Below, in pieces: positions 1 to 64,000 of a stretch of DNA of 64,000 bases. The notes below the pieces were generated by a model. The model made no database searches. It was not told where the DNA came from and saw nothing but the letters and a program-made list of their open reading frames with translations. The stretch covers positions 1 to 64,000 of the forward strand of contig PXRO01000035.1 in the NCBI GenBank assembly GCA_003021685.1, given 5' to 3'. Every line of letters starts with the position of its first letter. Position 1 is the first letter of the stretch. Source of the DNA: Halobacteriales archaeon QS_4_62_28. Its GTDB lineage: Archaea; Halobacteriota; Halobacteria; Halobacteriales; Haloarculaceae. The translations under genes and the position numbers were made by a program.

Positions 1-335
1 GAATCGTAGTCTATCGTTTCGGCGGTGAACGTTGGGCGGGAGACGCGCTGTCCCTTTTTCCACCGCTCAACAACGCCTTTGACGGCTTCGACGCCGCGAC
101 GTATCGCGGCTTGGACGAGTTGAGAGTGAAGCTCCGTTTCGTCGCGGAGGCCGTCGTAGAGCGCGTCTCGAACCTGCCGTTTGTTGGTCTTGCACTTGGT
201 GAATGACGTGTCCGACCAACAGTAGTCGGCAGTCCGATTCGCGCAGTATAGGTATTGTTTGGCAGTTCGGCGGAGTGCGTCGCGTTGCTCGTCGGAAACA
301 TCGAGTTTCACGACGGCGGTCCGACGCACGTCCAT
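1..335 (-). CDS. tnpB: TnpB-like RNA-guided transposon nuclease (IS200/IS605, OrfB family), N-terminal part, cut by window edge
   Basis: The minus strand reads from an ATG at 335 without a stop to the window edge, giving about 111 residues. It begins MDVRRTAVVKLDVSDE and continues with a Tyr/Cys-rich segment (YLYCANRTADYCW) and QAAIRRGVEAVKGVVERW. This is the N-terminal helix-turn-helix region of haloarchaeal IS1341-type TnpB. In this family the protein is a nuclease guided by an RNA from the element's right end. The catalytic RuvC-like and zinc-ribbon parts lie outside the window, so integrity cannot be judged. No tnpA is visible on the upstream side, suggesting a tnpB-only element or a tnpA elsewhere. 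Confidence 0.85.
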   Translation of the reverse strand, partial: MDVRRTAVVKLDVSDEQRDALRRTAKQYLYCANRTADYCWSDTSFTKCKTNKRQVRDALYDGLRDETELHSQLVQAAIRRGVEAVKGVVERWKKGQRVSRPTFTAETIDYD

Positions 336-500
336 ACTTCAGAGAGGTACCGACGATACTTATACGTGTGGGAGTCGGCCGGTCGGAGTATGACGGTTGC
401 GTCGCCCCATGTCGGCTTCCTCTCCGGCCTACTCGTTCGGTTCTTCACTCCTTGAGGCCGGAGGCTCCGCCTCGAAACTGCTGATCAGTCGGGACCAGTC
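336..500. mobile_element. Upstream flank / probable left end of the TnpB element, with a strong hairpin
   Basis: This noncoding stretch lies between the TnpB start and the stop of the MBL-fold gene. Positions 454-473 form a near-perfect hairpin (GAGGC-GGAG / CTCC-GCCTC with one bulged base). IS200/IS605 elements end in subterminal hairpins, so it could be the left-end recognition structure. It also lies 28 bases past the MBL gene's stop and could terminate that transcript. A TATA-like ACTTATACG at 357-365 would suit tnpB transcription. The exact element boundary cannot be fixed. Confidence 0.4.
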
Positions 501-1244
501 TCAGTGATCGAGGACGACCGGAACCTGTCGGCCGGCCACAGCGAGTGCGAACGCGTCGTCGTCGCTGCCCAGCGATTCGAAGGTGTTGTAGTGAATCGGT
601 AACACGAGATCCGGTCCCAGCGCTGCGGCCAGGTCGGCCGCTTCGTGGCGGTTCATGGTGTTGCTTTTGGCAATTGACGGAACGAACACGTCGACATCGA
701 GTTCCTCGTGGCCGGGCAACACGTCTGAGTCCCCCGTCCAGAAGACGTTCGTGCCGTCGATCCGGAGCAGGAAGCCACAGCCCATCCCCTCGGGGTGGAT
801 CGGCGTGCCGTCGGAACGGACGTTCCGGCCGTCGGGTTCGTTGTACGCAGGCACAGTCCAGAGGGGACAGCCGGCGGCCAGCAGTTCGTCCTCGGTGGTG
901 ACTTCGACGACTTCGTGATCGAGGTCAACCGGGCGGTCCACGTCCCGGTCGGTCTGGTGGACGTCGATCCCCTCGAAGAGGACGACCGTCGCGTCCCCAC
1001 TGGCGACCCGGCGGATGCTGTCGGGGTCGTAGTGGTGGATGTGGGTAATACAGACGACGTCTGCGTCTTCGGCGCGATAGTCCCGGGCCGGTGGGTGGTG
1101 CAGGCCGTCTTCGAACGGCTCCCACTCGCCCGTTAGCACGCCGTAGCGACCGGGATCGAAGTAGACGACCGTGTCCTCGCTCTCGATGCGAAGCGTCGCG
1201 TAGCCGAGCCAATCGAGCGTCAGATCGTCGAAGTGGACGGTCAT
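501..1244 (-). CDS. MBL-fold metallo-hydrolase (UlaG-like)
   Basis: 247 residues, predicted cytoplasmic metal-dependent hydrolase. The metal-binding signature THIHHYD lies at residues 67-73, with WTGDSD near 170 and LPIHYNTF near 215 as later ligand-bearing loops. The order matches the metallo-beta-lactamase fold of the UlaG/L-ascorbate-6-phosphate lactonase-like group. Many members have no known substrate and none is assigned here. It is a single gene with ATG start, separated from the pilus-type operon by about 60 bases and reading in the same direction. Confidence 0.85.
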   Translation of the reverse strand: MTVHFDDLTLDWLGYATLRIESEDTVVYFDPGRYGVLTGEWEPFEDGLHHPPARDYRAEDADVVCITHIHHYDPDSIRRVASGDATVVLFEGIDVHQTDRDVDRPVDLDHEVVEVTTEDELLAAGCPLWTVPAYNEPDGRNVRSDGTPIHPEGMGCGFLLRIDGTNVFWTGDSDVLPGHEELDVDVFVPSIAKSNTMNRHEAADLAAALGPDLVLPIHYNTFESLGSDDDAFALAVAGRQVPVVLDH

Positions 1245-1302
1245 ACGACGGGCTACGAGTGAGGCAGGGATAAAATATCCGCGACACGCTCGATGGTGGG
1301 TC

Positions 1303-3726
1303 TCACTGCACAGTCTTTTCGACGGTGACGAACTCGCCCTGGCCCGGTGCGGGATACGGGCGGTCCCGGTCGAACCCGTCGTAGTTCAGCACCTGATCGC
1401 CGTCGGTGTCGAGATGGGGGACGGCGACGACGGTCCTGCCGCTCGTGAGCGACCCCGTCACCTCGATTTCGACGTTCTCGTGGGTCCCGGGGCCGAGATA
1501 CGCCGACCGACCGACGACGTCGCCACCGACACCCTCCTGGTAGATCACGAGGTAGCCACCGCCCGACAGCGAGACGGAATCGACGGTGACGGTCTCCTGG
1601 GTCGCGCTGGGACTCTCCATTGTCACCGAGGCGACCGGCGAGGAGAGGAGCAGGAAGGCAATGTAGGCGACACCGAGCATCACGGCGGCGTGTTTGGCCC
1701 CGTCACGAAGCGAGCCCTCACCGAGTTGGCCGCCGACGAACCCGGAGAGAATTGCTTGAATGAGTGCCGTATGGAAGAACACGAGCGTGTAGGCTGCCTT
1801 GTCGACCTGTCCGAGTCGGGCGAACTGGTCGGCGTTGACACCGAGACGACCCGTGTTCTCCGGGGTCGGCACGCTGGAGGGCAGTGCCGGGACGAGCACT
1901 TCCTGGACGGAGGCGATAATCACCAGGAAGACAATAAAGGAGATGTAGATAACGACGAGGTAGGTGAGCATCTGCTGGCGGCGCTGACGCTTCAGGCGGT
2001 AGTCCGCCCGCGCCTGATCCGCAGCGATCCGAAGGATCGGCCCCATCTTCCCGCTCGAACGCATCGCGTTGACCAGGAGCGTCACGATCCGTGAGATCGA
2101 ACTGGTCTTGACCCGCCTGCCGAATCGCGTCAACGCGTCCTCGACGTTCGCCCCCATGGTCACGTCCGCCCAGATGCGCTCGACTTCCCCGCTGAGGTGC
2201 CCGATATCAGTCCCACGGACGCGCTCTACGCTCTCGACCACAGTCATCCCTGCCTCGTTGAGGCTCGCCAGTCGTTCGAGCAGTTCCGGGACGGCAGCTT
2301 CGATTTTCCGGATACGCCGCGTGTACAGTTCCCTGAAGACGGCGTAGGTAATCAGAACGAACAGGAGCGCCTGAATGAGTACGTCGTCGAGCAGACGGAT
2401 GTTGACGGTCGTCGTCGTAAACGCTGCCGGCCCTCTCAGTGCGACCGAGAGCACGGCGATGGGCACGGTCACGTACAGTATCCGTTCCGGGTTCCAGAGC
2501 AGGGCTTCGAGCGGTGCAGTGACAAACCGCTTTACTCTCGCGATCCGGTCGTAGAAGGCCAGTTGTCGTCGTTGGATGCTCTCGGCGTAGCCACCGTCAG
2601 TTACTCTGGCGTCAGTGTCGGCTCTCGGCTTCGCAAACGTCGTCGTCTCACGCTCTTCGAGCACCGTGGTCGTCCTGTTGCCAGCGATGCCCAGTGCCTC
2701 CAGTCGCTGGCCGAGATAGAGCATGAAACCGGCGTTCGCGAGCGGGATCATCAGATAGCCGACCATCTGGAGGAACACGAGCGTATCCGTCAGCGTGAGA
2801 CCGAACACGAGCAAGATCGTGATAAAGAAGAGCACTGCCGCGACGAGGACAGTCACGTAGGCCTCGGCGACGGTCGCGAGGTGTTCGAGGACCTCCTCCT
2901 GGCGCTGTGCGGTCTCTTGTTTGTTGCGCTCGTACTGCTCGTGGAGAAAGGTGGAGAGGCTTCGACCGCTCTGGAGGACGCTCGCGAGGTTCTCGGAGAA
3001 GGTCTTGAACTCCCCGCTCGGCGTACGACCGGACATGTTCCGGACGGCCGTGATCATATCTTCGCCGAACAGGTCCATCTGTCGGACGGCGACGGAGACT
3101 TCCCGTGCACTCTCGCCGTAGATTTCGCGATTGTCGGCGAGCGTGCGCAGTACCTGCGGGAAAGCGACGCCGCCGCGGGACAGCGCGTACGTGAACGCCA
3201 GCATCCGCCCGGTCCCCTCGTCGATGGCACGCTGGCGAACAGCGGCCGTACTCCGTGGCATCTCCCAGCGGAGCCAGTAGGTCAGTCCCGCAAGCGTCAC
3301 GCCCCCGACCAGACCGCCGCCCATCACGACCAGAAGCGTCTGCGTCTCGGTCAGGACGAGTTCGAACCCACGGATTCCGAAGGCGTTGACCATCGTCCGT
3401 GGCAACCCCATCAGCAGGTCGACGATAGTCGGAATCAACAGTAGCGTGCCGCCGGACACGTACACCCCGGTGATCGCTCCGCCGACCGCCGCAAGCGCCG
3501 TGAACAGCAACGTCCGCGAGGCATAGGTCCGGTACCCGTACTCGATAAAAGCGGATTTGAGGAGTCGGGCACGATCCTCGTTCCCCGGGACGTACCGTCC
3601 GAACAATCGGCGACTGAACCGTGTGAGCGCCCGGTCGAGTCGCTCGTTGACCTGGGCGAGCACGACCAGCGACACGATCCCGACGACGAGAACGACCGGG
3701 AGAATGCCGAATGGGTTCAGTTGCAT
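1303..3726 (-). CDS. Type II/IV pilus-like secretion membrane platform protein (GspF/TadC/PilC family) with C-terminal DUF7282-like domain
   Basis: 807 residues. Two successive T2SSF repeats (about 150-340 and 480-650) each combine a soluble helical bundle with membrane helices, and further membrane segments lie at the N-terminus and near 660-700. In archaea this protein anchors the assembly ATPase for type IV pili. After the last membrane helix come about 105 residues rich in beta strands (GGGYLVIYQEG, GPGTHENV, VPHLDTDGD) that resemble the haloarchaeal secreted domain DUF7282. Such a tail is not a usual part of GspF proteins. The start ATG lies 1 base after the stop of the upstream ATPase gene, so the two are translated as a pair. 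No pilin gene is nearby. Confidence 0.88.
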   Translation of the reverse strand: MQLNPFGILPVVLVVGIVSLVVLAQVNERLDRALTRFSRRLFGRYVPGNEDRARLLKSAFIEYGYRTYASRTLLFTALAAVGGAITGVYVSGGTLLLIPTIVDLLMGLPRTMVNAFGIRGFELVLTETQTLLVVMGGGLVGGVTLAGLTYWLRWEMPRSTAAVRQRAIDEGTGRMLAFTYALSRGGVAFPQVLRTLADNREIYGESAREVSVAVRQMDLFGEDMITAVRNMSGRTPSGEFKTFSENLASVLQSGRSLSTFLHEQYERNKQETAQRQEEVLEHLATVAEAYVTVLVAAVLFFITILLVFGLTLTDTLVFLQMVGYLMIPLANAGFMLYLGQRLEALGIAGNRTTTVLEERETTTFAKPRADTDARVTDGGYAESIQRRQLAFYDRIARVKRFVTAPLEALLWNPERILYVTVPIAVLSVALRGPAAFTTTTVNIRLLDDVLIQALLFVLITYAVFRELYTRRIRKIEAAVPELLERLASLNEAGMTVVESVERVRGTDIGHLSGEVERIWADVTMGANVEDALTRFGRRVKTSSISRIVTLLVNAMRSSGKMGPILRIAADQARADYRLKRQRRQQMLTYLVVIYISFIVFLVIIASVQEVLVPALPSSVPTPENTGRLGVNADQFARLGQVDKAAYTLVFFHTALIQAILSGFVGGQLGEGSLRDGAKHAAVMLGVAYIAFLLLSSPVASVTMESPSATQETVTVDSVSLSGGGYLVIYQEGVGGDVVGRSAYLGPGTHENVEIEVTGSLTSGRTVVAVPHLDTDGDQVLNYDGFDRDRPYPAPGQGEFVTVEKTVQ

Positions 3727-3727
3727 G

Positions 3728-5356
3728 TTAGGTGGACACTTCGAGATCCGTCCCGTCGATCTGTTGCATGATCGCCTCGCTGTCGGCGTAGTACTTGTTG
3801 ACCATCGCGGTAAACCGCCGATAGTCGGTGATTCCCCGCTCCTGCAGATACCGAAGGAATCGCTTCCGGCTGTCTATCTCGCGGAGCAGTTCCGACTGGC
3901 TCCAGCCCCGCTCTGCCCGAATCTCGTTTAGCATGTCGCTGTTGGACTCCTCGAAGTAGTCCTCGGTGGCCTGCCAGGCGTACGTGTTCGAGTAGTCCAG
4001 TTCGCCGGTTCGCTGGTCGATCCCCTCTATCTCTGCCAGCGTCTTCGCCCGCCGGACGCGCTCGCCGCCAGAACGGCCAAGCACCTGAATACAGAGCACA
4101 TCGAGTGACTGAACCATCGGGCGCGGGACGTTGATCGGTTCGTTCTCCAGGCGATTGATGACAGTCTGGACGGAGTCGGCGTGCATCGTCGAGAACGTGG
4201 TGTGGCCGGTGTTCATCGCCTGGAACAGCGTGATCGCTTCTTCGCCACGGACCTCGCCGACGATGATGTACTCGGGACGGTGGCGCAGTGCCGACCGCAG
4301 GAGGTCGTACATCGTGATGTCGGACTCGTCGAGTCGCTCACGAGTCACCGAGGAGAGCCAGTTGTCGTGATACAGCGAGAGTTCCCGGGTGTCCTCGATG
4401 GTCAGGACCTTCGACCGGGGCGGGATAAACATCGAGACGGCGTTCATCGAGGTGGTCTTGCCCGCCGCGGTCCCGCCCGCGAAGATCAGTGACTTGTTGG
4501 ACTGGATCGCCAGCCAGAGATACGCGAGCATCTCCAGATTGAAAGTGCCGTAGTTGAGCAGGTCAATCGGCGTAAACGGCTCGTCGGCGTACTTTCGGAT
4601 GGTAAAAGCAGAGCCACGCGGCGTCACTTCCTCGCCGAGCGCCAGTTCGATCCGAGAGCCATCTGGGAGCGTCGTCGAGACGACTGGATCGGAGACGGAG
4701 ACGTGCCGGCCCGACCGCTGGGCCAGCTGGATGACGAAGTTGTCGAGTTCGCTGTCGTCGTAAACGACGCTCGTCTCGATGTCGGTGTACTCGTCGTGAT
4801 AGGCGAAGATCGGTAACCCGGCCCCGTCACAGGAGAGGTCTTCGATGTTGGGGTCGTGCATCAGCGGATCGATGCGGCCATACCCCAGAAAGGACCGATA
4901 GAGGTAATAGAGGAGCCGGTAGAACGTCTTCGTCTCGACGATGACGCCGTACTCCTCGATGCGCGCACGGAGGGCCGCTTCGAGGGCTGCCTCTGGATCG
5001 TCGCTCACGTCGTCCCGGTAAATCAGCGGTCCGCGGATGTCCTCGAACAACCGCTCCAGAAGATCGTGTTCGAACTCGTCGAGCGTCGGTTCGACGACCT
5101 GATAGTAGTGTTCGTCCGCTTCGGAGTCGTAGTTGATCGATGCAAAGGCAAACGGTGCGTTGAGCCAGTATCGGTCGATTTCGTCGTACTGCTCCGGAAC
5201 GGTGTGAGAGACAAGCCGGCCGTGGCGCGCGGGATCGTAGTCCGTCTCGGAGACGGCCGCGCCGCTGAGCATACGCGCGGTCCGTTTGAACCAGTCACGC
5301 ACACTCGCCAGTCGGGGTGTCGATTCCGTATCGGCTGGGGTTTCGTTGTCGGACAT
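3728..5356 (-). CDS. Type II/IV secretion system ATPase (GspE/PilB/VirB11 family)
   Basis: 542 residues from ATG 5356; an in-frame GTG at 5410 would add 18. It is the cytoplasmic motor for pilin assembly or secretion. Walker A GGTAAGKT is at residues 294-301, followed by the Asp box VLTIEDTREL, then RPEYIIVGEVRGEEA and the His box NTGHTTFSTMHADS, all in the canonical order of the archaeal PilB/TadA group. About 270 residues precede the motor core. It is first in a two-gene operon with the membrane platform. A TATA-like ATTTAAGTA on the minus strand at 5468-5476 is the probable promoter. Confidence 0.9.
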   Translation of the reverse strand: MSDNETPADTESTPRLASVRDWFKRTARMLSGAAVSETDYDPARHGRLVSHTVPEQYDEIDRYWLNAPFAFASINYDSEADEHYYQVVEPTLDEFEHDLLERLFEDIRGPLIYRDDVSDDPEAALEAALRARIEEYGVIVETKTFYRLLYYLYRSFLGYGRIDPLMHDPNIEDLSCDGAGLPIFAYHDEYTDIETSVVYDDSELDNFVIQLAQRSGRHVSVSDPVVSTTLPDGSRIELALGEEVTPRGSAFTIRKYADEPFTPIDLLNYGTFNLEMLAYLWLAIQSNKSLIFAGGTAAGKTTSMNAVSMFIPPRSKVLTIEDTRELSLYHDNWLSSVTRERLDESDITMYDLLRSALRHRPEYIIVGEVRGEEAITLFQAMNTGHTTFSTMHADSVQTVINRLENEPINVPRPMVQSLDVLCIQVLGRSGGERVRRAKTLAEIEGIDQRTGELDYSNTYAWQATEDYFEESNSDMLNEIRAERGWSQSELLREIDSRKRFLRYLQERGITDYRRFTAMVNKYYADSEAIMQQIDGTDLEVST

Positions 5357-5465
5357 GCTGTCGTAGTCTGGCTGTGGGCTGGAGTCGTCCAACTCTCTTC
5401 TCGCCGACACTCCGGCGGGGAGGGCGGCCGGCGCGTGCGGAACTATGCCACGGTTTCGTTGCCAT

Positions 5466-5478
5466 TTACTTAAATGAG
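5466..5478 (-). promoter_or_regulatory. TATA-box promoter of the pilus-type operon
   Basis: The minus strand reads TCATTTAAGTAAA here, a good archaeal TATA element. It is 58 or 112 bases before the two candidate starts, so a short leader is implied. Confidence 0.5.
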
Positions 5479-5513
5479 CGGCCCCGAATATTGCGAATTG
5501 AAACTGCCTGTCA

Positions 5514-6035
5514 CTACTCGCTGTCGGTCCGGTCGACAGTCAGTAGAATGTATCCGAAGGCGACAGCGAAGATGGTTCCGACCGGAAGCGTAAACAGCTG
5601 CTTGTCCCAGAACAGTCCAGTCGAGACGGCGAGTACGGCACCTAGCAGTAATAGCAGTACACCCTGGATTCTCACCGGATCGACGGGGAGCAGGCCTTCG
5701 AGATCCGATTCTTGACTGTAGTAGGCGACACTCACGGCCAGCGGGAGCAGGGAAACGGCGGCCGCGGCGACCCAGACCCAGCTAGCCGTCACGAGCGCGG
5801 CGGTCCCCTCGAATGCGGGCGCGTCGTGTACCCAGAGAAAGGGGCGTTCCTGGTTCCCGAACGAAATCCCGAAAATATACTGGAGGCGAAAGTACAGGAA
5901 CCGGATGACGATGACTGTCACGGAGCGGTTACCGATCTGGATCGGGAGCACGGCTGTCGACCACGGAAGCAGCGCGACGAGCCAGGTCGACAGCACCGCC
6001 AGTTCCGGCGCGTACTCCGATTTGACCCACGTCAT
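5514..6035 (-). CDS. Haloarchaeal integral membrane protein of unknown function
   Basis: 173 residues from ATG 6035 (MTWVKSEYAPELAVLSTW). An upstream in-frame start at 6122 is less likely, because a TATA-like GCTTTTTATC at 6059-6068 lies 25-30 bases before 6035, right for a leaderless message. Four hydrophobic segments are visible: about 12-30, 80-100, 118-134 and 145-165. No catalytic motif is recognised. It resembles a small conserved family of haloarchaeal membrane proteins, but no function is claimed. It sits alone, just downstream of a repeat arm at 6093-6126. Confidence 0.7.
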   Translation of the reverse strand: MTWVKSEYAPELAVLSTWLVALLPWSTAVLPIQIGNRSVTVIVIRFLYFRLQYIFGISFGNQERPFLWVHDAPAFEGTAALVTASWVWVAAAAVSLLPLAVSVAYYSQESDLEGLLPVDPVRIQGVLLLLLGAVLAVSTGLFWDKQLFTLPVGTIFAVAFGYILLTVDRTDSE

Positions 6036-6092
6036 GCACGTCACCGCGTTCCACTGACGATAAAAAGCTATCGGCTCACGTTCACAGCGTTG

Positions 6093-6151
6093 TATACCGG
6101 GTGGACGGACGCAGTGATACATTCAGAACCAACAGTATCACGATATACTGT
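6093..6151 (+). repeat. Solo arm of a dispersed palindromic element plus a short palindrome
   Basis: Positions 6093-6126 (TATACCGGGTGGACGGACGC, then AGTGATACATTCAG) match the reverse complement of the right arm of the inverted repeat at 38011-38094, with three differences (two substitutions and one inserted G). Just after it, 6132-6138 and 6145-6151 form ACAGTAT-N6-ATACTGT, echoing the palindrome at 18068-18083. It lies between divergent genes, upstream of both promoters. Confidence 0.65.
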
Positions 6152-6212
6152 GTGAAGTGGTACCAACCGCCGTTACGTTCTTTGCTACGCGCTCCCTACC
6201 GTGAGATACGTA

Positions 6213-6653
6213 ATGCGGCGTGACTACTTCGAAGTCGAATCCAACGCAGTCGAGGAAGGGACAGACGAACGACCCGCTATCGTCATCGAGTACGATGGAC
6301 CAGACGGGATGCTGGCTGATCGACTCACAGCAGACGACGGAACGCTGGATGCCAGCGAACTCGATGTCACCTATCGGACGACACCAGCAGGTGGTAGCGA
6401 CGGTCAGTCCGGTGTCCTCTCGATTACGAACCGGATCACCGGCGATTTCGTCCTGGAGGCGAACGTCGATCCGGAGAGTATCGAATCGGTCGTGTCAGCG
6501 GCCACCGAGACCGACGACACCAGTTACCGGATACGAATTACCGACAGCGAGGGGAAATCGACTATCTACGGGAAGGAACTACTGCTCGTCTACGACGAAA
6601 GCGGCAGTCTCCGGCGCAGCGAGAGTCTCATCCCCGGCGGCGTCGAACTCTAG
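6213..6653 (+). CDS. Small conserved haloarchaeal protein (DUF5793-like)
   Basis: 146 residues from ATG 6213 (MRRDYFEVE); an in-frame GTG at 6201 is the alternative. It is an acidic, soluble, beta-rich protein without signal or membrane segment. The opening MRRDYF and the central I-N-R-I-T-G-D-F-V-L segment resemble the uncharacterised family DUF5793; this assignment is from memory. It precedes sucCD by about 85 bases, but sucC has its own promoter, so co-transcription is not required. Confidence 0.7.
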   Translation: MRRDYFEVESNAVEEGTDERPAIVIEYDGPDGMLADRLTADDGTLDASELDVTYRTTPAGGSDGQSGVLSITNRITGDFVLEANVDPESIESVVSAATETDDTSYRIRITDSEGKSTIYGKELLLVYDESGSLRRSESLIPGGVEL

Positions 6654-6698
6654 GGCTCCGCTCGTTCTCTGTGTTTCTCGACTGGCATCGATATGGGG

Positions 6699-6709
6699 GG
6701 ATTTAAGCG
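6699..6709 (+). promoter_or_regulatory. TATA-box promoter of sucCD
   Basis: GGATTTAAGCG, with the box ATTTAAGC at 6701-6708, lies about 33-40 bases before the sucC ATG at 6741. This suits a short leader. Confidence 0.55.
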
Positions 6710-6740
6710 GGCGCGAGTCCCCGTTTCGGGTGACCCAAAA

Positions 6741-7889
6741 ATGAAACTACACGAGTACCAGGCGAAGGACGTCTTCGCTGATGCGGGCATCCCGACGCCC
6801 GCGTCGACACTGGCCGAGACCGTCGACGACGCGGTCGCGGCCGCCGAGGAGATCGGCTACCCGGTCGCGATCAAGGCACAGGTCCAGGTCGGTGGCCGTG
6901 GCAAGGCCGGCGGTATCAAACTGGCCGACTCGAAAGCGGAGGCCCGAGAGTACGCAACGGAGATCATCGGCATGGATCTCAAGGGTTACACTGTCGAACG
7001 CGTCCTCGTCGAGGCGGCTGTCGACTTCGTCAACGAACTGTACGTCGGTGTCACGATGGACCGTGGCGAAGGCGAACCCGTCGCGATGGTCTCGACCCGC
7101 GGTGGCGTCAACATCGAGGCGGTCGCCGAGGAAGACCCCGACGCCATTGCACGCGAGCACATCGATCCGGCCTTCGGTATGCACCCGTACCAGGCCCGGA
7201 AGGTGGTTTACGACGCCGGTGTCGACCGCGCTATCGCGAACGACGTGGCGAGCGTCCTCCAGACGCTGTACCGGATCTGGGACGACGAGGACGGCTCTGA
7301 CGCCGAGATCAACCCGCTGATGGTCACCACCGACGACGATGTCATCGCGGCCGACGCCGTCTTCAACGTCGACGACGACGCGCTCTTCCGCCATCCGAAC
7401 CTCGAAGCGATGGAAGACGAAGCCGCCAGCGGCGACGAACTCGAACAGAAAGCCGACGAGTACGGTTTCGACTACGTTCGTCTCTCGGGCAACGTCGGCA
7501 TCATCGGCAACGGTGCCGGTCTCGTGATGACGACGCTCGATCTGGTCGACCACTTCGGCGGCACGCCCGCAAATTTCCTCGACGTGGGCGGCGGCGCAAA
7601 AGCCCAGCGCATCGCCAACGCGCTGGACATGGTGTTCTCCGACGACAACGTCGACTCCGTCGTGTTCAACATCTTCGGTGGCATCACCCGGGGCGACGAA
7701 GTCGCGAAAGGGATCAACCAGGCACTCGAACAGTTCGACGAAATTCCAAAGCCCGTCGTCGTCCGACTCGCTGGCACCAACGCTGAAGAAGGGATGGAGA
7801 TCCTCAACGAGGACCTCGTCACTGTCGAACAGACGCTCGAAGATGCCGTCGAACGCGCAGTCATCTACGCCGAGGAGGTGGAAGCATGA
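6741..7889 (+). CDS. sucC: Succinate-CoA ligase [ADP-forming] subunit beta
   Basis: 382 residues, normal length for the family. The start ATG 6741 gives the conserved [13 protein letters not shown]-terminus. The ATP-grasp domain (about 1-235) contains [14 protein letters not shown] and the Mg-binding DAEINPLMV. The C-terminal ligase domain contains [18 protein letters not shown] and [14 protein letters not shown]. With SucD it interconverts succinyl-CoA and succinate with substrate-level phosphorylation in the TCA cycle. Its last four bases overlap the sucD start (ATGA), so the two subunits are translationally coupled. Confidence 0.98.
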
Positions 7890-8755
7890 GTGTATTGGTC
7901 GACGAGAACACTCGCGTCGTCGTCCAGGGGATCACTGGCGGCGAGGGGAAGTTCCACACCGAACAGATGATGGAGTACGGGACCAACGTCGTCGCCGGTG
8001 CGGTGCCGGGCCGCGGTGGGCAGGATGTCGCCGGCGTCCCCGTCTACGACACCGTCGATCAGGCCGCGCGTCACGAGGACGCCAACGCCGCCGTCGTGTT
8101 CGTCCCGCCGGCTTTTGCCGGTGACGCCATCTTCGAGGCACTCGACGCACCAGTCGACCTCGTGGTCGCCATCACCGAGGGCATCCCGACCCAGGACATG
8201 GCGAAGGTCACGCGCAGGCAAGACGAGACCGACACCCACCTCGTCGGACCGAACTGCCCCGGCGTTATCACTCCGGGCGTCGCCAAACTCGGTATCCTGC
8301 CGGGCAATATCTTCTCGTCGGGCGATGTCGGTCTGATCTCTCGCTCTGGCACCCTGACCTACCAGGTCGTCGACAATCTCACGAAGCGTGACATCGGCCA
8401 GACGACCGCTATCGGCATCGGTGGCGACCCGATTATCGGGACGAGTTTCATCGACGCACTGGAACTCTTCGAGGCCGACCCGGACACGAAAGCGGTCGTC
8501 ATGTGTGGCGAAATCGGCGGCGAGGACGAGGAGAACGCCGCCCAGTACATCGCCGAGCACACGGACACGCCCGTCGCTGGCTTCATCGCCGGCCGCACGG
8601 CCCCGCCGGGCAAGCGCATGGGTCACGCGGGCGCAATCGTCTCCGGGAGCGGGACCGGCACCGCCGAATCGAAGATCAGCGCACTGGAGAACGCAGGTGT
8701 GCCAGTCGGTGACACACCCGAGGAAGTCGCCGACCACGTCGAGGACCTCCTGTAG
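7886..8755 (+). CDS. sucD: Succinate-CoA ligase [ADP-forming] subunit alpha
   Basis: 289 residues. The N-terminal CoA-binding Rossmann domain has [14 protein letters not shown] near 15-28. [11 protein letters not shown] is near 121-131, and the phosphohistidine site GHAGAIVSG has the catalytic His at 247. Length and motif order are standard. It overlaps sucC by ATGA and forms the alpha2beta2 or alpha-beta TCA-cycle enzyme with it. The downstream 200 bases hold no other gene before the zinc-finger protein. Confidence 0.98.
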
Positions 8756-8971
8756 TCGGCCCTGCCGATACCTTTATTAGGGACCGTTCGGCCGAGAGAC
8801 AATTCTTTCCGGCGTGAGAATCGTGGTAACGGCCTGCACGATAAGTATACTTAAATTGTCAATTCAATAACCGTCCATCGATTTCACGAACGATAGTAAG
8901 TCCCAACCGTTGAGAATCACTGGCATAAACATTCCGATGTAATTATAATGGGTGAGTGGGAAGGACCAATT

Positions 8972-9208
8972 ATGCCACATATTTGCCGGGACTGCAAACA
9001 GACGTTCAATACGGAACTCGAACTCGAACTGCACAAGGATACGTGCTCGGCCGGCGAACTGTTTTGCGACCGATGCGGAGAGCGGTTTGCGGAGCGGTCT
9101 GCCACAGAAGACGGCTGGCACTACCGATGTCCGAGCGAGGACTGTGACGGTGAGGGAATCGGCGAGGACATACACAAGGTATCGAAAGCACGCGTACAGA
9201 CACCCTGA
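8972..9208 (+). CDS. Small zinc-finger protein (HVO_2901-like)
   Basis: 78 residues from ATG 8972. A TATA-like GTAATTATAA at 8939-8948 is 24-33 bases ahead, which argues against the longer frame starting at 8948. Metal-binding pairs are visible: HICRDC with a later HKDTC, then FCDRCGERF and YRCPSEDC. This suggests two small zinc-binding knuckles. Haloarchaea encode many such small proteins, some tied to regulation or stress; the precise role is unknown. Its stop codon TGA is also the first three bases of the dispersed repeat TGATACTG. Confidence 0.75.
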   Translation: MPHICRDCKQTFNTELELELHKDTCSAGELFCDRCGERFAERSATEDGWHYRCPSEDCDGEGIGEDIHKVSKARVQTP

Positions 9209-9273
9209 TACTGTTTGTTGTAATACTGCCGGCTGTCACTGTTGCAAGCGATTCGCGACTCCGAGCTCGCGAA
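9206..9273 (-). repeat. Dispersed palindromic element copy D, starting in the stop codon of the zinc-finger gene
   Basis: It begins TGATACTG at the stop codon, then TACTGCCGGCTGTC at 9224-9237, then a hairpin core TTCGCGA-N8-TCGCGAA (9252-9273). The stretch GCAAGCGATTCGCGAC (9244-9259) is identical to 42211-42226. Read on the minus strand, it ends GACAGCCGGCAGTA like the other copies. Confidence 0.7.
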
Positions 9274-9307
9274 ACCCCACCCAAACGCATAGCCAGTCGT
9301 CTGTCGA

Positions 9308-9709
9308 TCACCCCGTCAGCAGCCGTTCGATACGCCCGAGCGCTCGCTGACACACCGGCGCGTACCCGGCGGCGAGGAGCGGCATTTCGAACACCGCCCG
9401 GCAACCGTTTTCGTCACCATCGACGCGATGCCCAGTCGCCGGCATCTCTGCGACGCGCCAGGTCCAGCGATAGTCCGCACAGGACGCGATCTCGAAGGGG
9501 ACCCGGATGCCGACTGGGGTCTTCACTCGCCCCGTCGTCCCCGTCTCGACGTACCGGTCGCTGCTCTCGACGGCACTGACCGAGGGTCCCCACGCGGGCC
9601 ATTGCTTGGTGTCGACCAGCAGGTCCCAGGCGTCGTCTCGCGGGGCCCGAATCGACCGATTCACGCAGAGTCGTCGGCCGTCGGGCGTCCGTTCGATGGC
9701 CACAGGCAC
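9308..9709 (-). CDS. SRPBCC (START-like) family protein
   Basis: 133 residues. The pattern NRSIRAPRDDAWDLLVDTKQW, followed by a conserved W-GPSV stretch and a C-terminal amphipathic helix (QRALGRIERLL), is typical of SRPBCC/polyketide-cyclase-like domains, which form a hydrophobic ligand cavity. The ligand is unknown. It is divergent from the ABC operon; a minus-strand TATA-like TTTATTACC at 9730-9738 is 22-30 bases upstream. The gene reads convergently with the zinc-finger gene, with repeat copy D between them. Confidence 0.8.
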   Translation of the reverse strand: MPVAIERTPDGRRLCVNRSIRAPRDDAWDLLVDTKQWPAWGPSVSAVESSDRYVETGTTGRVKTPVGIRVPFEIASCADYRWTWRVAEMPATGHRVDGDENGCRAVFEMPLLAAGYAPVCQRALGRIERLLTG

Positions 9710-9781
9710 ACGTGACGTTCGTTTTCATTGGTAATAAACGGGAGCCAAATATAGGTTAGTCCGGTCACAAGCGGAGAGCAG

Positions 9782-10678
9782 ATGATCGACGCGCGGGACC
9801 TTCGAAAGGAGTACGGCGACTTCGTGGCCGTCGAGGGGAGTACGTTCTCGGTCGACCAGGGGGAAGTGTTCGGCGTCATCGGTCCGAACGGTGCTGGCAA
9901 GACGACGACCCTGAAGATGCTCTCGGGGTTGCTCGAACCGACAGGGGGCGAGGTCAGCGTCGCCGGGTACGACGTGACCGACACCGAGATGCGCCAGCAA
10001 CTGGGGTTCCTGCCCGAAGCGTCCCCGCTGTACGAGGAGATGACGCCGAAATCGTATCTCCGCTTTTTCGCAGACCTGTACGACGTGCCCGAATCGGTCG
10101 CGACAGAGCGCATGCACGACACGCTCGACGAACTCGAACTGGAACACCGCGACCGCAAACTGGGAGACATGTCGAAGGGGATGAAACGGAAGGTCGCAAT
10201 CGCTCGCTCGCTGATCAACGACCCCGACGTGTTGCTCTACGACGAACCAGCGAGCGGTCTCGATCCGCTGACGACGAACTACGTCATCGAGTTTACCCAG
10301 CAACTCGCCGAAGAGGGCAAGACCATCGTCTTTTCGGCACACAACCTCTATCACGTCGAGACGATCTGTGACCGGGTCGCGATCATGAACGAGGGACGAA
10401 TCGTCGCCCGCGGTGACCTCGACGAACTCCAGGACGAATACGGCCAGCGCGAGTACCACGTCTACACGACAGTCGAAGTACCCGACGCCGTCCAGGAGAA
10501 CGGCCACTGGCGGCGGGTCGTCGACAGCATGGACGGCGTCGACTCGGTCCGGGAAGCGGCGACGGAACGCGGCGGGGGTGTCCTCGACATCAGGACCGAG
10601 GAGTCCAGTCTCGAAGAGGTGTTTCTCAACGTGGCCGAAAGCGAGACGCCGGGCACCCGCTATGTCGAGGATGCCTGA
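9782..10678 (+). CDS. ABC transporter ATP-binding protein (ABC-2 / NatA type)
   Basis: 298 residues. Walker A GPNGAGKT lies at 34-41, the signature is the variant MSKGMKRK near 130, and Walker B LLYDEPASGLDP is near 152-163, followed by the switch His (FSAHN). A C-terminal extension of about 80 residues is usual for exporters of the NatA/DrrA type. First gene of a three-gene operon: its TGA overlaps the next ATG by one base. It probably powers export by the two downstream permeases; the substrate is unknown. A TATA-like AAATATAGG at 9747-9755 precedes it. Confidence 0.93.
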   Translation: MIDARDLRKEYGDFVAVEGSTFSVDQGEVFGVIGPNGAGKTTTLKMLSGLLEPTGGEVSVAGYDVTDTEMRQQLGFLPEASPLYEEMTPKSYLRFFADLYDVPESVATERMHDTLDELELEHRDRKLGDMSKGMKRKVAIARSLINDPDVLLYDEPASGLDPLTTNYVIEFTQQLAEEGKTIVFSAHNLYHVETICDRVAIMNEGRIVARGDLDELQDEYGQREYHVYTTVEVPDAVQENGHWRRVVDSMDGVDSVREAATERGGGVLDIRTEESSLEEVFLNVAESETPGTRYVEDA

Positions 10679-12519
10679 TGAATCTGCGCAAACTGCTCCG
10701 TATCGCTCGATGGGAAGTGACGAAAAACGCCGGCGGTGTCGACAAGCGAACGATTGCGATCATGGGTCTCGCTGTCGTCGCGATGGTCGCAGTTGCCGCT
10801 GTCGCGGTCGCGGGCGGTGCGTCGGGACTCGATAGCGGCCTGTACAGGGTCGGCATCGAGGAGTCCAGTCCGTACTACGCGCCCGCGGCGGATGATCCGG
10901 CGTTTCTCGTTCGGGAACCGAGCACGCTGGCAGTCGCGCGCGGGAACCAGGAACTGCGCTTCGAGGGCACGGAACTCAGGAATCGCCCTGTCACCCAAAA
11001 GGAGAAAGCTGCACTCGGCGAGTTTCGGAGCAGTGTCGACAGCTACAACAGCAGGCAGATGGCCAGCGAGGACAACCAGACTGCGGCCTATCCAGTGGCG
11101 GTCTCGCTCGTCTATCTCGAACAGCGCGGTGTGACTGATACCGTCCAGACCAGCGATAGGCAATCGAGTAGCGACGGATCGAGCGGGAGCGCCAGCGGCG
11201 ACGGTAGCACGGATGGATCGGGCAGTAACGGTAGTGATAGAACAGGCGGATCGACCGGCGCGACACCGACCGGGAGCGATGGCGGTACGGCTTCCGGTGG
11301 GCTGAGTGGTCTCGGTGCTGGCCTGACCGGCGGAGCAGCCAGCGGCACGCCGTCGGACATCCAGCCACCGTTCCCGTTCGAGTCGCTCGTCCTCGCGTTC
11401 CTGTTTATCGTTCCGATGAACTTCGTCATCCAGGCGTACGGAAGTACGATGCTGTCAGAACGCCTCAACCGCCGTGGTGAACTGTTGCTCGTCTCACCAG
11501 TGAGTCGGTTCGACATCATCGCCGGGAAGACGGTCCCTTATCTCCTCGGAGCGATGGGGGTCATCACGGCAATTACGCTGGGCCTGCGGTTGTCCGGCCT
11601 CACCGCGGGCGGTGGTCCAGTCGCGATACTGGCCGTGATGCCACTCGCCTTGCTCTTCCTATCGGCGACCTTTTGCGGTGCGATGTTCGCCCGGTCGTTC
11701 AAGGAACTCACGTTCGTGACGGTGACTGTCACAGTCTCACTGACCAGTTACGCGTTCGTCCCCGCTATCTTCACCGACGTGACGCCAATCGCTCTGATAT
11801 CGCCACTGACCATCGTCGTGCGCGACCTCCAGGGCCAAGCGATATCGCTGACCGACTTTGCGTTTTCGACGACGCCACCGACGCTGACGGCGCTGGTCCT
11901 GTTCGGTCTCGGGGCCGGTCTCTACCGCGAGGAGGACATGTTCACCCAGCGCGCCCTCCCGCTGAAGATGCTCGACGCGCTCTCTGGCCGGATCAAATCG
12001 AAGTGGAGCGCACTGAAACTGTCGGCACTCCTGTTGCCGTTTGTCTTCGTCGCAGAACTGGCGGCCGTGGCACTGCTGTTTGCGCTCGGGGAAGTCTCGA
12101 TACCACTCGTGCTCGTGGCCGTCGTTGTCATCGAGGAAATCGCCAAGAGCATCCACCTCTACGCTGGTTTCGCGAGTGGCCGATACCGTCGCTCGCTCAG
12201 GGCAGCAGTGGCGGTCGGCGCACTCAGTGGTCTCGGCTTCTTCCTCGCAGAGAAGTTCGTCGCGATCATCCAGTTAGTTCAGTTAGACGATATCAACACT
12301 GGTGAGGCGGCGTTCATCACGGGGACCCCGCCCGACGGCGTGTCGCCCCTGCTTGTGACGCTGCTGTTACTCGCACCGCTTGCCTTGCACGCGGTGACGG
12401 CCATGGTGTCCTCGCTCGGTGCACGCCGGAATCGACGGTCGTACGCCGTTGCAGTGTTGCTTGCGATGGGCATTCATTTCGCGTACAACTACACGGTGGT
12501 GGTCACTCTTGTCCAGTGA
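10678..12519 (+). CDS. ABC-2 type permease fused to a PrsW-like intramembrane protease domain
   Basis: 613 residues. Residues 1-430 form an ABC-2 permease half: an N-terminal helix near 22-42, an outside domain with a Ser/Gly linker (about 160-220), then a six-helix block. Residues 440-613 form a second membrane domain with the PrsW/CPBP-type signature: EEIAK (Glu486, Glu487, Lys490), FFLAE (Glu525) and a late His600 in MGIHFAYN. These match the proposed active-site residues of glutamic-type intramembrane proteases. The fusion suggests a transporter that also cleaves, or once cleaved, membrane peptides. It lies in an operon with the ATPase (1-base overlap) and a second permease. Confidence 0.85.
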   Translation: MNLRKLLRIARWEVTKNAGGVDKRTIAIMGLAVVAMVAVAAVAVAGGASGLDSGLYRVGIEESSPYYAPAADDPAFLVREPSTLAVARGNQELRFEGTELRNRPVTQKEKAALGEFRSSVDSYNSRQMASEDNQTAAYPVAVSLVYLEQRGVTDTVQTSDRQSSSDGSSGSASGDGSTDGSGSNGSDRTGGSTGATPTGSDGGTASGGLSGLGAGLTGGAASGTPSDIQPPFPFESLVLAFLFIVPMNFVIQAYGSTMLSERLNRRGELLLVSPVSRFDIIAGKTVPYLLGAMGVITAITLGLRLSGLTAGGGPVAILAVMPLALLFLSATFCGAMFARSFKELTFVTVTVTVSLTSYAFVPAIFTDVTPIALISPLTIVVRDLQGQAISLTDFAFSTTPPTLTALVLFGLGAGLYREEDMFTQRALPLKMLDALSGRIKSKWSALKLSALLLPFVFVAELAAVALLFALGEVSIPLVLVAVVVIEEIAKSIHLYAGFASGRYRRSLRAAVAVGALSGLGFFLAEKFVAIIQLVQLDDINTGEAAFITGTPPDGVSPLLVTLLLLAPLALHAVTAMVSSLGARRNRRSYAVAVLLAMGIHFAYNYTVVVTLVQ

Positions 12520-13591
12520 TCGCTCCCGGGACCCGCGATTCGTGATCGCTCGCCGCGACCTCTCATCGTTGAGCCGCGAGAAGACCATCGTGCTCGCGCT
12601 GGTGATCCAGTTGTTCGTCGCCGCGTTCTCGTCGTTTCTCGTCGTCGGTCTCACGTCGCTGTACGATCCCAGTTCGGTCGAGTCGGACGGTATCGCCATC
12701 GGCGTCACTGGCGATGCCTCGCAGGCACTGTTCGAGGCAGTCGCCGAAACCGAGGGCGTCCGGCCTGTGGCATTCGACTCTCCGTCGGACGCTCGACGGG
12801 CCTTCGACGCGGGCCGGGTCAACGCGGTCCTCACCGGCCAGTACGCGGCCACACCGAACGGAGACGGCAAGATACTTCAGGTGACAGCGACAGCGCCCGA
12901 GGGAAGTATCCGGACCACGCTCGTCGTCGTCCAGCTCCGGACAGTGCTCAAGACCCTGGAGCGCAACGAGCGATTCGAGCGGGCGAACTCCCTGGAGCGC
13001 GTCCCGCTCACACTGCCACCCGAGGCAGATGCGAGTCCCTACTTTAGCTTCACGTACACGGTGTTGATCCCACTGCTCCTGTTTTTGCCACCGTTCATCA
13101 GTGGCTCCGTCGCAGTCGACACGGTGACCGAGGAGATAGAACGCGGCACTCTGGAACTGCTCCGGGTCGCCCCGGTGAGTTTGCTTGACATCGTCGATGG
13201 GAAGTCACTCGCAATGGTCGCACTCGCACCCGCACAGGCGGCGCTTTGGCTACTTCTACTTTCGCTAAACGGGATTTCCGTCGCCAATCCACTCGCCTTG
13301 CTGGTCTTCGTCAGCGCAATGGCCGCCATCGTCGTCGTCTTCGGCGTCGTCCTCGGTCTCCAGATGGGACGGCGACGGCCCGCACAGTTGCTCTACTCGG
13401 TGCTCACTCTCGTCGTGTTCGGTGCGGCGATTCTCCTGCCCGAGCATCCGGCGACGACGACAGCGAAACTCGCCGTCGATAGCCCGACGCTACTGACCTA
13501 CGGCCACGTCGGTGGCTACGTCGCACTTGCCGTGGCGCTGTTCGCCATCACGCGCCGGTACGTCGACCGGATCGAGCCCGAATCGCTGTGA
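12509..13591 (+). CDS. ABC-2 type permease
   Basis: About 360 residues from a TTG at 12509 that overlaps the previous gene by 11 bases; GTG 12542 (VIARRDLSSLSREK) is an equally possible start. Residues near 25-45 form the first helix, followed by an extracytoplasmic region of about 150 residues and then a block of six helices from about 180. GTLELLRVAPVS is the coupling region typical of the NatB/YhaP group. It is the last gene of the operon and the likely partner of the PrsW-fused permease. Confidence 0.88.
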   Translation: MSSDRSRDPRFVIARRDLSSLSREKTIVLALVIQLFVAAFSSFLVVGLTSLYDPSSVESDGIAIGVTGDASQALFEAVAETEGVRPVAFDSPSDARRAFDAGRVNAVLTGQYAATPNGDGKILQVTATAPEGSIRTTLVVVQLRTVLKTLERNERFERANSLERVPLTLPPEADASPYFSFTYTVLIPLLLFLPPFISGSVAVDTVTEEIERGTLELLRVAPVSLLDIVDGKSLAMVALAPAQAALWLLLLSLNGISVANPLALLVFVSAMAAIVVVFGVVLGLQMGRRRPAQLLYSVLTLVVFGAAILLPEHPATTTAKLAVDSPTLLTYGHVGGYVALAVALFAITRRYVDRIEPESL

Positions 13592-13616
13592 CGCTTCGAG
13601 CGTCGCCGATTCACGG

Positions 13617-13661
13617 CCCGGGGGTCGCGACAGTGTGAAACAGTTATAGCCGGCAGTATCA
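13617..13661 (+). repeat. Partial dispersed element ending in the stop codon of the next gene
   Basis: ATAGCCGGCAGTATCAGCAG (13647-13666) carries the common end module CCGGCAGTATCA. Its TCA (13659-13661) is the stop codon of the minus-strand secreted-protein gene. The hairpin core seen in other copies is missing or degenerate. Confidence 0.5.
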
Positions 13662-14696
13662 GCAGATCCCCTGGTTCCCTGACGTGATAACGACTGGTCT
13701 GTCCAGTGGCACTGAAATCACGTCGGGATCGGTGTTACTGCCCGAAAGCACCTGCCACTCGGTGACTTGGCCAGACCCCAGCGGCTCCCGCTCGGCCGCC
13801 TCGTTGAACGCGGGTTGAACGACGAGACGGAAGTTCCGGCCCAGTCCACGGAACGCGCCACCATCATTTCGTCCCCCGGCCCCCCAGGCCCAGCTCAGCA
13901 CACTCTGTGTCCGGTCGATCCTGAAGATGTCGTCGCTCCCCTCGTAACTGTCGTCGAGAACGGCCCATTCACCATCCGGCGGCAGGCCGGCGATTCCGAA
14001 CGTGGCAGCACCACCGTCCTCGTCCTCGCCACCGCCGTGGATGATGACCAGACTCAGGCCTCCGGGGCCTTCATAGAGGAACAGACGACTCACGCCGGGT
14101 CGTTCGAGATTCGTCGGCGTGTTCGACCGACGGGGGTTCTCTGCGTCGAGGTCGGGTTTATAGCCGTAGAACTCCTCGACGGTCTGGTCCTTGTAGCTCA
14201 GCGGTGTGATCTCGGCACATTTCTCACGCTTGGGCTTTCCACCGGGCAGTTCGTCGATGTCGACCCGCTGGCCATTGATGAATACCGTGGCGATATCTGC
14301 GCCGGCCGTTATTTCGAACGTCGTGATACGACCCGAGTAGAAGTAATTGTCTCTTCCTTGTCCAGCGACCACCCCCTCGACTGCGTTACGCTTGACTGTC
14401 TCGTTTTCGCCCGCCTCGTCCCCGGCTTTCAGTTTGCCGTTGACTGCCAGACGGTACTTGACACTGCCTGAACCGTCTCCGACGTTTCTGATTAGTATCT
14501 CGTTCGCGTTCTCGTGCGAGTGAACGCCGGTGTCGGGAGTGAGTATCGGGTTGATCGTCGAGACGCCGCTCTGTGTCGAGTGCCCGCTTGCGACGCCACT
14601 GAACCCGCCCAGGGCGATGCTGGACGCACCGATCATCTGTAGTATACGACGCCGGCCGATTCGTGAAGGGGATGTGTTCTCCTGCCGATTGTCCAT
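13659..14696 (-). CDS. Tat-exported protein of unknown function
   Basis: 345 residues. The N-terminus has a twin-arginine leader (IGRRRILQMIGASSIALGG, residues about 13-31) ending near AGHST, with no lipobox Cys, so a soluble exported protein is expected. The mature part is beta-rich with many Gly and Asn. It contains FSGVA, YFYSGRITTFEITAGADI (about 118-135) and a segment LSWAWGAGGRNDGG. No family was recognised. It is a single gene, convergent with the ABC operon. Confidence 0.72.
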   Translation of the reverse strand: MDNRQENTSPSRIGRRRILQMIGASSIALGGFSGVASGHSTQSGVSTINPILTPDTGVHSHENANEILIRNVGDGSGSVKYRLAVNGKLKAGDEAGENETVKRNAVEGVVAGQGRDNYFYSGRITTFEITAGADIATVFINGQRVDIDELPGGKPKREKCAEITPLSYKDQTVEEFYGYKPDLDAENPRRSNTPTNLERPGVSRLFLYEGPGGLSLVIIHGGGEDEDGGAATFGIAGLPPDGEWAVLDDSYEGSDDIFRIDRTQSVLSWAWGAGGRNDGGAFRGLGRNFRLVVQPAFNEAAEREPLGSGQVTEWQVLSGSNTDPDVISVPLDRPVVITSGNQGIC

Positions 14697-15073
14697 TGTT
14701 GATCTATCGACACGAAGCCGATAGCTAACCGTTACTGGTCGGTGGAAATAGCGGTTTCTACAATATAGTTACCATTCCTTACATCTCCGGATACGCATAG
14801 ACAGTGACTCCTCCATAGTGCGATGTGATTATATACTTCTGGTCACGTCGAGACCCAAATATCAGACAGGAAATGGATACATAGTGTTGTCAAGGCCATC
14901 CAGAAATTGATATAATACTAACCGCTGGTTTCCGGTCACTGCCGTCGAAACACCCTGATGACTACTGTCAGTCACTTCGGGCGCGTTGCCAGACGGGGTA
15001 TAGTAGTATTTTCGACTGGCACCCAAAACTTCCCTGGCGACAGTCACTATTGTGCCCGTCCCATAGCACGGTC
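14697..15073. other. Noncoding interval of 377 bases
   Basis: No convincing gene: the only open frame here (14862-15047, minus strand) has no motif or family likeness. The stretch is AT-richer than its neighbours. It contains GACAGTCACTAT at 15039-15050, a motif repeated before the paralogous gene at 16642. The promoters of the two divergent flanking genes must lie here. Confidence 0.6.
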
Positions 15074-15760
15074 ATGCGTCGCCTCCTCTCGATGCAGTGG
15101 CGGAACGTGCTGTTCTCTCACTGGCCCGTTCCGGTCCAGCGAGTGGCAGAGTCACTGCCGCCGGGGATGACCGTCGACACCTGCGACGGGTCGGCCTGGC
15201 TCGGCGTGGTCCCGTTCCGGATGGAGGACATTCGCCCCCGTGGCGCACCGATTGGCCGCCGATTTCACGAACTCAATCTCCGGACCTACGTCACAGTCGA
15301 CGGCACGCCCGGCGTCTACTTCTACAACCTCGATGCCGACGACCGCCTCGGCGTCTCGATTGCACGGCGCTTCTTTCGACTCCCCTACTACCGGGCGCAG
15401 ATGACGGTCCAGCGCGACGGTTCACGGACACGCTTCCAGAGCGTTCGGACGCACGACGGCGTCCCTAATGTACAGTTCAGGGCCACCTACGAACCGACCG
15501 GACTCTCCGAAACTCCCCGGCCCGGATCGATAGCGGAGTTTCTCACCGAACGGTATCGGTTCTACGTCGCCAGTGACGACGACCGGATTTATTTTGCCGA
15601 TATCGACCACGACCCGTGGGTCCTCCAGCCAGCCACCGTCGAGTTCGAGCGCAACGACCTCTTCGTGGCTAATGGGTTCGACCAGCCCGATTCGGAGCGA
15701 CTGGTCCACTTCAGTCCCGGCGTGGACGTGACTGCCGGCCGCCTGCATCGGCACAGATAG
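15074..15760 (+). CDS. YqjF-like protein (DUF2071), paralogue 1
   Basis: 228 residues from ATG 15074 (MRRLLSMQWRNVLFSHWPV). The family pattern is clear: N-terminal W-x5-FSHWPVP, WLGVVPF near 50, ELNLRTYV near 75, GVYFYNLDAD, then a C-terminal PWVLQPA and VHFSPGVDV. The family is soluble and of unknown biochemical function. It is about 40% alike by eye to the gene at 16642 and is separated from it by a divergent regulator pair. A shared ACAGTCACTAT motif lies 23 bases upstream. Confidence 0.88.
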   Translation: MRRLLSMQWRNVLFSHWPVPVQRVAESLPPGMTVDTCDGSAWLGVVPFRMEDIRPRGAPIGRRFHELNLRTYVTVDGTPGVYFYNLDADDRLGVSIARRFFRLPYYRAQMTVQRDGSRTRFQSVRTHDGVPNVQFRATYEPTGLSETPRPGSIAEFLTERYRFYVASDDDRIYFADIDHDPWVLQPATVEFERNDLFVANGFDQPDSERLVHFSPGVDVTAGRLHRHR

Positions 15761-15818
15761 CGGGTCGGTTCACTCCCAGCGGAACTCTCACTCGCACATG
15801 GCCCCCAGAGAATAGGTT

Positions 15819-16214
15819 TCATACGTCTTCCTCCCGGTCGTCGTCCTCACACTCAGTCTTTTCGAGTCGGTCGATGCTGGCATTGAGCAAGCGCTCGGCG
15901 ACCATTCCGAGGCCGTTCCCGCCGCCTGTCGTCCAGATAGCCGTGTCTTCGGACCCGCCGTGGGGAGTTTTGCGGTGGGCACTCACGAGCATACCGTTGC
16001 GATCCACGATGAGGATCTGGCCGAGCGTCCACGCCTCGTCGGGTTCTCCGGGCGTCCACAGCCACTCGATCCACGATTCGAACCGCTGCACGTCGGACAC
16101 CGTAGCGTCGATCCGCTCGGAAATCTCTTCCGAGACTGTCCCGACGTAGATTGAGAGGCCCCGGCCGCTCACAGCTGCCAGCCGGTCGAGGGTATCCTCG
16201 ACGAGTACCGACAT
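15819..16214 (-). CDS. Haloarchaeal conserved protein of unknown function
   Basis: 131 residues from ATG 16214 (MSVLVEDTLDRLAAVSG). The frame extends upstream, but the extra residues lie antisense to the neighbouring winged-helix gene. An alpha/beta fold is likely: LSIYVGTVSEE, then FESWIEWLW, QILIVDRNGMLVSAHRK, and an acidic tail. It may be a sensor domain of a transcription regulator, but no family is named with confidence. Its start codon is one base away from the divergent gene's GTG. Confidence 0.62.
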   Translation of the reverse strand: MSVLVEDTLDRLAAVSGRGLSIYVGTVSEEISERIDATVSDVQRFESWIEWLWTPGEPDEAWTLGQILIVDRNGMLVSAHRKTPHGGSEDTAIWTTGGGNGLGMVAERLLNASIDRLEKTECEDDDREEDV

Positions 16215-16215
16215 C

Positions 16216-16476
16216 GTGGTCGCTGCACTAGCAAACCATCGGCGGCGAGCAACCCTCGCCTTCCTCTGGCAGACCCAGTCCGGCATGGCGACTGTCGAGG
16301 AACTCGCGTCAGCCATCGTAGAACACGAAGACGAGCAATCCAGTATCCCGCTACATATTGATCGACAGAAGGTTATGATGTCGCTTCATCACGTGCACCT
16401 CCCGAAGTTGGCAGACGCCAATCTGATTACATACGACCCGAATCGAGGCCGGGTTAGCGACCAGTCTGACGACTAG
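16216..16476 (+). CDS. Winged-helix regulator-like protein (DUF7344 type)
   Basis: 86 residues from GTG 16216. LANHRRRATLAFLWQ is the first helix of the haloarchaeal DUF7344 winged helix. A recognition region (KVMMSLHHVHLPKLADANLI) and a wing (TYDPNRGRV) follow. It probably binds DNA and is small enough to be a stand-alone repressor. It sits between the two DUF2071 paralogues, divergent from the gene at 15819-16214, and the long hairpin at 16541-16640 is close to its 3' end. Control of these neighbours is a reasonable guess, not shown. Confidence 0.72.
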   Translation: MVAALANHRRRATLAFLWQTQSGMATVEELASAIVEHEDEQSSIPLHIDRQKVMMSLHHVHLPKLADANLITYDPNRGRVSDQSDD

Positions 16477-16540
16477 GTTGTAGACCTACATGCGACCATC
16501 GAAGATGGGTGAGAGTGGCATCGACAAACAGTTACACCAA

Positions 16541-16640
16541 CCACTCTGATAGTGACTGTTGTAACTGATTACCGGGTCGGTCGCACGCAGTCGTGCGATC
16601 AATCCCGTAAAGACTTACAACAGTCACTATGAGAGAGTGG
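16541..16640. repeat. 100-base inverted repeat abutting the start codon of the second DUF2071 gene
   Basis: Arms ATAGTGACTGTTGTAA (16549-16564) and TTACAACAGTCACTAT (16615-16630) are perfect inverted repeats. They extend outward with CCACTCT (16541-16547) and AGAGTGG (16634-16640). Inside is a further stem GTCGCACG / CGTGCGAT. The right arm ends one base before ATG 16642. Confidence 0.85.
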
Positions 16641-16641
16641 T

Positions 16642-17334
16642 ATGTTCGCTTCGGTACGACCACTTTCGGTCACGCTGTCGGACGTGTGTTTCTGTCACTG
16701 GCCGGTGTCCCCCTCGGCGGTAGATGCAGTCTTGCCGGACTGGCTCACCCCCGATACCGAGGACAGCTCGGCGTGGGTGTCGGCACTCGCACTGACGATG
16801 GACCGCTTCGACGCCTTCGGCCTGCCGGTTCGTGAGGGGATCGAGGGCCTCAACCTTCGGACCTATGTACAGACGCGCGACAGCACTCGCGGGGTCTATT
16901 TCCTCTCGCTCGATATCACGGATCAACTGGCCGCCGAGACGGCGAGTACCCTGTTCAGACTCCCCTATCACTACGCGCGGATCAGGCGCTTGCGCCAGGA
17001 CGGCCGAACGGAGATTACCGCACGGCGACGGGACGGGTCGGGTGCCCGACTGACAGTCACCGTCGAGCCGTCTGGCGAACCCACCACGACCGCACCCGAT
17101 ACGCTCGCCTCGTTCCTGATCGAACGCGACCGATATTTTACAACAGGGCCACTCGGGACGCGTCTCGTCGGATCGGTGGGCCACGAACCCTGGCCGGTCC
17201 AGCCGGCATCGGCCACCGTCACGGAGAACACGCTGTGCTCGGCCGCCAGCGTCCCGTCGACCGAAGGCGAGCCACTGGTCCATTACAGCCCCGGCATCGA
17301 GATGGGAGTCGGCCCGCTCGAACCACTGTCGTAA
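16642..17334 (+). CDS. YqjF-like protein (DUF2071), paralogue 2
   Basis: 230 residues. It shares the motifs of the gene at 15074: VCFCHWPVSP near 17-26, ALTMDRF, LNLRTYVQTRD, GVYFLSLDI, EPWPVQPA and VHYSPGIEM near the C-terminus. Soluble, function unknown; the family is often induced by stress in bacteria, but that says little here. The ATG follows directly after a 100-base inverted repeat whose inner arm contains ACAGTCACTAT, as upstream of the first paralogue. A duplication with conserved control is likely. Confidence 0.88.
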   Translation: MFASVRPLSVTLSDVCFCHWPVSPSAVDAVLPDWLTPDTEDSSAWVSALALTMDRFDAFGLPVREGIEGLNLRTYVQTRDSTRGVYFLSLDITDQLAAETASTLFRLPYHYARIRRLRQDGRTEITARRRDGSGARLTVTVEPSGEPTTTAPDTLASFLIERDRYFTTGPLGTRLVGSVGHEPWPVQPASATVTENTLCSAASVPSTEGEPLVHYSPGIEMGVGPLEPLS

Positions 17335-17378
17335 CACGTTGGCCAACAATTATACCCCTATGATACATTGGAATTAAC

Positions 17379-17996
17379 ATGGTCGAATACGAGCGATTGA
17401 GTGTGTGGACCGGGGTCGGGGTCCCCGTCTGGACACTCGCGACGATGTTGCTGGCCACGATTCTCTCGCCGTCGTTCTCCTGGACGGCGAACGACCTCTC
17501 GAATCTGGGGGCCAGCACTGACGTGGCGACGCCGCTGACGATTGCACTGTTCAACGGTGGGCTGATTTCGGGGGGTCTCGTCGGCGTGGCCTTCGCAGGT
17601 GCGCTCTGGATCGGCAGCCAGCATCCGGTGGAACGACTCGGAGCGATGCCGTTCGCGCTGACCGTGCTCACGATGGCCGGTGTCGGCGTCTTCCCGCAGT
17701 TCCACCCGCTTCACTTCCCGGTCGCAGTCGGCTTCTTCCTGCTCATCTCGGTCACGCTCTGGGTCTACGGCGCGGGGAACCTGCTCGCTGGCGCGCGAGC
17801 GCGGGGCGGGGCCACCATTGCCCTCGGTGTCCTCAATCTGGGCGTCTGGGTCGCCTGGGTGCAGATCGAGTGGCTCTCACAGCCCGGCCTGGCGATCCCC
17901 GAAGTCATCGGCGCGTTCATCTTCGCCGCGTGGACGGCCGCGACTGCACGCTGGCATCTCTCCGGAGCGCGGTCGCTCCGCCGTCCCAACAGATAG
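17379..17996 (+). CDS. DUF998 family integral membrane protein
   Basis: 205 residues with six hydrophobic segments (about 10-30, 50-73, 86-104, 112-136, 141-160, 166-185). NDLSNLGAS near 38-46 and FPQFHPLHFPVA near 107-118 are the usual DUF998 landmarks. Function unknown. The TAG stop (17994-17996) lies in the sequence ATAGTACTGCCGG, the start of repeat copy E. A TATA-like AATTATACC at 17348-17356 lies about 25-30 bases before the start. Confidence 0.88.
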   Translation: MVEYERLSVWTGVGVPVWTLATMLLATILSPSFSWTANDLSNLGASTDVATPLTIALFNGGLISGGLVGVAFAGALWIGSQHPVERLGAMPFALTVLTMAGVGVFPQFHPLHFPVAVGFFLLISVTLWVYGAGNLLAGARARGGATIALGVLNLGVWVAWVQIEWLSQPGLAIPEVIGAFIFAAWTAATARWHLSGARSLRRPNR

Positions 17997-18050
17997 TACT
18001 GCCGGACGTACGTTCGTGGAAGATTTCGTCACCCCTGGGTGTCGACTATC
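17994..18050 (-). repeat. Dispersed palindromic element copy E
   Basis: It starts in the stop codon of the DUF998 gene (TAGTACTGCCGGACGTACG) and has a hairpin TCGTCACCC-CT-GGGTGTCGA at 18026-18045 with one mismatch. Read on the minus strand it aligns with copies A and C: hairpin, then GACGAAATCTTCCACGAACG, then the end module CCGGCAGTACT. Confidence 0.65.
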
Positions 18051-18067
18051 GCCACGCAGTTACGGCC

Positions 18068-18162
18068 AACAGTATATACTGTTTGTTGTGACTGTTTACT
18101 GCTGATTCACTACACCGTGTCGGCGAACCAGCGGTAATGACTCATAACAAACAATATATTAC
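18068..18162. repeat. Inverted repeat (about 95 bases) overlapping the promoter of the HAD gene
   Basis: A perfect 16-base palindrome AACAGTATATACTGTT (18068-18083) opens it. The arms 18071-18104 and 18129-18162 are inverted repeats with 25 of 34 matches, sharing TGTTTGTT(G/A)TGA. The right arm includes an AATATATTA TATA-like box about 25-30 bases before ATG 18185. Confidence 0.7.
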
Positions 18163-18184
18163 GGTTCAGTCCATAGGACCGACG

Positions 18185-18970
18185 ATGAGTCGCGGTGTCA
18201 TCGTCGACCTGGATGGAACGGTGTATCACGGGGACAGCCTCCTGCCTGGGGCCGGGGCGGCTCTCGATTCCCTGCGCGCGAGTGGGGCACGACTGCTCTT
18301 CTTTTCGAACAACCCGACCCACGACGGCGGGGCCTACGTCGAGCGACTGCGTGAGATGGGACTGGGCGTCGACCCCGGAGAAGCCTGCTCTGCGGCGGAT
18401 GTCACCGTTGAGTATCTCCAAGCCGACCACGCCGGGGACGCAGTGTTTTTTATCGGTGACGACGGAATTGCCGACATCCTCAGCACGAACGGTGTGACAC
18501 TCACCGACGACCCTGGGGCCGCCGACGTACTGCTCGCTAGCTGGGAACCGGAGTTTCATTACAGCGACATGGTCGACGCGTTGTGGGCGTACGACGACGA
18601 CACGACCTTTCTGGGGACCGACCCGGACCGAACGTTCCCGTCCGAGAACGGTGCTGTAGCGCCGGGATCAGGTGCAATCATCAACGCCGTCGCGGGCGTC
18701 ATAGAGGCCGAACCCGACCGGATCCTCGGCAAGCCGTCGCCTGAGGCGACGAGGATCGCTCTCGACCGCCTCGATGTCCCACCGACCGAGTGTCTCGTGG
18801 TCGGCGACCGCCTCTCGACGGACATCGCGATGGGCGAGCGCGCAGGGATGGAGACAGTACTGGTCTTGACGGGTATCACCGACCGTGCGGACCTCGTAGG
18901 CAGCCAGATCCAGCCAGACCACGTTATCGACTCGTTGGCGGACCTCGACACTGTCCTCGACGAGTCCTGA
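18185..18970 (+). CDS. HAD-IIA family phosphatase (NagD/PGP-like)
   Basis: 261 residues from ATG 18185, chosen because it opens MSRGVIVDLDGTVYHG and lies 25-30 bases after a TATA-like box. Motif I DLDGT has nucleophile Asp8 and Asp10; motif II is FFSNNPT near 41; motif III/IV is KPSPEA and VVGDRLSTDIAMGERAGM near 198-217. The cap between motifs II and III is of the C2 type. Members dephosphorylate small sugar or glycolate phosphates; the substrate is not predictable here. Confidence 0.92.
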   Translation: MSRGVIVDLDGTVYHGDSLLPGAGAALDSLRASGARLLFFSNNPTHDGGAYVERLREMGLGVDPGEACSAADVTVEYLQADHAGDAVFFIGDDGIADILSTNGVTLTDDPGAADVLLASWEPEFHYSDMVDALWAYDDDTTFLGTDPDRTFPSENGAVAPGSGAIINAVAGVIEAEPDRILGKPSPEATRIALDRLDVPPTECLVVGDRLSTDIAMGERAGMETVLVLTGITDRADLVGSQIQPDHVIDSLADLDTVLDES

Positions 18971-19051
18971 GTAATTGTCAGTCGGCCATCTGCTTTATCC
19001 GCTTGCAGCCCATGACTTTCACCTGCGCTCGACACGAGCGCGGTGTTTCCG

Positions 19052-19642
19052 ATGGGCAAAGACATCCTCATGATCGTCGGCGACTTCGGTGAAGACTACG
19101 AGATAATGGTCCCCTTCCAGGCCCTGCAGATGGTCGGCCACGACGTCGATGCAGTGTGTCCCGACAGGGAGAGCGGCGAGACTATCAAGACGGCCATTCA
19201 CGACTTCCGGGGCGACCAGACGTACATGGAGTCTCGGGGCCACAACTTCGAACTGAACGCGACGATGGACGACGTAACCCCGGCAGAGTACGATGCGCTC
19301 TGTGTCCCCGGCGGGCGCGCCCCGGAGTATCTCCGGACTCACGATGCGGTCACTGATGCAGTGAAGCACTTCTTCGAAGCCGACAAACCGGTCGCATCGC
19401 TGTGTCACGGTCCGCAGATTCTCGCCGCCGCGGGCGTCCTCGATGGGTACGAGATGACAGCATATCCCGCCGTTCGTCCCGAATGTGAGGCTGCTGGCTG
19501 TACCTGGGTCGACGGCGTCGTCCGAGACCAGAATCTCGTGACTGGCCAGGCCTGGCCAGACCACGACGAGTGGCTCGCGGAGTTCCTCGATATGCTGGGC
19601 ACGGACATCACGCACGGCGAACCGGTCGCTGCAGACGACTAG
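19052..19642 (+). CDS. DJ-1/PfpI family protein
   Basis: 196 residues from ATG 19052 (MGKDILMIVGDFGEDYE); an in-frame ATG at 19043 is also possible. The nucleophile elbow SLCHGPQ has Cys118, and the acidic residue in FGEDYE fits the Glu of the family. PVGxx-type residues (VCPDRESGE, PGGRAPEYLR) follow the PfpI pattern. Roles in this family include glyoxalase, protease-like and chaperone activities; none can be fixed. Followed by a T-rich run that may end transcription. Confidence 0.9.
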   Translation: MGKDILMIVGDFGEDYEIMVPFQALQMVGHDVDAVCPDRESGETIKTAIHDFRGDQTYMESRGHNFELNATMDDVTPAEYDALCVPGGRAPEYLRTHDAVTDAVKHFFEADKPVASLCHGPQILAAAGVLDGYEMTAYPAVRPECEAAGCTWVDGVVRDQNLVTGQAWPDHDEWLAEFLDMLGTDITHGEPVAADD

Positions 19643-19677
19643 TCGGGCCGGCACCGCAGTAGGGCCGGGGATCGGCC

Positions 19678-19693
19678 GTTATTTTTTAATTGA
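19678..19693 (+). terminator. Probable T-tract terminator after the DJ-1/PfpI gene
   Basis: GTTATTTTTTAATTGA lies about 40 bases past the stop codon. Archaeal termination uses T-rich runs without a required hairpin. It is the strongest T-run in this part of the window. Confidence 0.5.
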
Positions 19694-19742
19694 CCCCGGT
19701 GTCGGGACAGGACTTATCATACTCGGGAAATAAGCTTCTGAT

Positions 19743-19922
19743 ATGAATCCTTCCGGACTCGATAGTGTTTTGAGAATTATCGGAAGCCTCCCACTCTCTC
19801 TCGTCGGCGGTGCACTCCTCGCTGTACTGGTCTTTGGATTCGTCGCCTTCGGTGACAGGGTGGCTGATCGACTCGCGTCGGTCGACGACACCACCCAGGA
19901 GCTGCTCATCGACGACACCTAA
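19743..19922 (+). CDS. Small single-helix membrane protein (59 residues)
   Basis: ATG 19743 to TAA 19920-19922, 59 residues. It begins MNPSGLDSVLRIIGSLP, then has one membrane helix (LSLVGGALLAVLVFGFVAF, about 18-36), a short basic patch (DRVADRL) and an acidic tail ending DDT. Codon choice is GC-biased in third position, as in true local genes. A TATA-like ACTTATCAT lies 24-32 bases upstream (19711-19719), suiting a leaderless message. No family recognised. Confidence 0.65.
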   Translation: MNPSGLDSVLRIIGSLPLSLVGGALLAVLVFGFVAFGDRVADRLASVDDTTQELLIDDT

Positions 19923-20002
19923 CGGTCAGGTGGCGTCCGAGAGCGGCCTCACGTACCGGCAATTCTCATGACATACAGTGACACGTCGGTACCGAAGCGG
20001 GG

Positions 20003-20012
20003 CCGTTATACG
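20003..20012 (+). promoter_or_regulatory. TATA-box promoter of dph2
   Basis: CGTTATACGC is centred 28 bases before ATG 20036, the spacing expected for a leaderless transcript. Confidence 0.55.
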
Positions 20013-20035
20013 CCCTGAGCGGCAACGACGGTACA

Positions 20036-21082
20036 ATGAGCAAGGACCGAACCGACGGTGACCTCCGTGCGACCGGTCTCGCCCTGAAGCACGACCGGGA
20101 GTGGGATTACGAACTCGACCGCATCGTCGAGGAGGTCATCGGACGCGACGCTGAGACTGTCGGCCTGCAGTTCCCGGAGGGACTGAAACGCCGTGGCCCC
20201 GCCGTCGCCGACGACCTCCGGGAGTTGCTGCCCGACGACACACAGGTGATGATTTCCGGCCAGCCCTGCTACGGTGCCTGCGACCTCGACACCTATCTCA
20301 TGCGGCGAACAGACGTCTTCGTTCACTTCGGCCACTCTCCGATGAAGGAATCGGAGAAGATCATCTACGTGCCGCTGTTCTCGAACGTCGACGTGTTCCC
20401 CATCATGGAGCGGTCCCGCGAGGAGGAACTCCCGGACCCCGAGGAGGACCCCGATGTCGGCCTCGTGACGACGGCCCAGCACATGAACAAGTTCGACGAG
20501 ATGCGAAGCTGGCTGGAAGAGCGTGGCTACACCGTCCACACGCGAAAGGGCGACGACCGACTCACCCACGAAGGGCAGGTGCTCGGCTGTAACTACGCCA
20601 GCGCCCAGGTTGATGCCGACACCGTTCTCTACGTCGGCGGCGGCAAGTTCCACCCACTCGGACTCGCTATGGAGCACCCGGAAAAGAAAGTCGTCATCGC
20701 CGACCCCGTCAACAACGCGGTCCACGTCGCAGACACCGAGAAGTTCATGAAGCAACGCTACGCCTCGGTCCACAAGGCCATGGACGCCGAGCGATGGGGC
20801 GTCATCTTCTGTACGAAAATCGGCCAGGGTCGCTGGGACCAGGCCACAGAAATCGTCGAGAACAACGACGACGCCTACCTCATCACGATGGACGAGGTGA
20901 CGCCGGATCGGCTCACCAACTTCGGCATGGACGCCTACGTCAACACCGGGTGTCCCCGGATCACGACCGACGACGGCCCGCAGTTCAAGAAGCCGATGTT
21001 GACCCCACAGGAGTACCGAATCGCTGTCGGCGAGGAAGACCTCGAAGCACTCGCGTTCGACACCTTCCACGGCACCTGGTAA
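20036..21082 (+). CDS. dph2: 2-(3-amino-3-carboxypropyl)histidine synthase (diphthamide synthesis)
   Basis: 348 residues, normal for archaeal Dph2. It carries out the first step of diphthamide formation on elongation factor 2: a radical transfer from S-adenosylmethionine using a 4Fe-4S cluster. The three cluster cysteines are visible in separate repeats: QPCYGACDLDTY (about 78-89), LGCNYASAQ (about 182-190) and NTGCPRITTDD (about 303-313). LQFPEGLKRRG near 44 is the usual opening of domain 1. Single gene with its own TATA box. Confidence 0.96.
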   Translation: MSKDRTDGDLRATGLALKHDREWDYELDRIVEEVIGRDAETVGLQFPEGLKRRGPAVADDLRELLPDDTQVMISGQPCYGACDLDTYLMRRTDVFVHFGHSPMKESEKIIYVPLFSNVDVFPIMERSREEELPDPEEDPDVGLVTTAQHMNKFDEMRSWLEERGYTVHTRKGDDRLTHEGQVLGCNYASAQVDADTVLYVGGGKFHPLGLAMEHPEKKVVIADPVNNAVHVADTEKFMKQRYASVHKAMDAERWGVIFCTKIGQGRWDQATEIVENNDDAYLITMDEVTPDRLTNFGMDAYVNTGCPRITTDDGPQFKKPMLTPQEYRIAVGEEDLEALAFDTFHGTW

Positions 21083-21204
21083 TTATATCGGTAAACTCCC
21101 CGTTTCCTGTCGCCTCCGAGTGGTAGCCGACCTTTTTAACTGGAACTCTCATGGTTGATAATCGGGGGAACAGGAATTTATTACATCAAAGTAATCATTT
21201 ATGT

Positions 21205-23526
21205 ATGCCGCCGGAATCAGTCGATCAGTCCCTGTACGAGGAAATCTTTCTCTCTTCGCCCGCGTCGATACTCGTCCACGATGGCACGACTGGCACAATC
21301 GTGGCCTCGAACCCGGCCGGTGCTGACATCCTCGATGTCGACCGATCTACCGTCGAGGGCATGTCACTCGCCGACGTGAGTCCCGATTCGGGCGCGTTCA
21401 CTGCGGCCCGTGCCAGAGCAGCAATCGAAGACGCCGCCACGCATGGAGTGGCGACCCTCGGCTGGCGAATCGACGCCGGTGAGGATGTACGCTCGGTCGA
21501 GATCACGTTCAAGGACAGTAACGGCCCGTCAGATCGTGTTTTTGCATTCATCGAGGACGTGACCCGATTTCGGAACCGGGAAGCACAGCTCCGCACACGC
21601 CGACTCCAGCGGTCGACGGTCTTCGACTCTCCTCAGTTGTTCGTTGGTCTGCTCGATACCGATGGAATGCTCCTGGAAGCCAACGAGACAGCGCTCGAAT
21701 TTGCTGATCTCGAGCGCGACGAGGTGGTCGGCGAGTACTTCCCGTCGACGCCCTGGTGGCAGGAGGAGGCGACTGACCGGGAACAGCTTGCAGAAGCAAT
21801 TACTGAGGCAAAAGACGGTGCCGAGACGACGTTCTTCGCGACTCATAGGAACAGCGATGGTGAACGCGCCGAGGCCAGGGTACTAGTCCGGCCGGTGTAC
21901 GACGAGGCACGAGACGAGGTCGTCAATATAATCGTGGAAGGAATGGACGTAACCGAGCAGGTCCGACGGGAGCAACAGCTTCGCGACCGCAATGAGGAAC
22001 TCAATACGCTTCTCGATAACGTGCCAGTCGTCCTTTTCAAACTGGATCCGGAGGGCGTCTTTCAGCGGTCGACAGGCCGGGGTCTCCAGTCACTCGGTCT
22101 CGAACCGGGCGAACTCGTCGGTGCGTCGATCCACGACGCCTTCGGTGATTACGGTTCTATCACGGACAGCGTGGAGCGGGCGCTCGGTGGCGAAGAGATC
22201 AGGTCGACCATCGAAATCGAAGGCACCGTCTACGAGACGTGGTATCGCCCAGTGTTCGAGAGCGACGAGGTGCGAGAGATCATCGGCATCGCGCGTGATG
22301 TGACGGAACTGAAGCGGCGCGAGGACCGTTTCAGGAAGTTGAGTCAGGCAACCGCCGATCTATTCACGGCCGAAACGGTCGATGGCGTGGCGGAGACGAT
22401 ACTCGATATCACGGTCGATATCATCGGACAGGATATGGCGGCCTACCGGTGTTACGAGGAGGGGGTACTGACGCCGGTCACGGCGACGGAGGGCGCGATG
22501 GCGTTTGCCGATGTCGACACTCCGACCGAACTCTCAACGATGGCTGATGGAACCGACGAGATGGCGGCGTTCAAATCAGGTGAACAGCGGGTCATCCACG
22601 AGTCCCAGAGCCACGAGACGATAGGCTTGCCGGACATCCCACTCGGGACGATGCTTTGCGTGCCGATTGGCAGTCACGGCCTCCTCACGGTCGGTTCCAG
22701 CGAGGAAGTCGATCACTCTGACATCGACCAGTACCTGTTTAGAATTCTCGAGCAGACGGCGACGGCGGCACTCGACCGAGTCAAACGAGACGCGGAGTTG
22801 GCGGTCCACCGCGAAGAACTGGAGCAATCCAACGAGAACCTTCAGCAGTTCGCCTACGTCGCCTCTCATGATCTGCAGGAGCCACTTCGGATGGTGTCGA
22901 GTTACATAGACTTGCTCGACAGCGAGTACGGTGACGAACTCGACGAGGAGGCCAGCGAGTACATGGACTTTGCGGTCGACGGTGCTCGCCGGATGCAGGC
23001 CATGATCGATTCGCTCCTGCAGTACGCACGTGTCCAGACACGCGCCCAGGGGTTCGAAACTGTCGATCCGAACCCAATCGTCGAGGAGACGCTCGACGCA
23101 CTGCAGTTGCAGATCGAAGAGACGGACGCGACGGTAACGACAGGGTCGCTGCCGACTATCGAGGCAGATCCGGACCAGATCGGGCAAGTGTTTCAGAACC
23201 TGATAAGAAACGCACTGACCTACACGTCGGCAAGTGACGTGTCACCGGACATATCAGTCACTGGATCACGCTCTGACGGGATCGTCACCTTCGCTGTCGT
23301 CGACAACGGGCCCGGCGTGCCAGAACGGGCGCGAGAGGATATCTTCGAGATTTTCGAGCGGGGTGGCGAGTACGACTCGCAGGGAACAGGAATCGGTCTC
23401 GCCGTGTGTCGGCGCATCGTTCGGCGACACGACGGCGAGATGTGGTTCGAAGAGGCTGACAGCGGCGGTGCAAAATTCGTGTTCACGATTCCAACGACGC
23501 AAACGGAGGGGCTGAACGATGACTGA
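21205..23526 (+). CDS. Multi-PAS/GAF sensor histidine kinase
   Basis: 773 residues from ATG 21205, which lies about 25-30 bases after GAATTTATT (21174-21182). The order is three PAS domains (about 10-120, 130-255, 260-380), a GAF domain (about 385-530), then HisKA with the phospho-acceptor in [16 protein letters not shown] (about 554), and HATPase_c with [16 protein letters not shown] and [13 protein letters not shown]. No membrane helix, so a cytoplasmic sensor. It overlaps the response regulator gene by 8 bases; the three following signalling genes form one operon. Confidence 0.94.
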
Positions 23527-23965
23527 CTCTGTCACCGGGGATCCAGTCGAGATACTCCTCGCGGAGGACAACCCTGGCGACGTGAAACTGACAAAAAAAG
23601 CACTCGAACAGGGGCAGGTGCTGAACAATCTGCACGTAGTCAACGATGGCGTCGAAGCGATGGCCTACCTGCGCCAGGACAACGGGTACGAGGACGCAAA
23701 GCGGCCAGACTTGTTGTTGCTTGACCTCAACATGCCCCGAATGGACGGGCGCGAGGTACTCGAAGCGGTCAAATCCGACGATTCGCTTCGTCGGATTCCG
23801 GTCGTCGTCCTGACCAGTTCCGAGGCCGAGGAAGACATCGTCCAGTCATACGACCTGCACGCAAACGCCTACTTGACAAAACCAGTCGACTTCGACGGGT
23901 TCCTCGATATCGTCGGCCGGATCGAAGACTTCTGGCTGACAGTGGTCAAGCGGCCTCCGGAGTGA
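23519..23965 (+). CDS. Response regulator, receiver domain only (Rcp1-like)
   Basis: 148 residues, one receiver domain. Acidic pair in AEDNPGD (about 15-21), phospho-acceptor Asp69 in [13 protein letters not shown], Thr in [11 protein letters not shown], Lys in [11 protein letters not shown]. The length and the extra C-terminal residues match the Rcp1/Cph1-partner class, which usually pairs with PAS/GAF kinases such as the upstream one. There is no output domain, so it probably relays phosphate or binds partners. It overlaps both neighbours by a few bases. Confidence 0.95.
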
Positions 23966-25077
23966 CGATGGCGGAGACACACGAGGAACTGTCGGCGCTG
24001 TTGATCGAGGACAACCCCGGTGACGCGAAACTCGTCGAGCACCACCTCGACTCCCCAACAGTGACGCGCTTCGTCGACACTGTCTCCCTCACGCACGTCG
24101 AGACACTCGATGACGCCACGTCGGTCGCGTCCGGGTCGGAGTTCGATATCGTCTTGCTTGACCTCGGTCTCGACGCGACGACGGGAATCGCGACCCTCGA
24201 CGTGGCGACCGACCGACTTCCGGATGTCCCGATCATCGTCCTGACCGGGATGAACGACAGCCAGAAGGCAATGGAAGCCATCGAGCGGGGGGCACAGGAC
24301 TACCTCCCGAAGGATGAACTGGACGGCGACCGACTCGTTCGAGCACTTCGGTATGCAGTGGCACGGGACCGCCAGCAGCAACGACTGGAACGGCGCACCG
24401 AGCAGATGGAGTTTTTCAATAGTATTCTCCGCCACGACATCCTCAATGGCATGAACGTCATCCGGAGTCGCGGCGAACTGCTCGAAGCCGAACTGGGGGG
24501 TGAACGGGCAGAACACGCCGAGACGGTCGTCACCTGGAGCAAGACGCTCATCGATCTCACCGAGAAGGTCCAGTCGACACTGACGATGGTGACCGACGAT
24601 GAGGTGCCGGATTTGGAGCGTGTCGATCTTGAAGCGGTCATCGATGCGGAGGTCAAACGCGTTCGCCAGATGGATGGCATCGGTACTGTGACCGCCGAGT
24701 GTCCCAAGGACGCAACGGCCATGGCCGACGACCTCTTTGCGGACGTGATCGGTAACCTCCTGACCAACGCTGTCGAGCATTCTGACAACGATACAACCGT
24801 CTCCGTCACCGTCAGCACTGACGACGAAACCGTCCAGATCGCGGTCGCTGATGACGGCCCCGGCATCCTGCCGTCGGAACGAGAGCGCATCTTCGGGCGA
24901 GGTGAGCAGCACGGAGGATCGAGTGGCGATGGCTTCGGACTGTATTTCGTCGATTCGATGGTGTCATCCTACGGTGGGTCGGTATGGGTCGAGGAGAGTG
25001 ACACGGGCGGTGCGAGGTTTGTCATCGAACTCTACCGACCCGGTGGTGCCGGCTCGCTCGGTCACAAAGGCTTTTGA
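23962..25077 (+). CDS. Hybrid receiver-histidine kinase
   Basis: 371 residues from GTG 23962 (ATG 23968 is the alternative); GTGA overlaps the previous stop. An N-terminal receiver domain (about 10-130) has Asp in IVLLDLGLD, Thr in IVLTGMND and Lys in YLPKDEL. It is joined by a short coiled coil to HisKA with [14 protein letters not shown] (His about 157), then HATPase_c with [16 protein letters not shown] and GDGFGLYFV. This receiver-first kinase is common in haloarchaea. Third gene of the operon, so a phosphorelay among the three is likely. Confidence 0.94.
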
Positions 25078-25101
25078 GCACATCCCCAGTAGTGGTGTCA
25101 C

Positions 25102-25725
25102 ATGGCGACGAAGCGGGCGCTGGCTCAACAACTCGGTGTGGTGGCGGGCTTCGACAACCCACGTGCGCCACTCGAACAGTACCGGACACCACCTGAACTG
25201 GCCGCGCACCTGGTTCATCTGGCTGACCTGCGGGGCGATATCGCGGATCGAACAATCGTCGACCTGGGCTGTGGGACCGGGATGCTCGCACTGGGGGCCG
25301 CCCTTCGTGGCCCCGAACGGACGGTCGGACTCGACATCGACCCGGACCCACTCCAGACTGCCCGGGAGAACGAGCGAAAAGTTGCGTCTTCGACCTCCGT
25401 CTCGTGGGTCCGTGGCGACGCCAGCCAGGCCCCGCTCTCCACGGACCGGGCGAAGACGACAGTCGTAATGAACCCGCCTTTCGGCGCGCAGTCGAGAAAC
25501 GAACACGCCGACAGGGAGTTTCTCGCGACGACTGCGGCGATCGCTGACGTTTCGTACTCGATTCACAACGAAGGCAGCCAGGAGTTCGTCGGTTCTTTCG
25601 CCGAAGACAACGGCGGGACGGTCACCGATTCGTACCTGACGGAGTTCGAAATCCCACGGCAGTTCGACCATCACGACGACGATTCTCGGGCGGTCGCCGC
25701 CGAAGTGTATCGAATCGAGTGGTGA
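25102..25725 (+). CDS. METTL5-like RNA adenine methyltransferase
   Basis: 207 residues. A class I Rossmann methyltransferase: VDLGCGTGMLALGA near 53-66, LDIDPDPL near 78-85, and NPPFGAQSRNEHAD near 124-137. NPPFG marks N6-adenine methyltransferases. Eukaryotic METTL5 methylates small-subunit rRNA, and archaeal relatives are thought to act on RNA; the exact site is unknown here. It begins 25 bases after the kinase operon. Its stop codon abuts that of the convergent rhomboid gene. Confidence 0.88.
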   Translation: MATKRALAQQLGVVAGFDNPRAPLEQYRTPPELAAHLVHLADLRGDIADRTIVDLGCGTGMLALGAALRGPERTVGLDIDPDPLQTARENERKVASSTSVSWVRGDASQAPLSTDRAKTTVVMNPPFGAQSRNEHADREFLATTAAIADVSYSIHNEGSQEFVGSFAEDNGGTVTDSYLTEFEIPRQFDHHDDDSRAVAAEVYRIEW

Positions 25726-27426
25726 CTATCGGTTGTTTCGCTCCGACCGCGTCGCTATCGTCAGTCGCGTCTCGTTGAGCCGTGCGAGGACGCGAGACTC
25801 GTTGCGGACGAACGTAATCCCGCCAGCGGTGACATTGTTCCCGCTCGCGGGCACCGGGGTGCGGCCGATGGCCTGGCCCTGCCGGGAGACGGTAAATTCG
25901 AATCCCTCGTCGGTCGGCCGCAGTGTCACGTTTCGACCGCCAATGACGGGTTCGGCACGACGTGGCTCACTGGTGTACCCGAGTGTCGACGCCTCGCCCC
26001 GGGGACGGAGATACACCTTGTAGACGCTCTGGTTCCCCGTCGGTTTCCACCCGGTCCGGTTGACGACCACTTGTTTTCGCCAGCCGACGCCGCCGACATC
26101 CACGACTGCTCGCCCACGGTTGGCCAGTTCCGCTTCGAGAACGACGGTGTGCCAGACGTGACGGCGGTCGCTCGCGATGATTACCCCACTCGTATTGATG
26201 TCAGTCTGCGCTGTAGCGACCGGCAGCTGGACACTTCCGACGTAACCGTCCGGGATGTCCTCGGCGTAGCCCACGGAGTAGTCTCGGACCTCGACGGTCG
26301 GTTCTGGCGTTTCAGCCTGATTGACCGGTGCAGCGTTGTACGGAACGGCTACACCGCTCAGCCCGATTGTGAGAACGATGATCGCAAGCAATGCCGTCGT
26401 CCGCACCAGTGAATCGAATACTGAATTCATCCCGACCGACGTGTCGGCCAGGAGCTGTCGATGAGCGAACTGGTACTCACCTGTGAGCGCGAGGACGGCG
26501 ATAGCCGCGAGCAGGAAGACGACAGCCGTTCCGACCCACCGGAACAGGATGTATCGACCGCCACTCCGTGGGAGGTAGAACGCCCACAGCCCCTGGAAAG
26601 AGGCGAAGGCGACCAGCCCGAACCAGAGTCTGGGGCCATCGGACCACCGGTCCCGAGAGTACGCGAGTGCGAACCCGAGGAGGCCACCGGCCAGTATTCC
26701 GATAGCGTGGCCCTGGATCGCGACGTTGGCCCACCAGGGGGTGATGACGCGTGGTTTCGGGAGCGCGACGGTCTGGGGGTTCTGGATTGCGCTGACGACG
26801 AGACTGAGCACTCTGTTGCCAAGCAGCGCCAGCAGACCGAGCAGCGGGCGCTGAACGATTGCAAACCCCGCAATGGCAAAGACGACACCCGAAAAGCCGA
26901 TGACGGCACCGAGCGCGAAAAACGAACTGAACAGACCGACGACGAACACGACCGCCGGCACGACCAGTATTCGGACGTAGGGATTCCTCAGCGGCGAGGA
27001 GAAGGCGTGTGAGCCGCGCTTGCGGGGGTAGTGACCCCAGACGTACTCGGCGACCGGTCCGAACATCGCTGTCGCCACGAGGTTCCCCGTGATATGGCTC
27101 AAGCTGCCATGAGAGAATGCGGCGGTAAGCATTCCGAGCGGATAAAAGTACGACCACGAACGAAACGGGAGCACCAGCGGATCCCGCGGATGTTCAAGGC
27201 CGCCTTGCAAGAAGAGATATACGCAGACCACGAGGCCTATCGTGAGAACAGTGCCCCACGGGACGCCGACGACGAAACGACGACGGAGTCGTGCCAGCAG
27301 CGGGCCGGTTCTGTCACTCGTTCCAAAGACCACAGCGAGCGAGAACACGAGTGCGACGGAGACTGCCATCTCTTCTACTGGCACCCACGATGGTATCGCG
27401 GGGATCAGCGACTGGAACATGTCCAC
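25726..27426 (-). CDS. Rhomboid-family intramembrane serine protease with long C-terminal extension
   Basis: 566 residues. HGSLSHITGN (106-115) is the family helix-2 motif, the nucleophile is Ser179 in GFSG, and the general base is His240 in QGHAIGILAGG. The core (about 55-260) has six helices, followed by two or three further helices. Then come about 200 residues of predicted outside, beta-rich domain (GRAVVDVGGVGWRKQVVVN, VTAGGITFVRN). Typical rhomboids stop soon after the core, so the tail is unusual. A minus-strand TATA-like TATAAATCAA at 27441-27450 supports starting at ATG 27426 or 27420. Confidence 0.9.
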   Translation of the reverse strand: MDMFQSLIPAIPSWVPVEEMAVSVALVFSLAVVFGTSDRTGPLLARLRRRFVVGVPWGTVLTIGLVVCVYLFLQGGLEHPRDPLVLPFRSWSYFYPLGMLTAAFSHGSLSHITGNLVATAMFGPVAEYVWGHYPRKRGSHAFSSPLRNPYVRILVVPAVVFVVGLFSSFFALGAVIGFSGVVFAIAGFAIVQRPLLGLLALLGNRVLSLVVSAIQNPQTVALPKPRVITPWWANVAIQGHAIGILAGGLLGFALAYSRDRWSDGPRLWFGLVAFASFQGLWAFYLPRSGGRYILFRWVGTAVVFLLAAIAVLALTGEYQFAHRQLLADTSVGMNSVFDSLVRTTALLAIIVLTIGLSGVAVPYNAAPVNQAETPEPTVEVRDYSVGYAEDIPDGYVGSVQLPVATAQTDINTSGVIIASDRRHVWHTVVLEAELANRGRAVVDVGGVGWRKQVVVNRTGWKPTGNQSVYKVYLRPRGEASTLGYTSEPRRAEPVIGGRNVTLRPTDEGFEFTVSRQGQAIGRTPVPASGNNVTAGGITFVRNESRVLARLNETRLTIATRSERNNR

Positions 27427-27676
27427 ACCGATGTACGGCGTTGATTTATAGGCTGGGCAGGCGCAATACCACGTCGTTTATCACCTGGATACGCGCCGTC
27501 GCTCGGGGAACCAAACTGCCGTTCACAGACCTGCGGAGATTTAAGTGACAGGCCACTATACTTACAGTGGGAGTTGGTGTGGAACGAAGCGACCCCCGCC
27601 AGTCCTACGATGGCGGCCTGCCCGCCCAAAGCAATGAGACAGTAATCGGAACCAGTCCGGTGAACGGTCGGTTCCT
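27427..27676. other. Noncoding interval upstream of the TnpB relic
   Basis: No gene is supported here. It holds the rhomboid promoter near 27441-27450 and a TATA-like GATTTAAGTG at 27538-27547 pointing rightward, possibly left over from a gene interrupted by the element to the right. Confidence 0.5.
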
Positions 27677-27953
27677 ATGATGAACCGATGCCGTGCCCGA
27701 CTGCGTGGAAGCATCACAGAAAGTAACTCCAAGTCCGTTGATGTCTGCCGGACTCCCCGTGGCACAAACAACACGGGGAGTCCGAATACGACAGAGGATA
27801 GGAGTACCGGGGGCTTGGCACTCCCATCAGTCCCACCCGCCACAGACCGTGAGCATCCCGCCGATTCGCACGGCGGGTTGTTCGGCGGGACTGCAAACCT
27901 GACACTCCCAAATGCGGTGCGGTCGGGATTCCTGCGTTTTCAGGCGCAGGAGG
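27677..27953 (+). pseudogene. Degenerate TnpB C-terminal tail
   Basis: The forward frame from 27677 reads RGTNNTGSPNTTEDRSTGG and then LALPSVPPATDRE, like the tail of haloarchaeal TnpB proteins, which often end RNTTEDRSTG-WLAQP. There is no zinc ribbon or catalytic region upstream and stop codons intrude, so only a 3' relic remains. The identification rests on memory of family tails. Confidence 0.4.
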
Positions 27954-27961
27954 ATGTCAAC
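27926..27961 (+). mobile_element. IS200/IS605-type right end (guide-RNA scaffold end) relic
   Basis: A hairpin TCCTGCG-N8-CGCAGGA (27931-27952) is followed by GGATGTCAA. This closely follows the haloarchaeal IS1341-type right-end form (hairpin then GGAGGATGTCAA), where the RNA scaffold of TnpB ends. It directly joins the coding sequence of the next gene. Confidence 0.6.
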
Positions 27962-28424
27962 ACTGACGCCGCTGTGTGCCATCGATCCGGTATTTGAGGA
28001 GATGGATGCGTGGGCCGACGAGTGGGTGGACGACACTCGCGATGACGTCTCAACAGCGCAGGTTTTTCCATGGGCCAGCGAGTTCGTTCATACAATGGGA
28101 GTCCGGCCTCCGGCAGACGACACCGACGACGAACCGGATGTCATAGAGTTCGGTATCGCCGCGCTCGACGCAACGTTGAGCGATGCAGGTATCGAGTATC
28201 CGACCGACGTGGAGACATTGCGCTCCGAAATCGGACACAGGCAGGTCCCGTTCAACGCAGCAGGCCAGACGATCACTGTCGAGGAAGCCCTAGAGCAGGT
28301 CCCGCGCCAGCGATTCGAGACCGAGCAGGAACTGCTGAACACGCTGCATCCAGTGTTCGAAGCCCGACGAGAAGCGACGAGTAACAGTCTTCTCTCGCAG
28401 TTGCGGGCGCTCGTCCCGTTTTAG
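27954..28424 (+). CDS. DUF5789-like small protein whose 5' end joins a transposon end
   Basis: 156 residues from ATG 27954; ATG 28002 is a shorter alternative. VIEFGIAALDATL (about 61-73), a segment ending VPFNAAGQTITVEEALEQV, and a tail LLSQLRALVPF resemble the DUF5789 haloarchaeal family. Soluble, acidic, function unknown. The start codon and the next two codons (ATGTCAACA) lie within or at the transposon right end, so the original N-terminus and promoter may have been lost. The stop overlaps that of the convergent glycosyltransferase. Confidence 0.65.
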   Translation: MSTLTPLCAIDPVFEEMDAWADEWVDDTRDDVSTAQVFPWASEFVHTMGVRPPADDTDDEPDVIEFGIAALDATLSDAGIEYPTDVETLRSEIGHRQVPFNAAGQTITVEEALEQVPRQRFETEQELLNTLHPVFEARREATSNSLLSQLRALVPF

Positions 28425-29464
28425 GGGGTCCGTGAACTGGCTGGTTCGCTTTCTTCTGTTCCCGTCTCGCTCGCGTTCGAGGAGTGGTCCCCCTCCACGG
28501 TGACGCCAGCATCGTCGGCCTCCTGATCGCCGAGACGGCGGGCTATCTCGCTCAACTGTCGTGTCTGTTCCCTGTTGAGCGCGACGATCATGTCCGAAAG
28601 AACGCCGAATATCAGCAACTGGACGCCAAAGAGGATACCAGAGGCCGCGACGACAGCGATCACTTCATGCGAGATGCCCGCGACGAACCACTCGTACCCG
28701 ACGTAGGCCGCCAGGACGATACCGACGAGTGAACTCGCCACGCCGACGCTTCCGAAATAAAAGAGCGGGTTGTTCGTCTTCGCCATCTGGTACAGCGTCA
28801 GGATGATGACGCTACCGTCCCGGAACGGACGGAGATTCGTCTCAGAGTCGTTGGGCCGGGCCTGGTAGGTGACCGGAACGATCTCCGTCGGCACGCCGTG
28901 TTTAACACATTCGACCGACAGTTCGGTCTCGATACCGAAGCCGTCGGCGTCGAGATTGAACTGCTGGACTGATTTCAGGGAGAAGGCGCGATACCCCGAG
29001 AGGATATCTGTCAGGTATCGCCCGTGGATCACCGAGAAGGCTCTGTTGATGATCCCGTTGCCGATCCGGTTGAGCCGTGTCATCGCGCCCGATTCCATAT
29101 CGGCAAATCGGTTACCGATGACGTGGTCTGCGTGGCCACGCAGGAGCGGGTCGAGGAGCCTGTCTGCTTCGCCGGGCCGGTATGTCGCGTCGCCGTCGAG
29201 CATCAGGACGTAGGGTTGCCCGACGTGGCGGTCGAGTGCCTCACGGACCGCCTGGCCCTTCCCGGACCCGTTTCCCTCACCAGTCTGCTCGACGACGCGA
29301 GCACCGGCGTCGGCGGCGACCTCTCTGGTCCCGTCGTCCGAGCCGCCATCGATCACCAGTACGTGCTCGAACCCCTCATCGACGAAGCCGCTCACGACAG
29401 TTCCGATCGTCGCCGCCTCGTTGTAGGTCGGGATGAGGACACACACGTCGTCACGATCCGCCAT
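28421..29464 (-). CDS. aglJ: Family 2 glycosyltransferase, AglJ-like (S-layer N-glycosylation, dolichol-phosphate hexosyltransferase)
   Basis: 347 residues. The GT-A domain has CVLIPTYNEAATIG near 8-21, DGGSDDGTRE near 39-48, LDGDATYRPGEAD near 93-105 and the conserved DILSGYRAFS. The closeness to haloarchaeal AglJ covers nearly the whole catalytic part (VIGNRFADM, DGFGIETELSVECVKHGVPT). AglJ adds the first hexose to dolichol phosphate. Two C-terminal membrane helices (about 230-255, 262-290) follow. The acidic tail is variable. TATA-like AAATATATAT at 29491-29500 lies about 31 bases upstream. No other agl gene is in the window. Confidence 0.8.
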   Translation of the reverse strand: MADRDDVCVLIPTYNEAATIGTVVSGFVDEGFEHVLVIDGGSDDGTREVAADAGARVVEQTGEGNGSGKGQAVREALDRHVGQPYVLMLDGDATYRPGEADRLLDPLLRGHADHVIGNRFADMESGAMTRLNRIGNGIINRAFSVIHGRYLTDILSGYRAFSLKSVQQFNLDADGFGIETELSVECVKHGVPTEIVPVTYQARPNDSETNLRPFRDGSVIILTLYQMAKTNNPLFYFGSVGVASSLVGIVLAAYVGYEWFVAGISHEVIAVVAASGILFGVQLLIFGVLSDMIVALNREQTRQLSEIARRLGDQEADDAGVTVEGDHSSNASETGTEESEPASSRTP

Positions 29465-29600
29465 TGTTCACCTTTCGACAGTGCGGCCTCAAATATATAT
29501 TGGTGAGGGCGGGAACGGGACTGTCACTCCCTTCGAATCACAGTTTGGGCTGCGTCGATGACGTTGTCGACGACCGGTGTCTTCTCGATGGGTTCGCAGG

Positions 29601-29680
29601 TGATACTGACGCACCTATCTGAAGAGTCTCGCCACTCCGGGGTGGCGAAACGCTTCACAGACGGACAGCCGGCAGTATCA
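29601..29680 (+). repeat. Dispersed palindromic element copy A (best-preserved)
   Basis: 80 bases with exact 8-base inverted ends TGATACTG / CAGTATCA. The core hairpin TCGCCAC-N6-GTGGCGA lies at 29629-29648. Positions 29613-29650 match 51304-51341 with two differences. Its last three bases TCA are the stop codon of the minus-strand kinase gene. Confidence 0.8.
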
Positions 29681-31732
29681 GGCATCCAGTGTCGAGACGG
29701 TGACGTGGCGGAAGGTCGCCTCGGCGAGAGCGCCCGGGACGATACTGCTTACGGCCAGGCCGACATAGACGGGATCGTCGATCTCGATACGGCGCTCGTC
29801 GACCGGTTCCCAGGTCTGACCGTCGGTCGAGAGCCACGCCGTCAGGCGGTCGCCGACGCGGTCAACGCGATACCAGTCCACTGCGAAGGGATCGACTTCG
29901 AGTGTCTGACTCGTTCCGTCTGTGCCTCGGTGGGTCCGCCACAGCAACTCCGTTCCTCGCCTCGGCGTTGCACCGGCGTACGCGTATGTCGCGTCTTCGT
30001 CGAGGCTGTCCCGGATCATGAATCCCGACTTGGAGTAGTCGGCGACGTGGTCGATATTGACGACGCGGCCCTCGATGCGGGTTGGTCTCTCGACAGTCGT
30101 GTAAACAAACTTGAAGTCGTTGTCCTGCCCCCGGATACCCGCGCCGTCGCCCGCGACGACCCACTCGTTACTGACAGAGTCGTGTTCGACGTAGCCCTCT
30201 TTTTCCAGGGTGCCGACGGTGCCGACATCAGTGAGGTCCTGGTCCACTCGCGGTTCGGGCGCTGGTTGCTCGCAGACGCCCAGGCAGTTGTCGACCTCGA
30301 ATCGGATACCGTCCTCACTCTCGGTGATCGACACGAACCAGTCGTTCCGTGCGGCGATGTCGTCGATGATACCCAGGCCTGCACTGGCCCAGTCCGGCGT
30401 CTCGGCGTCGGCGTTGTCGAGGACAATCGAACGGTCCGAGTCCGGTGTCCCGCCGTCGCCGTCGGTGACGTACACGCCGCCTTCGGGAGTCAGACCGACC
30501 GTGACCGTGACGCCATCTTCGCCCAGGTCGCCGTCATCGTCCTTGCGAGTCCGTGCCAATGGGGCAGTGGGATCGTGTTCGACGGCGTTTTGCAGGAGGG
30601 TTTCGAACAGAGGCCGCAGTTCGACCTTCTCTGCGTGGACGAGATACTCGTCGGGAATAGCCAGTTCGAGTTCCGCATCACCCGTCGAGAGCGGTTTCCA
30701 GGTGCTCTCGAGGAAGTCTGCCAGATAGAACGTGGTGCTGTCAGTGCCGCCGAGACCGCGATGACTCGCGACCGTGCTCATATCGTCGATCATCTCTTCC
30801 ATCCGTTCGAGTGCGGCCTCGGTCTTTTCGAGCGCAGTCTCCTCACCCGTTTCCCGTGCGATATCGAGATAGCCACTCGCGACCTGAAGCGGATTCTGAA
30901 GGTCGTGAGACAGATGGTCCGCGAACTGATCGAATCGCTCCCTGACCTCCCTGAGTCGCTTCTCCTTTTCCTTGAGCTCCGTCGAGTTCTGCGAGATACC
31001 GACGAGTCCTTTCAACCTGCCGTCCTCGCCGTACCACGGTGCTTTGGTCGTCCGCGACCAGTACTCGTCGCCGTCAGGCGCGTAACTTTCCTCACGCCTG
31101 AACACACGGGATTCTGATTCGACGACTGACATGTCGTCTTCGTAGGCGTCTTTTGCCAGCTCTGGTGTCTCGTCACTGTACAGTTCGATGTCGGTCTTTC
31201 CGAGGGCCTCGTCCGGGTCGGGCGCTCCGCGCAGGTCAGATAGTTTGAGGTGTCGTCCCTCAGTGTCTTTGGCGTACAGTGGGACCGCTAACTGGGTCAA
31301 CATCGCGTCGAGAATCGAACTCTCCTCTGTGGCCTGTCGGCTGGCAACGTAATCGTCGACTGCGCGCTCGACGACGGTCTGGAGGGTGTCGTCGTCGGGA
31401 GAAAACAGGCAGGTGGCGGCCCCAGCGAGGGTGACCGCGTTGGTGAACGACGCGTCGACTTCGCTGGCGAGGACGGCTATCGGGAGTGTGTCGTCTATCG
31501 ACCTGACCGCCTCGCACAACTCGACTGTCTCCGCTCGGTCCATCGTCGGCCCGACGACGAGACAACCGATATCCCTGCGGTCGGATAGCAGTGCCTCGAC
31601 GGCCGCGGCCGATTCACGGTGAACGACCTCGTCAACGGCGCTCTCGGCGAGAGCTGACAGTCGCTCCTTCGTCGATGCCGGTTGTTGGCCGACGCAGGCG
31701 ACAGAGCGAGGCGGATCGAGGAGGACGTTCAT
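29678..31732 (-). CDS. PAS histidine kinase with a C-terminal lectin-like (concanavalin-type) domain
   Basis: 684 residues. A degenerate receiver-like domain (about 8-128) is followed by PAS (about 140-255, KDTEGRHLKLSD), HisKA with His276 in HLSHDLQNPLQ, and HATPase_c with LLQNAVEHD (Asn382), VTDGDGG and AGLGIIDDIA. Residues about 495-684 then read SKSGFMIRDSLDEDATYAY, HRGTDGT, DWYRVDRVGDRLTAWLSTDG: the pattern of the DUF1349/concanavalin-like domain usually found in secreted carbohydrate-active proteins. No signal or membrane helix is present, so the domain would face the cytoplasm. The ATPase G1 box is weak. A TATA-like minus-strand TTATATTATC lies near 31770-31779. Confidence 0.85.
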   Translation of the reverse strand: MNVLLDPPRSVACVGQQPASTKERLSALAESAVDEVVHRESAAAVEALLSDRRDIGCLVVGPTMDRAETVELCEAVRSIDDTLPIAVLASEVDASFTNAVTLAGAATCLFSPDDDTLQTVVERAVDDYVASRQATEESSILDAMLTQLAVPLYAKDTEGRHLKLSDLRGAPDPDEALGKTDIELYSDETPELAKDAYEDDMSVVESESRVFRREESYAPDGDEYWSRTTKAPWYGEDGRLKGLVGISQNSTELKEKEKRLREVRERFDQFADHLSHDLQNPLQVASGYLDIARETGEETALEKTEAALERMEEMIDDMSTVASHRGLGGTDSTTFYLADFLESTWKPLSTGDAELELAIPDEYLVHAEKVELRPLFETLLQNAVEHDPTAPLARTRKDDDGDLGEDGVTVTVGLTPEGGVYVTDGDGGTPDSDRSIVLDNADAETPDWASAGLGIIDDIAARNDWFVSITESEDGIRFEVDNCLGVCEQPAPEPRVDQDLTDVGTVGTLEKEGYVEHDSVSNEWVVAGDGAGIRGQDNDFKFVYTTVERPTRIEGRVVNIDHVADYSKSGFMIRDSLDEDATYAYAGATPRRGTELLWRTHRGTDGTSQTLEVDPFAVDWYRVDRVGDRLTAWLSTDGQTWEPVDERRIEIDDPVYVGLAVSSIVPGALAEATFRHVTVSTLDA

Positions 31733-32033
31733 CTGGAACGAGAGAGTGTTATGACCACTACTACGTGTGATAATATAAGCCTGTCCTGACGTGTAAACCG
31801 ATTGACCTGGACAGCCACAGTCGTGTCCTTCGGGGCCACGTCATTCGTGCGATGGCGTTCCCCGTGCATGCGTGATGGTGGATGGGAGATACCCCCGGCG
31901 CTTCCCACCCTCACTCCCTGTGCTCGACATGGCACCGTCTATGTGAGATGACTACCTGAAAGTTGCGGGCAAGTGTAAAGGAGTGAATATATGTCGACCT
32001 TGGATTTATTCGCTTCCCACGAGTACGTGTTGT
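31733..32033. other. Noncoding interval of 301 bases between divergent genes
   Basis: It holds the kinase promoter (near 31770-31779) and a forward TATA-like GATTTATTC at 32002-32010 about 25-30 bases before the HtrA start. A short open frame on the minus strand (31729-31935) has no gene-like features. Nothing else is supported. Confidence 0.55.
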
Positions 32034-33143
32034 ATGGACAATCGGCTGTCACGCCGTGCGATGCTCGGAACTCTCGCGACTGCTGTCGGCGGTGCCGCCG
32101 GCTGTCAGGCACCAGTCGGCAATCCGATCCAGGCAGATCCGGATGACGGATCGAGTCAGGCGACGGAGTCGACGGGATCAGCGAATCAGATCAACGAAAA
32201 CAGTCCGTACGGCGCAGTGTACGACGACGTCGCGGACTCCGTTGCGGCGGTGCAGGTCTACACCAGCAACGGCCGTGGTGGACAGGGGAGCGCGTTCGTC
32301 TACAGCGACGACTATCTCGTCACGAACCAGCACGTCGTGGGCAGAGCCGAGAAAGTATACGTCCAGTACCGCGATTCGGGCTGGATCGAAGCCCCCGTTG
32401 TCGAGACGGACGTCTACAGTGACCTCGCTGTCCTCGAAGTCAATCGAAAGCCCGACAGTGCGTCGACACTCCCGTTCGTCGAGGAGGAGCCAGGTATCGG
32501 GACCGAGGTCGTCGCCATCGGCAACCCCTTCGGCCTCTCGGGTTCTGTCTCGGCGGGCATCATCAGCGGCGTCGACAGAACGCTCCCGGCGGCAAACGGG
32601 TTCTCGATTCCCGACGCAGTCCAGACCGACTCGGCCGCCAATCCGGGCAACAGCGGCGGCCCGCTGGTCGACCTCGACGGCCGGATTGTCGGGGTGATCA
32701 ACTCCGGTGGTGGCGACAACATCGCCTTTGGCATCTCGGCGGCACTGACAAAGCGCGTCGTTCCAGCACTGATCGAGGAGGGCGACTACCAGCACTCCTA
32801 TATGGGCGTCCGCCTGACGGACGTCACACCGCAGATCATTCAGGCGAACGATCTCCCGGTGTCGAGAGGCGTCTACATCGATGAGGTGATCTCCGGCGGC
32901 CCCTCCGATGGCGTCCTCCAGGGGTCGATGGGCGAACGGGAAATCAACGGGGTGACTGCTCCAGTCGATGGTGATGTCGTCGTCCGGATGAACGACACGT
33001 CGACGCCGACGCGTCAGGAACTCTCGACGTTCCTCGCGCTGGAAACCTCGCCCGGCGACACTATCGACGTGCGAGTCATTCGCGACGGCGAGCGCCAGAC
33101 CGTCGAACTGGAACTGGGTAACCGGCCGCCCGTGGAACAGTAG
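32034..33143 (+). CDS. htrA: HtrA/DegP-like serine protease, Tat-exported lipoprotein
   Basis: 369 residues from ATG 32034. The leader has LSRRAMLGTLATAVGGAAGC: twin arginines and a lipobox with Cys24, so it is predicted to be lipid-anchored outside the membrane. The trypsin-like domain has the triad His in VTNQHVVG, Asp in YSDLAVLE and Ser in NPGNSGGPLVD. A single PDZ domain follows (about 250-360, with GPSDGVLQG and the substrate loop YMGVRL). It degrades or refolds damaged exported proteins. It reads convergently with the GINS gene; the intergenic gap is 8 bases. Confidence 0.93.
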   Translation: MDNRLSRRAMLGTLATAVGGAAGCQAPVGNPIQADPDDGSSQATESTGSANQINENSPYGAVYDDVADSVAAVQVYTSNGRGGQGSAFVYSDDYLVTNQHVVGRAEKVYVQYRDSGWIEAPVVETDVYSDLAVLEVNRKPDSASTLPFVEEEPGIGTEVVAIGNPFGLSGSVSAGIISGVDRTLPAANGFSIPDAVQTDSAANPGNSGGPLVDLDGRIVGVINSGGGDNIAFGISAALTKRVVPALIEEGDYQHSYMGVRLTDVTPQIIQANDLPVSRGVYIDEVISGGPSDGVLQGSMGEREINGVTAPVDGDVVVRMNDTSTPTRQELSTFLALETSPGDTIDVRVIRDGERQTVELELGNRPPVEQ

Positions 33144-33151
33144 GCGAACTG

Positions 33152-34072
33152 CTAGTCGAGCGGTTCCGCAGCGTCGCGCTCGACCAGCGGGGCCGCATTC
33201 TGCTCTGGTAGCGTCACTACGTCGTCTCTCGACAGGTCGTACTCCCGCTGGTCGATACCGAAAATCTCGCCCACGTCGTCCGTGATCCGAACTGTCGTCC
33301 GGTCGACAGTGTCGGACGCATCGCCCGATCCACTATCACCCGACGGTAAGTCTGTCGGTGCTGTCGTCTCGGGTGCTGGGGCCGTTCCACCGTCCGAGGC
33401 CGGCGACTGGTCGTCGCCCGCACTTGGCGGGTCGCCCGATACTGGCCCGCTTTCGGGTGGTAACTCGTCATCGGCGGTGCCCATCACGTCTGCCGCATCG
33501 ACCGCCGCTCGACCGTCGGTTGTACTGCCCTGCTCGTCCCGCTCGTCCCGGGACGCGAGGGGGGCAGTCCCGTCCGCTGACGCTAGTTCTGGGGGCCCAC
33601 TGGCCGCCCCCGATTGTGCCTGCCCTTCCGGTGGGGCCGTATCGTCGGGGCTGGCTGATCCGCCCGCGACAGCGCCCGGTGACGCCTCGCCCGCGAGTAC
33701 GTCGAGAACGTGATCCCGGTTGTTCTCGATTGCGCCGACGAGTGTCTCGAAGAGGTCCCGCTCTTCGCGCGTCAGGCCTTCCTCTTCGGCTGGCATATCT
33801 GCCGCGGCCAGCGAAGCCATCTTGACGATCTTGCCGACGCGGCGCTCGTAGATCGCCTCGACGGTCTGTTCTGCGGTGTTGATGTCGTCGGTGAGTCGAT
33901 TGACCTCCGGTGCGTCGAAGGGGTCGTCCGCGCGGTCTGCTGCGGTGTCGCGTTCCTCGCGGAGTTGTTGGATGAACTTGCCGGCGTCCGCGTAGAACGA
34001 TTCTCGCAGTTGCTGGAGGCTGTCGGTCTGGCGCTCCCGGGACTGGACAGACTGGAGTTCGTCGAGATTCAT
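33152..34072 (-). CDS. GINS complex subunit (Gins51/Gins15 type)
   Basis: 306 residues. The N-terminal helical A domain (about 1-115: RESFYADAGKFIQQLREE, LTREERDLFETLVGAIENN) and a small C-terminal B domain (about 255-306: RITDDVGEIFGIDQREYDL) are those of archaeal Gins51. GINS joins Cdc45/GAN and MCM in the replicative helicase. A low-complexity acidic, Pro/Gly/Ser-rich linker of about 130 residues separates the domains, longer than usual for non-halophilic archaea. The start overlaps the priS stop, matching the conserved haloarchaeal priS-GINS gene pair. Confidence 0.88.
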   Translation of the reverse strand: MNLDELQSVQSRERQTDSLQQLRESFYADAGKFIQQLREERDTAADRADDPFDAPEVNRLTDDINTAEQTVEAIYERRVGKIVKMASLAAADMPAEEEGLTREERDLFETLVGAIENNRDHVLDVLAGEASPGAVAGGSASPDDTAPPEGQAQSGAASGPPELASADGTAPLASRDERDEQGSTTDGRAAVDAADVMGTADDELPPESGPVSGDPPSAGDDQSPASDGGTAPAPETTAPTDLPSGDSGSGDASDTVDRTTVRITDDVGEIFGIDQREYDLSRDDVVTLPEQNAAPLVERDAAEPLD

Positions 34073-35247
34073 TCTGGCCCTTTCTCGGCACGGCCGCGGG
34101 CCATCGCGAAGATGCCCACGTGCTCTGGGTAGGATCCAACGCCCGATTCCAATGTAAAACTATCGCCACCGAGTTCGACAACTCCGGGATCTCTCACGTC
34201 GAGCGTGATATCGTGGCCCCGAAACGTCGTCGGAACGGCATCGACAAGCGGGTCGAACTCGTCGATAGCGGATCGCTCGATGCGCCTGACTGCCAGCCCG
34301 CTTCCACCGTGGAGGCTACCGGGCAGTCGGATCAACCGATTCGTATCTGTCGTCACGGGTTCGTCGATGGGCGCGTTGTCCGTCGCGACCACTTCCGTCA
34401 TCAGGATCTTTGCGATCTGGTAGAACGCCGGATGGACGTCGATATTGCCCGTGGCGAGTTGCTCGTAGTTTTCCCGGGCCGCGTTGAGCGCGGCCGACGC
34501 CGTTCGGTCACCGATGCCCTCGTGCTCTTGCAGCCGTTCGATGGCTTTGTCGTCGTCGAGTTCTAGCAGGTCGTCGACACCCGTCATAATGTGCCGGTGT
34601 GCGCGCCCGCTCCAGCCGCCTTCGGTGGCGAGCGTTCGCTTCTGTGCCGGACTGGACCGCCCGGCCGTTCCCGCCACTGCCTGTTCGTCGACGAGTTGCT
34701 CGAACTCCAGGCCGATGCCGCGCACGTAGTCGACGACTTCGCGCCGGGCGTCGCGTTCGAGCTGCTGGATGCCAGCGTCCCGAACGTGGACGTGGTACCC
34801 GCGTCCGCCCGAGAACACGACTGTCAGATCTTCGAAACCGAAGTCGTTCTCCAGGAAGTCCAGTAGCCGGAGCAGCGCGTCCTTGCACTTTGCGAGCATC
34901 TGAGCGTAACTGTCCTCGCCGAGTACGACGGAGGGCAGGTGGTCGGCGTCGAGGTCGAACACCAGGTCCGACGACCGCCACTCTTTCTCGCTCATCGAGG
35001 ATGCACTCGGGTCGCGGTACCGTCCGGCAGAGAAGTAGACGTGTTTTGGACGCTTGCGCCGGAGAAAGTCCCCAATTTCGCCGAGGTCCAGCAGCGACCG
35101 GTGGCGGACCATCGTCTCGCCGGGCCCGTCGGTCCAGGGAACGAAGCCCCACTCGCGCTCGTTGGCGTCCGTCGGCGGCGTCAACTCGGCCCGTCGGTAG
35201 TGGTCGCCGAACCGTCCCCGCAGATACGCTCGGGTCCGCTCTTCCAT
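34069..35247 (-). CDS. priS: DNA primase small (catalytic) subunit PriS
   Basis: 392 residues. The catalytic carboxylates are Asp98 and Asp100 in DLVFDLDADHLP, with the FSGGRGYHVHVRD motif near 144-156 and a late basic region (RLPGSLHGGSGL) typical of archaeo-eukaryotic primases. It makes RNA primers for replication with PriL, which is not in the window. Its 3' end overlaps the GINS gene by four bases, so the two replication proteins are coupled. Length is normal. Confidence 0.96.
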   Translation of the reverse strand: MEERTRAYLRGRFGDHYRRAELTPPTDANEREWGFVPWTDGPGETMVRHRSLLDLGEIGDFLRRKRPKHVYFSAGRYRDPSASSMSEKEWRSSDLVFDLDADHLPSVVLGEDSYAQMLAKCKDALLRLLDFLENDFGFEDLTVVFSGGRGYHVHVRDAGIQQLERDARREVVDYVRGIGLEFEQLVDEQAVAGTAGRSSPAQKRTLATEGGWSGRAHRHIMTGVDDLLELDDDKAIERLQEHEGIGDRTASAALNAARENYEQLATGNIDVHPAFYQIAKILMTEVVATDNAPIDEPVTTDTNRLIRLPGSLHGGSGLAVRRIERSAIDEFDPLVDAVPTTFRGHDITLDVRDPGVVELGGDSFTLESGVGSYPEHVGIFAMARGRAEKGPE

Positions 35248-35336
35248 CTACACCCCTCTTTGCGGAGTGTCATCAAAGGAGTTGTGCCTCTCGGTCCGGC
35301 CGTCAGTGCGACGACAGTATCGGCGTCGCCGGTCGG

Positions 35337-35816
35337 TCAGCCGCGCAGGATCTTCGACAGTTTGTCCCGAATCGTATTGTCGCCAAGTTTGAGATAGCGG
35401 GCGTCGCCACCGTCCTCGTAGTAGTTCTCGATTTTGCGGCGGCACTCGAACCCGAGGTGTTCGTAGAACTCGATTGCCTCCCGGTTCGTCGCCCGCGCGT
35501 GACAGGTGACGCTGCCGTAGTCCTCCGAGACCCGCGCGACGAGTCGCTTGCCAAAGCCGTGGCCCCGGTACTGGGAGTCCACCGCGAGGAAGAGAACGTA
35601 CCCGTCACTCCGGACCGCCGCAAAGCCGATCAGGCGGTCCCGGGACCCGTCGATGTAGAGGTAGACGCGTGACCGCCTGTACGCATTTGTAAAAAAGCCA
35701 CGTCGCTGTCGCAAGACGCCGTCGTCCTCGCGGATGCGCTCTTTCAACTCCCAGGCCGTATCCGCGTACTCATCGCTTCCGCGGTCGACGACCCGCGACT
35801 CGACGTTGACGCTCAC
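35337..35816 (-). CDS. GNAT family N-acetyltransferase
   Basis: 159 residues. The acetyl-CoA binding motif A is DSQYRGHGFGKRLVARV (about 80-96). ATNREAIEFYEHLGFE near 108-123 is the common motif B of RimI-like enzymes. Acceptor unknown. It lies just upstream of priS in the same direction, with about 90 bases between, so it may be cotranscribed. ATG start. Confidence 0.88.
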   Translation of the reverse strand: MSVNVESRVVDRGSDEYADTAWELKERIREDDGVLRQRRGFFTNAYRRSRVYLYIDGSRDRLIGFAAVRSDGYVLFLAVDSQYRGHGFGKRLVARVSEDYGSVTCHARATNREAIEFYEHLGFECRRKIENYYEDGGDARYLKLGDNTIRDKLSKILRG

Positions 35817-35960
35817 TACCAGACATTGCCAGTACGAGATTATAATTTTACCGGCCCGGTCCGTCCAGAGACATGCCCGCTGTCGACACTACCGGATCGC
35901 CGTGACGAACGTGTCAGGAAGGATCAACAGAGTTAGGCACGCGACCCGCCTAGTCAGTGT

Positions 35961-37055
35961 ATGAACGGACGGACGCCGTATCACCACCTGCTGATGCTTG
36001 CCGGAATCGTCGTACTCGCTCGTCCGGCAGCCGCACATGTCGACTACGTTACTGATCAGGCCGGAGATACTGTCGATGCGATCACCCTCATCCGGGAGAC
36101 GTTGTCGGACCCGCTCAACGCGGCGCTGGTCGGTGGTGCCATCGCGGCCGCGATGGTGGGTCTCACGCTGTACCTGCGCTCTCGACCACAGGTCAAGGAC
36201 ATCGAGATCCTCCGGGAAACGCTGTCGAGTTACGCCGACCTGATACCGTGGATGCTCCGTCTCAGTCTCGGCCTCCCCCTCGTCGGGGCCGGATTCCAGG
36301 GCTACCTGTTCGCGCCGACAGTCACGTTCGACCCGTCAGTGAACCCGCTCTTGCGATTGCTTTTCGTCGGCCTGGGCTTCTTTATCCTCTTTGGCCTGGG
36401 GACGCGAATCGCGACGAGTATCGGGACGGTGCTGTACCTGTATTCGCTGACTGTCAGTCCCGACGTATTGCTCGCCCTGGAGTATCTTCCGGGGTTTATT
36501 GCCCTGTTCTTGCTGGGCGGCGGCCGTCCGAGTGCAGACGAAATCTTGCTGGACATCTCCTCGACTGAGGGTACGATTTACGGGCAGATCGACCCCGTTC
36601 ACCGGCTGAAGCTGGCACTCGACGAACTCACCGGGCCATACCGTCGGTACGTCCCGACCGTCCTCCGGGTCGGTCTCGGCGTCTCCTTCGTCTTTCTGGG
36701 CATCACCCAGAAGCTGGGCGATCCCGCACGCTCACTTGCTGTCGTCGAGAAGTACAACCTCACTGCTGTCGTGCCCGTCGACCCGGGCCTCTGGGTGCTC
36801 GGTGCCGGCCTCACCGAGGCGGCCGTCGGGGTCGCACTCATCGTGGGGCTACTCACGCGGGCCAGTGCCGGCATTGCCTTCCTGCTTTTCACGACCACAC
36901 TCTTCGGTCTGCCCGACGACCCGGTGCTGGCTCACGTCACCCTTTTCGGGATGGCATCGGCGCTCTTTACCCTTGGTTCGGGTCCTCTGTCGCTGGACCG
37001 ATACCTGTTGACAGACCAGTCGACTGACACCGACGTGATTCCGGCGGCCGACTAA
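35961..37055 (+). CDS. DoxX-like integral membrane protein
   Basis: 364 residues with an N-terminal signal-like segment (MLAGIVVLARPAAAHV) and about eight membrane segments. The C-terminal half (YVPTVLRVGLGVSFVFLGITQKLGDP, then GAGLTEAAVGVALIVGLLTR) follows the DoxX/DoxD pattern. The middle half is a weaker copy of the same fold, so the protein may be an internal duplication. DoxX relatives take part in redox reactions at the membrane; the substrate here is unknown. Single gene. Confidence 0.82.
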   Translation: MNGRTPYHHLLMLAGIVVLARPAAAHVDYVTDQAGDTVDAITLIRETLSDPLNAALVGGAIAAAMVGLTLYLRSRPQVKDIEILRETLSSYADLIPWMLRLSLGLPLVGAGFQGYLFAPTVTFDPSVNPLLRLLFVGLGFFILFGLGTRIATSIGTVLYLYSLTVSPDVLLALEYLPGFIALFLLGGGRPSADEILLDISSTEGTIYGQIDPVHRLKLALDELTGPYRRYVPTVLRVGLGVSFVFLGITQKLGDPARSLAVVEKYNLTAVVPVDPGLWVLGAGLTEAAVGVALIVGLLTRASAGIAFLLFTTTLFGLPDDPVLAHVTLFGMASALFTLGSGPLSLDRYLLTDQSTDTDVIPAAD

Positions 37056-37149
37056 CTCCGCTGGTGCGGTCCCTATCGCGACACGATGCTCCCCGAGATA
37101 GCATTCCGGTGGGGGAAAGCACAAGGTGGCGCGGGTCAGAGGCAGTGGT

Positions 37150-38007
37150 ATGATCGACGAGACTGTCGAGGAAATCTCCGAGATGCAAACCCACAGTTCC
37201 TCTATCGTGGCAATCAAGGCTGCACGGGCACTGTCGGCTCTGGGCAACCGTGAGTTCCCGACTGTCGAAGAGTACCTGCGCGCGCTCGACCGGAACAGCG
37301 GTGCTCTTCGGCGCGCGAACCCGTCTCACGCGTCACTACACACCACTCAGCGACGGATCGTCCAGCGTGTGCGAGACAGCGACCCCGACAGCGTCTCGGC
37401 GGCCAAGGAACTGACCGAAGTAGCCATTACGGATGTCGTCGAACGCGTCCAGACGGGGAAAGCGCGCGCGGCGAAACGGTGTGGAGCGTTCTTGGACGAC
37501 TCAGCGACGATACTGACCCACGACTACTCCTCGACAGTCCTCGAAGCAATCGAACATCGAGTCAGGACGGTCGAAGATCCGGACCTCGAAGTGTACGCGA
37601 CCGAAGCGCGCCCGCGCTATCTCGGTCGAAAGCTCGTTCGTCGGCTCGCGACGGTCGAGGGCGTCGAAGCACACCTGATCATCGACGGCGCAGCGGGTCA
37701 CTTCCTGTCAGACTGTGACCGGGTCGTCGTCGGCATCGACTGTATCGTCGACCAGACGCTGTACAATCGGATCGGGACGTATCCAATCGCCGCCACGGCG
37801 GCCCACCGCGACGTACCGGTGACGGCAGTCGGGTCTGGGTCGAAACTCATCGACAGCGGATTCAAATTTGAAAACGAGATCCGGTCCCCCACAGAGGTGA
37901 TGCGCGAACCCGCTGAAGGGTTCACCGTCGAGAATCCGGCCTACGACGCGACGCCGACGCGCCTGCTCGATACGGTGGTCACCGACAAGTCGATCATCGA
38001 GTTCTGA
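37150..38007 (+). CDS. eIF-2B alpha/beta/delta-like protein (ribose-1,5-bisphosphate isomerase family)
   Basis: 285 residues from ATG 37150. A helical N-terminal part is followed by a Rossmann-like C-terminal domain with VVVGIDCIVDQTLYNRIGTY, VTAVGSGSKLID and an ending SIIEF. Archaeal members are often ribose-1,5-bisphosphate isomerases of the AMP (RuBisCO) pathway, and some are named translation initiation factor eIF-2B. The conserved Cys and Asp of the isomerase may be those in RCGAFLDDSATIL and GIDCIVD. No type III RuBisCO gene is in the window. The TGA stop is followed directly by a palindromic repeat. Confidence 0.85.
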   Translation: MIDETVEEISEMQTHSSSIVAIKAARALSALGNREFPTVEEYLRALDRNSGALRRANPSHASLHTTQRRIVQRVRDSDPDSVSAAKELTEVAITDVVERVQTGKARAAKRCGAFLDDSATILTHDYSSTVLEAIEHRVRTVEDPDLEVYATEARPRYLGRKLVRRLATVEGVEAHLIIDGAAGHFLSDCDRVVVGIDCIVDQTLYNRIGTYPIAATAAHRDVPVTAVGSGSKLIDSGFKFENEIRSPTEVMREPAEGFTVENPAYDATPTRLLDTVVTDKSIIEF

Positions 38008-38094
38008 TACTATACCGGTGGACGTACCGTTTGATGCCTCTCAGTCGTCACGGTCCCCGGGCTGAATGTATCATTGCGTACGTCCACCGGTATA
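38005..38094. repeat. Dispersed element copy F: 84-base inverted repeat right after a stop codon
   Basis: Perfect arms TATACCGGTGGACGTAC (38011-38027) and GTACGTCCACCGGTATA (38078-38094) enclose a GC-rich centre with a TCCCCGGG core. The upstream TGATAC (38005-38010) contains the gene's stop. The right arm and next bases recur at 6093-6126 in opposite orientation. Confidence 0.85.
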
Positions 38095-38133
38095 CCGGCT
38101 GTCGATCATACCGTTCCAGCTAAAAAGAGCCGA

Positions 38134-38334
38134 TCAGTGAGACGCGATTTCGGTCTCGCACTGTGGGCAGACGTAGGTCCGTGTTTCGCTGTCCCGGCGA
38201 ACGACCCATTCGCCATCGATTCCGCTTTCGTAGCCACAACCGGGGCAAAACAGGACGGATTTCCGCCTGCTTCGTTCCAGCGGTGAGGTTTCGGCACTGG
38301 CTGTGGTGCAGTGAGTGTCGATACTGGTCATCAA
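38134..38334 (-). CDS. Small zinc-ribbon protein
   Basis: 66 residues (ATG 38334, or 38331). Two CxxC pairs, LFCPGCGYES and YVCPQCETE, about 24 residues apart, form one zinc ribbon, and DGEWVVRRD lies between. Similar small haloarchaeal proteins (DUF8106-like) are of unknown role. It is a single gene, divergent from the K+ channel gene and facing repeat F. Confidence 0.75.
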   Translation of the reverse strand: MMTSIDTHCTTASAETSPLERSRRKSVLFCPGCGYESGIDGEWVVRRDSETRTYVCPQCETEIASH

Positions 38335-38442
38335 CTGTCCGTAGGCTGCGCGTGCGGAAATACCTGTTGCGTATCTGTTTAATTGTTTCCCAACAATCGG
38401 ATATTTACCCCGTAAACGACCGTTAGGAAGAATATTAAATCG

Positions 38443-38523
38443 TTACATAAACATTCGATCCTCGATACCTTGCGTCTCGCTTGCACGCTCTACCCACTCC
38501 GGGAGTTTCGAGTATCGTGGCAT
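38443..38523 (-). CDS. Possible 26-residue micro-protein
   Basis: The minus strand has ATG at 38523 and TAA at 38443-38445, reading MPRYSKLPEWVERASETQG and ending in RMFM. Codon use is plausible, but the frame is too short to judge and no promoter is obvious. It may instead be a truncated gene start. Confidence 0.22.
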   Translation of the reverse strand: MPRYSKLPEWVERASETQGIEDRMFM

Positions 38524-38629
38524 TTGCAACTGGTCGCTCGTGCTATCAAGAAATCAGAGTGCCAGACTCAGTCGGCGTTTCCATGCGCTGACAGCTAGTT
38601 TTTATTACGAGCTATTAATAAGAACCAGT

Positions 38630-40306
38630 GTGAGCAGCTCTCGTCTCGTAAAACGCTATCTCGTGGTTCTCCTGGCTGCGATACTGACGTTCACGCTGCT
38701 GTATTCCTACGGAATGGCAACGCTGGAGGGGCGACCGCGACCTTTCCTCAGGTCGCTGGAAGTCGTGATGCAGACGTTCACAACCGTCGGCTACGGTCAG
38801 GACGCACCGTGGCAGCATCCATTGATGCAGATGCTGGTCGTGTCGATGCAAATGGCCAGTCTGTTGCTCATCTTCAGCGCGTTCCCGGCGGTGATCGTGC
38901 CCCTCATCGAGGACTCGCTGGCGACGGCCCCGCCAGCCACGCGCACGGACCTCTCGGACCACGTCGTGGTCTGTAACGCTACCGCACACACGGAATCGCT
39001 GATCGAGGAACTCGTCGACAGGGACGTGCCCTACGTGTTCGTCGAGGAGGACCGCGAGGTCGCGATAGACCTGTTCGAGCAAGACCATGCCGTCGTCCAC
39101 GGTGATCCCAAGTCAATCAAGACCCTGGAGGGAGTCAATCTGGACAGCGCCCGCGCCGTCGTGTCTGACGCCGACGACATGGAGGACATGAACATCATCA
39201 CATCGGTCAAAGAGGTAACGACGGACGTTCCAATCTACAGCATCGCCACGGACGAGGACCTGGCAGCGTACCACGGACTCGCGGGCGCAGACCAGGCGTT
39301 TCTGCCCCGCCGACTGCTCGGCAACGGCATCGCGAACAAGGTCCGTAACACGGTCCATACGGAAATAGACGGGGTGGCGACGGTCGGCGAGCACTTCGAG
39401 ATCGCCGAGATTCAGATCAGTTCAGGTAGTGAACTGGACGGCAAGCGCCTCACCGAGACGGGCATCCGGGCCCCGGGAGCGTCGAGTGACGGCCGCCGGG
39501 ATCGGACGGTTACGAACATTATCGGCGTGTGGTCCCGCGGCCACTTCCACGTCCCACCGTTCGAAACGGTGCCACTCGACGACCAGACCGTGCTGCTTAC
39601 CGCCGGACGGCGGGCGGCACTTAGATCTATCTCGAACTCCGCCAGGTCGTCACTGAACACCTACGGTCGCGGACGGGTGATCGTCGCCGGGGCCGGCGTC
39701 GTCGGATCTATCGTGAGTGACGCCGTTGTCCGTGACGACATCGACCAGACGGTGATCGACACGGAAGACAAACCCACCGTCGACATCGCGGGTGACGTGA
39801 CCGACGAGGAGGTGCTCGAACGCGCGAACGTTTCCGGGGCCCGGACGGTCGTTCTCGCGCTGGACGATGACACGACCACACTGGTTGCCGCGTTCGTCGT
39901 CAGGAACCTCGCGCCCGACGTCGAAATCGTCGCGCGGGCAAACGAGAGCGAGAGCGTGGCGAAACTCTACCGGGCGGGGGTCGATTACGTCCTCGCGCTG
40001 TCGACCGTCGCTGGTCGGTTGCTCGCACAGGCAATACTCGAAGCCGACGAGTCGGTGGATCTGGACAGACATATCAAGCTAGTTCGGCAATCACCGGGTG
40101 CACTTGCGGGACAGACGCTCGAACAAGCGGCCATCCGAGAGCAGACTGGCTGTACGGTGGTCGCAATCGAGCGCCGCGACGGTCGCGTGAGTGCGGATCT
40201 GAGCGACTGGACTGAAATCGGGGAAAACGGCCACTTGCTCGTCGCCGGCACGGACGCGGCTCTCGACCGGCTCTCGGACCTGGCCGACGCTGGTGGCGAC
40301 ACGTAG
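38630..40306 (+). CDS. Potassium channel with two RCK/TrkA domains
   Basis: 558 residues from GTG 38630. This start was chosen because TTTTTATTA (38599-38607) lies 23-31 bases before it, although the frame is open from 38540. Two membrane helices flank a pore loop with the selectivity filter TTVGYGQD (51-58). Then come two TrkA-N nucleotide-binding domains (about 110-225, HVVVCNATAH; and about 342-455, VIVAGAGVVGS) and TrkA-C segments, the last near 480-550. This is the MthK-like ligand-gated K+ channel plan, with ligand such as Ca or a nucleotide unknown. Useful for a high-potassium cytoplasm. Confidence 0.9.
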   Translation: MSSSRLVKRYLVVLLAAILTFTLLYSYGMATLEGRPRPFLRSLEVVMQTFTTVGYGQDAPWQHPLMQMLVVSMQMASLLLIFSAFPAVIVPLIEDSLATAPPATRTDLSDHVVVCNATAHTESLIEELVDRDVPYVFVEEDREVAIDLFEQDHAVVHGDPKSIKTLEGVNLDSARAVVSDADDMEDMNIITSVKEVTTDVPIYSIATDEDLAAYHGLAGADQAFLPRRLLGNGIANKVRNTVHTEIDGVATVGEHFEIAEIQISSGSELDGKRLTETGIRAPGASSDGRRDRTVTNIIGVWSRGHFHVPPFETVPLDDQTVLLTAGRRAALRSISNSARSSLNTYGRGRVIVAGAGVVGSIVSDAVVRDDIDQTVIDTEDKPTVDIAGDVTDEEVLERANVSGARTVVLALDDDTTTLVAAFVVRNLAPDVEIVARANESESVAKLYRAGVDYVLALSTVAGRLLAQAILEADESVDLDRHIKLVRQSPGALAGQTLEQAAIREQTGCTVVAIERRDGRVSADLSDWTEIGENGHLLVAGTDAALDRLSDLADAGGDT

Positions 40307-40399
40307 CGGTCGAACCGTGAGAACGAGAAACGCGGTGTTTTCTGGGAGCGGTTGGCGTGGAGGACAACGGCTATACGAGCCGCGGTACCACGCTTGTGC

Positions 40400-40639
40400 A
40401 TGGAACGCAGAGACGGTCCGGACGACCGACCCCTGTTCGTGAACAGAGACGAAACCGAGACTGGTTCCAAGGGACCGTTCTATCTCGTCTACACGGACGA
40501 TGCTGGCGCGACTCGCTGGGGGTACTTTTGCTCGAACTGCGAGACGTTCGACAACGCGATGGACGCGATGGGGCGGGTCCAGTGTAACGAGTGTAGCAAC
40601 GTCCGCAAACCGGACGAGTGGGACGCGGCCCACGAGTGA
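40400..40639 (+). CDS. Small zinc-ribbon protein (DUF5816-like)
   Basis: 79 residues from ATG 40400, 26 bases after the centre of GCTATACGA. GYFCSNCETFDNAMDAM, then VQCNECSNVRKPDEWD, give two CxxC pairs of a zinc ribbon. GSKGPFYLVY near 23-32 is the usual N-terminal stretch of DUF5816. Function unknown. Frames opening upstream of 40400 are less likely given the promoter position. Confidence 0.78.
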   Translation: MERRDGPDDRPLFVNRDETETGSKGPFYLVYTDDAGATRWGYFCSNCETFDNAMDAMGRVQCNECSNVRKPDEWDAAHE

Positions 40640-40741
40640 GCGAGACGAAAATCGACCCAATTCGAGTGCTGTCTGTCGATTATCATCAACGTCTGGTACG
40701 GTGCAAATGCTTAAGAGGACTGCCGTGGTACTCCTTGACAG

Positions 40742-41059
40742 ATGGCGGCCGTTACCACACCTCTGGCCGAGCACGCCTCGTCGATTTTCGCAGACCTCGG
40801 ATACACTGTGTCGCGCACCGATGACGAACTTCGCGCTGAACGTAAGTGGCGAGTCGTACACGTAACACTGTCCGAACCAGCAACGATACCGACAGAGGGA
40901 CAACTTCGGTGTTTCGTCACGGATTCCGAGTCAGCGACCACGACGTATCGACGGGTCGCTATGGAAGATCCGGAGTACGATTGGGCAGTTATCGCCGTCG
41001 AAGACGATGACGACTACGAAGTGTATCGCCCGTCCTCGGAACCGACCGCCGAACAGTAA
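40742..41059 (+). CDS. Conserved small haloarchaeal protein
   Basis: 105 residues, acidic and soluble. It begins MAAVTTPLAEHASSIFADLG, then RKWRVVHVTL and PEYDWAVIAVEDDDDYEVYR. Homologues of this form are common in haloarchaea (DUF7116-like, from memory), without known function. A TATA-like TGCTTAAGA at 40708-40716 is 26-34 bases before the start. Confidence 0.75.
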   Translation: MAAVTTPLAEHASSIFADLGYTVSRTDDELRAERKWRVVHVTLSEPATIPTEGQLRCFVTDSESATTTYRRVAMEDPEYDWAVIAVEDDDDYEVYRPSSEPTAEQ

Positions 41060-41253
41060 CACTGGGAGCGCTTGACCAGTCACGAGCGTCACCCCTCGCA
41101 GGTGGTGAACGTCTTTCTCTACATCAGCCCGATAGTCCCGACAGCTTTCTGGCTTACTCTCACGCCGACCGCTGTGCCGGTATCTGGATGGTCCGTGATC
41201 AGTGCTAACGCTTGCGAGAGAACGGTTATACGCATTGACGACGAATAAAACGT

Positions 41254-42183
41254 ATGTTCGTGGGTCACGGGCTAGCAGCGTTTGCGCTCGTGGGGTTTCT
41301 CGCACGGTGGCGAGGACGCACCGCCGAACACGCACTGCAGTTGGCAGTCGTGGCTGCACTGTTCGCGACAGTCCCCGATATCGACATCCTCTATGGTCCG
41401 CTCGGACTCCTGAACGGTATCTCCGGCGTGTTCGACGCCGCCGACTCGTTCTGGTCGACGGGGAACGTCGTCCACCGTGGCCCGACCCACGGGATGGTAC
41501 TTGGCGCTGTCGCAGCCGCTGCCTTCGCGCTCTGGTATCGCCAGGGCACTGTGAGCAGCGCGCTCGGTCTGTGTGGGTTCGTCCTCATCGTCGCGATTGC
41601 GACGGTCACGAGTGGCTCGCTGGCCGGTGCTGTCGTGGCTGCGATGACGCTTTCGGGACTCCTGATCCTCGTGCTCGCCCGCCGATTTGGTCTCTCGGCT
41701 GCGGGGGTGTTCGCGACGGCCTCGGTCGGGTTGCTGAGTCATCCGCTGGGCGACCTGTTCACCGGCGAACCGCCCCAACTGCTGTACCCCTTCGACGTGA
41801 CGCTCGTCGGCGAACGGATCGCACTGTCAGCAGATCCGACCTTGCACCTGCTCGGGGCCTTTGTGATCGAACTATCGATCATCTGGCTCGCGCTGATCGT
41901 CTACTGTCGACTCACCGACCGGCGGGTACGCTCATCGATTGATCGGAAGGCTGCACTCGGTGTCGGGTACGCCGCCGCGGCAGTGACGTTGCCGGCCCCG
42001 ACGCTCGATGTCTCGTATTACTTCGTGTTTAGTATTCTCGTGTTCGGAATCATCGGGGCGACCCAGCGCGGTCTCTTGCGACGGCGCGGTCGCGGATTCG
42101 CCTGGCTCCGGGCGTTTGCAACTGGCCTGACGGCCATCACAGTCGCTGCAACCGCCTATCTCGTCACGTACGTCGTTCTATAA
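41254..42183 (+). CDS. Membrane-bound metal-dependent hydrolase (YdjM/COG1988 type)
   Basis: 309 residues with about eight membrane segments. The family signature is visible: MFVGHGLAAFALV (His5), VPDIDILYG (about 46-54) and HRGPTHGMVLG (about 77-87), and a later HPLGDLFT. These His and Asp residues are thought to bind metal. Substrate unknown. A TATA-like GTTATACGC lies 22-30 bases before ATG 41254. Confidence 0.87.
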   Translation: MFVGHGLAAFALVGFLARWRGRTAEHALQLAVVAALFATVPDIDILYGPLGLLNGISGVFDAADSFWSTGNVVHRGPTHGMVLGAVAAAAFALWYRQGTVSSALGLCGFVLIVAIATVTSGSLAGAVVAAMTLSGLLILVLARRFGLSAAGVFATASVGLLSHPLGDLFTGEPPQLLYPFDVTLVGERIALSADPTLHLLGAFVIELSIIWLALIVYCRLTDRRVRSSIDRKAALGVGYAAAAVTLPAPTLDVSYYFVFSILVFGIIGATQRGLLRRRGRGFAWLRAFATGLTAITVAATAYLVTYVVL

Positions 42184-42198
42184 GACCCCAGCGGGCGG

Positions 42199-42272
42199 TA
42201 GTATCGACATGCAAGCGATTCGCGACCTCGGGTTCGCGAAATTCTTCACGAACGGACAGCCGGCAATGTCAG
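42199..42272 (+). repeat. Dispersed palindromic element copy C
   Basis: It begins TAGTATCGACATGCAAGCG, has a hairpin TTCGCGA-N8-TCGCGAA (42219-42240), then CTTCACGAACGGACAGCCGG and CAATGTCAG. The bases 42211-42226 equal 9244-9259, and the tail follows copy A (GACGGACAGCCGGCAGTATCA). It lies 15 bases after the hydrolase stop. Confidence 0.7.
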
Positions 42273-42369
42273 GTCCGGACCTGATTCGTCGTGCTCGTGT
42301 GCCAGCGGATGTTGTGTGACTCTGACTGGTCGCTACTCGCCGTCGACGACGGACACGACTTCGGGGTTT

Positions 42370-42704
42370 GACATCCGACCGCCCCGAGATGTGTAATATC
42401 GCCCGAAACACTAACGACCGACATCATCCGGGGCGGCGTGCCCTGTCAGCCGGGAAACCCTCGTGCCGGGCGGGCGACGCCGTCAGGCATCGCCAGATGC
42501 CAAAGCGGCGATAGCCGCTGTGGCGGGTGCCAAGACGGCGGGTGCCCTCTCGGCGAGTGCACGTGTGCAGTTACCACGCGTGCAAATCGCACTATCGCGT
42601 GCCCGGGTTCGCCGCGCTGTCATCGTCCCGACGGACGGGCCTCGGGCGGGGACAGAAGGCACGCATGGAGAGGTAGTCGGTCCCGAGAGTAAGGGGTTGC
42701 GATC
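42370..42704. ncRNA. Structured GC-rich noncoding stretch, candidate RNA of unknown class
   Basis: No gene-like frame. Hairpins follow one another: GGCAT-N6-ATGCC (42486-42501), AGCGGC-GATA-GCCGCT (42504-42519), a long arm pair CCGCCCCG (near 42381) with CGGGGCGG (near 42431), and GTCCC-N6-CGGG-type pairs near 42627-42660. A 10-base direct repeat GGCGGGTGCC occurs at 42522-42531 and 42537-42546. It could be a free RNA, a 3' leader of either neighbour, or decayed DNA. It is not 7S RNA or RNase P RNA as far as can be seen. Confidence 0.35.
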
Positions 42705-44063
42705 CTATACGATGTACTCGTCTTCGGCCAGCTGGACGTAACCGCCGTCTCGATAGCCGTACTTGATCCACTTGTACTTCCCGACGGCCTTGACTCCGAG
42801 TGTGCCGGCCGCGAGAGCCTGTCGCCACTGGGAGCCGCTGACAGACTGCATCTTGCTGACCGTCGCGAACGTGCGGTCCCAGTCGTCGGGACCGAAGTCC
42901 CTGACGAGGTCGGCGAAGGCGACGTTGCGAAGCATCTCCGACTCCAGGGCGTCTTTCCAGGCGTCGTTGTAGCGGTCGAGTCGATCCGCCGCAGCGAGTC
43001 GCCCGGCGATTGTTCCGGTCCTGACGGCGACGTGGTCGCCCCCTTCGTGGAAGGCCGAGGTCGCACCCATCGCGCCGCCGACGACGGCGACGCTGGCTCC
43101 GGTCGGCGAATCGATTGGCCGTGTCGAGGAGATCGGATACGTTTCCGTGCCGCCGGTCTTGCCGCGGTCTTCGACCAGCGGGAAGTCTTCGAGGTCGTGT
43201 TCGGGGTACTCGCGTTCGATGAGTCGCTCGATGTAGGTAGACCCTTGCGGGATCTGCTCGTCGTCCTCGCGGAGGAGGGCCCACTCGCTGGCATCGTAGT
43301 CGTCGATATCCAGGCCGATTGGCATCGTGAGGCCGATTCGTGCGACGTTGTTGTCGTTCGGGAACACCCACGGGTAGGCGGTGTGGCCGGGCATGACGCC
43401 CCACCAGAACTGGATGCGATCCTCGGGGAACAGTTCTTCTGGCATCCGGCGGTGTTCCTGATAGGCGATGTGGTTCGCCGCTGTCGACGGCAACCGTTCC
43501 GAGAACGACTGCCCGTCGGGCAGGAACTGATCGAGGACCCGGCCTGTCACGGTTCGCTGGGGACCGTCAGCCAGCACGAGCGTGTCTGTCACGATGTCCT
43601 CGCCGTCAGACAGTGCGAGCGTGTGCTCGACGCCGCCCAACTGATCAGTTTCGACGGCGGTGACACTCGTTCCAACGCGATACTCGGCCCCGACCGATTC
43701 GGCTCGCTCTCGCAACCAGTCGTCGAACTTCGCCCGCTGGAAGGTAAAGCCGAAGTTCGGGTACGAGGACGCTATCGAGGTCTCGTCGATCCGGGCTGCC
43801 TCGTTGGGACCGATGAAATCCGCACCACTGAGTTCGGCGAGTTTCACGCCCTCGGGAAACTCGTCGGGTTCGAACCCGGCTATTTCCATCCAGTAATCGA
43901 GAAAGCCGGCCGCGTCCGTCGAGTCGGGTCCGAGTCCATCCCTGTCTGCTCGTGGGACCCCTTTCTCCAAAACGACGGCATCAGCGCCCTGCTCGGCCGC
44001 GGCGTGGGCCGCCGCTGTCCCGGCCGGACCCCCGCCGACGATAGCGACATCTACGCGCTCCAT
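42705..44063 (-). CDS. Geranylgeranyl reductase family FAD-dependent oxidoreductase
   Basis: 452 residues from ATG 44063 (MERVDVAIVGGGPAGTAAAH); an ATG three codons upstream is possible. The FAD-binding GxGxxG lies at about 10-15. The conserved RAKFDDWL, LVLADGPQRTV and GAMGATSAFHEGG segments follow the geranylgeranyl reductase group. The family saturates isoprenoid chains of archaeal lipids or other isoprenoid substrates; the exact substrate is uncertain. Single gene; nothing else of lipid synthesis is nearby. Confidence 0.83.
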   Translation of the reverse strand: MERVDVAIVGGGPAGTAAAHAAAEQGADAVVLEKGVPRADRDGLGPDSTDAAGFLDYWMEIAGFEPDEFPEGVKLAELSGADFIGPNEAARIDETSIASSYPNFGFTFQRAKFDDWLRERAESVGAEYRVGTSVTAVETDQLGGVEHTLALSDGEDIVTDTLVLADGPQRTVTGRVLDQFLPDGQSFSERLPSTAANHIAYQEHRRMPEELFPEDRIQFWWGVMPGHTAYPWVFPNDNNVARIGLTMPIGLDIDDYDASEWALLREDDEQIPQGSTYIERLIEREYPEHDLEDFPLVEDRGKTGGTETYPISSTRPIDSPTGASVAVVGGAMGATSAFHEGGDHVAVRTGTIAGRLAAADRLDRYNDAWKDALESEMLRNVAFADLVRDFGPDDWDRTFATVSKMQSVSGSQWRQALAAGTLGVKAVGKYKWIKYGYRDGGYVQLAEDEYIV

Positions 44064-44215
44064 ACGCTCCACCTGTCCGGCGGGGGCTTAAACTCCTTGT
44101 TCGCCGACGATCACCGATCATTCGTGCTATCGATTCTGGGCCGGTGACACCAGCGTTTTATGCTCGCTTCCTGCAATCGCTGATATGATCGTTCCAACCA
44201 GCAGGGTGACAGTCG

Positions 44216-45169
44216 ATGACTGACATCGCGCTCTTGCGTCAGAAACCCCACGGAATTCCGGTCGAAACGTACGCGGCGGCGATTCGCGAACGACTCCCGG
44301 ACGCGACGATCACTGTCGCTCGGACGCCCGACGAAGAGCGCGCGGCAGTCGAAACGGCGACCGTGATCTCGGCGGGCCCCTTCGACGACGAGTTACTGGC
44401 CCGCGCCGAAGAACTCGAACTGTTCGCCAGTGTCTATGCTGGCTACGACCACCTCCCCCTGGAGCGGTTCGCCGAACGCGACATCGCACTGACGACGGCC
44501 TCGGGCGTGCACGCCCCCAACATTGCCGAACACGTCGTCGGATCGTTCCTCGCGTTCGCTCGTCGGTTCTTCGAAGCACGTCGCCGTCAGGCACAAAAGC
44601 AGTGGCACGCACTGCAATCGACCGAGTTGACCGGTTCGACGGTGGCCGTCGTTGGCCTCGGCGCAATCGGCCAGACCATCGTGGATCGACTCTCGGGGTT
44701 CGACGTGGACACCGTTGGCGTCCGTTACACGCCCGAGAAGGGCGGCCCAACCGACGAGGTGTACGGTTTCGATGGTATCCACGAAGCGGTGGTGGACGCC
44801 GAATACATCGCAATTGCGTGTCCACTCACAGACCGGACCGACGGACTGTTCGACGGACAGGTCTTCCGGACGATGCGGTCCGATGCTGTCCTCGTGAACG
44901 TAGCTCGCGGCCCAGTCGTCGAGACGGACGCGCTGACGAGTGCGCTCCAGAGCAACCACATCGGGGCTGCCCAGCTGGACGTGACTGATCCGGAGCCGCT
45001 CCCACGGGATCACCCGTTGTGGGACTTCGACGACGTGTTCATCACGCCTCATGCGTCGGGGCACACGCCGGAGTACTACGAGCGGACGGCCGGTATTCTC
45101 GCGGAGAACGTTCGCCGTGCTCGCGAAACTGGCGAGTGGGACGGCCTGGAAAACCAGGTCGACCTCTAG
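44216..45169 (+). CDS. D-2-hydroxyacid dehydrogenase, NAD-dependent
   Basis: 317 residues. The NAD-binding GLGAIGQTIVDRL lies near 146-158. Catalytic residues are Arg in NVARGPVVET (about 226-235), Glu in DPEPLPRDHPLWD and His in FITPHASGHTPE (about 279). ASGVHAPNIAEHV near 95-107 is typical. Members reduce 2-ketoacids to D-hydroxyacids; the substrate is not clear. The stop overlaps that of the convergent asd gene by a few bases. Confidence 0.92.
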   Translation: MTDIALLRQKPHGIPVETYAAAIRERLPDATITVARTPDEERAAVETATVISAGPFDDELLARAEELELFASVYAGYDHLPLERFAERDIALTTASGVHAPNIAEHVVGSFLAFARRFFEARRRQAQKQWHALQSTELTGSTVAVVGLGAIGQTIVDRLSGFDVDTVGVRYTPEKGGPTDEVYGFDGIHEAVVDAEYIAIACPLTDRTDGLFDGQVFRTMRSDAVLVNVARGPVVETDALTSALQSNHIGAAQLDVTDPEPLPRDHPLWDFDDVFITPHASGHTPEYYERTAGILAENVRRARETGEWDGLENQVDL

Positions 45170-46203
45170 AGGTAGCCGTCTTCGAGCAGCAGTTCCCCGT
45201 TGAGTACGCTCGCGCCCGCGGCACCGCGCATCGTGTTGTGTGCGAGACAGTTGAACTGAACACCGTCAGTCGTCTCACGGAAGCCACCGACCGCGACGCC
45301 CATCCCGTTCTCGATGTTCCGGTCGAGACGTGGCTGGGGGCGGTCCGGTTCCTCGAAGACCCTGATGAGTCGTTCGGGCGAGGACGGGAGGTCGATACCG
45401 GTCGCGGCTTCCATCGCGTCTTCGGCGGCCGCGACGGTCACGTCGTCTGCGGTGTCTGCCCAGACGTTTTCGAGGTGGCCGTCGAGGGTCGCGATGCGGT
45501 TACACGAGGCGGCCACGTCCATCCCGTGGCGGTCGACTTCGGCACCGTCGAACGTACCCAGCAGTTTGCGGGATTCGGTCTCCATCTTCTGTTCTTCGCC
45601 ACCGATATGTGGGATGGCGTTGTCGATGATCTCCATCGACGTGACTCCCGAGTAGCCAGCCCCCGAGACGGCCTGCAGCGTCGAGACGCGCACGTCCGTC
45701 AGGCCGAACGCGTCGTCGAGGGCCGCAAGCGGTGGCACCATCGTGATGGTCGAGCAGTTGGGGTTCTTCAGGAGTGCGCCGTCCCAGCCACGCTCGTCGC
45801 GCTGGATCTCGATCAGATCGAGGTGGTCGGCGTTGACTTCCGGAATGGTCAGGGGGATGTCGGGGTCCAATCGACCGTTCGAGGAGTTCGAAGAGACAAT
45901 GTAGCCCGCTCTACAGAACGCCGGTTCGACCTCAGCACCGACACTCGACGGGAGCGAGGAGAACACGAGATCGACATCTTCGGGCACTGCCTCGGGCGTC
46001 GTCGCATCGACCGTCATCTCCGCGACATCGTCCGGAATCGGCGCTTCGACGCGCCACTTCGCGGCCTCGCGGTAGGACTTGCCGGCGCTCGATTCACTTG
46101 CCGTTACCGCTGTGAGTTCGAAGTCTGGGTGGGGATCGATCAACTGGATAAGTCGTTGGCCGACCGCACCAGTCGCTCCGAGAACACCGACGCGTACAGT
46201 CAT
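45166..46203 (-). CDS. asd: Aspartate-semialdehyde dehydrogenase, archaeal type
   Basis: 345 residues from ATG 46203 (MTVRVGVLGATGAVGQRL, NADP-binding GATGAVG). The catalytic Cys150 lies in KNPNCST, and the His in RHGMDV is near 230. It reduces aspartyl phosphate to the semialdehyde for lysine, methionine and threonine synthesis. The sequence is of the archaeal/fungal class: SGAGYSGV and NTMRGAAGA are present. Neighbouring genes are not of this pathway. Confidence 0.96.
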   Translation of the reverse strand: MTVRVGVLGATGAVGQRLIQLIDPHPDFELTAVTASESSAGKSYREAAKWRVEAPIPDDVAEMTVDATTPEAVPEDVDLVFSSLPSSVGAEVEPAFCRAGYIVSSNSSNGRLDPDIPLTIPEVNADHLDLIEIQRDERGWDGALLKNPNCSTITMVPPLAALDDAFGLTDVRVSTLQAVSGAGYSGVTSMEIIDNAIPHIGGEEQKMETESRKLLGTFDGAEVDRHGMDVAASCNRIATLDGHLENVWADTADDVTVAAAEDAMEAATGIDLPSSPERLIRVFEEPDRPQPRLDRNIENGMGVAVGGFRETTDGVQFNCLAHNTMRGAAGASVLNGELLLEDGYL

Positions 46204-46291
46204 CGGTTGACACACGGCTGGGAGTGGTCAAAACAGTTTGGATCCGGAGTGCTCGCCGACGATCAGTCCTGCCCGTCCGGACAGGCAGCAT

Positions 46292-46741
46292 CTACGCTAC
46301 TTCGCTGCGCTCTCCCAGGTCTTCGAGCGCCCAGGCGACGATTCGGGCCTCGATAACGTCACGCTCCTCGACGTGGTCGTCCGTCCCGAACGCATCGATG
46401 GTCTGGCGGGCGTCGGCCAGCATCTCGTCTTCCAGTGGCTGCTGATCCGGTTCGTCGCGGATGTCGTTGAGCAGCGCCTCGAAGTCCTCACGAAGGTCGA
46501 ACGACGCGTGGGCGACGTTACATCGCGAGAGGGGACTCATCGCGGTGTCGAGGACGAGTGACCTGACGGTCTCCCAGTCACTTCCACAGAAGTAGACTGT
46601 CACCGTGCTCTCGATGTCCTGCCAGGCGATTGGATCGCTGTTGTCCATCAACTGGACCGCGCGTGGCGGGATGTCGATCCGGGTTTCCGTCTGCTCGCTG
46701 CCACACAGGCAACAGGGTTTCTCCGTCGTCCCGGTGTACAT
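46292..46741 (-). CDS. Conserved haloarchaeal protein with an N-terminal Cys pair
   Basis: 149 residues from ATG 46741 (MYTGTTEKPCCLCGSEQTE); an earlier ATG at 46789 is possible. CCLCGS near 10-15 and a lone Cys in YFCGSDWE may bind metal. The rest is acidic and helical (DFEALLNDIRDE, DVIEARIVAWALEDLG). No function known; homologues are probably only haloarchaeal. It is divergent from tyrS. Confidence 0.68.
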   Translation of the reverse strand: MYTGTTEKPCCLCGSEQTETRIDIPPRAVQLMDNSDPIAWQDIESTVTVYFCGSDWETVRSLVLDTAMSPLSRCNVAHASFDLREDFEALLNDIRDEPDQQPLEDEMLADARQTIDAFGTDDHVEERDVIEARIVAWALEDLGERSEVA

Positions 46742-46797
46742 GTTCGTCCGTTGGACTGTATCGGTTTGACCCTGACGGACACGATACACTTTGCGAA

Positions 46798-46808
46798 CGT
46801 TTTAATCA
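46798..46808 (+). promoter_or_regulatory. TATA-box promoter of tyrS
   Basis: CGTTTTAATCA is centred about 27 bases before ATG 46830, fitting a leaderless transcript. Confidence 0.55.
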
Positions 46809-46829
46809 CCGGCGTCGGGTAGCGAGGGT

Positions 46830-47870
46830 ATGGACACCGCCGACCGCCTCGAGTTGACGACCCGGCACACGCAGGAGGCCGTCACCGAGGACGAACTGGA
46901 AGCACTGCTCGCCGAGGACGACCCGTCGGCGTACATCGGTCTCGCACCGACTGGAGAGATGCACATCGGCCACCTCACGACGATACGCAAACTGGCCGAC
47001 CTCCTGAAGGCCGACATCGGCGTGACCGTACTGGTCGCTGACCTCCACGCCCACCTCGACGACGAGAAGAGTCCCTTCGACCTGCTCGACGCTCGCTCGG
47101 CCTACTACGAGGAGACGATCAGAGGCATGATCGAAGCCGCTGGCGAGGACCCCGACGACGTGTCGTTCGTCCGCGGAACGGAGTTCCAGCTAAACGAGGA
47201 ATACACCCTCGAGATGTACCGGATGGCCGCCGAGACGACGCTTGCCCGTGCCCGCCGGGCCGGAAGCGAGGTCGTGCGCGAATCTGACAGTCCCAACCTC
47301 GGTGGGCTTCTCTACCCGCTGATGCAGTCGCTGGACGTTGACGCACTGGACGCTGACATTGCCTACGGCGGTGTCGACCAGCGTGGTATCTACATGCTCG
47401 CACGCGAAATCCTGCCAGACCACGGCGGCGAGTCGCCGATCTGTCTCTTCGCACCGCTGCTCTCGGGACTCAGTGGCGGCAAGATAAGCGCATCCGACGA
47501 CGCTTCGAAGGTGAACCTCAACGATAGTCCCGACGAAGTCATAGCGAAAATATCCGACGCGTACTGTACGATGGGCGACGTCGAGGACAACGGTGTTCTG
47601 GAGTACCTTCAGTACCTCGTCTTCCCGATTCTCGACGAACACGGCGAGGACTTCGTCGTCGAACGGCCCGAGGAGTACGGCGGCAACCTCGTCTACGAGG
47701 ACTACGGGTCCCTCGAAGCGGACTTCGTCAGCGAGGAACTCCACCCGGCCGACCTGAAACCGGCCGTCGGCATCGCCATCTCGGAGATTATCGACCCGAT
47801 TCGAAAGCGTCTCGATGACCAGCCAGAGCTGCTCGCGGCGGCCTATCCCGAGAAGTACGGCGACAGGTGA
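46830..47870 (+). CDS. tyrS: Tyrosine-tRNA ligase, archaeal type
   Basis: 346 residues. The HIGH motif is MHIGHLTT (near 49-56) and the KMSKS-like motif is GGKISASDD (near 217). Tyr-binding residues lie in LVADLHAHLDD and YGGVDQRGIYML. Archaeal and eukaryotic TyrRS lack the bacterial S4 tail, and this one ends accordingly. It charges tRNA-Tyr. Leaderless promoter CGTTTTAATCA upstream. Confidence 0.96.
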   Translation: MDTADRLELTTRHTQEAVTEDELEALLAEDDPSAYIGLAPTGEMHIGHLTTIRKLADLLKADIGVTVLVADLHAHLDDEKSPFDLLDARSAYYEETIRGMIEAAGEDPDDVSFVRGTEFQLNEEYTLEMYRMAAETTLARARRAGSEVVRESDSPNLGGLLYPLMQSLDVDALDADIAYGGVDQRGIYMLAREILPDHGGESPICLFAPLLSGLSGGKISASDDASKVNLNDSPDEVIAKISDAYCTMGDVEDNGVLEYLQYLVFPILDEHGEDFVVERPEEYGGNLVYEDYGSLEADFVSEELHPADLKPAVGIAISEIIDPIRKRLDDQPELLAAAYPEKYGDR

Positions 47871-47961
47871 CGGTCGCTCCAGCCCGCGTCGTCGATGACC
47901 GGACGAGAGCGAAGCCACTTTCCTCCCCAGCAGCGAGGATTCGTAGGGACCGGTGTAAACC

Positions 47962-48624
47962 ATGACCGAGGACCCGTCGCGGGCCGACGTTCGAGCGACG
48001 TACGAACGGATCGGTAGTCACTTCTCGAAGACCCGCGAGTACGCCTGGCCGGAGGTCGAGTCGTTCGTCGACGAGTACGGGACGGATGGCGTCGCACTCG
48101 ACGTTGGCTGTGGCAATGGCCGCCACAGCGAATTGCTGGCCGACACTGCCGACCGGGTCGTCGCACTCGACGCGAGCCGTGAGCTACTGCTGGCGGCCCG
48201 GGACCGCCTTTCGGGCACCCAGGTAGCGATCCTGCAAGGTGACGCCACAACACTCCCGATGAGGTCGGAGAGCGTCGACGTGGCTGTCTACGTCGCGACA
48301 CTCCATCACCTGCCGACGACCGAGGCGCGACGCGCGAGTCTCGACGAACTGGCCCGCGTGCTCACGCCCGACGGGCGCGCTCTCGTGAGCGCCTGGTCGA
48401 CGGCCCACGACCGCTTCGACGCCTCTGCCGACGCCGACACTGGCTTCGATACGACTGTCGACTGGACGCTCCCTGGGGGTGAGGTGGTCGATCGCTTCTA
48501 TCACATTCACGCACCAGCGGAGTTCAAACGCACCATCACAGACAGCGCTCTCGCTCTCCATTCGTTCGAGCTATCTAGTGGGAACTGCTATGCTGTCGTG
48601 CGTCCCGAAGGGAAACGCCCTTAA
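47962..48624 (+). CDS. Class I SAM-dependent methyltransferase (Trm9/UbiE-like)
   Basis: 220 residues. LDVGCGNGRHSELLA near 47-61 is motif I, VALDASRELLLAAR near 70-83 is motif II, and YVATLHHLPTTEARRASLDELARVL follows as motif IV-V. The N-terminal FSKTREYAWPEVESFV resembles the tRNA wobble-uridine methyltransferase group ALKBH8/Trm9, but the target is not certain. It sits 90 bases after tyrS in the same direction and just before tRNA-Gly. Confidence 0.85.
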   Translation: MTEDPSRADVRATYERIGSHFSKTREYAWPEVESFVDEYGTDGVALDVGCGNGRHSELLADTADRVVALDASRELLLAARDRLSGTQVAILQGDATTLPMRSESVDVAVYVATLHHLPTTEARRASLDELARVLTPDGRALVSAWSTAHDRFDASADADTGFDTTVDWTLPGGEVVDRFYHIHAPAEFKRTITDSALALHSFELSSGNCYAVVRPEGKRP

Positions 48625-48802
48625 TAGATGGTTGGCTATGGACGAGTGAGTGACGTCGGGACCTACGTAAAGATGTGCCGGAGTCGCCATACGAGCAGCG
48701 GTGTTGAGACGGACGAAGTCCGTCGATGCTTGCCGCGACTGCAAGGAGCGGCGGTGGTGGGCAGTTCCGACGGAACTGCGAACCTCGGCGCGAGTGTAAC
48801 GA

Positions 48803-48873
48803 GCGGCGGTGGTCTAGTGGTAGGACCTGAGCCTTCCAAGCTCATGGCCCGGGTTCAAATCCCGGTCGCCGCA
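48803..48873 (+). tRNA. tRNA-Gly (anticodon TCC)
   Basis: 71 bases. Acceptor GCGGCGG / TCGCCGC (one G-T pair), D arm with GTC / GAC, anticodon stem TGAGC-CTTCCAA-GCTCA with anticodon TCC, T arm CCGGG-TTCAAAT-CCCGG, discriminator A. The gene does not encode CCA. No intron. Confidence 0.95.
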
Positions 48874-48954
48874 TTTCTGCGACGAGCGAATGCGAGGAGC
48901 GAAATCAGTAAACGGGATGTGAATCACGCGCGACGAATGCGGTAAGTCTCGCCA

Positions 48955-49332
48955 TTATCGCTCGATCGGAACAGTCACGTCTGACGTGATCGTCGCATCG
49001 GGGTTCTCCGGAACAGAGAGGCGAACGCCGTCGGTCGTTTCGATAGCGACGACATCAGTCGGATTGATATCAGAGAGGTCCCGGCCCGGATGCGTGAGCG
49101 GATGTGCTCGCTTCGGAAAACTATCGAACTCGGTGCAGTTCATCATTTCTGTCGGCGTCTCGGAGCGGCTGGGCTTCGTGTCTGTCGTCTGGGTAGGTCG
49201 TACGACGGATCGTAACCGCTCTCGAAGCGCATCAAGTGCCGTTTTCACTCGGTTAGCAACTGTCTTAGTGCTGGCGGCCCGCTCGTCGTCCTCCGGGGAC
49301 CCATTGTGTTCGCGTGACGACACGCCGCTCAT
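48955..49332 (-). CDS. Hypothetical acidic haloarchaeal protein
   Basis: 125 residues from ATG 49332 (MSGVSSREHNGSPEDDERAA). A TATA-like ATTTATGATT on the minus strand near 49353-49363 is 21-31 bases ahead, which supports this start over the longer frame. A basic helix (TALDALRERLRSVV) follows an acidic start, then NPTDVVAIETTDGVRLSVP. No family recognised. Confidence 0.6.
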   Translation of the reverse strand: MSGVSSREHNGSPEDDERAASTKTVANRVKTALDALRERLRSVVRPTQTTDTKPSRSETPTEMMNCTEFDSFPKRAHPLTHPGRDLSDINPTDVVAIETTDGVRLSVPENPDATITSDVTVPIER

Positions 49333-49448
49333 GAAAATATGATGGGAATGCAATCATAAATTCATACACTGGATACAAACGGTAAGATGGTCGTGACGGT
49401 TCAGGTACGCCGAACGAATGACGACGAATGGCGAAGTTAACGGGGAAC

Positions 49449-50264
49449 TTACAATTCGATGCGCTCGACAATCTGATCCTCGTCCTCGCGGATGTTGATC
49501 GCGACGATCCGGACGTGGTCTTCGAGTCCCGAGCGACGAAGCTTCGCCTTCAGGAGGTTGTCGACCTGATAGACGCCTGCAGCGTTGAACATCTCGATTT
49601 CGACGAGGACGGGGTTGTCCTCGCCGGGCTGGAGAAAGACTCGCTTAATCGCCTGACTGGACACCGTGTTGATGCCACGGCCGCCACGGTGGTAGGGAAT
49701 ACGCGACCGGCCGCTCTCCATGTCCAGCGCGTCGGCGACGCGGACGACGCCGGCCTCCAGCGTCAGTGGATCCTCGGCGGTGTGGTGACACAGAATCGCG
49801 TGCAGAACTTCGCCTTTCATCATGACTGCCTCGTCGATGTCGTAAAACTCCGAGAGCAGGTCATCGAGCAGGTCCGCAGCCAGCGGGATCGAGTAGTAGG
49901 GGTGGTCGTCGCGGTGGACGATGTGTCCGATGTCGTGCAATGTCGCCGCAAGCGCGATGATGACGGGTTCGTCCGCTTCATCCAGTCCCTGCTCGCTGGC
50001 ACCGTTGAACGCCACACCGCCCCGCTTGAGCAGGTCGTACAGACACAGCGCCCTGTTGCGGACGATTGAGATGTGCTTTACTCCGTGGTCGTTGTACTGC
50101 TTGCGAGTGACGGGATTGACGTTCTGGGCAGACAGGTACGCCTGGATTTCGGCATCGGATTCGACGTATTCGAGCATGGCATTAACGCGCTCGTCGGGAA
50201 AACCGTGGTCCACGGTCGGATCGTACTGTCGGCCGTTGTCGCCAACGCTATCGTCGTCACGCAT
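49449..50264 (-). CDS. HD-domain metal-dependent phosphohydrolase
   Basis: 271 residues from ATG 50264. The HD-domain ligands are visible: NDHGVKH (about 59-65), LHDIGHIVHRDDH (about 108-120), LHAILCHH (about 154-161) and ADALDME (about 181). The family cleaves nucleotide or nucleic acid phosphates; the substrate is unknown. A C-terminal small domain (VFLQPGEDNPVLVEIEMFN) follows. Single gene. Confidence 0.88.
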   Translation of the reverse strand: MRDDDSVGDNGRQYDPTVDHGFPDERVNAMLEYVESDAEIQAYLSAQNVNPVTRKQYNDHGVKHISIVRNRALCLYDLLKRGGVAFNGASEQGLDEADEPVIIALAATLHDIGHIVHRDDHPYYSIPLAADLLDDLLSEFYDIDEAVMMKGEVLHAILCHHTAEDPLTLEAGVVRVADALDMESGRSRIPYHRGGRGINTVSSQAIKRVFLQPGEDNPVLVEIEMFNAAGVYQVDNLLKAKLRRSGLEDHVRIVAINIREDEDQIVERIEL

Positions 50265-50317
50265 ACCCGCCACTTGACCAGCGAGTGAGAAAAAGTCTCC
50301 TCTGTCATAGTGGTTGA

Positions 50318-50791
50318 TCAGACCGTTCGGACTGCGTCGAGTATCTCGTCGTAGTTCGGTTCCACGCCCGGATCGTCACTGACCCACGCGTACGTCACCG
50401 TGCCGTCGCCATCGATGACGAACACCGACCGCTTTGCGACGTGTGGAACGCCGAGTTCGGCGAAATCCATGGATATACCCCATTCTTCGACAATCGAACG
50501 GTCGGAATCACTGAGCAGGCCAAAGTCCAGTCCGTGCTTCTCACGGAACTCGTTGAGCGCGAACGGCGTATCGATACTGACACCGTATATCGTTGCGCCA
50601 GCGTCTGTAAACTCCCCAAGCCGGTCCTGGAACGTGCCCATCTCGCTGGTGCAAACGCGGGTAAATGCGCCGGGAAAAAACGCCAGAACGATCGGTGCCT
50701 CGCCGTGGCGGGCCGAGAGCGTAAACGACTCGATATCGCCGTTTGCAAGCGGTGCAGTAAAGTCGGGTGCTTTGTCGCCGGACGCGATCAT
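50318..50791 (-). CDS. Peroxiredoxin (Bcp/AhpE-like redoxin)
   Basis: 157 residues from ATG 50791 (MIASGDKAPDFTAPLANG). The active-site motif P-x3-T-x2-C is FPGAFTRVCTSE, with Thr44 and peroxidatic Cys47. Arg in the SDSDRSIVEEWG region is expected. No clear resolving Cys appears, so a one-Cys mechanism is likely. It removes peroxides or thiol-reactive oxidants in the cytoplasm. Divergent from tatA, with about 120 bases between. Confidence 0.93.
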   Translation of the reverse strand: MIASGDKAPDFTAPLANGDIESFTLSARHGEAPIVLAFFPGAFTRVCTSEMGTFQDRLGEFTDAGATIYGVSIDTPFALNEFREKHGLDFGLLSDSDRSIVEEWGISMDFAELGVPHVAKRSVFVIDGDGTVTYAWVSDDPGVEPNYDEILDAVRTV

Positions 50792-50911
50792 TACGGACGC
50801 TTGTCGGTGCCAAATCAAATCCCTTGTGCTCCAGACATCCCCTGTTCAACGCCCTGGACGGTTCGGTCTAGCAAAAAGCCTATAATAGACCTCACGCTAA
50901 GTCTTGCTACA

Positions 50912-51217
50912 ATGGTAGCAACTGTGCTTCAGATAGGCCTGCCGGGGACCCAGGAGATGATGATCATCCTCCTGATCGCGGTCCTGCTGTTCGGCGCAAA
51001 CAAGATCCCGAAGCTCGCCCGTTCGACAGGCGAGGCGATGGGGGAGTTCCAGAAGGGGCGCGAGGAAGTCGAGCAGGAACTCGAAGAGATCAAGCAGGGT
51101 CCGTCGTCCAGCAGCGACAGTCCCGCCAGCGAGCCTGCACCCGAGTCCGAGCCAGAGCCCGAATCCGAGTTCGTCGAAACGACTGGCGGCGAAACTGGCG
51201 AGACGAGCAATCAGTAA
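50912..51217 (+). CDS. tatA: Twin-arginine translocase subunit TatA
   Basis: 101 residues from ATG 50912. It has the short helix LQIGLPGTQEMMIILLIAVLLF, then the Gly-hinge FGANKIPKLARSTGEAMGEF, and an amphipathic acidic tail ending in a run of E/P/S. TatA forms the pore for folded Tat substrates; the window encodes several Tat-leader proteins (HtrA, halocyanin, two others). The Glu/Pro-rich tail is normal for halophiles. TatC is not in the window. Confidence 0.95.
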   Translation: MVATVLQIGLPGTQEMMIILLIAVLLFGANKIPKLARSTGEAMGEFQKGREEVEQELEEIKQGPSSSSDSPASEPAPESEPEPESEFVETTGGETGETSNQ

Positions 51218-51293
51218 TTTTCTGCTTCTCTCTGTATCTTCCCACCGGCAGCACAACGGAAAGCGTTTTTTCGTCCCTGCAACTATCCTCATG

Positions 51294-51372
51294 CTGTCGG
51301 ACGTACCTATCTGAAGGGTCTCGCCACCCCGGGGTGGCGAAATGTATTGGACTTCCGTCCGACAGTATCAGC
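51294..51372 (+). repeat. Dispersed palindromic element copy B, adjoining tRNA-Arg
   Basis: Perfect 10-base ends CTGTCGGACG (51294-51303) and CGTCCGACAG (51356-51365). The centre is a perfect 20-base palindrome TCGCCACCCCGGGGTGGCGA (51321-51340). Positions 51304-51341 match copy A with two differences. It ends CAGTATCAGC immediately before the tRNA. Confidence 0.82.
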
Positions 51373-51373
51373 A

Positions 51374-51447
51374 GGGCGTGTGGCCTAGTGGACCAGGGTG
51401 AGGGGTTCCTAACCCCTAGATCGCGGGTTCGAATCCCGCCGCGCCCG
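51374..51447 (+). tRNA. tRNA-Arg (anticodon CCT)
   Basis: 74 bases. Acceptor GGGCGTG / CGCGCCC (one G-T pair), anticodon stem AGGGG-TTCCTAA-CCCCT with anticodon CCT, T arm GCGGG-TTCGAAT-CCCGC, discriminator G. No intron and no encoded CCA. A repeat copy touches the 5' end and 3' fragments of the same tRNA follow. Confidence 0.95.
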
Positions 51448-51546
51448 TGAGACGGTGAGCGAAGCGAACCGTCGAACGAACCGGAACGGGATTCGAGCTC
51501 TGCCAGTCGCGCACAGCGAACGTAGTGAGCGAGCACGTCTGGCTCC

Positions 51547-51646
51547 GGTTCGAATCCCGTCACGCCCGTCTCGCTTACTTCGCTCGCTCGACGCACGTAA
51601 CGTAGTTCGAAAACGCGAAGCGTTTTCTCACTCCCGCCACGCCCGT
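51547..51646 (+). repeat. Two partial copies of the tRNA-Arg 3' end (possible integration scars)
   Basis: GGTTCGAATCCCGTCACGCC plus CGT (51547-51569) matches the tRNA 3' end 51426-51448 at 21 of 23 bases. TCCCGCCACGCCCGT (51632-51646) matches 51434-51448 at 14 of 15. Both copies are followed by CTCGCT and a GCTCGACGC flank. Confidence 0.7.
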
Positions 51647-51679
51647 CTCGCTCATTCGCTCGACGCGAGATACACTGAA

Positions 51680-51689
51680 CCTTTAATTC
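51680..51689 (+). promoter_or_regulatory. TATA-box promoter of dhaKLM
   Basis: CCTTTAATTC lies 27-36 bases before ATG 51716, favouring that start over an in-frame ATG at 51704. Confidence 0.5.
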
Positions 51690-51715
51690 CTTCACGATCA
51701 TTTATGTGGGTGAGG

Positions 51716-52714
51716 ATGAAGAAACTCATCAACGATCCGGACGACATCGTCGACGAGATGCTCGACGGCATAGTCGCGACGCACCCAGACCGATTTCGAC
51801 GCCTGCCGGACACACAGGTACTCGTGCGGGACGATGCACCGCTCGATGGCAAGGTCGGTGTCGTCAGCGGCGGCGGTAGCGGACACGAGCCAGCACACGC
51901 CGGGTACGTTGGGGACGGTATGCTCGATGGCGCGGCCGCGGGAGACGTATTCTCCTCGCCGACAGCCGACGAGTTCGAGGAACTGATCGAGGCCTGTGAC
52001 AGCGGCGAGGGCGTCCTCGCGGTCGTGAAAAACTACGAGGGCGACGTGATGAACTTCGAGACTGCAATCGAACTGGTCGAGATGGAGGGGACAGATGTGG
52101 AAACGGTCGTCGTCAACGACGACGTTGCAGTCGAGGACTCCCTGTACACGTCCGGTCGGCGTGGCGTCTGCGGGACGATTCTGGTCCACAAGGCCGCCGG
52201 TGCCAAGGCGGCCGAAGGCGCTGATCTCAAGGAGGTCCAGCGAGTCGGCCAGAAGGTCATCGACAACGTCGGAACGATGGGGATGGCATTGACCTCCTGT
52301 GTCACCCCCGAGAAGGGAGAACCGACCTTCGACCTAGGCGAAGACGAGATCGAACTCGGCATCGGGATCCACGGCGAACCGGGGACCGAACGTACCGATA
52401 TCATGCGTGCCGACGAAATTACCGAGGAGCTGACCACGGCGGTCCTCGACGACCTCGACCTGGACGAGGGTCAGGAGGTCGTGACCATCGTCAACGGAAT
52501 GGGCGGCACACCCCAGATGGAACTGTTCGTCGTCAATCGACGGCTGCAGGAACTGCTGGACGATCACGGCCTCGAAACCTGGGACGCCTGGGTCGGTGAT
52601 TACATGACCTCGCTGGACATGGCTGGCTGTTCGGTCACGATCTGTGCCGTCGACGAGGAACTGAAGGAACTCCTGAGTGCACCGGTCAATACGCCCGCAC
52701 TGACAGCGCCATGA
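51716..52714 (+). CDS. dhaK: Dihydroxyacetone kinase subunit DhaK (PTS-type)
   Basis: 332 residues from ATG 51716 (MKKLINDPDDIVDEML). The substrate hemiaminal His is His219 in GIGIHGEPGTER; SGGGSGHEP (51-59) and the NVGTMGMAL segment are conserved. DhaK binds dihydroxyacetone covalently, while DhaL supplies ADP-bound phosphate and DhaM receives phosphate from HPr. The operon dhaK-dhaL-dhaM has 4-base and 1-base overlaps. It phosphorylates dihydroxyacetone for glycolysis. Confidence 0.97.
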   Translation: MKKLINDPDDIVDEMLDGIVATHPDRFRRLPDTQVLVRDDAPLDGKVGVVSGGGSGHEPAHAGYVGDGMLDGAAAGDVFSSPTADEFEELIEACDSGEGVLAVVKNYEGDVMNFETAIELVEMEGTDVETVVVNDDVAVEDSLYTSGRRGVCGTILVHKAAGAKAAEGADLKEVQRVGQKVIDNVGTMGMALTSCVTPEKGEPTFDLGEDEIELGIGIHGEPGTERTDIMRADEITEELTTAVLDDLDLDEGQEVVTIVNGMGGTPQMELFVVNRRLQELLDDHGLETWDAWVGDYMTSLDMAGCSVTICAVDEELKELLSAPVNTPALTAP

Positions 52715-53415
52715 GCACGGACGGGCAGGCGGTCGTCGCTGCGGTCCGTCGCGTCGCCGACCGTATCGAGTCCGAGCGGGATCACCTGACTGATCTCGAC
52801 TCCGCTATCGGGGATGCCGACCACGGCGGCAACATGGCCCGCGGCTGGGCCAGGGCTGTCGAGGCTGTCGAGGACCTCGACGACCCCGACCCGGCGACGG
52901 TCGTCAAGACGGCCGGCAAGACACTTATGTCGGAGGTCGGTGGCGCGTCAGGCCCTCTCTACGGCGGGTCCCTCGTGTTCGCGAGTACGGAACTCGACGA
53001 GGGGATCACGCCGGAGAGCGCTATCGCCTTCGCCGAAACGTATCTAGAGAAAGTGACAGATCGGGGTGACGCCACGGTCGGCGACCAGACGATGGTCGAC
53101 GCGCTGGTGCCGGCGGTCCACACGTTCAAGAAATCCATCGAAACCGACGAGTTGCCCCCGCTCGAAGCGCTGGCGAAGGCCGTCGACGCAGCCCAGCGCG
53201 GCGTCGAGTTCACTGTCCCCATCCGTGCGAGCAAGGGGCGAGCGTCGTATCTCGGTTGGCGATCCGTCGGCCACCAGGATCCCGGTGCGACGAGTACGCT
53301 GTTCATCATGGAGGCGTTACTAGCGGTGGCACAGGAGTCTCTCGACGGTGACGACTTCGAGTCAGTGGACGCCACGTCACCGACGATACCCGACGAGGAG
53401 GCCACAGGAGAGTAA
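52711..53415 (+). CDS. dhaL: Dihydroxyacetone kinase subunit DhaL (ADP-binding)
   Basis: 234 residues. The ADP/Mg-binding Asp residues are Asp30, Asp35 and Asp37 in DLDSAIGDADHGGNM. SGPLYGGSLV near 81-90 and GDQTMVDALVPA near 121-132 are standard. The length exceeds the usual 210 by a C-terminal acidic tail. ATGA overlap with dhaK, and TAATG overlap with dhaM. Confidence 0.96.
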   Translation: MSTDGQAVVAAVRRVADRIESERDHLTDLDSAIGDADHGGNMARGWARAVEAVEDLDDPDPATVVKTAGKTLMSEVGGASGPLYGGSLVFASTELDEGITPESAIAFAETYLEKVTDRGDATVGDQTMVDALVPAVHTFKKSIETDELPPLEALAKAVDAAQRGVEFTVPIRASKGRASYLGWRSVGHQDPGATSTLFIMEALLAVAQESLDGDDFESVDATSPTIPDEEATGE

Positions 53416-53798
53416 TGGTCGGACTGCTCGTCGTCTCACACAGCGAGACGGCCGCTGAAGGTATCGTCGAGGTAGCCGCCGAGATGGGTAGCGAGACACA
53501 GATCGAAGCGGTCGGCGGCGACGGTGAGGGTGGTATCGGGACGGTGCCAGACGACATCGAGGACGGACTCGTGGCGGCCGACGACGGCGACGGTGTCGTC
53601 CTGCTGGTCGACCTCGGGAGCGCAGTAATGAACGCAGAGGTCGCGATGGAGACGAGCGATGTCGAGACCGTAATCGCCGACAGCCCGATCCTCGAAGGCG
53701 CTGTCAACGCCGCCGTTGCCGCGACGGCCCCGAACGCGACGCTCGAGTCGGTCAGAGAGCAAGCAGAGGCCGCACGTGGCGTCGACAAACTGTCGTAA
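53415..53798 (+). CDS. dhaM: PTS-dependent dihydroxyacetone kinase phosphotransferase DhaM (EIIA-like)
   Basis: 127 residues, a single EIIA-Man-type domain. The phosphohistidine is His9 in LLVVSHSETAAEG; GGDGEGGIGT near 36-45 and DLGSAVMNAE near 66-75 are family marks. Bacterial DhaM often carries fused HPr and EI domains, but this one is only the EIIA part, so phosphate must come from separate HPr and EI. The HPr gene lies just downstream on the other strand. Confidence 0.95.
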   Translation: MVGLLVVSHSETAAEGIVEVAAEMGSETQIEAVGGDGEGGIGTVPDDIEDGLVAADDGDGVVLLVDLGSAVMNAEVAMETSDVETVIADSPILEGAVNAAVAATAPNATLESVREQAEAARGVDKLS

Positions 53799-53833
53799 TC
53801 AAGTGTGCATCGGTTTTCGACGGCGACGACGGA

Positions 53834-54112
53834 TCATTCGTCGAGTTCCTCAACTGGCGTCGTCACGACTGCTTCCAGAGCGTCGAGCGCTTTAGCCGCA
53901 TCCGGCCCGTTCGCGACGATCCGGATCGACTCGCCGTGGCCGACGTTCAGGCCGGTCACGGCCAGCATGCTGTTGGCGCTGACGAGGTCTGCGTTACTGT
54001 CGTCGGCTCGTCCAACCGACAGGTCTGCTTCGTACTCGTTTGCCGTCTGGACGAATTTCGAGGCCGGACGAGCGTGCAATCCCGCTTCCGGAACGATGCT
54101 GACGGTGCGTTC
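53834..54112 (-). CDS. ptsH: Phosphocarrier protein HPr
   Basis: 92 residues from ATG 54112. The phosphohistidine is His14 in EAGLHARPASKFV. A Ser in SANSMLAVTGLNVG (about 46) matches the regulatory region but is not proof of HPr kinase control. It links EI to DhaM. EI (ptsI) is absent from the window. Convergent with dhaM; a TATA-like GATAATACG (minus strand) near 54139-54147 precedes it. Confidence 0.95.
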   Translation of the reverse strand, partial: ERTVSIVPEAGLHARPASKFVQTANEYEADLSVGRADDSNADLVSANSMLAVTGLNVGHGESIRIVANGPDAAKALDALEAVVTTPVEELDE

Positions 54113-54234
54113 CATATCGAATCGTCGGGTGTGCGCCGTATTATCGTATCGCCTGGATCGTCGTGACGTTTTACGTGACCTGCACAATGCTTGAATCGAT
54201 TGTTGAATTACGTACGGTACCCGGGTGGATGTAA

Positions 54235-55518
54235 ATGACTGTTAGCGTGCTCGTGATAGATGGCAAGGGTGGTGCTATCGAGTGGGTCACGCGGTCGATA
54301 GAGCGGACCGACGACAGTGTGAGCGTTGTAACTGAATCGAGCCCAGCAGCGGCTATCAAGCGCGTCGAGGTCCACGACTGGACAGTGTTCGAACTGGCGA
54401 CGAGTGCGCTGACTGTCGACGGCCGAACGTATCACGTCGTCACCGCGACGGATCAAAGCGAGCAGTTCCGACACCGACAGAACAGTAACATACTTGAAGC
54501 CATCTTCGAGAGCGTCCCTGTCAATCTCTGCGTCAAGGACCTCGAAGGACGCCACGTTCGGGTCAGCGAACGGTTACGGCGCGATGACGCGGGCGAAGAC
54601 GACATCATCGGCAAGACGGACTTCGAAGTGTACGAGATGCCGGATGCAAAACAGTTCTACGAGGACGACATGCGAGTACTGGAAGATGGGGAGATGGTCT
54701 CGATCCAGCGGGCCGCGCGACGGGCGTGGGACGAGGTCGGGACCGACACGGCCACCCTGGAAGTCGATCCGGAACTGGTCCCCATCAAGGCAGACGAAGA
54801 CCGATTGCAGGTCATGCTCGAAGAGCTATTCGCGAACGCAATCGAACACGGTGGATCTGACCTAACTGTCCGAATGGGACATTTCGACTTCTGGGACGGC
54901 ATCTTCATCGAGGATGACGGTGCGGGTATCCCGGCCGACGAGCGAGACGCTGTCTTCGATGCCGGCTACACGACTGTCCCGAGTCATGCCGGACTCGGCG
55001 CGACGACTGTCGAAGTCATCGGCGAGTCCCATGGCTGGGATATCGACCTCGTGGAAGGCGAGGACGGCGGTGCCCGAATCGAACTCATCGGCATCGAGTT
55101 TTCTTCGGACCGTATCCCGGTCGAAACGACTGCAAAGCACGCACGGGAGGCAGTCGATGCAGACGAGGTGACTCTGCGGTTCGATCCCGAAGTCGACTCG
55201 GTCGACGCCGGTGAGGACCTCTTCCAGGGTCTCTTCGAGCGGCTCGTGACAAACGCCAGCCAGCGCGGCGCTGACACGATACGTGTCGGGTCCCTCGATT
55301 TCGAGACCGGTCTGTACGTCGAAGACGACGGTGTGAGCGTCCCACCCGACGAGCGAGACGAGGTGCTCGAAGCGGAGTGTCGACAAACGGATACGCCCGA
55401 TGGTGTCGAAGCCATGAGCATCAGGGCAGTCAGCCAGGCCCACGACTGGAACGTGGAACTGACCGACAGCGAAATGGGCGGTGCTCACTTCGAGTTCAGC
55501 GGGATTACGTTCTATTAA
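54235..55518 (+). CDS. Histidine-kinase-like protein with two ATPase domains and no phospho-acceptor domain
   Basis: 427 residues. Residues 1-75 are a shortened receiver-like segment. A PAS domain lies at about 84-157 (KDLEGRHVRVSE, DDIIGKTDFEVYEMPDAKQF). The next residues ARRAWDEVGTDTATLEVDPE normally follow the HisKA domain, so HisKA seems precisely missing. The first HATPase_c domain has LFANAIEHG (Asn201), EDDGAGIP and GLGATTVEV. The second, weaker one has RLVTNASQRG (Asn340) and EDDGVSVP. Without the His it cannot autophosphorylate by the usual route. Confidence 0.85.
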   Translation: MTVSVLVIDGKGGAIEWVTRSIERTDDSVSVVTESSPAAAIKRVEVHDWTVFELATSALTVDGRTYHVVTATDQSEQFRHRQNSNILEAIFESVPVNLCVKDLEGRHVRVSERLRRDDAGEDDIIGKTDFEVYEMPDAKQFYEDDMRVLEDGEMVSIQRAARRAWDEVGTDTATLEVDPELVPIKADEDRLQVMLEELFANAIEHGGSDLTVRMGHFDFWDGIFIEDDGAGIPADERDAVFDAGYTTVPSHAGLGATTVEVIGESHGWDIDLVEGEDGGARIELIGIEFSSDRIPVETTAKHAREAVDADEVTLRFDPEVDSVDAGEDLFQGLFERLVTNASQRGADTIRVGSLDFETGLYVEDDGVSVPPDERDEVLEAECRQTDTPDGVEAMSIRAVSQAHDWNVELTDSEMGGAHFEFSGITFY

Positions 55519-55530
55519 CAGCGAATTGTG

Positions 55531-56106
55531 CTATTCGACGACGATTGCACCCTTCATCCCGAGCGTTTCGTGTGGTGTACAGTAGTAGAGGTACGTCCCT
55601 GCCTCCTCGAACGTGTACTCGTAGTTGACGCCTTCCTCGCCGACGGCCTCACCAGAGTCGAGGGGGCCGTCGCCGTCGGAGACGACGTTGTGGTTACCGC
55701 CTTCGCCGGTCCACTCGAACTGGACTGTCGTCCCGGTCGAAACGTTGATCGCAGCGGGATCGAACCCGAACGCGCCGCCGTTTGCCTCCGCACCGACCGT
55801 AACAGTAACCGTGTCCTGATCGGTCATCGTCGAGACCGACCCGTCGAAGTTGGACGTTTCGCTCAGATACTCTGAGACCTCCTGGCTGGCTCCCGCCGTC
55901 TCGCCACCCTCAGTTTCGGTCGACATCTCGGTTTCTGTCGGAGTATCCGTCTCGGTATCGGTCGTGCCTCCGTCCTCGCCACCGCCGCCGTCGTCGTCGC
56001 CGCTCCCGTCTTCACCGCCATCGCCACCACAGCCAGCGAGGAGGCCCGCAGTCACGACTGCACCCGTGCTACGCAGTACTGTCCGTCGGTCCAGTGAATC
56101 AGTCAT
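55531..56106 (-). CDS. Halocyanin-type blue copper lipoprotein
   Basis: 191 residues from ATG 56106. A Tat leader (LDRRTVLRSTGAVVTAGLLAGC) ends in a lipobox with Cys26. A Thr/Glu-rich linker (about 30-85) follows, then a plastocyanin-like domain with copper ligands His in GGNHNVVSD and Cys-His-Met in YYCTPHETLGMKG. It carries electrons on the outside of the membrane. Minus-strand TATA-like ACTTTATACC at 56133-56142. Confidence 0.93.
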   Translation of the reverse strand: MTDSLDRRTVLRSTGAVVTAGLLAGCGGDGGEDGSGDDDGGGGEDGGTTDTETDTPTETEMSTETEGGETAGASQEVSEYLSETSNFDGSVSTMTDQDTVTVTVGAEANGGAFGFDPAAINVSTGTTVQFEWTGEGGNHNVVSDGDGPLDSGEAVGEEGVNYEYTFEEAGTYLYYCTPHETLGMKGAIVVE

Positions 56107-56309
56107 GGTCATCTATTGATCAGTGGAGAGGAGGTATAAAGTGGCCGAACGCGGGGATTTCCGCCGGGTGGTACTGAGACACATCCGAAGCTGTTTCTGA
56201 TTGTCTCGCTGTCTCATACGCCACATTCGTCTCCGAACCCAACGTGCGTTGGGATAGCGTTGATGGGTGGAGAAACCATTGAGCATACGATGACAGACGG
56301 TGGTCCAGA

Positions 56310-57836
56310 ATGACAGTGCTAGTGCTGGGTGACCAGTTGACGAGGCGGAATGGCCCACTCTCGGCACAGCCCGACGAGTCGGCTCTGCTGATCGAAGCGA
56401 CCGATTTTGCCCGCCGACATCCCTACCACCCGCACAAACTGACGCTGCTGTTCAGTGCAATGCGACACTTCAGGGACACACTCCGGGATGCGGGGCGAAC
56501 GGTCCACTACTACGAAGAGTCGACGTTCGAGCGCGCGTTCGACGACCACTTCGAGCGCCGTCCGGGTGACGAACTGGTCCTGATGGCACCAGCCAGTCAC
56601 GGGACCGTCGACCGACTCCGGTCGATGGTCGAGCGTCGCGGTGGGAGTCTGACAGTCGTCGAAAACACGAAGTTTCTCTGTGCACCGGAGACCTTCGACG
56701 AGTGGGCCGACGGACCGCCGTACCGCCACGAGCAGTTTTACCGGTTCCTGCGCCGGCAGACGGGCTACCTGATGGACGGTGACCAGCCAGTCGGCGGCGA
56801 GTGGAACTACGACGACCAGAACCGCGAGACTCCGCCGGACGACTGGACGCCGTCCGACCCGCCGGTCTTCGAACCCGACGAGACGACTCGTCGCATCCAG
56901 TCCTGGGTCGAATCGGCGTTCCACGGTGGCTACGACGGTCCACCGTATGGCGGTGACTGGGCCGACCCGGGTCCGTTCCGGTGGCCGGTGACACGCCGGC
57001 AGGCGGTGCAGGCACTCGACGACTTCGTCACGCACAGGCTTGCCGACTTTGGCCCCTACCAGGATGCGATGGTCGAAGACGAGTGGGCGATGTCACATAG
57101 CCTCCTGTCGACATCGCTCAACATCGGGTTGCTGGGGCCGGGCGAAGTCATCGAGCGTGCCATCTCGGCTCACGAAGACGGGGACGCACCGCTCAACAGC
57201 GTCGAAGGGTTCGTCCGACAGGTGCTTGGCTGGCGGGAGTTCGTCCGACACGTCTACCGCCGTGAGATGCCCGGTCTCGCGACGGCGAACCAGCTGGATG
57301 CAGGCGAGGACCTGCCGGACTTCTACTGGACGGGCGACACCGAGATGGCCTGCCTCTCGGATGTCGTCGACGGCGTGCGGAAACGGGGCTACTCACATCA
57401 TATCGAACGGCTGATGATCCTGTCGAACTTCGCGCTCCTGTACGGCGTCGAACCGGCCCAACTCAACCGCTGGTTCCACGCTGGCTACGTCGATGCGTTC
57501 CACTGGGTAACGACGCCGAACGTCGTCGAGATGGGGTCGTACGGTGCCGGCGCGTTCGCAACGAAGCCCTACGCTGCCTCGGCAAACTACGTCGACAAGA
57601 TGAGCGACTACTGTTCGGCGTGTCCCTACTACAAGACGAAGACGACCGGCGACGGTGCCTGTCCGTTCAACACGCTGTACTGGGACTTTCTCGACAGGAA
57701 CGAGGAGTTGCTACGGTCGAACCACCGGATGGGACTGGTGTACAACCACCTCGATAACAAGGGCGACGAGGAACTGGCAGCGATCCGCGACCGGGCCACA
57801 GACCTCCGGAGGCGCGCGTCTGACGGTAAGCTGTAG
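56310..57836 (+). CDS. FeS-type cryptochrome/photolyase family protein (PhrB/CryB-like)
   Basis: 508 residues, from ATG 56310 (MTVLVLGDQLTRRNGPL). The lineage is that of bacterial 6-4 photolyases with a 4Fe-4S cluster. Cluster cysteines appear in YCSACPYYKTKTTGDGACPF (about 436-455). FAD-binding stretches (VRQVLGWREFVRHVYRR, HHIERLMILSNFALL, DAFHWVTTPNVVEMGSYGAG) follow the class. It probably repairs UV damage or senses light. The substrate is unverified. Convergent with the ABC1 kinase. Confidence 0.92.
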   Translation: MTVLVLGDQLTRRNGPLSAQPDESALLIEATDFARRHPYHPHKLTLLFSAMRHFRDTLRDAGRTVHYYEESTFERAFDDHFERRPGDELVLMAPASHGTVDRLRSMVERRGGSLTVVENTKFLCAPETFDEWADGPPYRHEQFYRFLRRQTGYLMDGDQPVGGEWNYDDQNRETPPDDWTPSDPPVFEPDETTRRIQSWVESAFHGGYDGPPYGGDWADPGPFRWPVTRRQAVQALDDFVTHRLADFGPYQDAMVEDEWAMSHSLLSTSLNIGLLGPGEVIERAISAHEDGDAPLNSVEGFVRQVLGWREFVRHVYRREMPGLATANQLDAGEDLPDFYWTGDTEMACLSDVVDGVRKRGYSHHIERLMILSNFALLYGVEPAQLNRWFHAGYVDAFHWVTTPNVVEMGSYGAGAFATKPYAASANYVDKMSDYCSACPYYKTKTTGDGACPFNTLYWDFLDRNEELLRSNHRMGLVYNHLDNKGDEELAAIRDRATDLRRRASDGKL

Positions 57837-57848
57837 GGTCTCTCGACT

Positions 57849-59618
57849 TCAGGGGGCATCCTCGCGCTCTCGCTGGCGCTTCAGTTCCTGACGGGTGAAC
57901 TGCGGCGTCGCCCCGAATCCTGGCCTGCGCTTGCGGCGGAACGACCAGTAGATGAGCGCACCGACTAGCGTCGTCACCGATGCAGCAAGGAGCATACCAT
58001 CGACTGCCCCGACGGAGTACAAATACGCCGTCAGTGGGAATCCGGCACTGAAGACGATACCAGCGACGAGACGCCGACCCATCCGAGCGAAGGCACCGCG
58101 GTCGTCTGCGACGACGGCCGACAGCGTGAGGTCACCGCGGTTGACTCGATTCAGCGCGCTGTCGAGGCGAGGCGGGACGGCGACCGTCGCACGGGTCCCC
58201 TCCCTGATCTGGTCGGTAATATCGGCTGTGATCGCGTCACGAACACCGCCGTCCTCGCTGTCTAGTCCCCGCTCCATGACGTACTCCGTGACGACCTGAA
58301 TGAAGTCGAAATCCGACGCGAGGTTACGAGTAACGCCATCGAGCACCGTCGTGACACGGACAACGTGAGCAAGGTCCTGTGGGATACGCATCGGGAACTC
58401 GTACATCGCGCCCTCGAACTCGGTGATGATCCCCTCCACGTCGAACTCCTCTAAGTCCGCGCCACGGAACTGGTCGAACGCTACCTCGAACAGTTGCCGG
58501 ACCATCTCACGGTTCGCTGTCGGATCGAGCGCTTCCATGGCGACGAACGAGTCGATCACCTGATCGATGTCGTCGGTCGCGATGCCGACGTAGAAATCGC
58601 GCAGGTGGTCACGAGTGCGAGCGCCGAGTGTCCCGGTCATCCCGAAGTCATAGCAGACGATTGTTCCGTCGGCCTGGACAGCGAGGTTGCCGGGATGTGG
58701 GTCAGCGTGAAAGATGCCGTCCTCGACGATCATCTTGATATACATCTCCGTGAGTCGGGTGACGACGCGTTCGCGGTCGACGCCCATCGCATCGATTCCC
58801 CGTATATCGTCGATCTTGACGCCGTCGACGTAGGTCATCGTCAGCACGCGGTCGGTCGAGAACTCGGGCAGCGACCGTGGAACCGCGACATCCTCGACAG
58901 TCCTGAAGTTGTCGCGAATGGTTTCGAGACGCGCCGCCTCGTGTTCGTAATCCATCTCCTCACGGATCGTCACGGTAAACTCCTCGGCGAGGTTCCCGAG
59001 CGTGAACGCCTGGCCCGGTGGGGACGCCCACGTCAGTACTGGAATCAGCGTCGAGAGGACGCGAAGGTCGGATTCAACGCGAGTCCGGACGTTCGACCGC
59101 AACACCTTCACCGCGACCTGCTGGCCGTCGATTTCGGCGACGTACACCTGTCCGAGACTCGCCCCGCTGATCGGATCGGTATCGAACTCGTCGAACACGT
59201 CCTCGACCGGCCCTAGTTCGCGCTCGACGACCGGCCTGCTCTCGTCCCACGGATCCGGCGGCACTTTGTCCTGGAGTTCCGAGAGCACCTCGATGTACTC
59301 TCCCGGAAGTGCGTCCGGTCGCGTCGAGAGCATCTGACCGAGTTTGACGAAGGCCGGACCGAGGTCGACGAATGTCGTTTTCAGGAACCGGGCACGGCGA
59401 TAGCGGTCGACGCTGCTCACGTCACGTGCTGATCCAAACAGGAGGAACCGGCGGCGATCACGACGGAGCGCAATCGCAAGCGGGACGAACTGCCACATAA
59501 CAACGATGGCGCGCCAGACGGCCCGCAGTCGGACACGGAGTCCGGTGGGCTGGCTGTCGTCGGCCTTGCCATTCGACTGTTCCAGACCGTCCCGGTTTCG
59601 TCGGTCAGTTCCTGCCAC
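57849..59618 (-). CDS. ABC1/UbiB/AarF family atypical kinase
   Basis: 589 residues. GPAFVKLGQMLSTRPD (about 84-99) is the KxGQ motif, VAVKVLR contains the ATP Lys, HADPHPGNL the catalytic loop and CYDFGMTG the metal-binding Asp. A linker and two C-terminal membrane helices (about 522-565, LVAGIVFSAGFPLTAYL) follow, usual for UbiB. The family supports isoprenoid quinone or lipid metabolism and probably has ATPase rather than protein kinase activity. The acceptor in this organism is unknown. Confidence 0.93.
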   Translation of the reverse strand: MAGTDRRNRDGLEQSNGKADDSQPTGLRVRLRAVWRAIVVMWQFVPLAIALRRDRRRFLLFGSARDVSSVDRYRRARFLKTTFVDLGPAFVKLGQMLSTRPDALPGEYIEVLSELQDKVPPDPWDESRPVVERELGPVEDVFDEFDTDPISGASLGQVYVAEIDGQQVAVKVLRSNVRTRVESDLRVLSTLIPVLTWASPPGQAFTLGNLAEEFTVTIREEMDYEHEAARLETIRDNFRTVEDVAVPRSLPEFSTDRVLTMTYVDGVKIDDIRGIDAMGVDRERVVTRLTEMYIKMIVEDGIFHADPHPGNLAVQADGTIVCYDFGMTGTLGARTRDHLRDFYVGIATDDIDQVIDSFVAMEALDPTANREMVRQLFEVAFDQFRGADLEEFDVEGIITEFEGAMYEFPMRIPQDLAHVVRVTTVLDGVTRNLASDFDFIQVVTEYVMERGLDSEDGGVRDAITADITDQIREGTRATVAVPPRLDSALNRVNRGDLTLSAVVADDRGAFARMGRRLVAGIVFSAGFPLTAYLYSVGAVDGMLLAASVTTLVGALIYWSFRRKRRPGFGATPQFTRQELKRQREREDAP

Positions 59619-59746
59619 GACTCACTCTACTGCGTGTTCAGGCCGCTATCGGTTTTAGACCGTCGGTCTGCTGTCGCTGTCGGAACGGAACGGTACGAAT
59701 TGCGCGCTCGTGGGACGGTAGAAGGGTTCCCCGTCGTCAAGATGCC

Positions 59747-60793
59747 CTAAATGTACTCCGCGCCAGCGTTGAATGCAAGTGGATACGCGTCGTTCATCGA
59801 GAGCCGTCGGAACTCTTCAGACAGTATCTCTAAGCCCCATGGGCCATCGAATCCGGCGTCCCGGACTGAACTCACCCAGTCAGCGATCGGGAATTCCCCT
59901 TCTCCGGGGACCTTTCGAAGGTTGATCGTTTCCTGGAGGAAATCCATCTCTGTGTCGATATATCCGTCCTGGAACTCGACGGCGACAATGTCGTCTGCTG
60001 AGAGCGCGCTGATGTTGTCGAAATTGACATCCATCTTCATGAGATGCCAGAGATCAAGATAGAGTCCACCAGTCCCCTCTCCGCGTGCCAGACTCGTGAG
60101 TTCCATGGCATCGGCGATATTATCGACGTTAGGATCGACCGGGAAGAATTCCATTCCGACTAGCGTGTCGACTTTCGCAAATTGAGCACTGAGGTCAGCG
60201 AAACGCTGCTGGACATCTTCCGTTGCTCGTGGATAGCCATTGATGTTCCCGACTTTGATATGATTTGCATCAAGGACGTCGGCGGCTTCCAAGAGTAGAT
60301 CACGGTTATCGCTGTTATCCTGGTATCGGTAATCGTCCTCAGGGAGTATCCACTCGGTCAGGAACTCCACTTCGACGAAATCGATTCCGTTACTCTGCAG
60401 GACGCTGTTCATCTGCTCGAGTCTCGCTGTCCTGTCCCCTTCGGTAAATTCGTTTTCTACTCGGTATCTGATATCGTCGTGGAAGAGACCGATAGCGTTG
60501 AATCCGATCTCGCCCAGTTTCTCGGCACGACGTTCGAGACTCCACGGACTCCAGTGTCGATGTCCGTGCGCGCCCCGGAACGGTGTGGTTCCGCCACCGT
60601 GCATCCAGCAGTTGGCCAGGAGATTTGCGTCTTGATTCCCGTCTCCTTGTTCAGTTTCCGTGGGTTCTTCAGTTTCAGTGGGCGTCCCGGTCTCGCCATC
60701 ATCTTCTTGTGCATTCGCCTGTCCGATGCCGGCAGCAGTACCAGTCAGTGCACCACCTGTCGCTTTGAGTATATCTCGTCGATTGCTTTCCAT
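59747..60793 (-). CDS. Tat-exported sugar-phosphate-isomerase-like TIM-barrel protein
   Basis: 348 residues. The Tat leader has NRRDILKATGGALTG, with no lipobox. A Thr/Glu-rich linker (about 28-55) follows, then a xylose isomerase-like TIM barrel with LEQMNSVLQSNGIDFVEVEF, GYPRATEDVQQRF, LYLDLWHLMKM and WGLEILSEEF. Many such proteins are intracellular sugar isomerases, so export is odd. Its GC is lower than in flanking genes, with AT-rich codons (TTGAAT, GATATT), suggesting acquisition. Substrate unknown. Confidence 0.78.
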   Translation of the reverse strand: MESNRRDILKATGGALTGTAAGIGQANAQEDDGETGTPTETEEPTETEQGDGNQDANLLANCWMHGGGTTPFRGAHGHRHWSPWSLERRAEKLGEIGFNAIGLFHDDIRYRVENEFTEGDRTARLEQMNSVLQSNGIDFVEVEFLTEWILPEDDYRYQDNSDNRDLLLEAADVLDANHIKVGNINGYPRATEDVQQRFADLSAQFAKVDTLVGMEFFPVDPNVDNIADAMELTSLARGEGTGGLYLDLWHLMKMDVNFDNISALSADDIVAVEFQDGYIDTEMDFLQETINLRKVPGEGEFPIADWVSSVRDAGFDGPWGLEILSEEFRRLSMNDAYPLAFNAGAEYI

Positions 60794-61134
60794 TGTTTTG
60801 TCGTGTTTGTATTCACATCTTTTTGCTTGCCTACCATGTACTACAGTCGTGTATCATACGACAAACACATCACTAACCGCCGTCATCCGGCGATATGACA
60901 CATCTAATACGACAGATGGAAGTGTGTAATATCTATCTTATCTTTGCTTACACATGAGCCACAAATATTGGTTTCCCAGGTCACTGAATATTAATGAAGT
61001 GACTGCATATTACAGAATGATTACACTCGTAGCGTATCTGGGGGAGGAGAGGAATGGACATTTCGTTTGTTAGACTGTAATGAGCGACAACGGCCTTTTG
61101 ATTTTCATGTGGGAATTATAAGGAACAGGGCCGT
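60794..61134. other. AT-rich noncoding interval of 341 bases
   Basis: No supported gene. It is much richer in A and T than the flanks, with runs such as TGAATATTAATGAAG and ATATCTATCTTATC. It may be the upstream region of the exported TIM-barrel protein and part of an acquired segment. No repeat of the dispersed family is seen. Confidence 0.6.
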
Positions 61135-61485
61135 TCACTCTTTTGCCGTCGTCTTCGCGGCGAGGGTCTGTGCGACAATTTCGCCGTCTTGAACGACGAA
61201 GGTGTCCGACGCGAACTCGTACTCGTTTTCGGGTGTTTCGGCGTGCCAGACGATGTACGCGTAGTCGTCGACGACAGTCTGGTCGTCGAGCGAGAACGTC
61301 ACCGATTCGTCGTCGAACTCCGGGAGTAACTCCTCGTACATCGCACTTATTTCGCCGTGTCCCTCAACCGTACCATTCTGTGTGATTAGTACAGCGTCGT
61401 CTGCATAATCCGCCATCAATCCCTCTAGATCACCGTCACCGAACATTTCGAGGTGGTGATTCAGTACGTCTTTAGTCGTACTCAT
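61135..61485 (-). CDS. SnoaL-like (NTF2-fold) protein
   Basis: 116 residues from ATG 61485 (MSTTKDVLNHHLEMFGDGD); a longer frame starts at 61539. LEGLMADYADDAVLITQNG near 20-38 and YIVWHAETPENEYEFASDTFVVQDGEIV near 76-103 follow the nuclear transport factor 2-like family. A cavity enzyme or binder of unknown ligand. Divergent from the dehydrogenase operon. Confidence 0.85.
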   Translation of the reverse strand: MSTTKDVLNHHLEMFGDGDLEGLMADYADDAVLITQNGTVEGHGEISAMYEELLPEFDDESVTFSLDDQTVVDDYAYIVWHAETPENEYEFASDTFVVQDGEIVAQTLAAKTTAKE

Positions 61486-61621
61486 GTCATATACATAACC
61501 ACCTTTTCGTAAAGTTCTAACGACAATGAAAGTTACCAATCAACATTCTTCAAGGCCATGATTACGATAGTTAGACAGATTTTATTGGCCAGTTGACAAC
61601 AGTAACGAAAATCGGCAAAAT

Positions 61622-61634
61622 CCTTAATTATAAT
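61622..61634 (+). promoter_or_regulatory. TATA-box promoter of the 2-oxoacid dehydrogenase operon
   Basis: CCTTAATTATAAT is centred 31 bases before ATG 61659. It supports this start over the earlier in-frame ATG at 61593. Confidence 0.55.
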
Positions 61635-61658
61635 ATCAATCAAACCGACATTCTCTAT

Positions 61659-62705
61659 ATGGCGAATATTAGCACGAGACAATTGAAGTCCATGTACGAC
61701 GACATGGTGACGGCCCGGTACTACGAGGAGCGCCTGCAGGAAGAGTACATGGAAGGGAAACAACCAGCGTTCGACATTTCGGCGGGACCACTACCCGGGG
61801 AATTACACCTCGCGGCCGGTCACGAGGCGTCTGGGGCCGGTGTCTGTGAGCACTTGCGGGACGACGACACAGTGACGGCACCCCATCGACCGCATCACAT
61901 CGCCATCGCCAAGGGCGTCGACCTCAAGCGGATGACCGCCGAGATTTTCGGCCGCGAGACTGGTCTCAGTCGGGGCAAAGGCGGCCACATGCATCTGTTC
62001 GACACGGACGTAAACTTCGCCTGCAGCGGCATCATCGCCGAAGGATGTCCGCCCGCCGCGGGTGCCGGTCTGGCCGCAAAGAAGCGCAACGACGACAGCG
62101 TGGCCGTTGCCTACCTCGGCGAGGGGGCTATCGACCAGGGGGCGTTCCTGGAATCGCTAAATTTCGCCGCCGTCAGGGACCTCCCGGTCGTGTTCGTCAT
62201 CGAGGATAACGACTGGGCGATCAGCATGCCCAAGGACCGGGTGACAGATGTCGAGAACGGCTCGCAGCGGGCGAGTGGCTTCGACATGCCGGGCGTCCGC
62301 GTCAACCACGACGACGCAGTTGCTATCCACGAGGCCGCTGGTAAGGCTATCGGCCGTGCTCGCGACCGGAATGGGCCGACGCTTATTGAAGTACAGGTCC
62401 ACCGTCGGATGGGTCACTTTATGGGCGATCCGGAGACCTATCGCCCGGAGGAAGATCAGGAGGCTGCGACCCAGCGTGACTCGATAGAGCGTCTGGCCGA
62501 GGACCTACGCGCACGCGGGGTCGACAGTGCAACCCTCGACGACATCGAATCCGAAGCCCACGACCGCGTCGACGAGGCCATCGAGTGGGCCAAAGACCAG
62601 CCACAACCAGATCCAGCACAGGCACACGAGGACGTGTTCGTCAACCCACCCTCTGGCGTGACAGACAGCGAACCACAGTACGAACTCAAACGAGGTGACG
62701 ACTAA
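61659..62705 (+). CDS. Acetoin/2-oxoacid dehydrogenase E1 component subunit alpha (AcoA-like)
   Basis: 348 residues from ATG 61659. The thiamine diphosphate motif is GEGAIDQGAFLESLNFAAV near 147-165, with later residues in VIEDNDWAIS. GHEASGAGVCEHL near 54-66, SRGKGGHMHLF and HRMGHFMGDPE are of the acetoin dehydrogenase AcoA/PDH alpha class. E1 decarboxylates the 2-oxoacid and passes the acyl group to the lipoyl domain. The TAATG overlap shows coupling to the beta subunit. The substrate is likely acetoin or a branched oxoacid. Confidence 0.9.
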   Translation: MANISTRQLKSMYDDMVTARYYEERLQEEYMEGKQPAFDISAGPLPGELHLAAGHEASGAGVCEHLRDDDTVTAPHRPHHIAIAKGVDLKRMTAEIFGRETGLSRGKGGHMHLFDTDVNFACSGIIAEGCPPAAGAGLAAKKRNDDSVAVAYLGEGAIDQGAFLESLNFAAVRDLPVVFVIEDNDWAISMPKDRVTDVENGSQRASGFDMPGVRVNHDDAVAIHEAAGKAIGRARDRNGPTLIEVQVHRRMGHFMGDPETYRPEEDQEAATQRDSIERLAEDLRARGVDSATLDDIESEAHDRVDEAIEWAKDQPQPDPAQAHEDVFVNPPSGVTDSEPQYELKRGDD

Positions 62706-63730
62706 TGTCTCAGGAACGACAGCGACCGGCGGTCGAGCGCGAACTGACGATGAGCAGAGCGGTGGTCGAGGCCATCGCCGAGGAGATGCGGGACAACGAG
62801 GAGGTCTTCTACATGGGCGAAGACGTGGCTGACTACGGCGGCATTTTCGACAGCACCGAGGGCCTCTTAGACGAGTTCGGCCACGACCGAGTGATGGATG
62901 TCCCGATCAGTGAGACTGCGTATCTCGGGGCTGCCGTCGGTGCCGCCCAGGAAGGCATGCGCCCGATTGCCGAGTTGATGTTCGTCGACTTCTTCGGCGT
63001 CGCCATGGATCAAATCTACAACCAGATGGCGAAAAACACCTACATGAGCGGCGGCGCTGTCAACGTCCCGATGGTCCTCACCGCCGCCGTTGGCGGGACT
63101 TACAACGACGCTGCCCAGCACTCCCAGACTCTCTATGGGACCTTCGCCCACATGCCCGGCATGAAGGTCGTCGTCCCGTCGACGGCCTACGAGGCCAAGG
63201 GACTGATGCACAACGCCATCCGCGACGACGACCCCGTCGTCTACATGTTCCACAAGCGCCTGATGGGTATCGGCTGGATGCCAGCCCCACAGGGACCGAA
63301 GACTCCTGTGCCCGAAGAGGACTACACGATCCCCTTCGGGAGTGCCGATATCAAGCGTGAAGGGTCGGACGTGACTGTCGTCACGCTCGGTCTCCACGTC
63401 CACCGGGCACTCGACGCGGCCGCGGAACTCGAAGACGACGGCCACGATGTCGAGGTGATCGACCTGCGCTCGCTCGTCCCACTGGACACCGAGACGATCA
63501 TCGAGTCGGTTGAAAAGACGGGATCGCTGGTCGTTGTTGACGAGGACTACCGGTCCTACGGTGTCACCGGCGAAATCGTCGCCAGCGTCGCCGAGGAGTC
63601 ACTCGCTGACCTCGACGCCGTCGAACGCGTCGCCGTACCCGACGTTCCTATCCCCTACTCGCGACCCATGGAGAACGAAGTGATCCCGGACAGCAAGGAC
63701 ATCGAAGACGCCGTCAAAGCGCTAGAATAG
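62705..63730 (+). CDS. Acetoin/2-oxoacid dehydrogenase E1 component subunit beta (AcoB-like)
   Basis: 341 residues. MSRAVVEAIAEEM, VFYMGEDVADYGGIFDSTEG, PISETAYLGAAVGAAQEGMR and ELMFVDFFGVAMDQIYNQMAK are E1 beta marks. The C-terminal transketolase domain has VIDLRSLVPLDTETI and YRSYGVTGEIV. It forms the alpha2beta2 E1 with the upstream product. The stop TAG abuts the ATG of the lipoyl-domain gene. Confidence 0.94.
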   Translation: MSQERQRPAVERELTMSRAVVEAIAEEMRDNEEVFYMGEDVADYGGIFDSTEGLLDEFGHDRVMDVPISETAYLGAAVGAAQEGMRPIAELMFVDFFGVAMDQIYNQMAKNTYMSGGAVNVPMVLTAAVGGTYNDAAQHSQTLYGTFAHMPGMKVVVPSTAYEAKGLMHNAIRDDDPVVYMFHKRLMGIGWMPAPQGPKTPVPEEDYTIPFGSADIKREGSDVTVVTLGLHVHRALDAAAELEDDGHDVEVIDLRSLVPLDTETIIESVEKTGSLVVVDEDYRSYGVTGEIVASVAEESLADLDAVERVAVPDVPIPYSRPMENEVIPDSKDIEDAVKALE

Positions 63731-63991
63731 ATGAGCGGTGCTGACCGGATCGCGGTTACCGCCGACGGCGACTGGACGGGCGACGTTGACGAAGACGAGG
63801 GTGTCGTAGTCAACTGGTTCGCCGGCGAGGGAGGTGCTGTCGATGTCGGCGACGCCCTCTGTGAGATCCAGGTCGAAAAAGTCGGCGTCGACATCGAAGC
63901 CCCGGCCGACGGAACGGTAGTTGAAATCGTGTTCAGTGAAGACGACGAGTTCACCATCGGCGACACGCTCGCGTGGATCGAACCGGAATAA
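63731..63991 (+). CDS. Stand-alone lipoyl-domain protein
   Basis: 86 residues, a single biotinyl/lipoyl domain. The modified Lys is Lys50 in QVEKVGVDIEAPADG. Unlike E2 proteins, it lacks the peripheral subunit-binding and catalytic acyltransferase domains, so it acts as a swinging arm on its own or pairs with an E2 lacking its lipoyl domain. It follows E1 beta with no gap and ends 9 bases before the window edge. The rest of the complex, E2 and E3, must lie beyond 64000 if in this operon. Confidence 0.92.
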   Translation: MSGADRIAVTADGDWTGDVDEDEGVVVNWFAGEGGAVDVGDALCEIQVEKVGVDIEAPADGTVVEIVFSEDDEFTIGDTLAWIEPE

Positions 63992-64000
63992 AACAGATCC

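Follow-up and report, generated by a model that had tools for sequence, protein, structure and literature searches.

Small intergenic palindromes are familiar from bacteria as REP/BIME and RUP/BOX sequences; compared with these, the family described here adds a 3-bp TNA duplication and an exact overlap with stop codons. Prokaryotic MITEs, including those of Haloquadratum walsbyi, are similar in their short non-coding form, inverted ends, target duplication, multi-copy occurrence and nesting, as far as the passages of PMC3119063 and PMC10969869 describe them, whereas the present family is distinguished by the TNA type of its 3-bp duplication, the strength of its central hairpin, end counts that can reach the hundreds per genome and docking at stop codons, and its parent was not found. 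The IS1031 group of IS5 shares the TNA target and the 3-bp duplication, but the end that was compared differs (relevant passages of PMC12016507), and no IS5-type transposase bounded by the present ends was found. Two further groups are covered by the passages of PMC3119063: the SMR elements of Haloquadratum are also short, have inverted ends without a known parent and insert into other elements, yet make no target duplication, while the PATEs and IS605-type elements are likewise palindromic, and the PATEs free of a transposase, but lack the inverted ends and the duplication.

The window analysed here is a 64,000-nucleotide stretch of contig PXRO01000035.1 from Halobacteriales archaeon QS_4_62_28. 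Its palindromes are gene-less mini-transposons (MITEs), mostly copies of one haloarchaeal MITE superfamily. No description of the end sequence or of its stop-codon bias was found in the passages of the literature consulted, which included PMC3119063, PMC6382973, PMC12016507, PMC10264941, PMC10969869 and PMC10664404, and phage records gave no match.

The element family and its target site

In the genome that contains the window (2.64 Mb, called the home genome below), the elements are mostly 76-79 bp long, enclose no transposase gene, carry the inverted ends TACTG[T/C]CGG... and are flanked on both sides by an identical 3-bp duplication TNA. At every one of positions 1-12, the two ends pair in 41-49 of 49 full copies. 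The exact sequence CCGGCAGTATCA occurs 39 times in the home genome, compared with a single match for the reversed control, and twice in the window (13650 and 29669). With at most one mismatch, the end type GTCCGACAGTATNA gives 105 matches in the home genome vs 1 for its reversed control, and GNCGGCAGTATNA gives 175 vs 47; some haloarchaea contain dozens to hundreds of copies. The predicted hairpins are strong (type 2a, -52.5 kcal/mol, z -10; type 1, -38.5 kcal/mol, z -5.4), and the central stem has changed on both sides across copies, as at pair 34/45, which reads CG in 27, GC in 12 and TA in 3 of 49 copies.

Insertion takes place at 5'-(C/G)TNA(G/C)-3' with duplication of TNA. A perfect duplication flanks 44 of the 108 copies found in the home genome, and where TNA is present on both sides the two match in 44/51 cases, compared with about 1/4 by chance (a hand count, in which the script had sought a matching pair first). 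The hexamer TGATAC, previously proposed as the recognised unit, therefore falls into two parts, TGA being one form of the variable TNA target and TAC the first bases of the element. Nested insertions in both orientations occur at one CTCAG of the type 3 element in L079, L092 and L133, where type 3 ends are observed, and a further one in L085 was assigned by its identical 11-base context; uninterrupted type 3 copies provide the base-exact empty sites for these insertions. At L774, a tandem pair of elements lies within one stop codon. The copies are thus dispersed and numerous, with empty sites that are base-exact in type 3 elements and are otherwise represented by orthologous stops without an element.

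Elements of the window

The preliminary description had listed seven places in the window, and all of them hold elements as described, with some extents and one family assignment corrected here (Table 1). Five of the seven adjoin stop codons (at 9206, 13659, 17994, 29678 and 38005), and the copies at 42.2 kb and 51.3 kb do not.

Table 1. Coordinates of the elements, their flanks and the adjoining stop codons in the window
Position	Strand	Feature	Remark
9206-9208		TGA stop codon of ORF 8948-9208(+)	TNA target
9209-9223	+	Terminal TACTGTTTGTTG of a different short MITE-like family, followed by TAA	Found 5 times in 689 kb
9224-9273	+	Type 2 (CCGGCTGT-type) element, truncated to its left half	
13617-13658	+	Type 2 right half, terminating in GCCGGCAGTA	
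13659-13661	-	TCA (stop codon TGA of gene 13659-14696(-))	Right TNA flank
17994-17996	+	Stop codon TAG, end of gene 17379-17996 (DUF998)	Left flank
17997-18074	+	Full-length 78-bp element	Diverged
29601-29603		TGA	Left flank of hybrid element
29604-29677	+	74-bp hybrid element	Type 1-like left arm, type 2 right arm
29678-29680	-	TCA, i.e. TGA stop of PAS/HisKA kinase gene 29678-31732(-)	Right flank
38005-38007	+	Stop codon TGA of the IF-2B family gene 37126-38007	Target of type 2 remnant
38008-38010	+	TAC	First bases of interrupted type 2 end
38011-38094	+	Type 3 MITE, 84 bp including flanking TA	Insertion point: the TA within TGATACTACCGGCTGTCG
38095-38104	+	CCGGCTGTCG	Rest of interrupted type 2 end
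42199-42272	+	Degenerate type 2 copy	Away from stops; nearest gene end 42183
51289-51291		TCA	Left target duplication
51292-51367	+	76-bp type 1 element	TCA duplication perfect; away from stops
51368-51370		TCA	Right target duplication

The assignment of all seven to one family mostly holds, the exception being the sequence placed at 38005-38094, most of which is a different MITE with a TA target that has inserted into the terminus of a family remnant at the stop codon. The element previously placed at 17994-18050 is present but reaches further, and its flanks, TAG and TAT, form no equal TNA pair. The one at 29601-29680 is likewise present, but as a hybrid, and because its flanks are unequal (TGA/TCA) its structure suggests recombination between copies; a Sigma-70/terminator scan of 29500-29800, with models not suited to archaea, returned nothing. 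The weakest stop case is ORF 8948-9208 (86 aa), which has no Pfam match and was not called by the dicodon gene finder, and the TAA that follows TACTGTTTGTTG downstream of it was apparently used as the target of the next element. At the gathering threshold, Rfam reports only two tRNAs in the window. The gene for tRNA-Arg(cct) begins at 51374, just past the right TCA of the type 1 element.

Occurrence at stop codons

The tie to stop codons that the preliminary description had noticed is far above chance and recurs in other genomes, so that copies there are not simply scattered. In the home genome, 17 of the 44 copies with a perfect duplication lie exactly in a TGA or TAA stop, and 17/43 clean non-coding insertions are at stops vs an expected 6.2%, or 7.5-7.7% when flanking bases are weighted (p 3e-10 to 7e-9). 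A count that does without a gene finder gives a similar picture, as an open frame of at least 100 codons ends at 20/44 target sites vs 12.5% of all TNA sites. Four further genomes jointly have 20/71 insertions at stops vs 7.1% (p=7e-8), where the tandem pair at L774 is taken as two stop insertions, and the Halomicrobium plasmid pLC1Hm-01 has 4/11 vs 7.1% (p=0.006) with the genes of its record, the PLSDB gene table being incomplete. Apart from this plasmid, genes were called with the author's dicodon finder.

Coding TNA sites are nearly empty in the home genome, with 1 insertion in 13,198 sites. Per 1000 TNA sites, there are 26.9 insertions at stops, 7.2 at positions +1 to +20 (p=0.002) and 12.5 at +21 to +50, densities that can be compared from one class of site to another but should not be read as absolute, since the home-genome stretches were picked around element ends; this profile contains 36 rather than 37 stop insertions, probably owing to the tandem pair at L774. 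Stops exceed the +1 to +50 interval as a whole (p=0.0006, odds ratio 2.6), and in the pooled data they exceed downstream sites within 100 nt (37/1337 vs 18/2166, p=1.6e-5). Taken singly, the home genome (p=0.001) and G064 (p=0.037) have this excess over downstream sites, and it is not significant in G032, G023 and G061.

Orthologous genes with and without an element end at the same stop. The equal 825-bp gene reads ...TCC TGA TACTGCC... in Haloarcula hispanica and ...TCC TGA ACGAGG... in H. marismortui, and Halomicrobium mukohataei and LC1Hm form a second such pair. These comparisons therefore show the stop codon to be native and the upstream protein to be unchanged by the insertion. Among IF-2B orthologues, stops without the element are also present, the 3' end being readable in 5/10 loci besides the gene itself. 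The proposed comparison of empty sites thus yields native stops, but the DNA right after the stop has diverged in both species pairs and provides no base-exact empty site. Between the close genomes G001 and G003, and thus within the genus, no recent empty sites were found, as 8/8 comparable copies are shared (of 12 in the G001 stretches, 4 were not comparable); a site at L838 that had looked empty proved to be filled when L840 was considered.

Origin of the stop-codon bias and the parent transposase

The elements are probably non-autonomous MITEs with a TNA target, of which the tolerated insertions survive and pile up at stop codons. A parent transposase would presumably mobilise them in trans. 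Insertion into a TGA or TAA stop leaves a stop, the element and a second copy of the stop, so that the protein stays intact and surviving copies can accumulate there, while copies that break genes or promoters would be purged and the survivors become concentrated at stops and close downstream. The bias at gene ends is thus probably due to stop rebuilding, and the earlier argument that MITEs inserting at random should show no preference for stop codons is unsafe. The hairpin would then sit in the 3' end of the mRNA, and the positions may be explained without a dedicated role in termination or processing.

Survival is favoured over targeting by a fresh burst on a Natribaculum breve plasmid, where 13 copies, 11 of them identical and all 13 with perfect duplications, include none at a stop, compared with 37/120 pooled elsewhere (Fisher p=0.019), and also by the scarcity of insertions at coding TNA sites of the home genome. 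One end of this element reads TACTA, and its ends have the form TACT[A/G][T/C]CGGACGTAA. The burst is, however, one family on one plasmid; ten of the 13 sites are 'far' from any called gene and one is in predicted coding sequence, which is thus avoided there too, so that the sample is not raw and unselected. If the transposase itself preferred stop codons or the 3' ends of transcripts, whether because of DNA structure, local sequence or a coupling to the termination of transcription or translation, the bias would arise at insertion; such a preference would account for the sharp peak at offset 0, the excess over downstream sites and the tandem elements sharing one stop at L774, and the residual peak does exceed what simple tolerance predicts, which counts against a view based on survival only. 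However, besides the burst, the preference for flanking bases lifts the expected stop share from 6.2% to only about 7.5%, and 11/29 insertions in G064 lie upstream of genes, which makes targeting unlikely. There is a slim chance that a haloarchaeal transposase outside the inspected IS5-type loci is guided to stop codons or transcript ends; if so, the mobile element would come with its own safe harbour, the final codon of genes, and would supply the 3' ends of many mRNAs with a strong hairpin. Natribaculum breve offers a recently active copy that is suited to separating targeting from survival.

The strength of the hairpins and the both-sided changes in the central stem would also fit domesticated elements that end or protect transcripts, as a terminator or a REP-like 3'-end stabiliser. 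Archaeal terminators consist of a T-rich tract, and T4 runs are found in 0/50 full copies read along the record's + strand and in 4/50 along the other; downstream T-tracts do not differ either (4/17 element-bearing stops vs 116/561), nor do convergent neighbours (9/17 vs 211/520), and symmetric end changes are expected wherever one transposase reads both ends. Such domestication, including the role as termination signals that had been suggested before, is quite improbable.

Regarding the parent, the earlier suggestion of IS200/IS605 relatives (PATEs) agrees with the palindromes and the haloarchaeal host, but the inverted ends and 3-bp duplications of the family are lacking in PATEs and IS605-type elements in the passages of PMC3119063, so that this kinship is very improbable indeed. 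Membership in the IS5/IS1031 group, with an IS5-type parent absent from the sample, is a tentative possibility that is compatible with survival at stops. It agrees with the preference of the IS1031 group for TNA and its 3-bp repeat (PMC12016507, passages on the group), whereas the one published end compared there, GAACCTGTCTAGTATCT, differs from TACTGTCGG and TACTGTCGGAC, and none of 36 PF01609 loci (of 71 rows from eight genomes) is bounded by an end pair, L145 and L388 having one lone end-like motif each. PF13586 had no match in the eight genomes.

In the DNA sampled (about 3.5 Mb), searched for end pairs 350-3000 bp apart in home-genome stretches and including both Natribaculum breve plasmids, no parent carrying such ends was found, nor was there one among widely spaced end pairs from named genome loci or from viral contigs, and pattern scans of viral contigs gave no convincing pair among the matches listed. 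A pair in L182 (1531 bp) encloses argH plus an adjacent biosynthesis gene, both identified by eye in the translations, and hence represents two separate ends; a 1392-bp pair (G003) and a 2344-bp pair (G001) were also rejected as parent. In each of twelve other long pairs flanked by equal TNA, one or both ends come from a complete short element, and ten large ORFs from 9 of the 12 comprise nine of host-type Pfam families and one with no match, none being a transposase; this Pfam check covered long pairs other than those of L370, L853, L190, the weak pair of Natribaculum plasmid 2 and the viral contig L710.

To conclude, the elements point to an abundant haloarchaeal mobile superfamily, whose transposase was not found in the DNA sampled. 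The target rule of a small transposon can make stop codons protein-sparing landing sites, as quantified here in several genomes, and many haloarchaeal mRNAs may carry these hairpins at their 3' ends.

Element anatomy, target duplication and abundance

The flanks of 30 loci, together with a BLAST search from the 29.6-kb copy (40 of 123 candidates scored), show that the type 1 element, TACTGTCGGACGTAACTATCTGAAG...CTTCCGTCCGACAGTA, is 76–78 bp long and has the same three bases, TNA, before and after it; a second type reads TACTGCCGGCTGT...ACAGCCGGCAGTA, and the centre TTCGCNACCCCGGGGTNGCGAA is common to both. TGATAC, which the preliminary description had proposed as a recognition unit, is therefore a TGA target followed by the element bases TAC. 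Copies were collected by nhmmer on 98 own-genome stretches around listed end matches plus the window, which yielded at least 108 merged copies, weak ones counted; in 44 of them the TNA before the element equals the one after it (clean copies). A hand count found seven further copies with an unequal TNA pair, among them the 29.6-kb hybrid, whose type 1-like left arm and type 2 right arm could stem from recombination between two copies.

Target duplication is directly proven by nesting. Type 1 and type 2 elements occupy one identical CTCAG, in both orientations, inside type 3, a distinct MITE of 82–84 bp (TACCGGTGGACG...CGTCCACCGGTA between two TA), in three fetched stretches in which the type 3 ends themselves were observed (L079, L092 and L133), and uninterrupted type 3 copies provide the empty site; a nested insertion in L085 has the same 11-base context. 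Type 3 in turn is found in the window and at about 25 places, some partial, in L039–L133, and several of its copies occupy the TA of TACTG/CAGTA ends, so the two groups insert into each other. The type 2 remnant around the window copy starts at the IF-2B gene's stop codon. Another palindromic family is recognised by TACTGTTTGTTG (window 9209 and 18077; L092, L104 and L117), and some of its copies have TNA on their left.

Features located in the window
Feature	Position	Remark
Type 1 element flanked by a perfect TCA duplication	51292-51370 (with right duplication)	ends 3 nt before the tRNA-Arg(cct) gene
tRNA-Arg(cct) gene	51374-51447	
Type 3 copy	38011-38094	interrupts a type 2 remnant's end at the TA of TGATACTACCGGCTGTCG

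Given its position, the type 1 element must have come between the tRNA and the DNA that used to lie upstream of it.

The exact end CCGGCAGTATCA matches 39 times in the own genome (G000, the window being its contig C35; 2.64 Mb in 57 contigs, an assembly judged haloarchaeal in type from its relatives and from matches to Haloarcula and Halomicrobium plasmids) versus once for the reversed control. Among the sampled genomes, matches to the same ends number 593 in G061, 464 in G064, 131 in G065, 107 in G066 and 79 in G059 (controls at most 12), 157 in G032, 98 in G023 and 26 in G028, and 135, 276 and 154 in the same-genus isolates G001, G002 and G003 (controls at most 3). Counts are lower in G062 (28), G060 (17) and G063 (4), few in G004 (16), G005 (3) and G006 (1), and zero in some genomes searched, such as G007, G012 and G021. 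The elements make up a real and abundant MITE superfamily of haloarchaea whose target is the 3-bp TNA. All eight comparable copies are common to G001 and G003 (L838–L855; flanks about 89–99% identical), which indicates that copies there are old and stable. An unexplained strand bias was seen in G064 (L358–L377), where 23 of 26 clean elements have TCA and 3 have TGA on the contig plus strand.

Palindrome structure and the search for a parent

Across 49 full copies of 78 bp, in-register pairing between the arms is 70%, and it falls to 21–29% when they are slid by 1–3 bases. The outer 12 pairs and a central stem (positions 30–37 with 42–49) are conserved, positions 16/63 and 27/52 are never paired, and pairs 6/73, 10/69, 11/68 and 34/45 are differing Watson-Crick pairs among copies. 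Folding energies are lower than those of shuffles, with z from -3.5 (window hybrid) to -10 (type 2a). Symmetric end changes are expected whenever a transposase reads both ends. The central stem fits this account less readily; it may have arisen by palindrome correction or serve as a binding site. The suggestion that the elements terminate transcripts found no support, since T4 runs occur in none of 50 full copies on the plus strand and in four on the other, and stops with and without an element show no difference in downstream T-tracts or next-gene direction.

None of the 36 PF01609 loci inspected, of 71 rows in eight genomes, lies between two such ends, and PF13586 had no match in eight genomes. 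A search of about 3.5 Mb of fetched DNA for long pairs with equal TNA flanks gave no parent transposase; the pairs, as far as inspected, were short elements near one another, separated by host genes. The TNA rule matches that of the IS1031 group (PMC12016507), but the one end compared from it does not match, and the superfamily is therefore not assigned to that group. A unit of 2344 bp in G001 (L837, 3402-5745), with a half-element at each end and TCA on either side, contains a gene for a PemK-like toxin (PF02452) and a 358-aa ORF that matches no Pfam family; it is possibly an element with acquired cargo.

Excess of insertions at stop codons

Each clean element was removed with one duplication copy, and its target was placed with a dicodon-based gene finder that had been trained on this DNA. 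The association with stop codons noticed in the preliminary description holds: 17 of the 44 clean targets in the own genome are exact in-frame stop codons, 26 are intergenic and one is coding. Per 1000 TNA sites, insertions number 40 at stops (17/425), 10.6 within 100 nt downstream of genes (8/756), 9.7 downstream of one gene and upstream of another (5/516), 5.3 upstream of genes (10/1873), 0.9 in the far class (3/3392) and 0.08 in coding DNA (1/13,198). With the flanking preference (C or G before and G or C after) taken into account, stops are still expected to make up only 7.5–7.7%, up from 6.2%, and p lies between 3e-10 and 7e-9; against downstream sites only, the excess is still significant (p=0.001). 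A measure free of gene calls agrees, as 20 of the 44 targets close open frames that are 100 or more codons long, versus 12.5% of all TNA sites. A predicted stop lies no more than a few bases from the outer end, in the correct orientation, in 36 of the 108 copies, clean or not.

The excess is strong and replicated. Stops account for 7/20 non-coding clean insertions in G032 (10.1% expected; one tandem pair in a single stop included), 6/17 in G023 (12.4%), 2/6 in G061 (7.0%, p=0.06) and 5/28 in G064 (4.3%), together 20/71 versus 7.1% expected (p=7e-8). Against downstream sites alone, it reaches significance in G064 (p=0.037), not in G032, G023 or G061 taken singly, and in the five genomes pooled (37/1337 versus 18/2166, p=1.6e-5). 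On the Halomicrobium plasmid pLC1Hm-01, 4 of 11 copies touch a stop annotated in the record's gene list (7.1% expected, p=0.006). In G032, a single stop codon holds a tandem of two elements, 77 and 109 bp long and each with TCA (L774, 4298-4487), which implies that the rebuilt target served a second time.

In Haloarcula hispanica pHH400, the final TGA of an M48 protease gene is the TGA that opens the element; H. marismortui pNG700 has the same 825-bp gene and terminal TGA with the element absent, and at that stop Haloarcula sp. CBA1115 carries a related element that has diverged. The gene ends TCC TGA with the element in Halomicrobium mukohataei, and in strain LC1Hm TCG TAA without it. Both pairs show a native stop, not a base-exact empty site, because the DNA past the stop has diverged. 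The end of the IF-2B gene was readable in 5 of 10 other loci: the G036 orthologue ends GAGTTC TGA as in the window and has no element there, and the G001 and G002 orthologues extend two codons further, with a type 2 end some 95 nt downstream in G002.

Targeting or survival

Insertion into a stop codon would rebuild it through the TNA duplication, and insertions that do harm would be lost, so that the excess probably reflects the survival of harmless insertions. Alternatively, the element may choose stop codons when inserting. Along genes of the five genomes, insertions per 1000 sites peak sharply at the stop (26.9), versus 7.2 at +1 to +20, 12.5 at +21 to +50, 7.9 at +51 to +100, 3.0 at +101 to +200, 3.9 at -30 to -1 and 0 at -60 to -31; the fall right past the stop is not obviously produced by tolerance alone, unless insertions there damage terminators or unseen genes.

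The two readings can be tested on a recent burst on the Natribaculum breve plasmid CP095391, with 13 copies, 11 of them identical and all with perfect TNA duplications (L867–L879; one additional copy, on CP095392, is outside this test). None of the 13 hit a stop codon (12 are non-coding, 1 is coding, and 10 are far from any called gene), versus 37 of 120 in the pool (Fisher p=0.019), and one closes an open frame of 100 codons versus 10.6% background. The lack of stops in a fresh burst favours loss of harmful insertions over choice at insertion; targeting is kept alongside survival because of the sharp peak in the five-genome profile. The same burst is a good source for an active transposase. 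The MITE superfamily is ordinary in kind, and its docking at stop codons is the unusual part.
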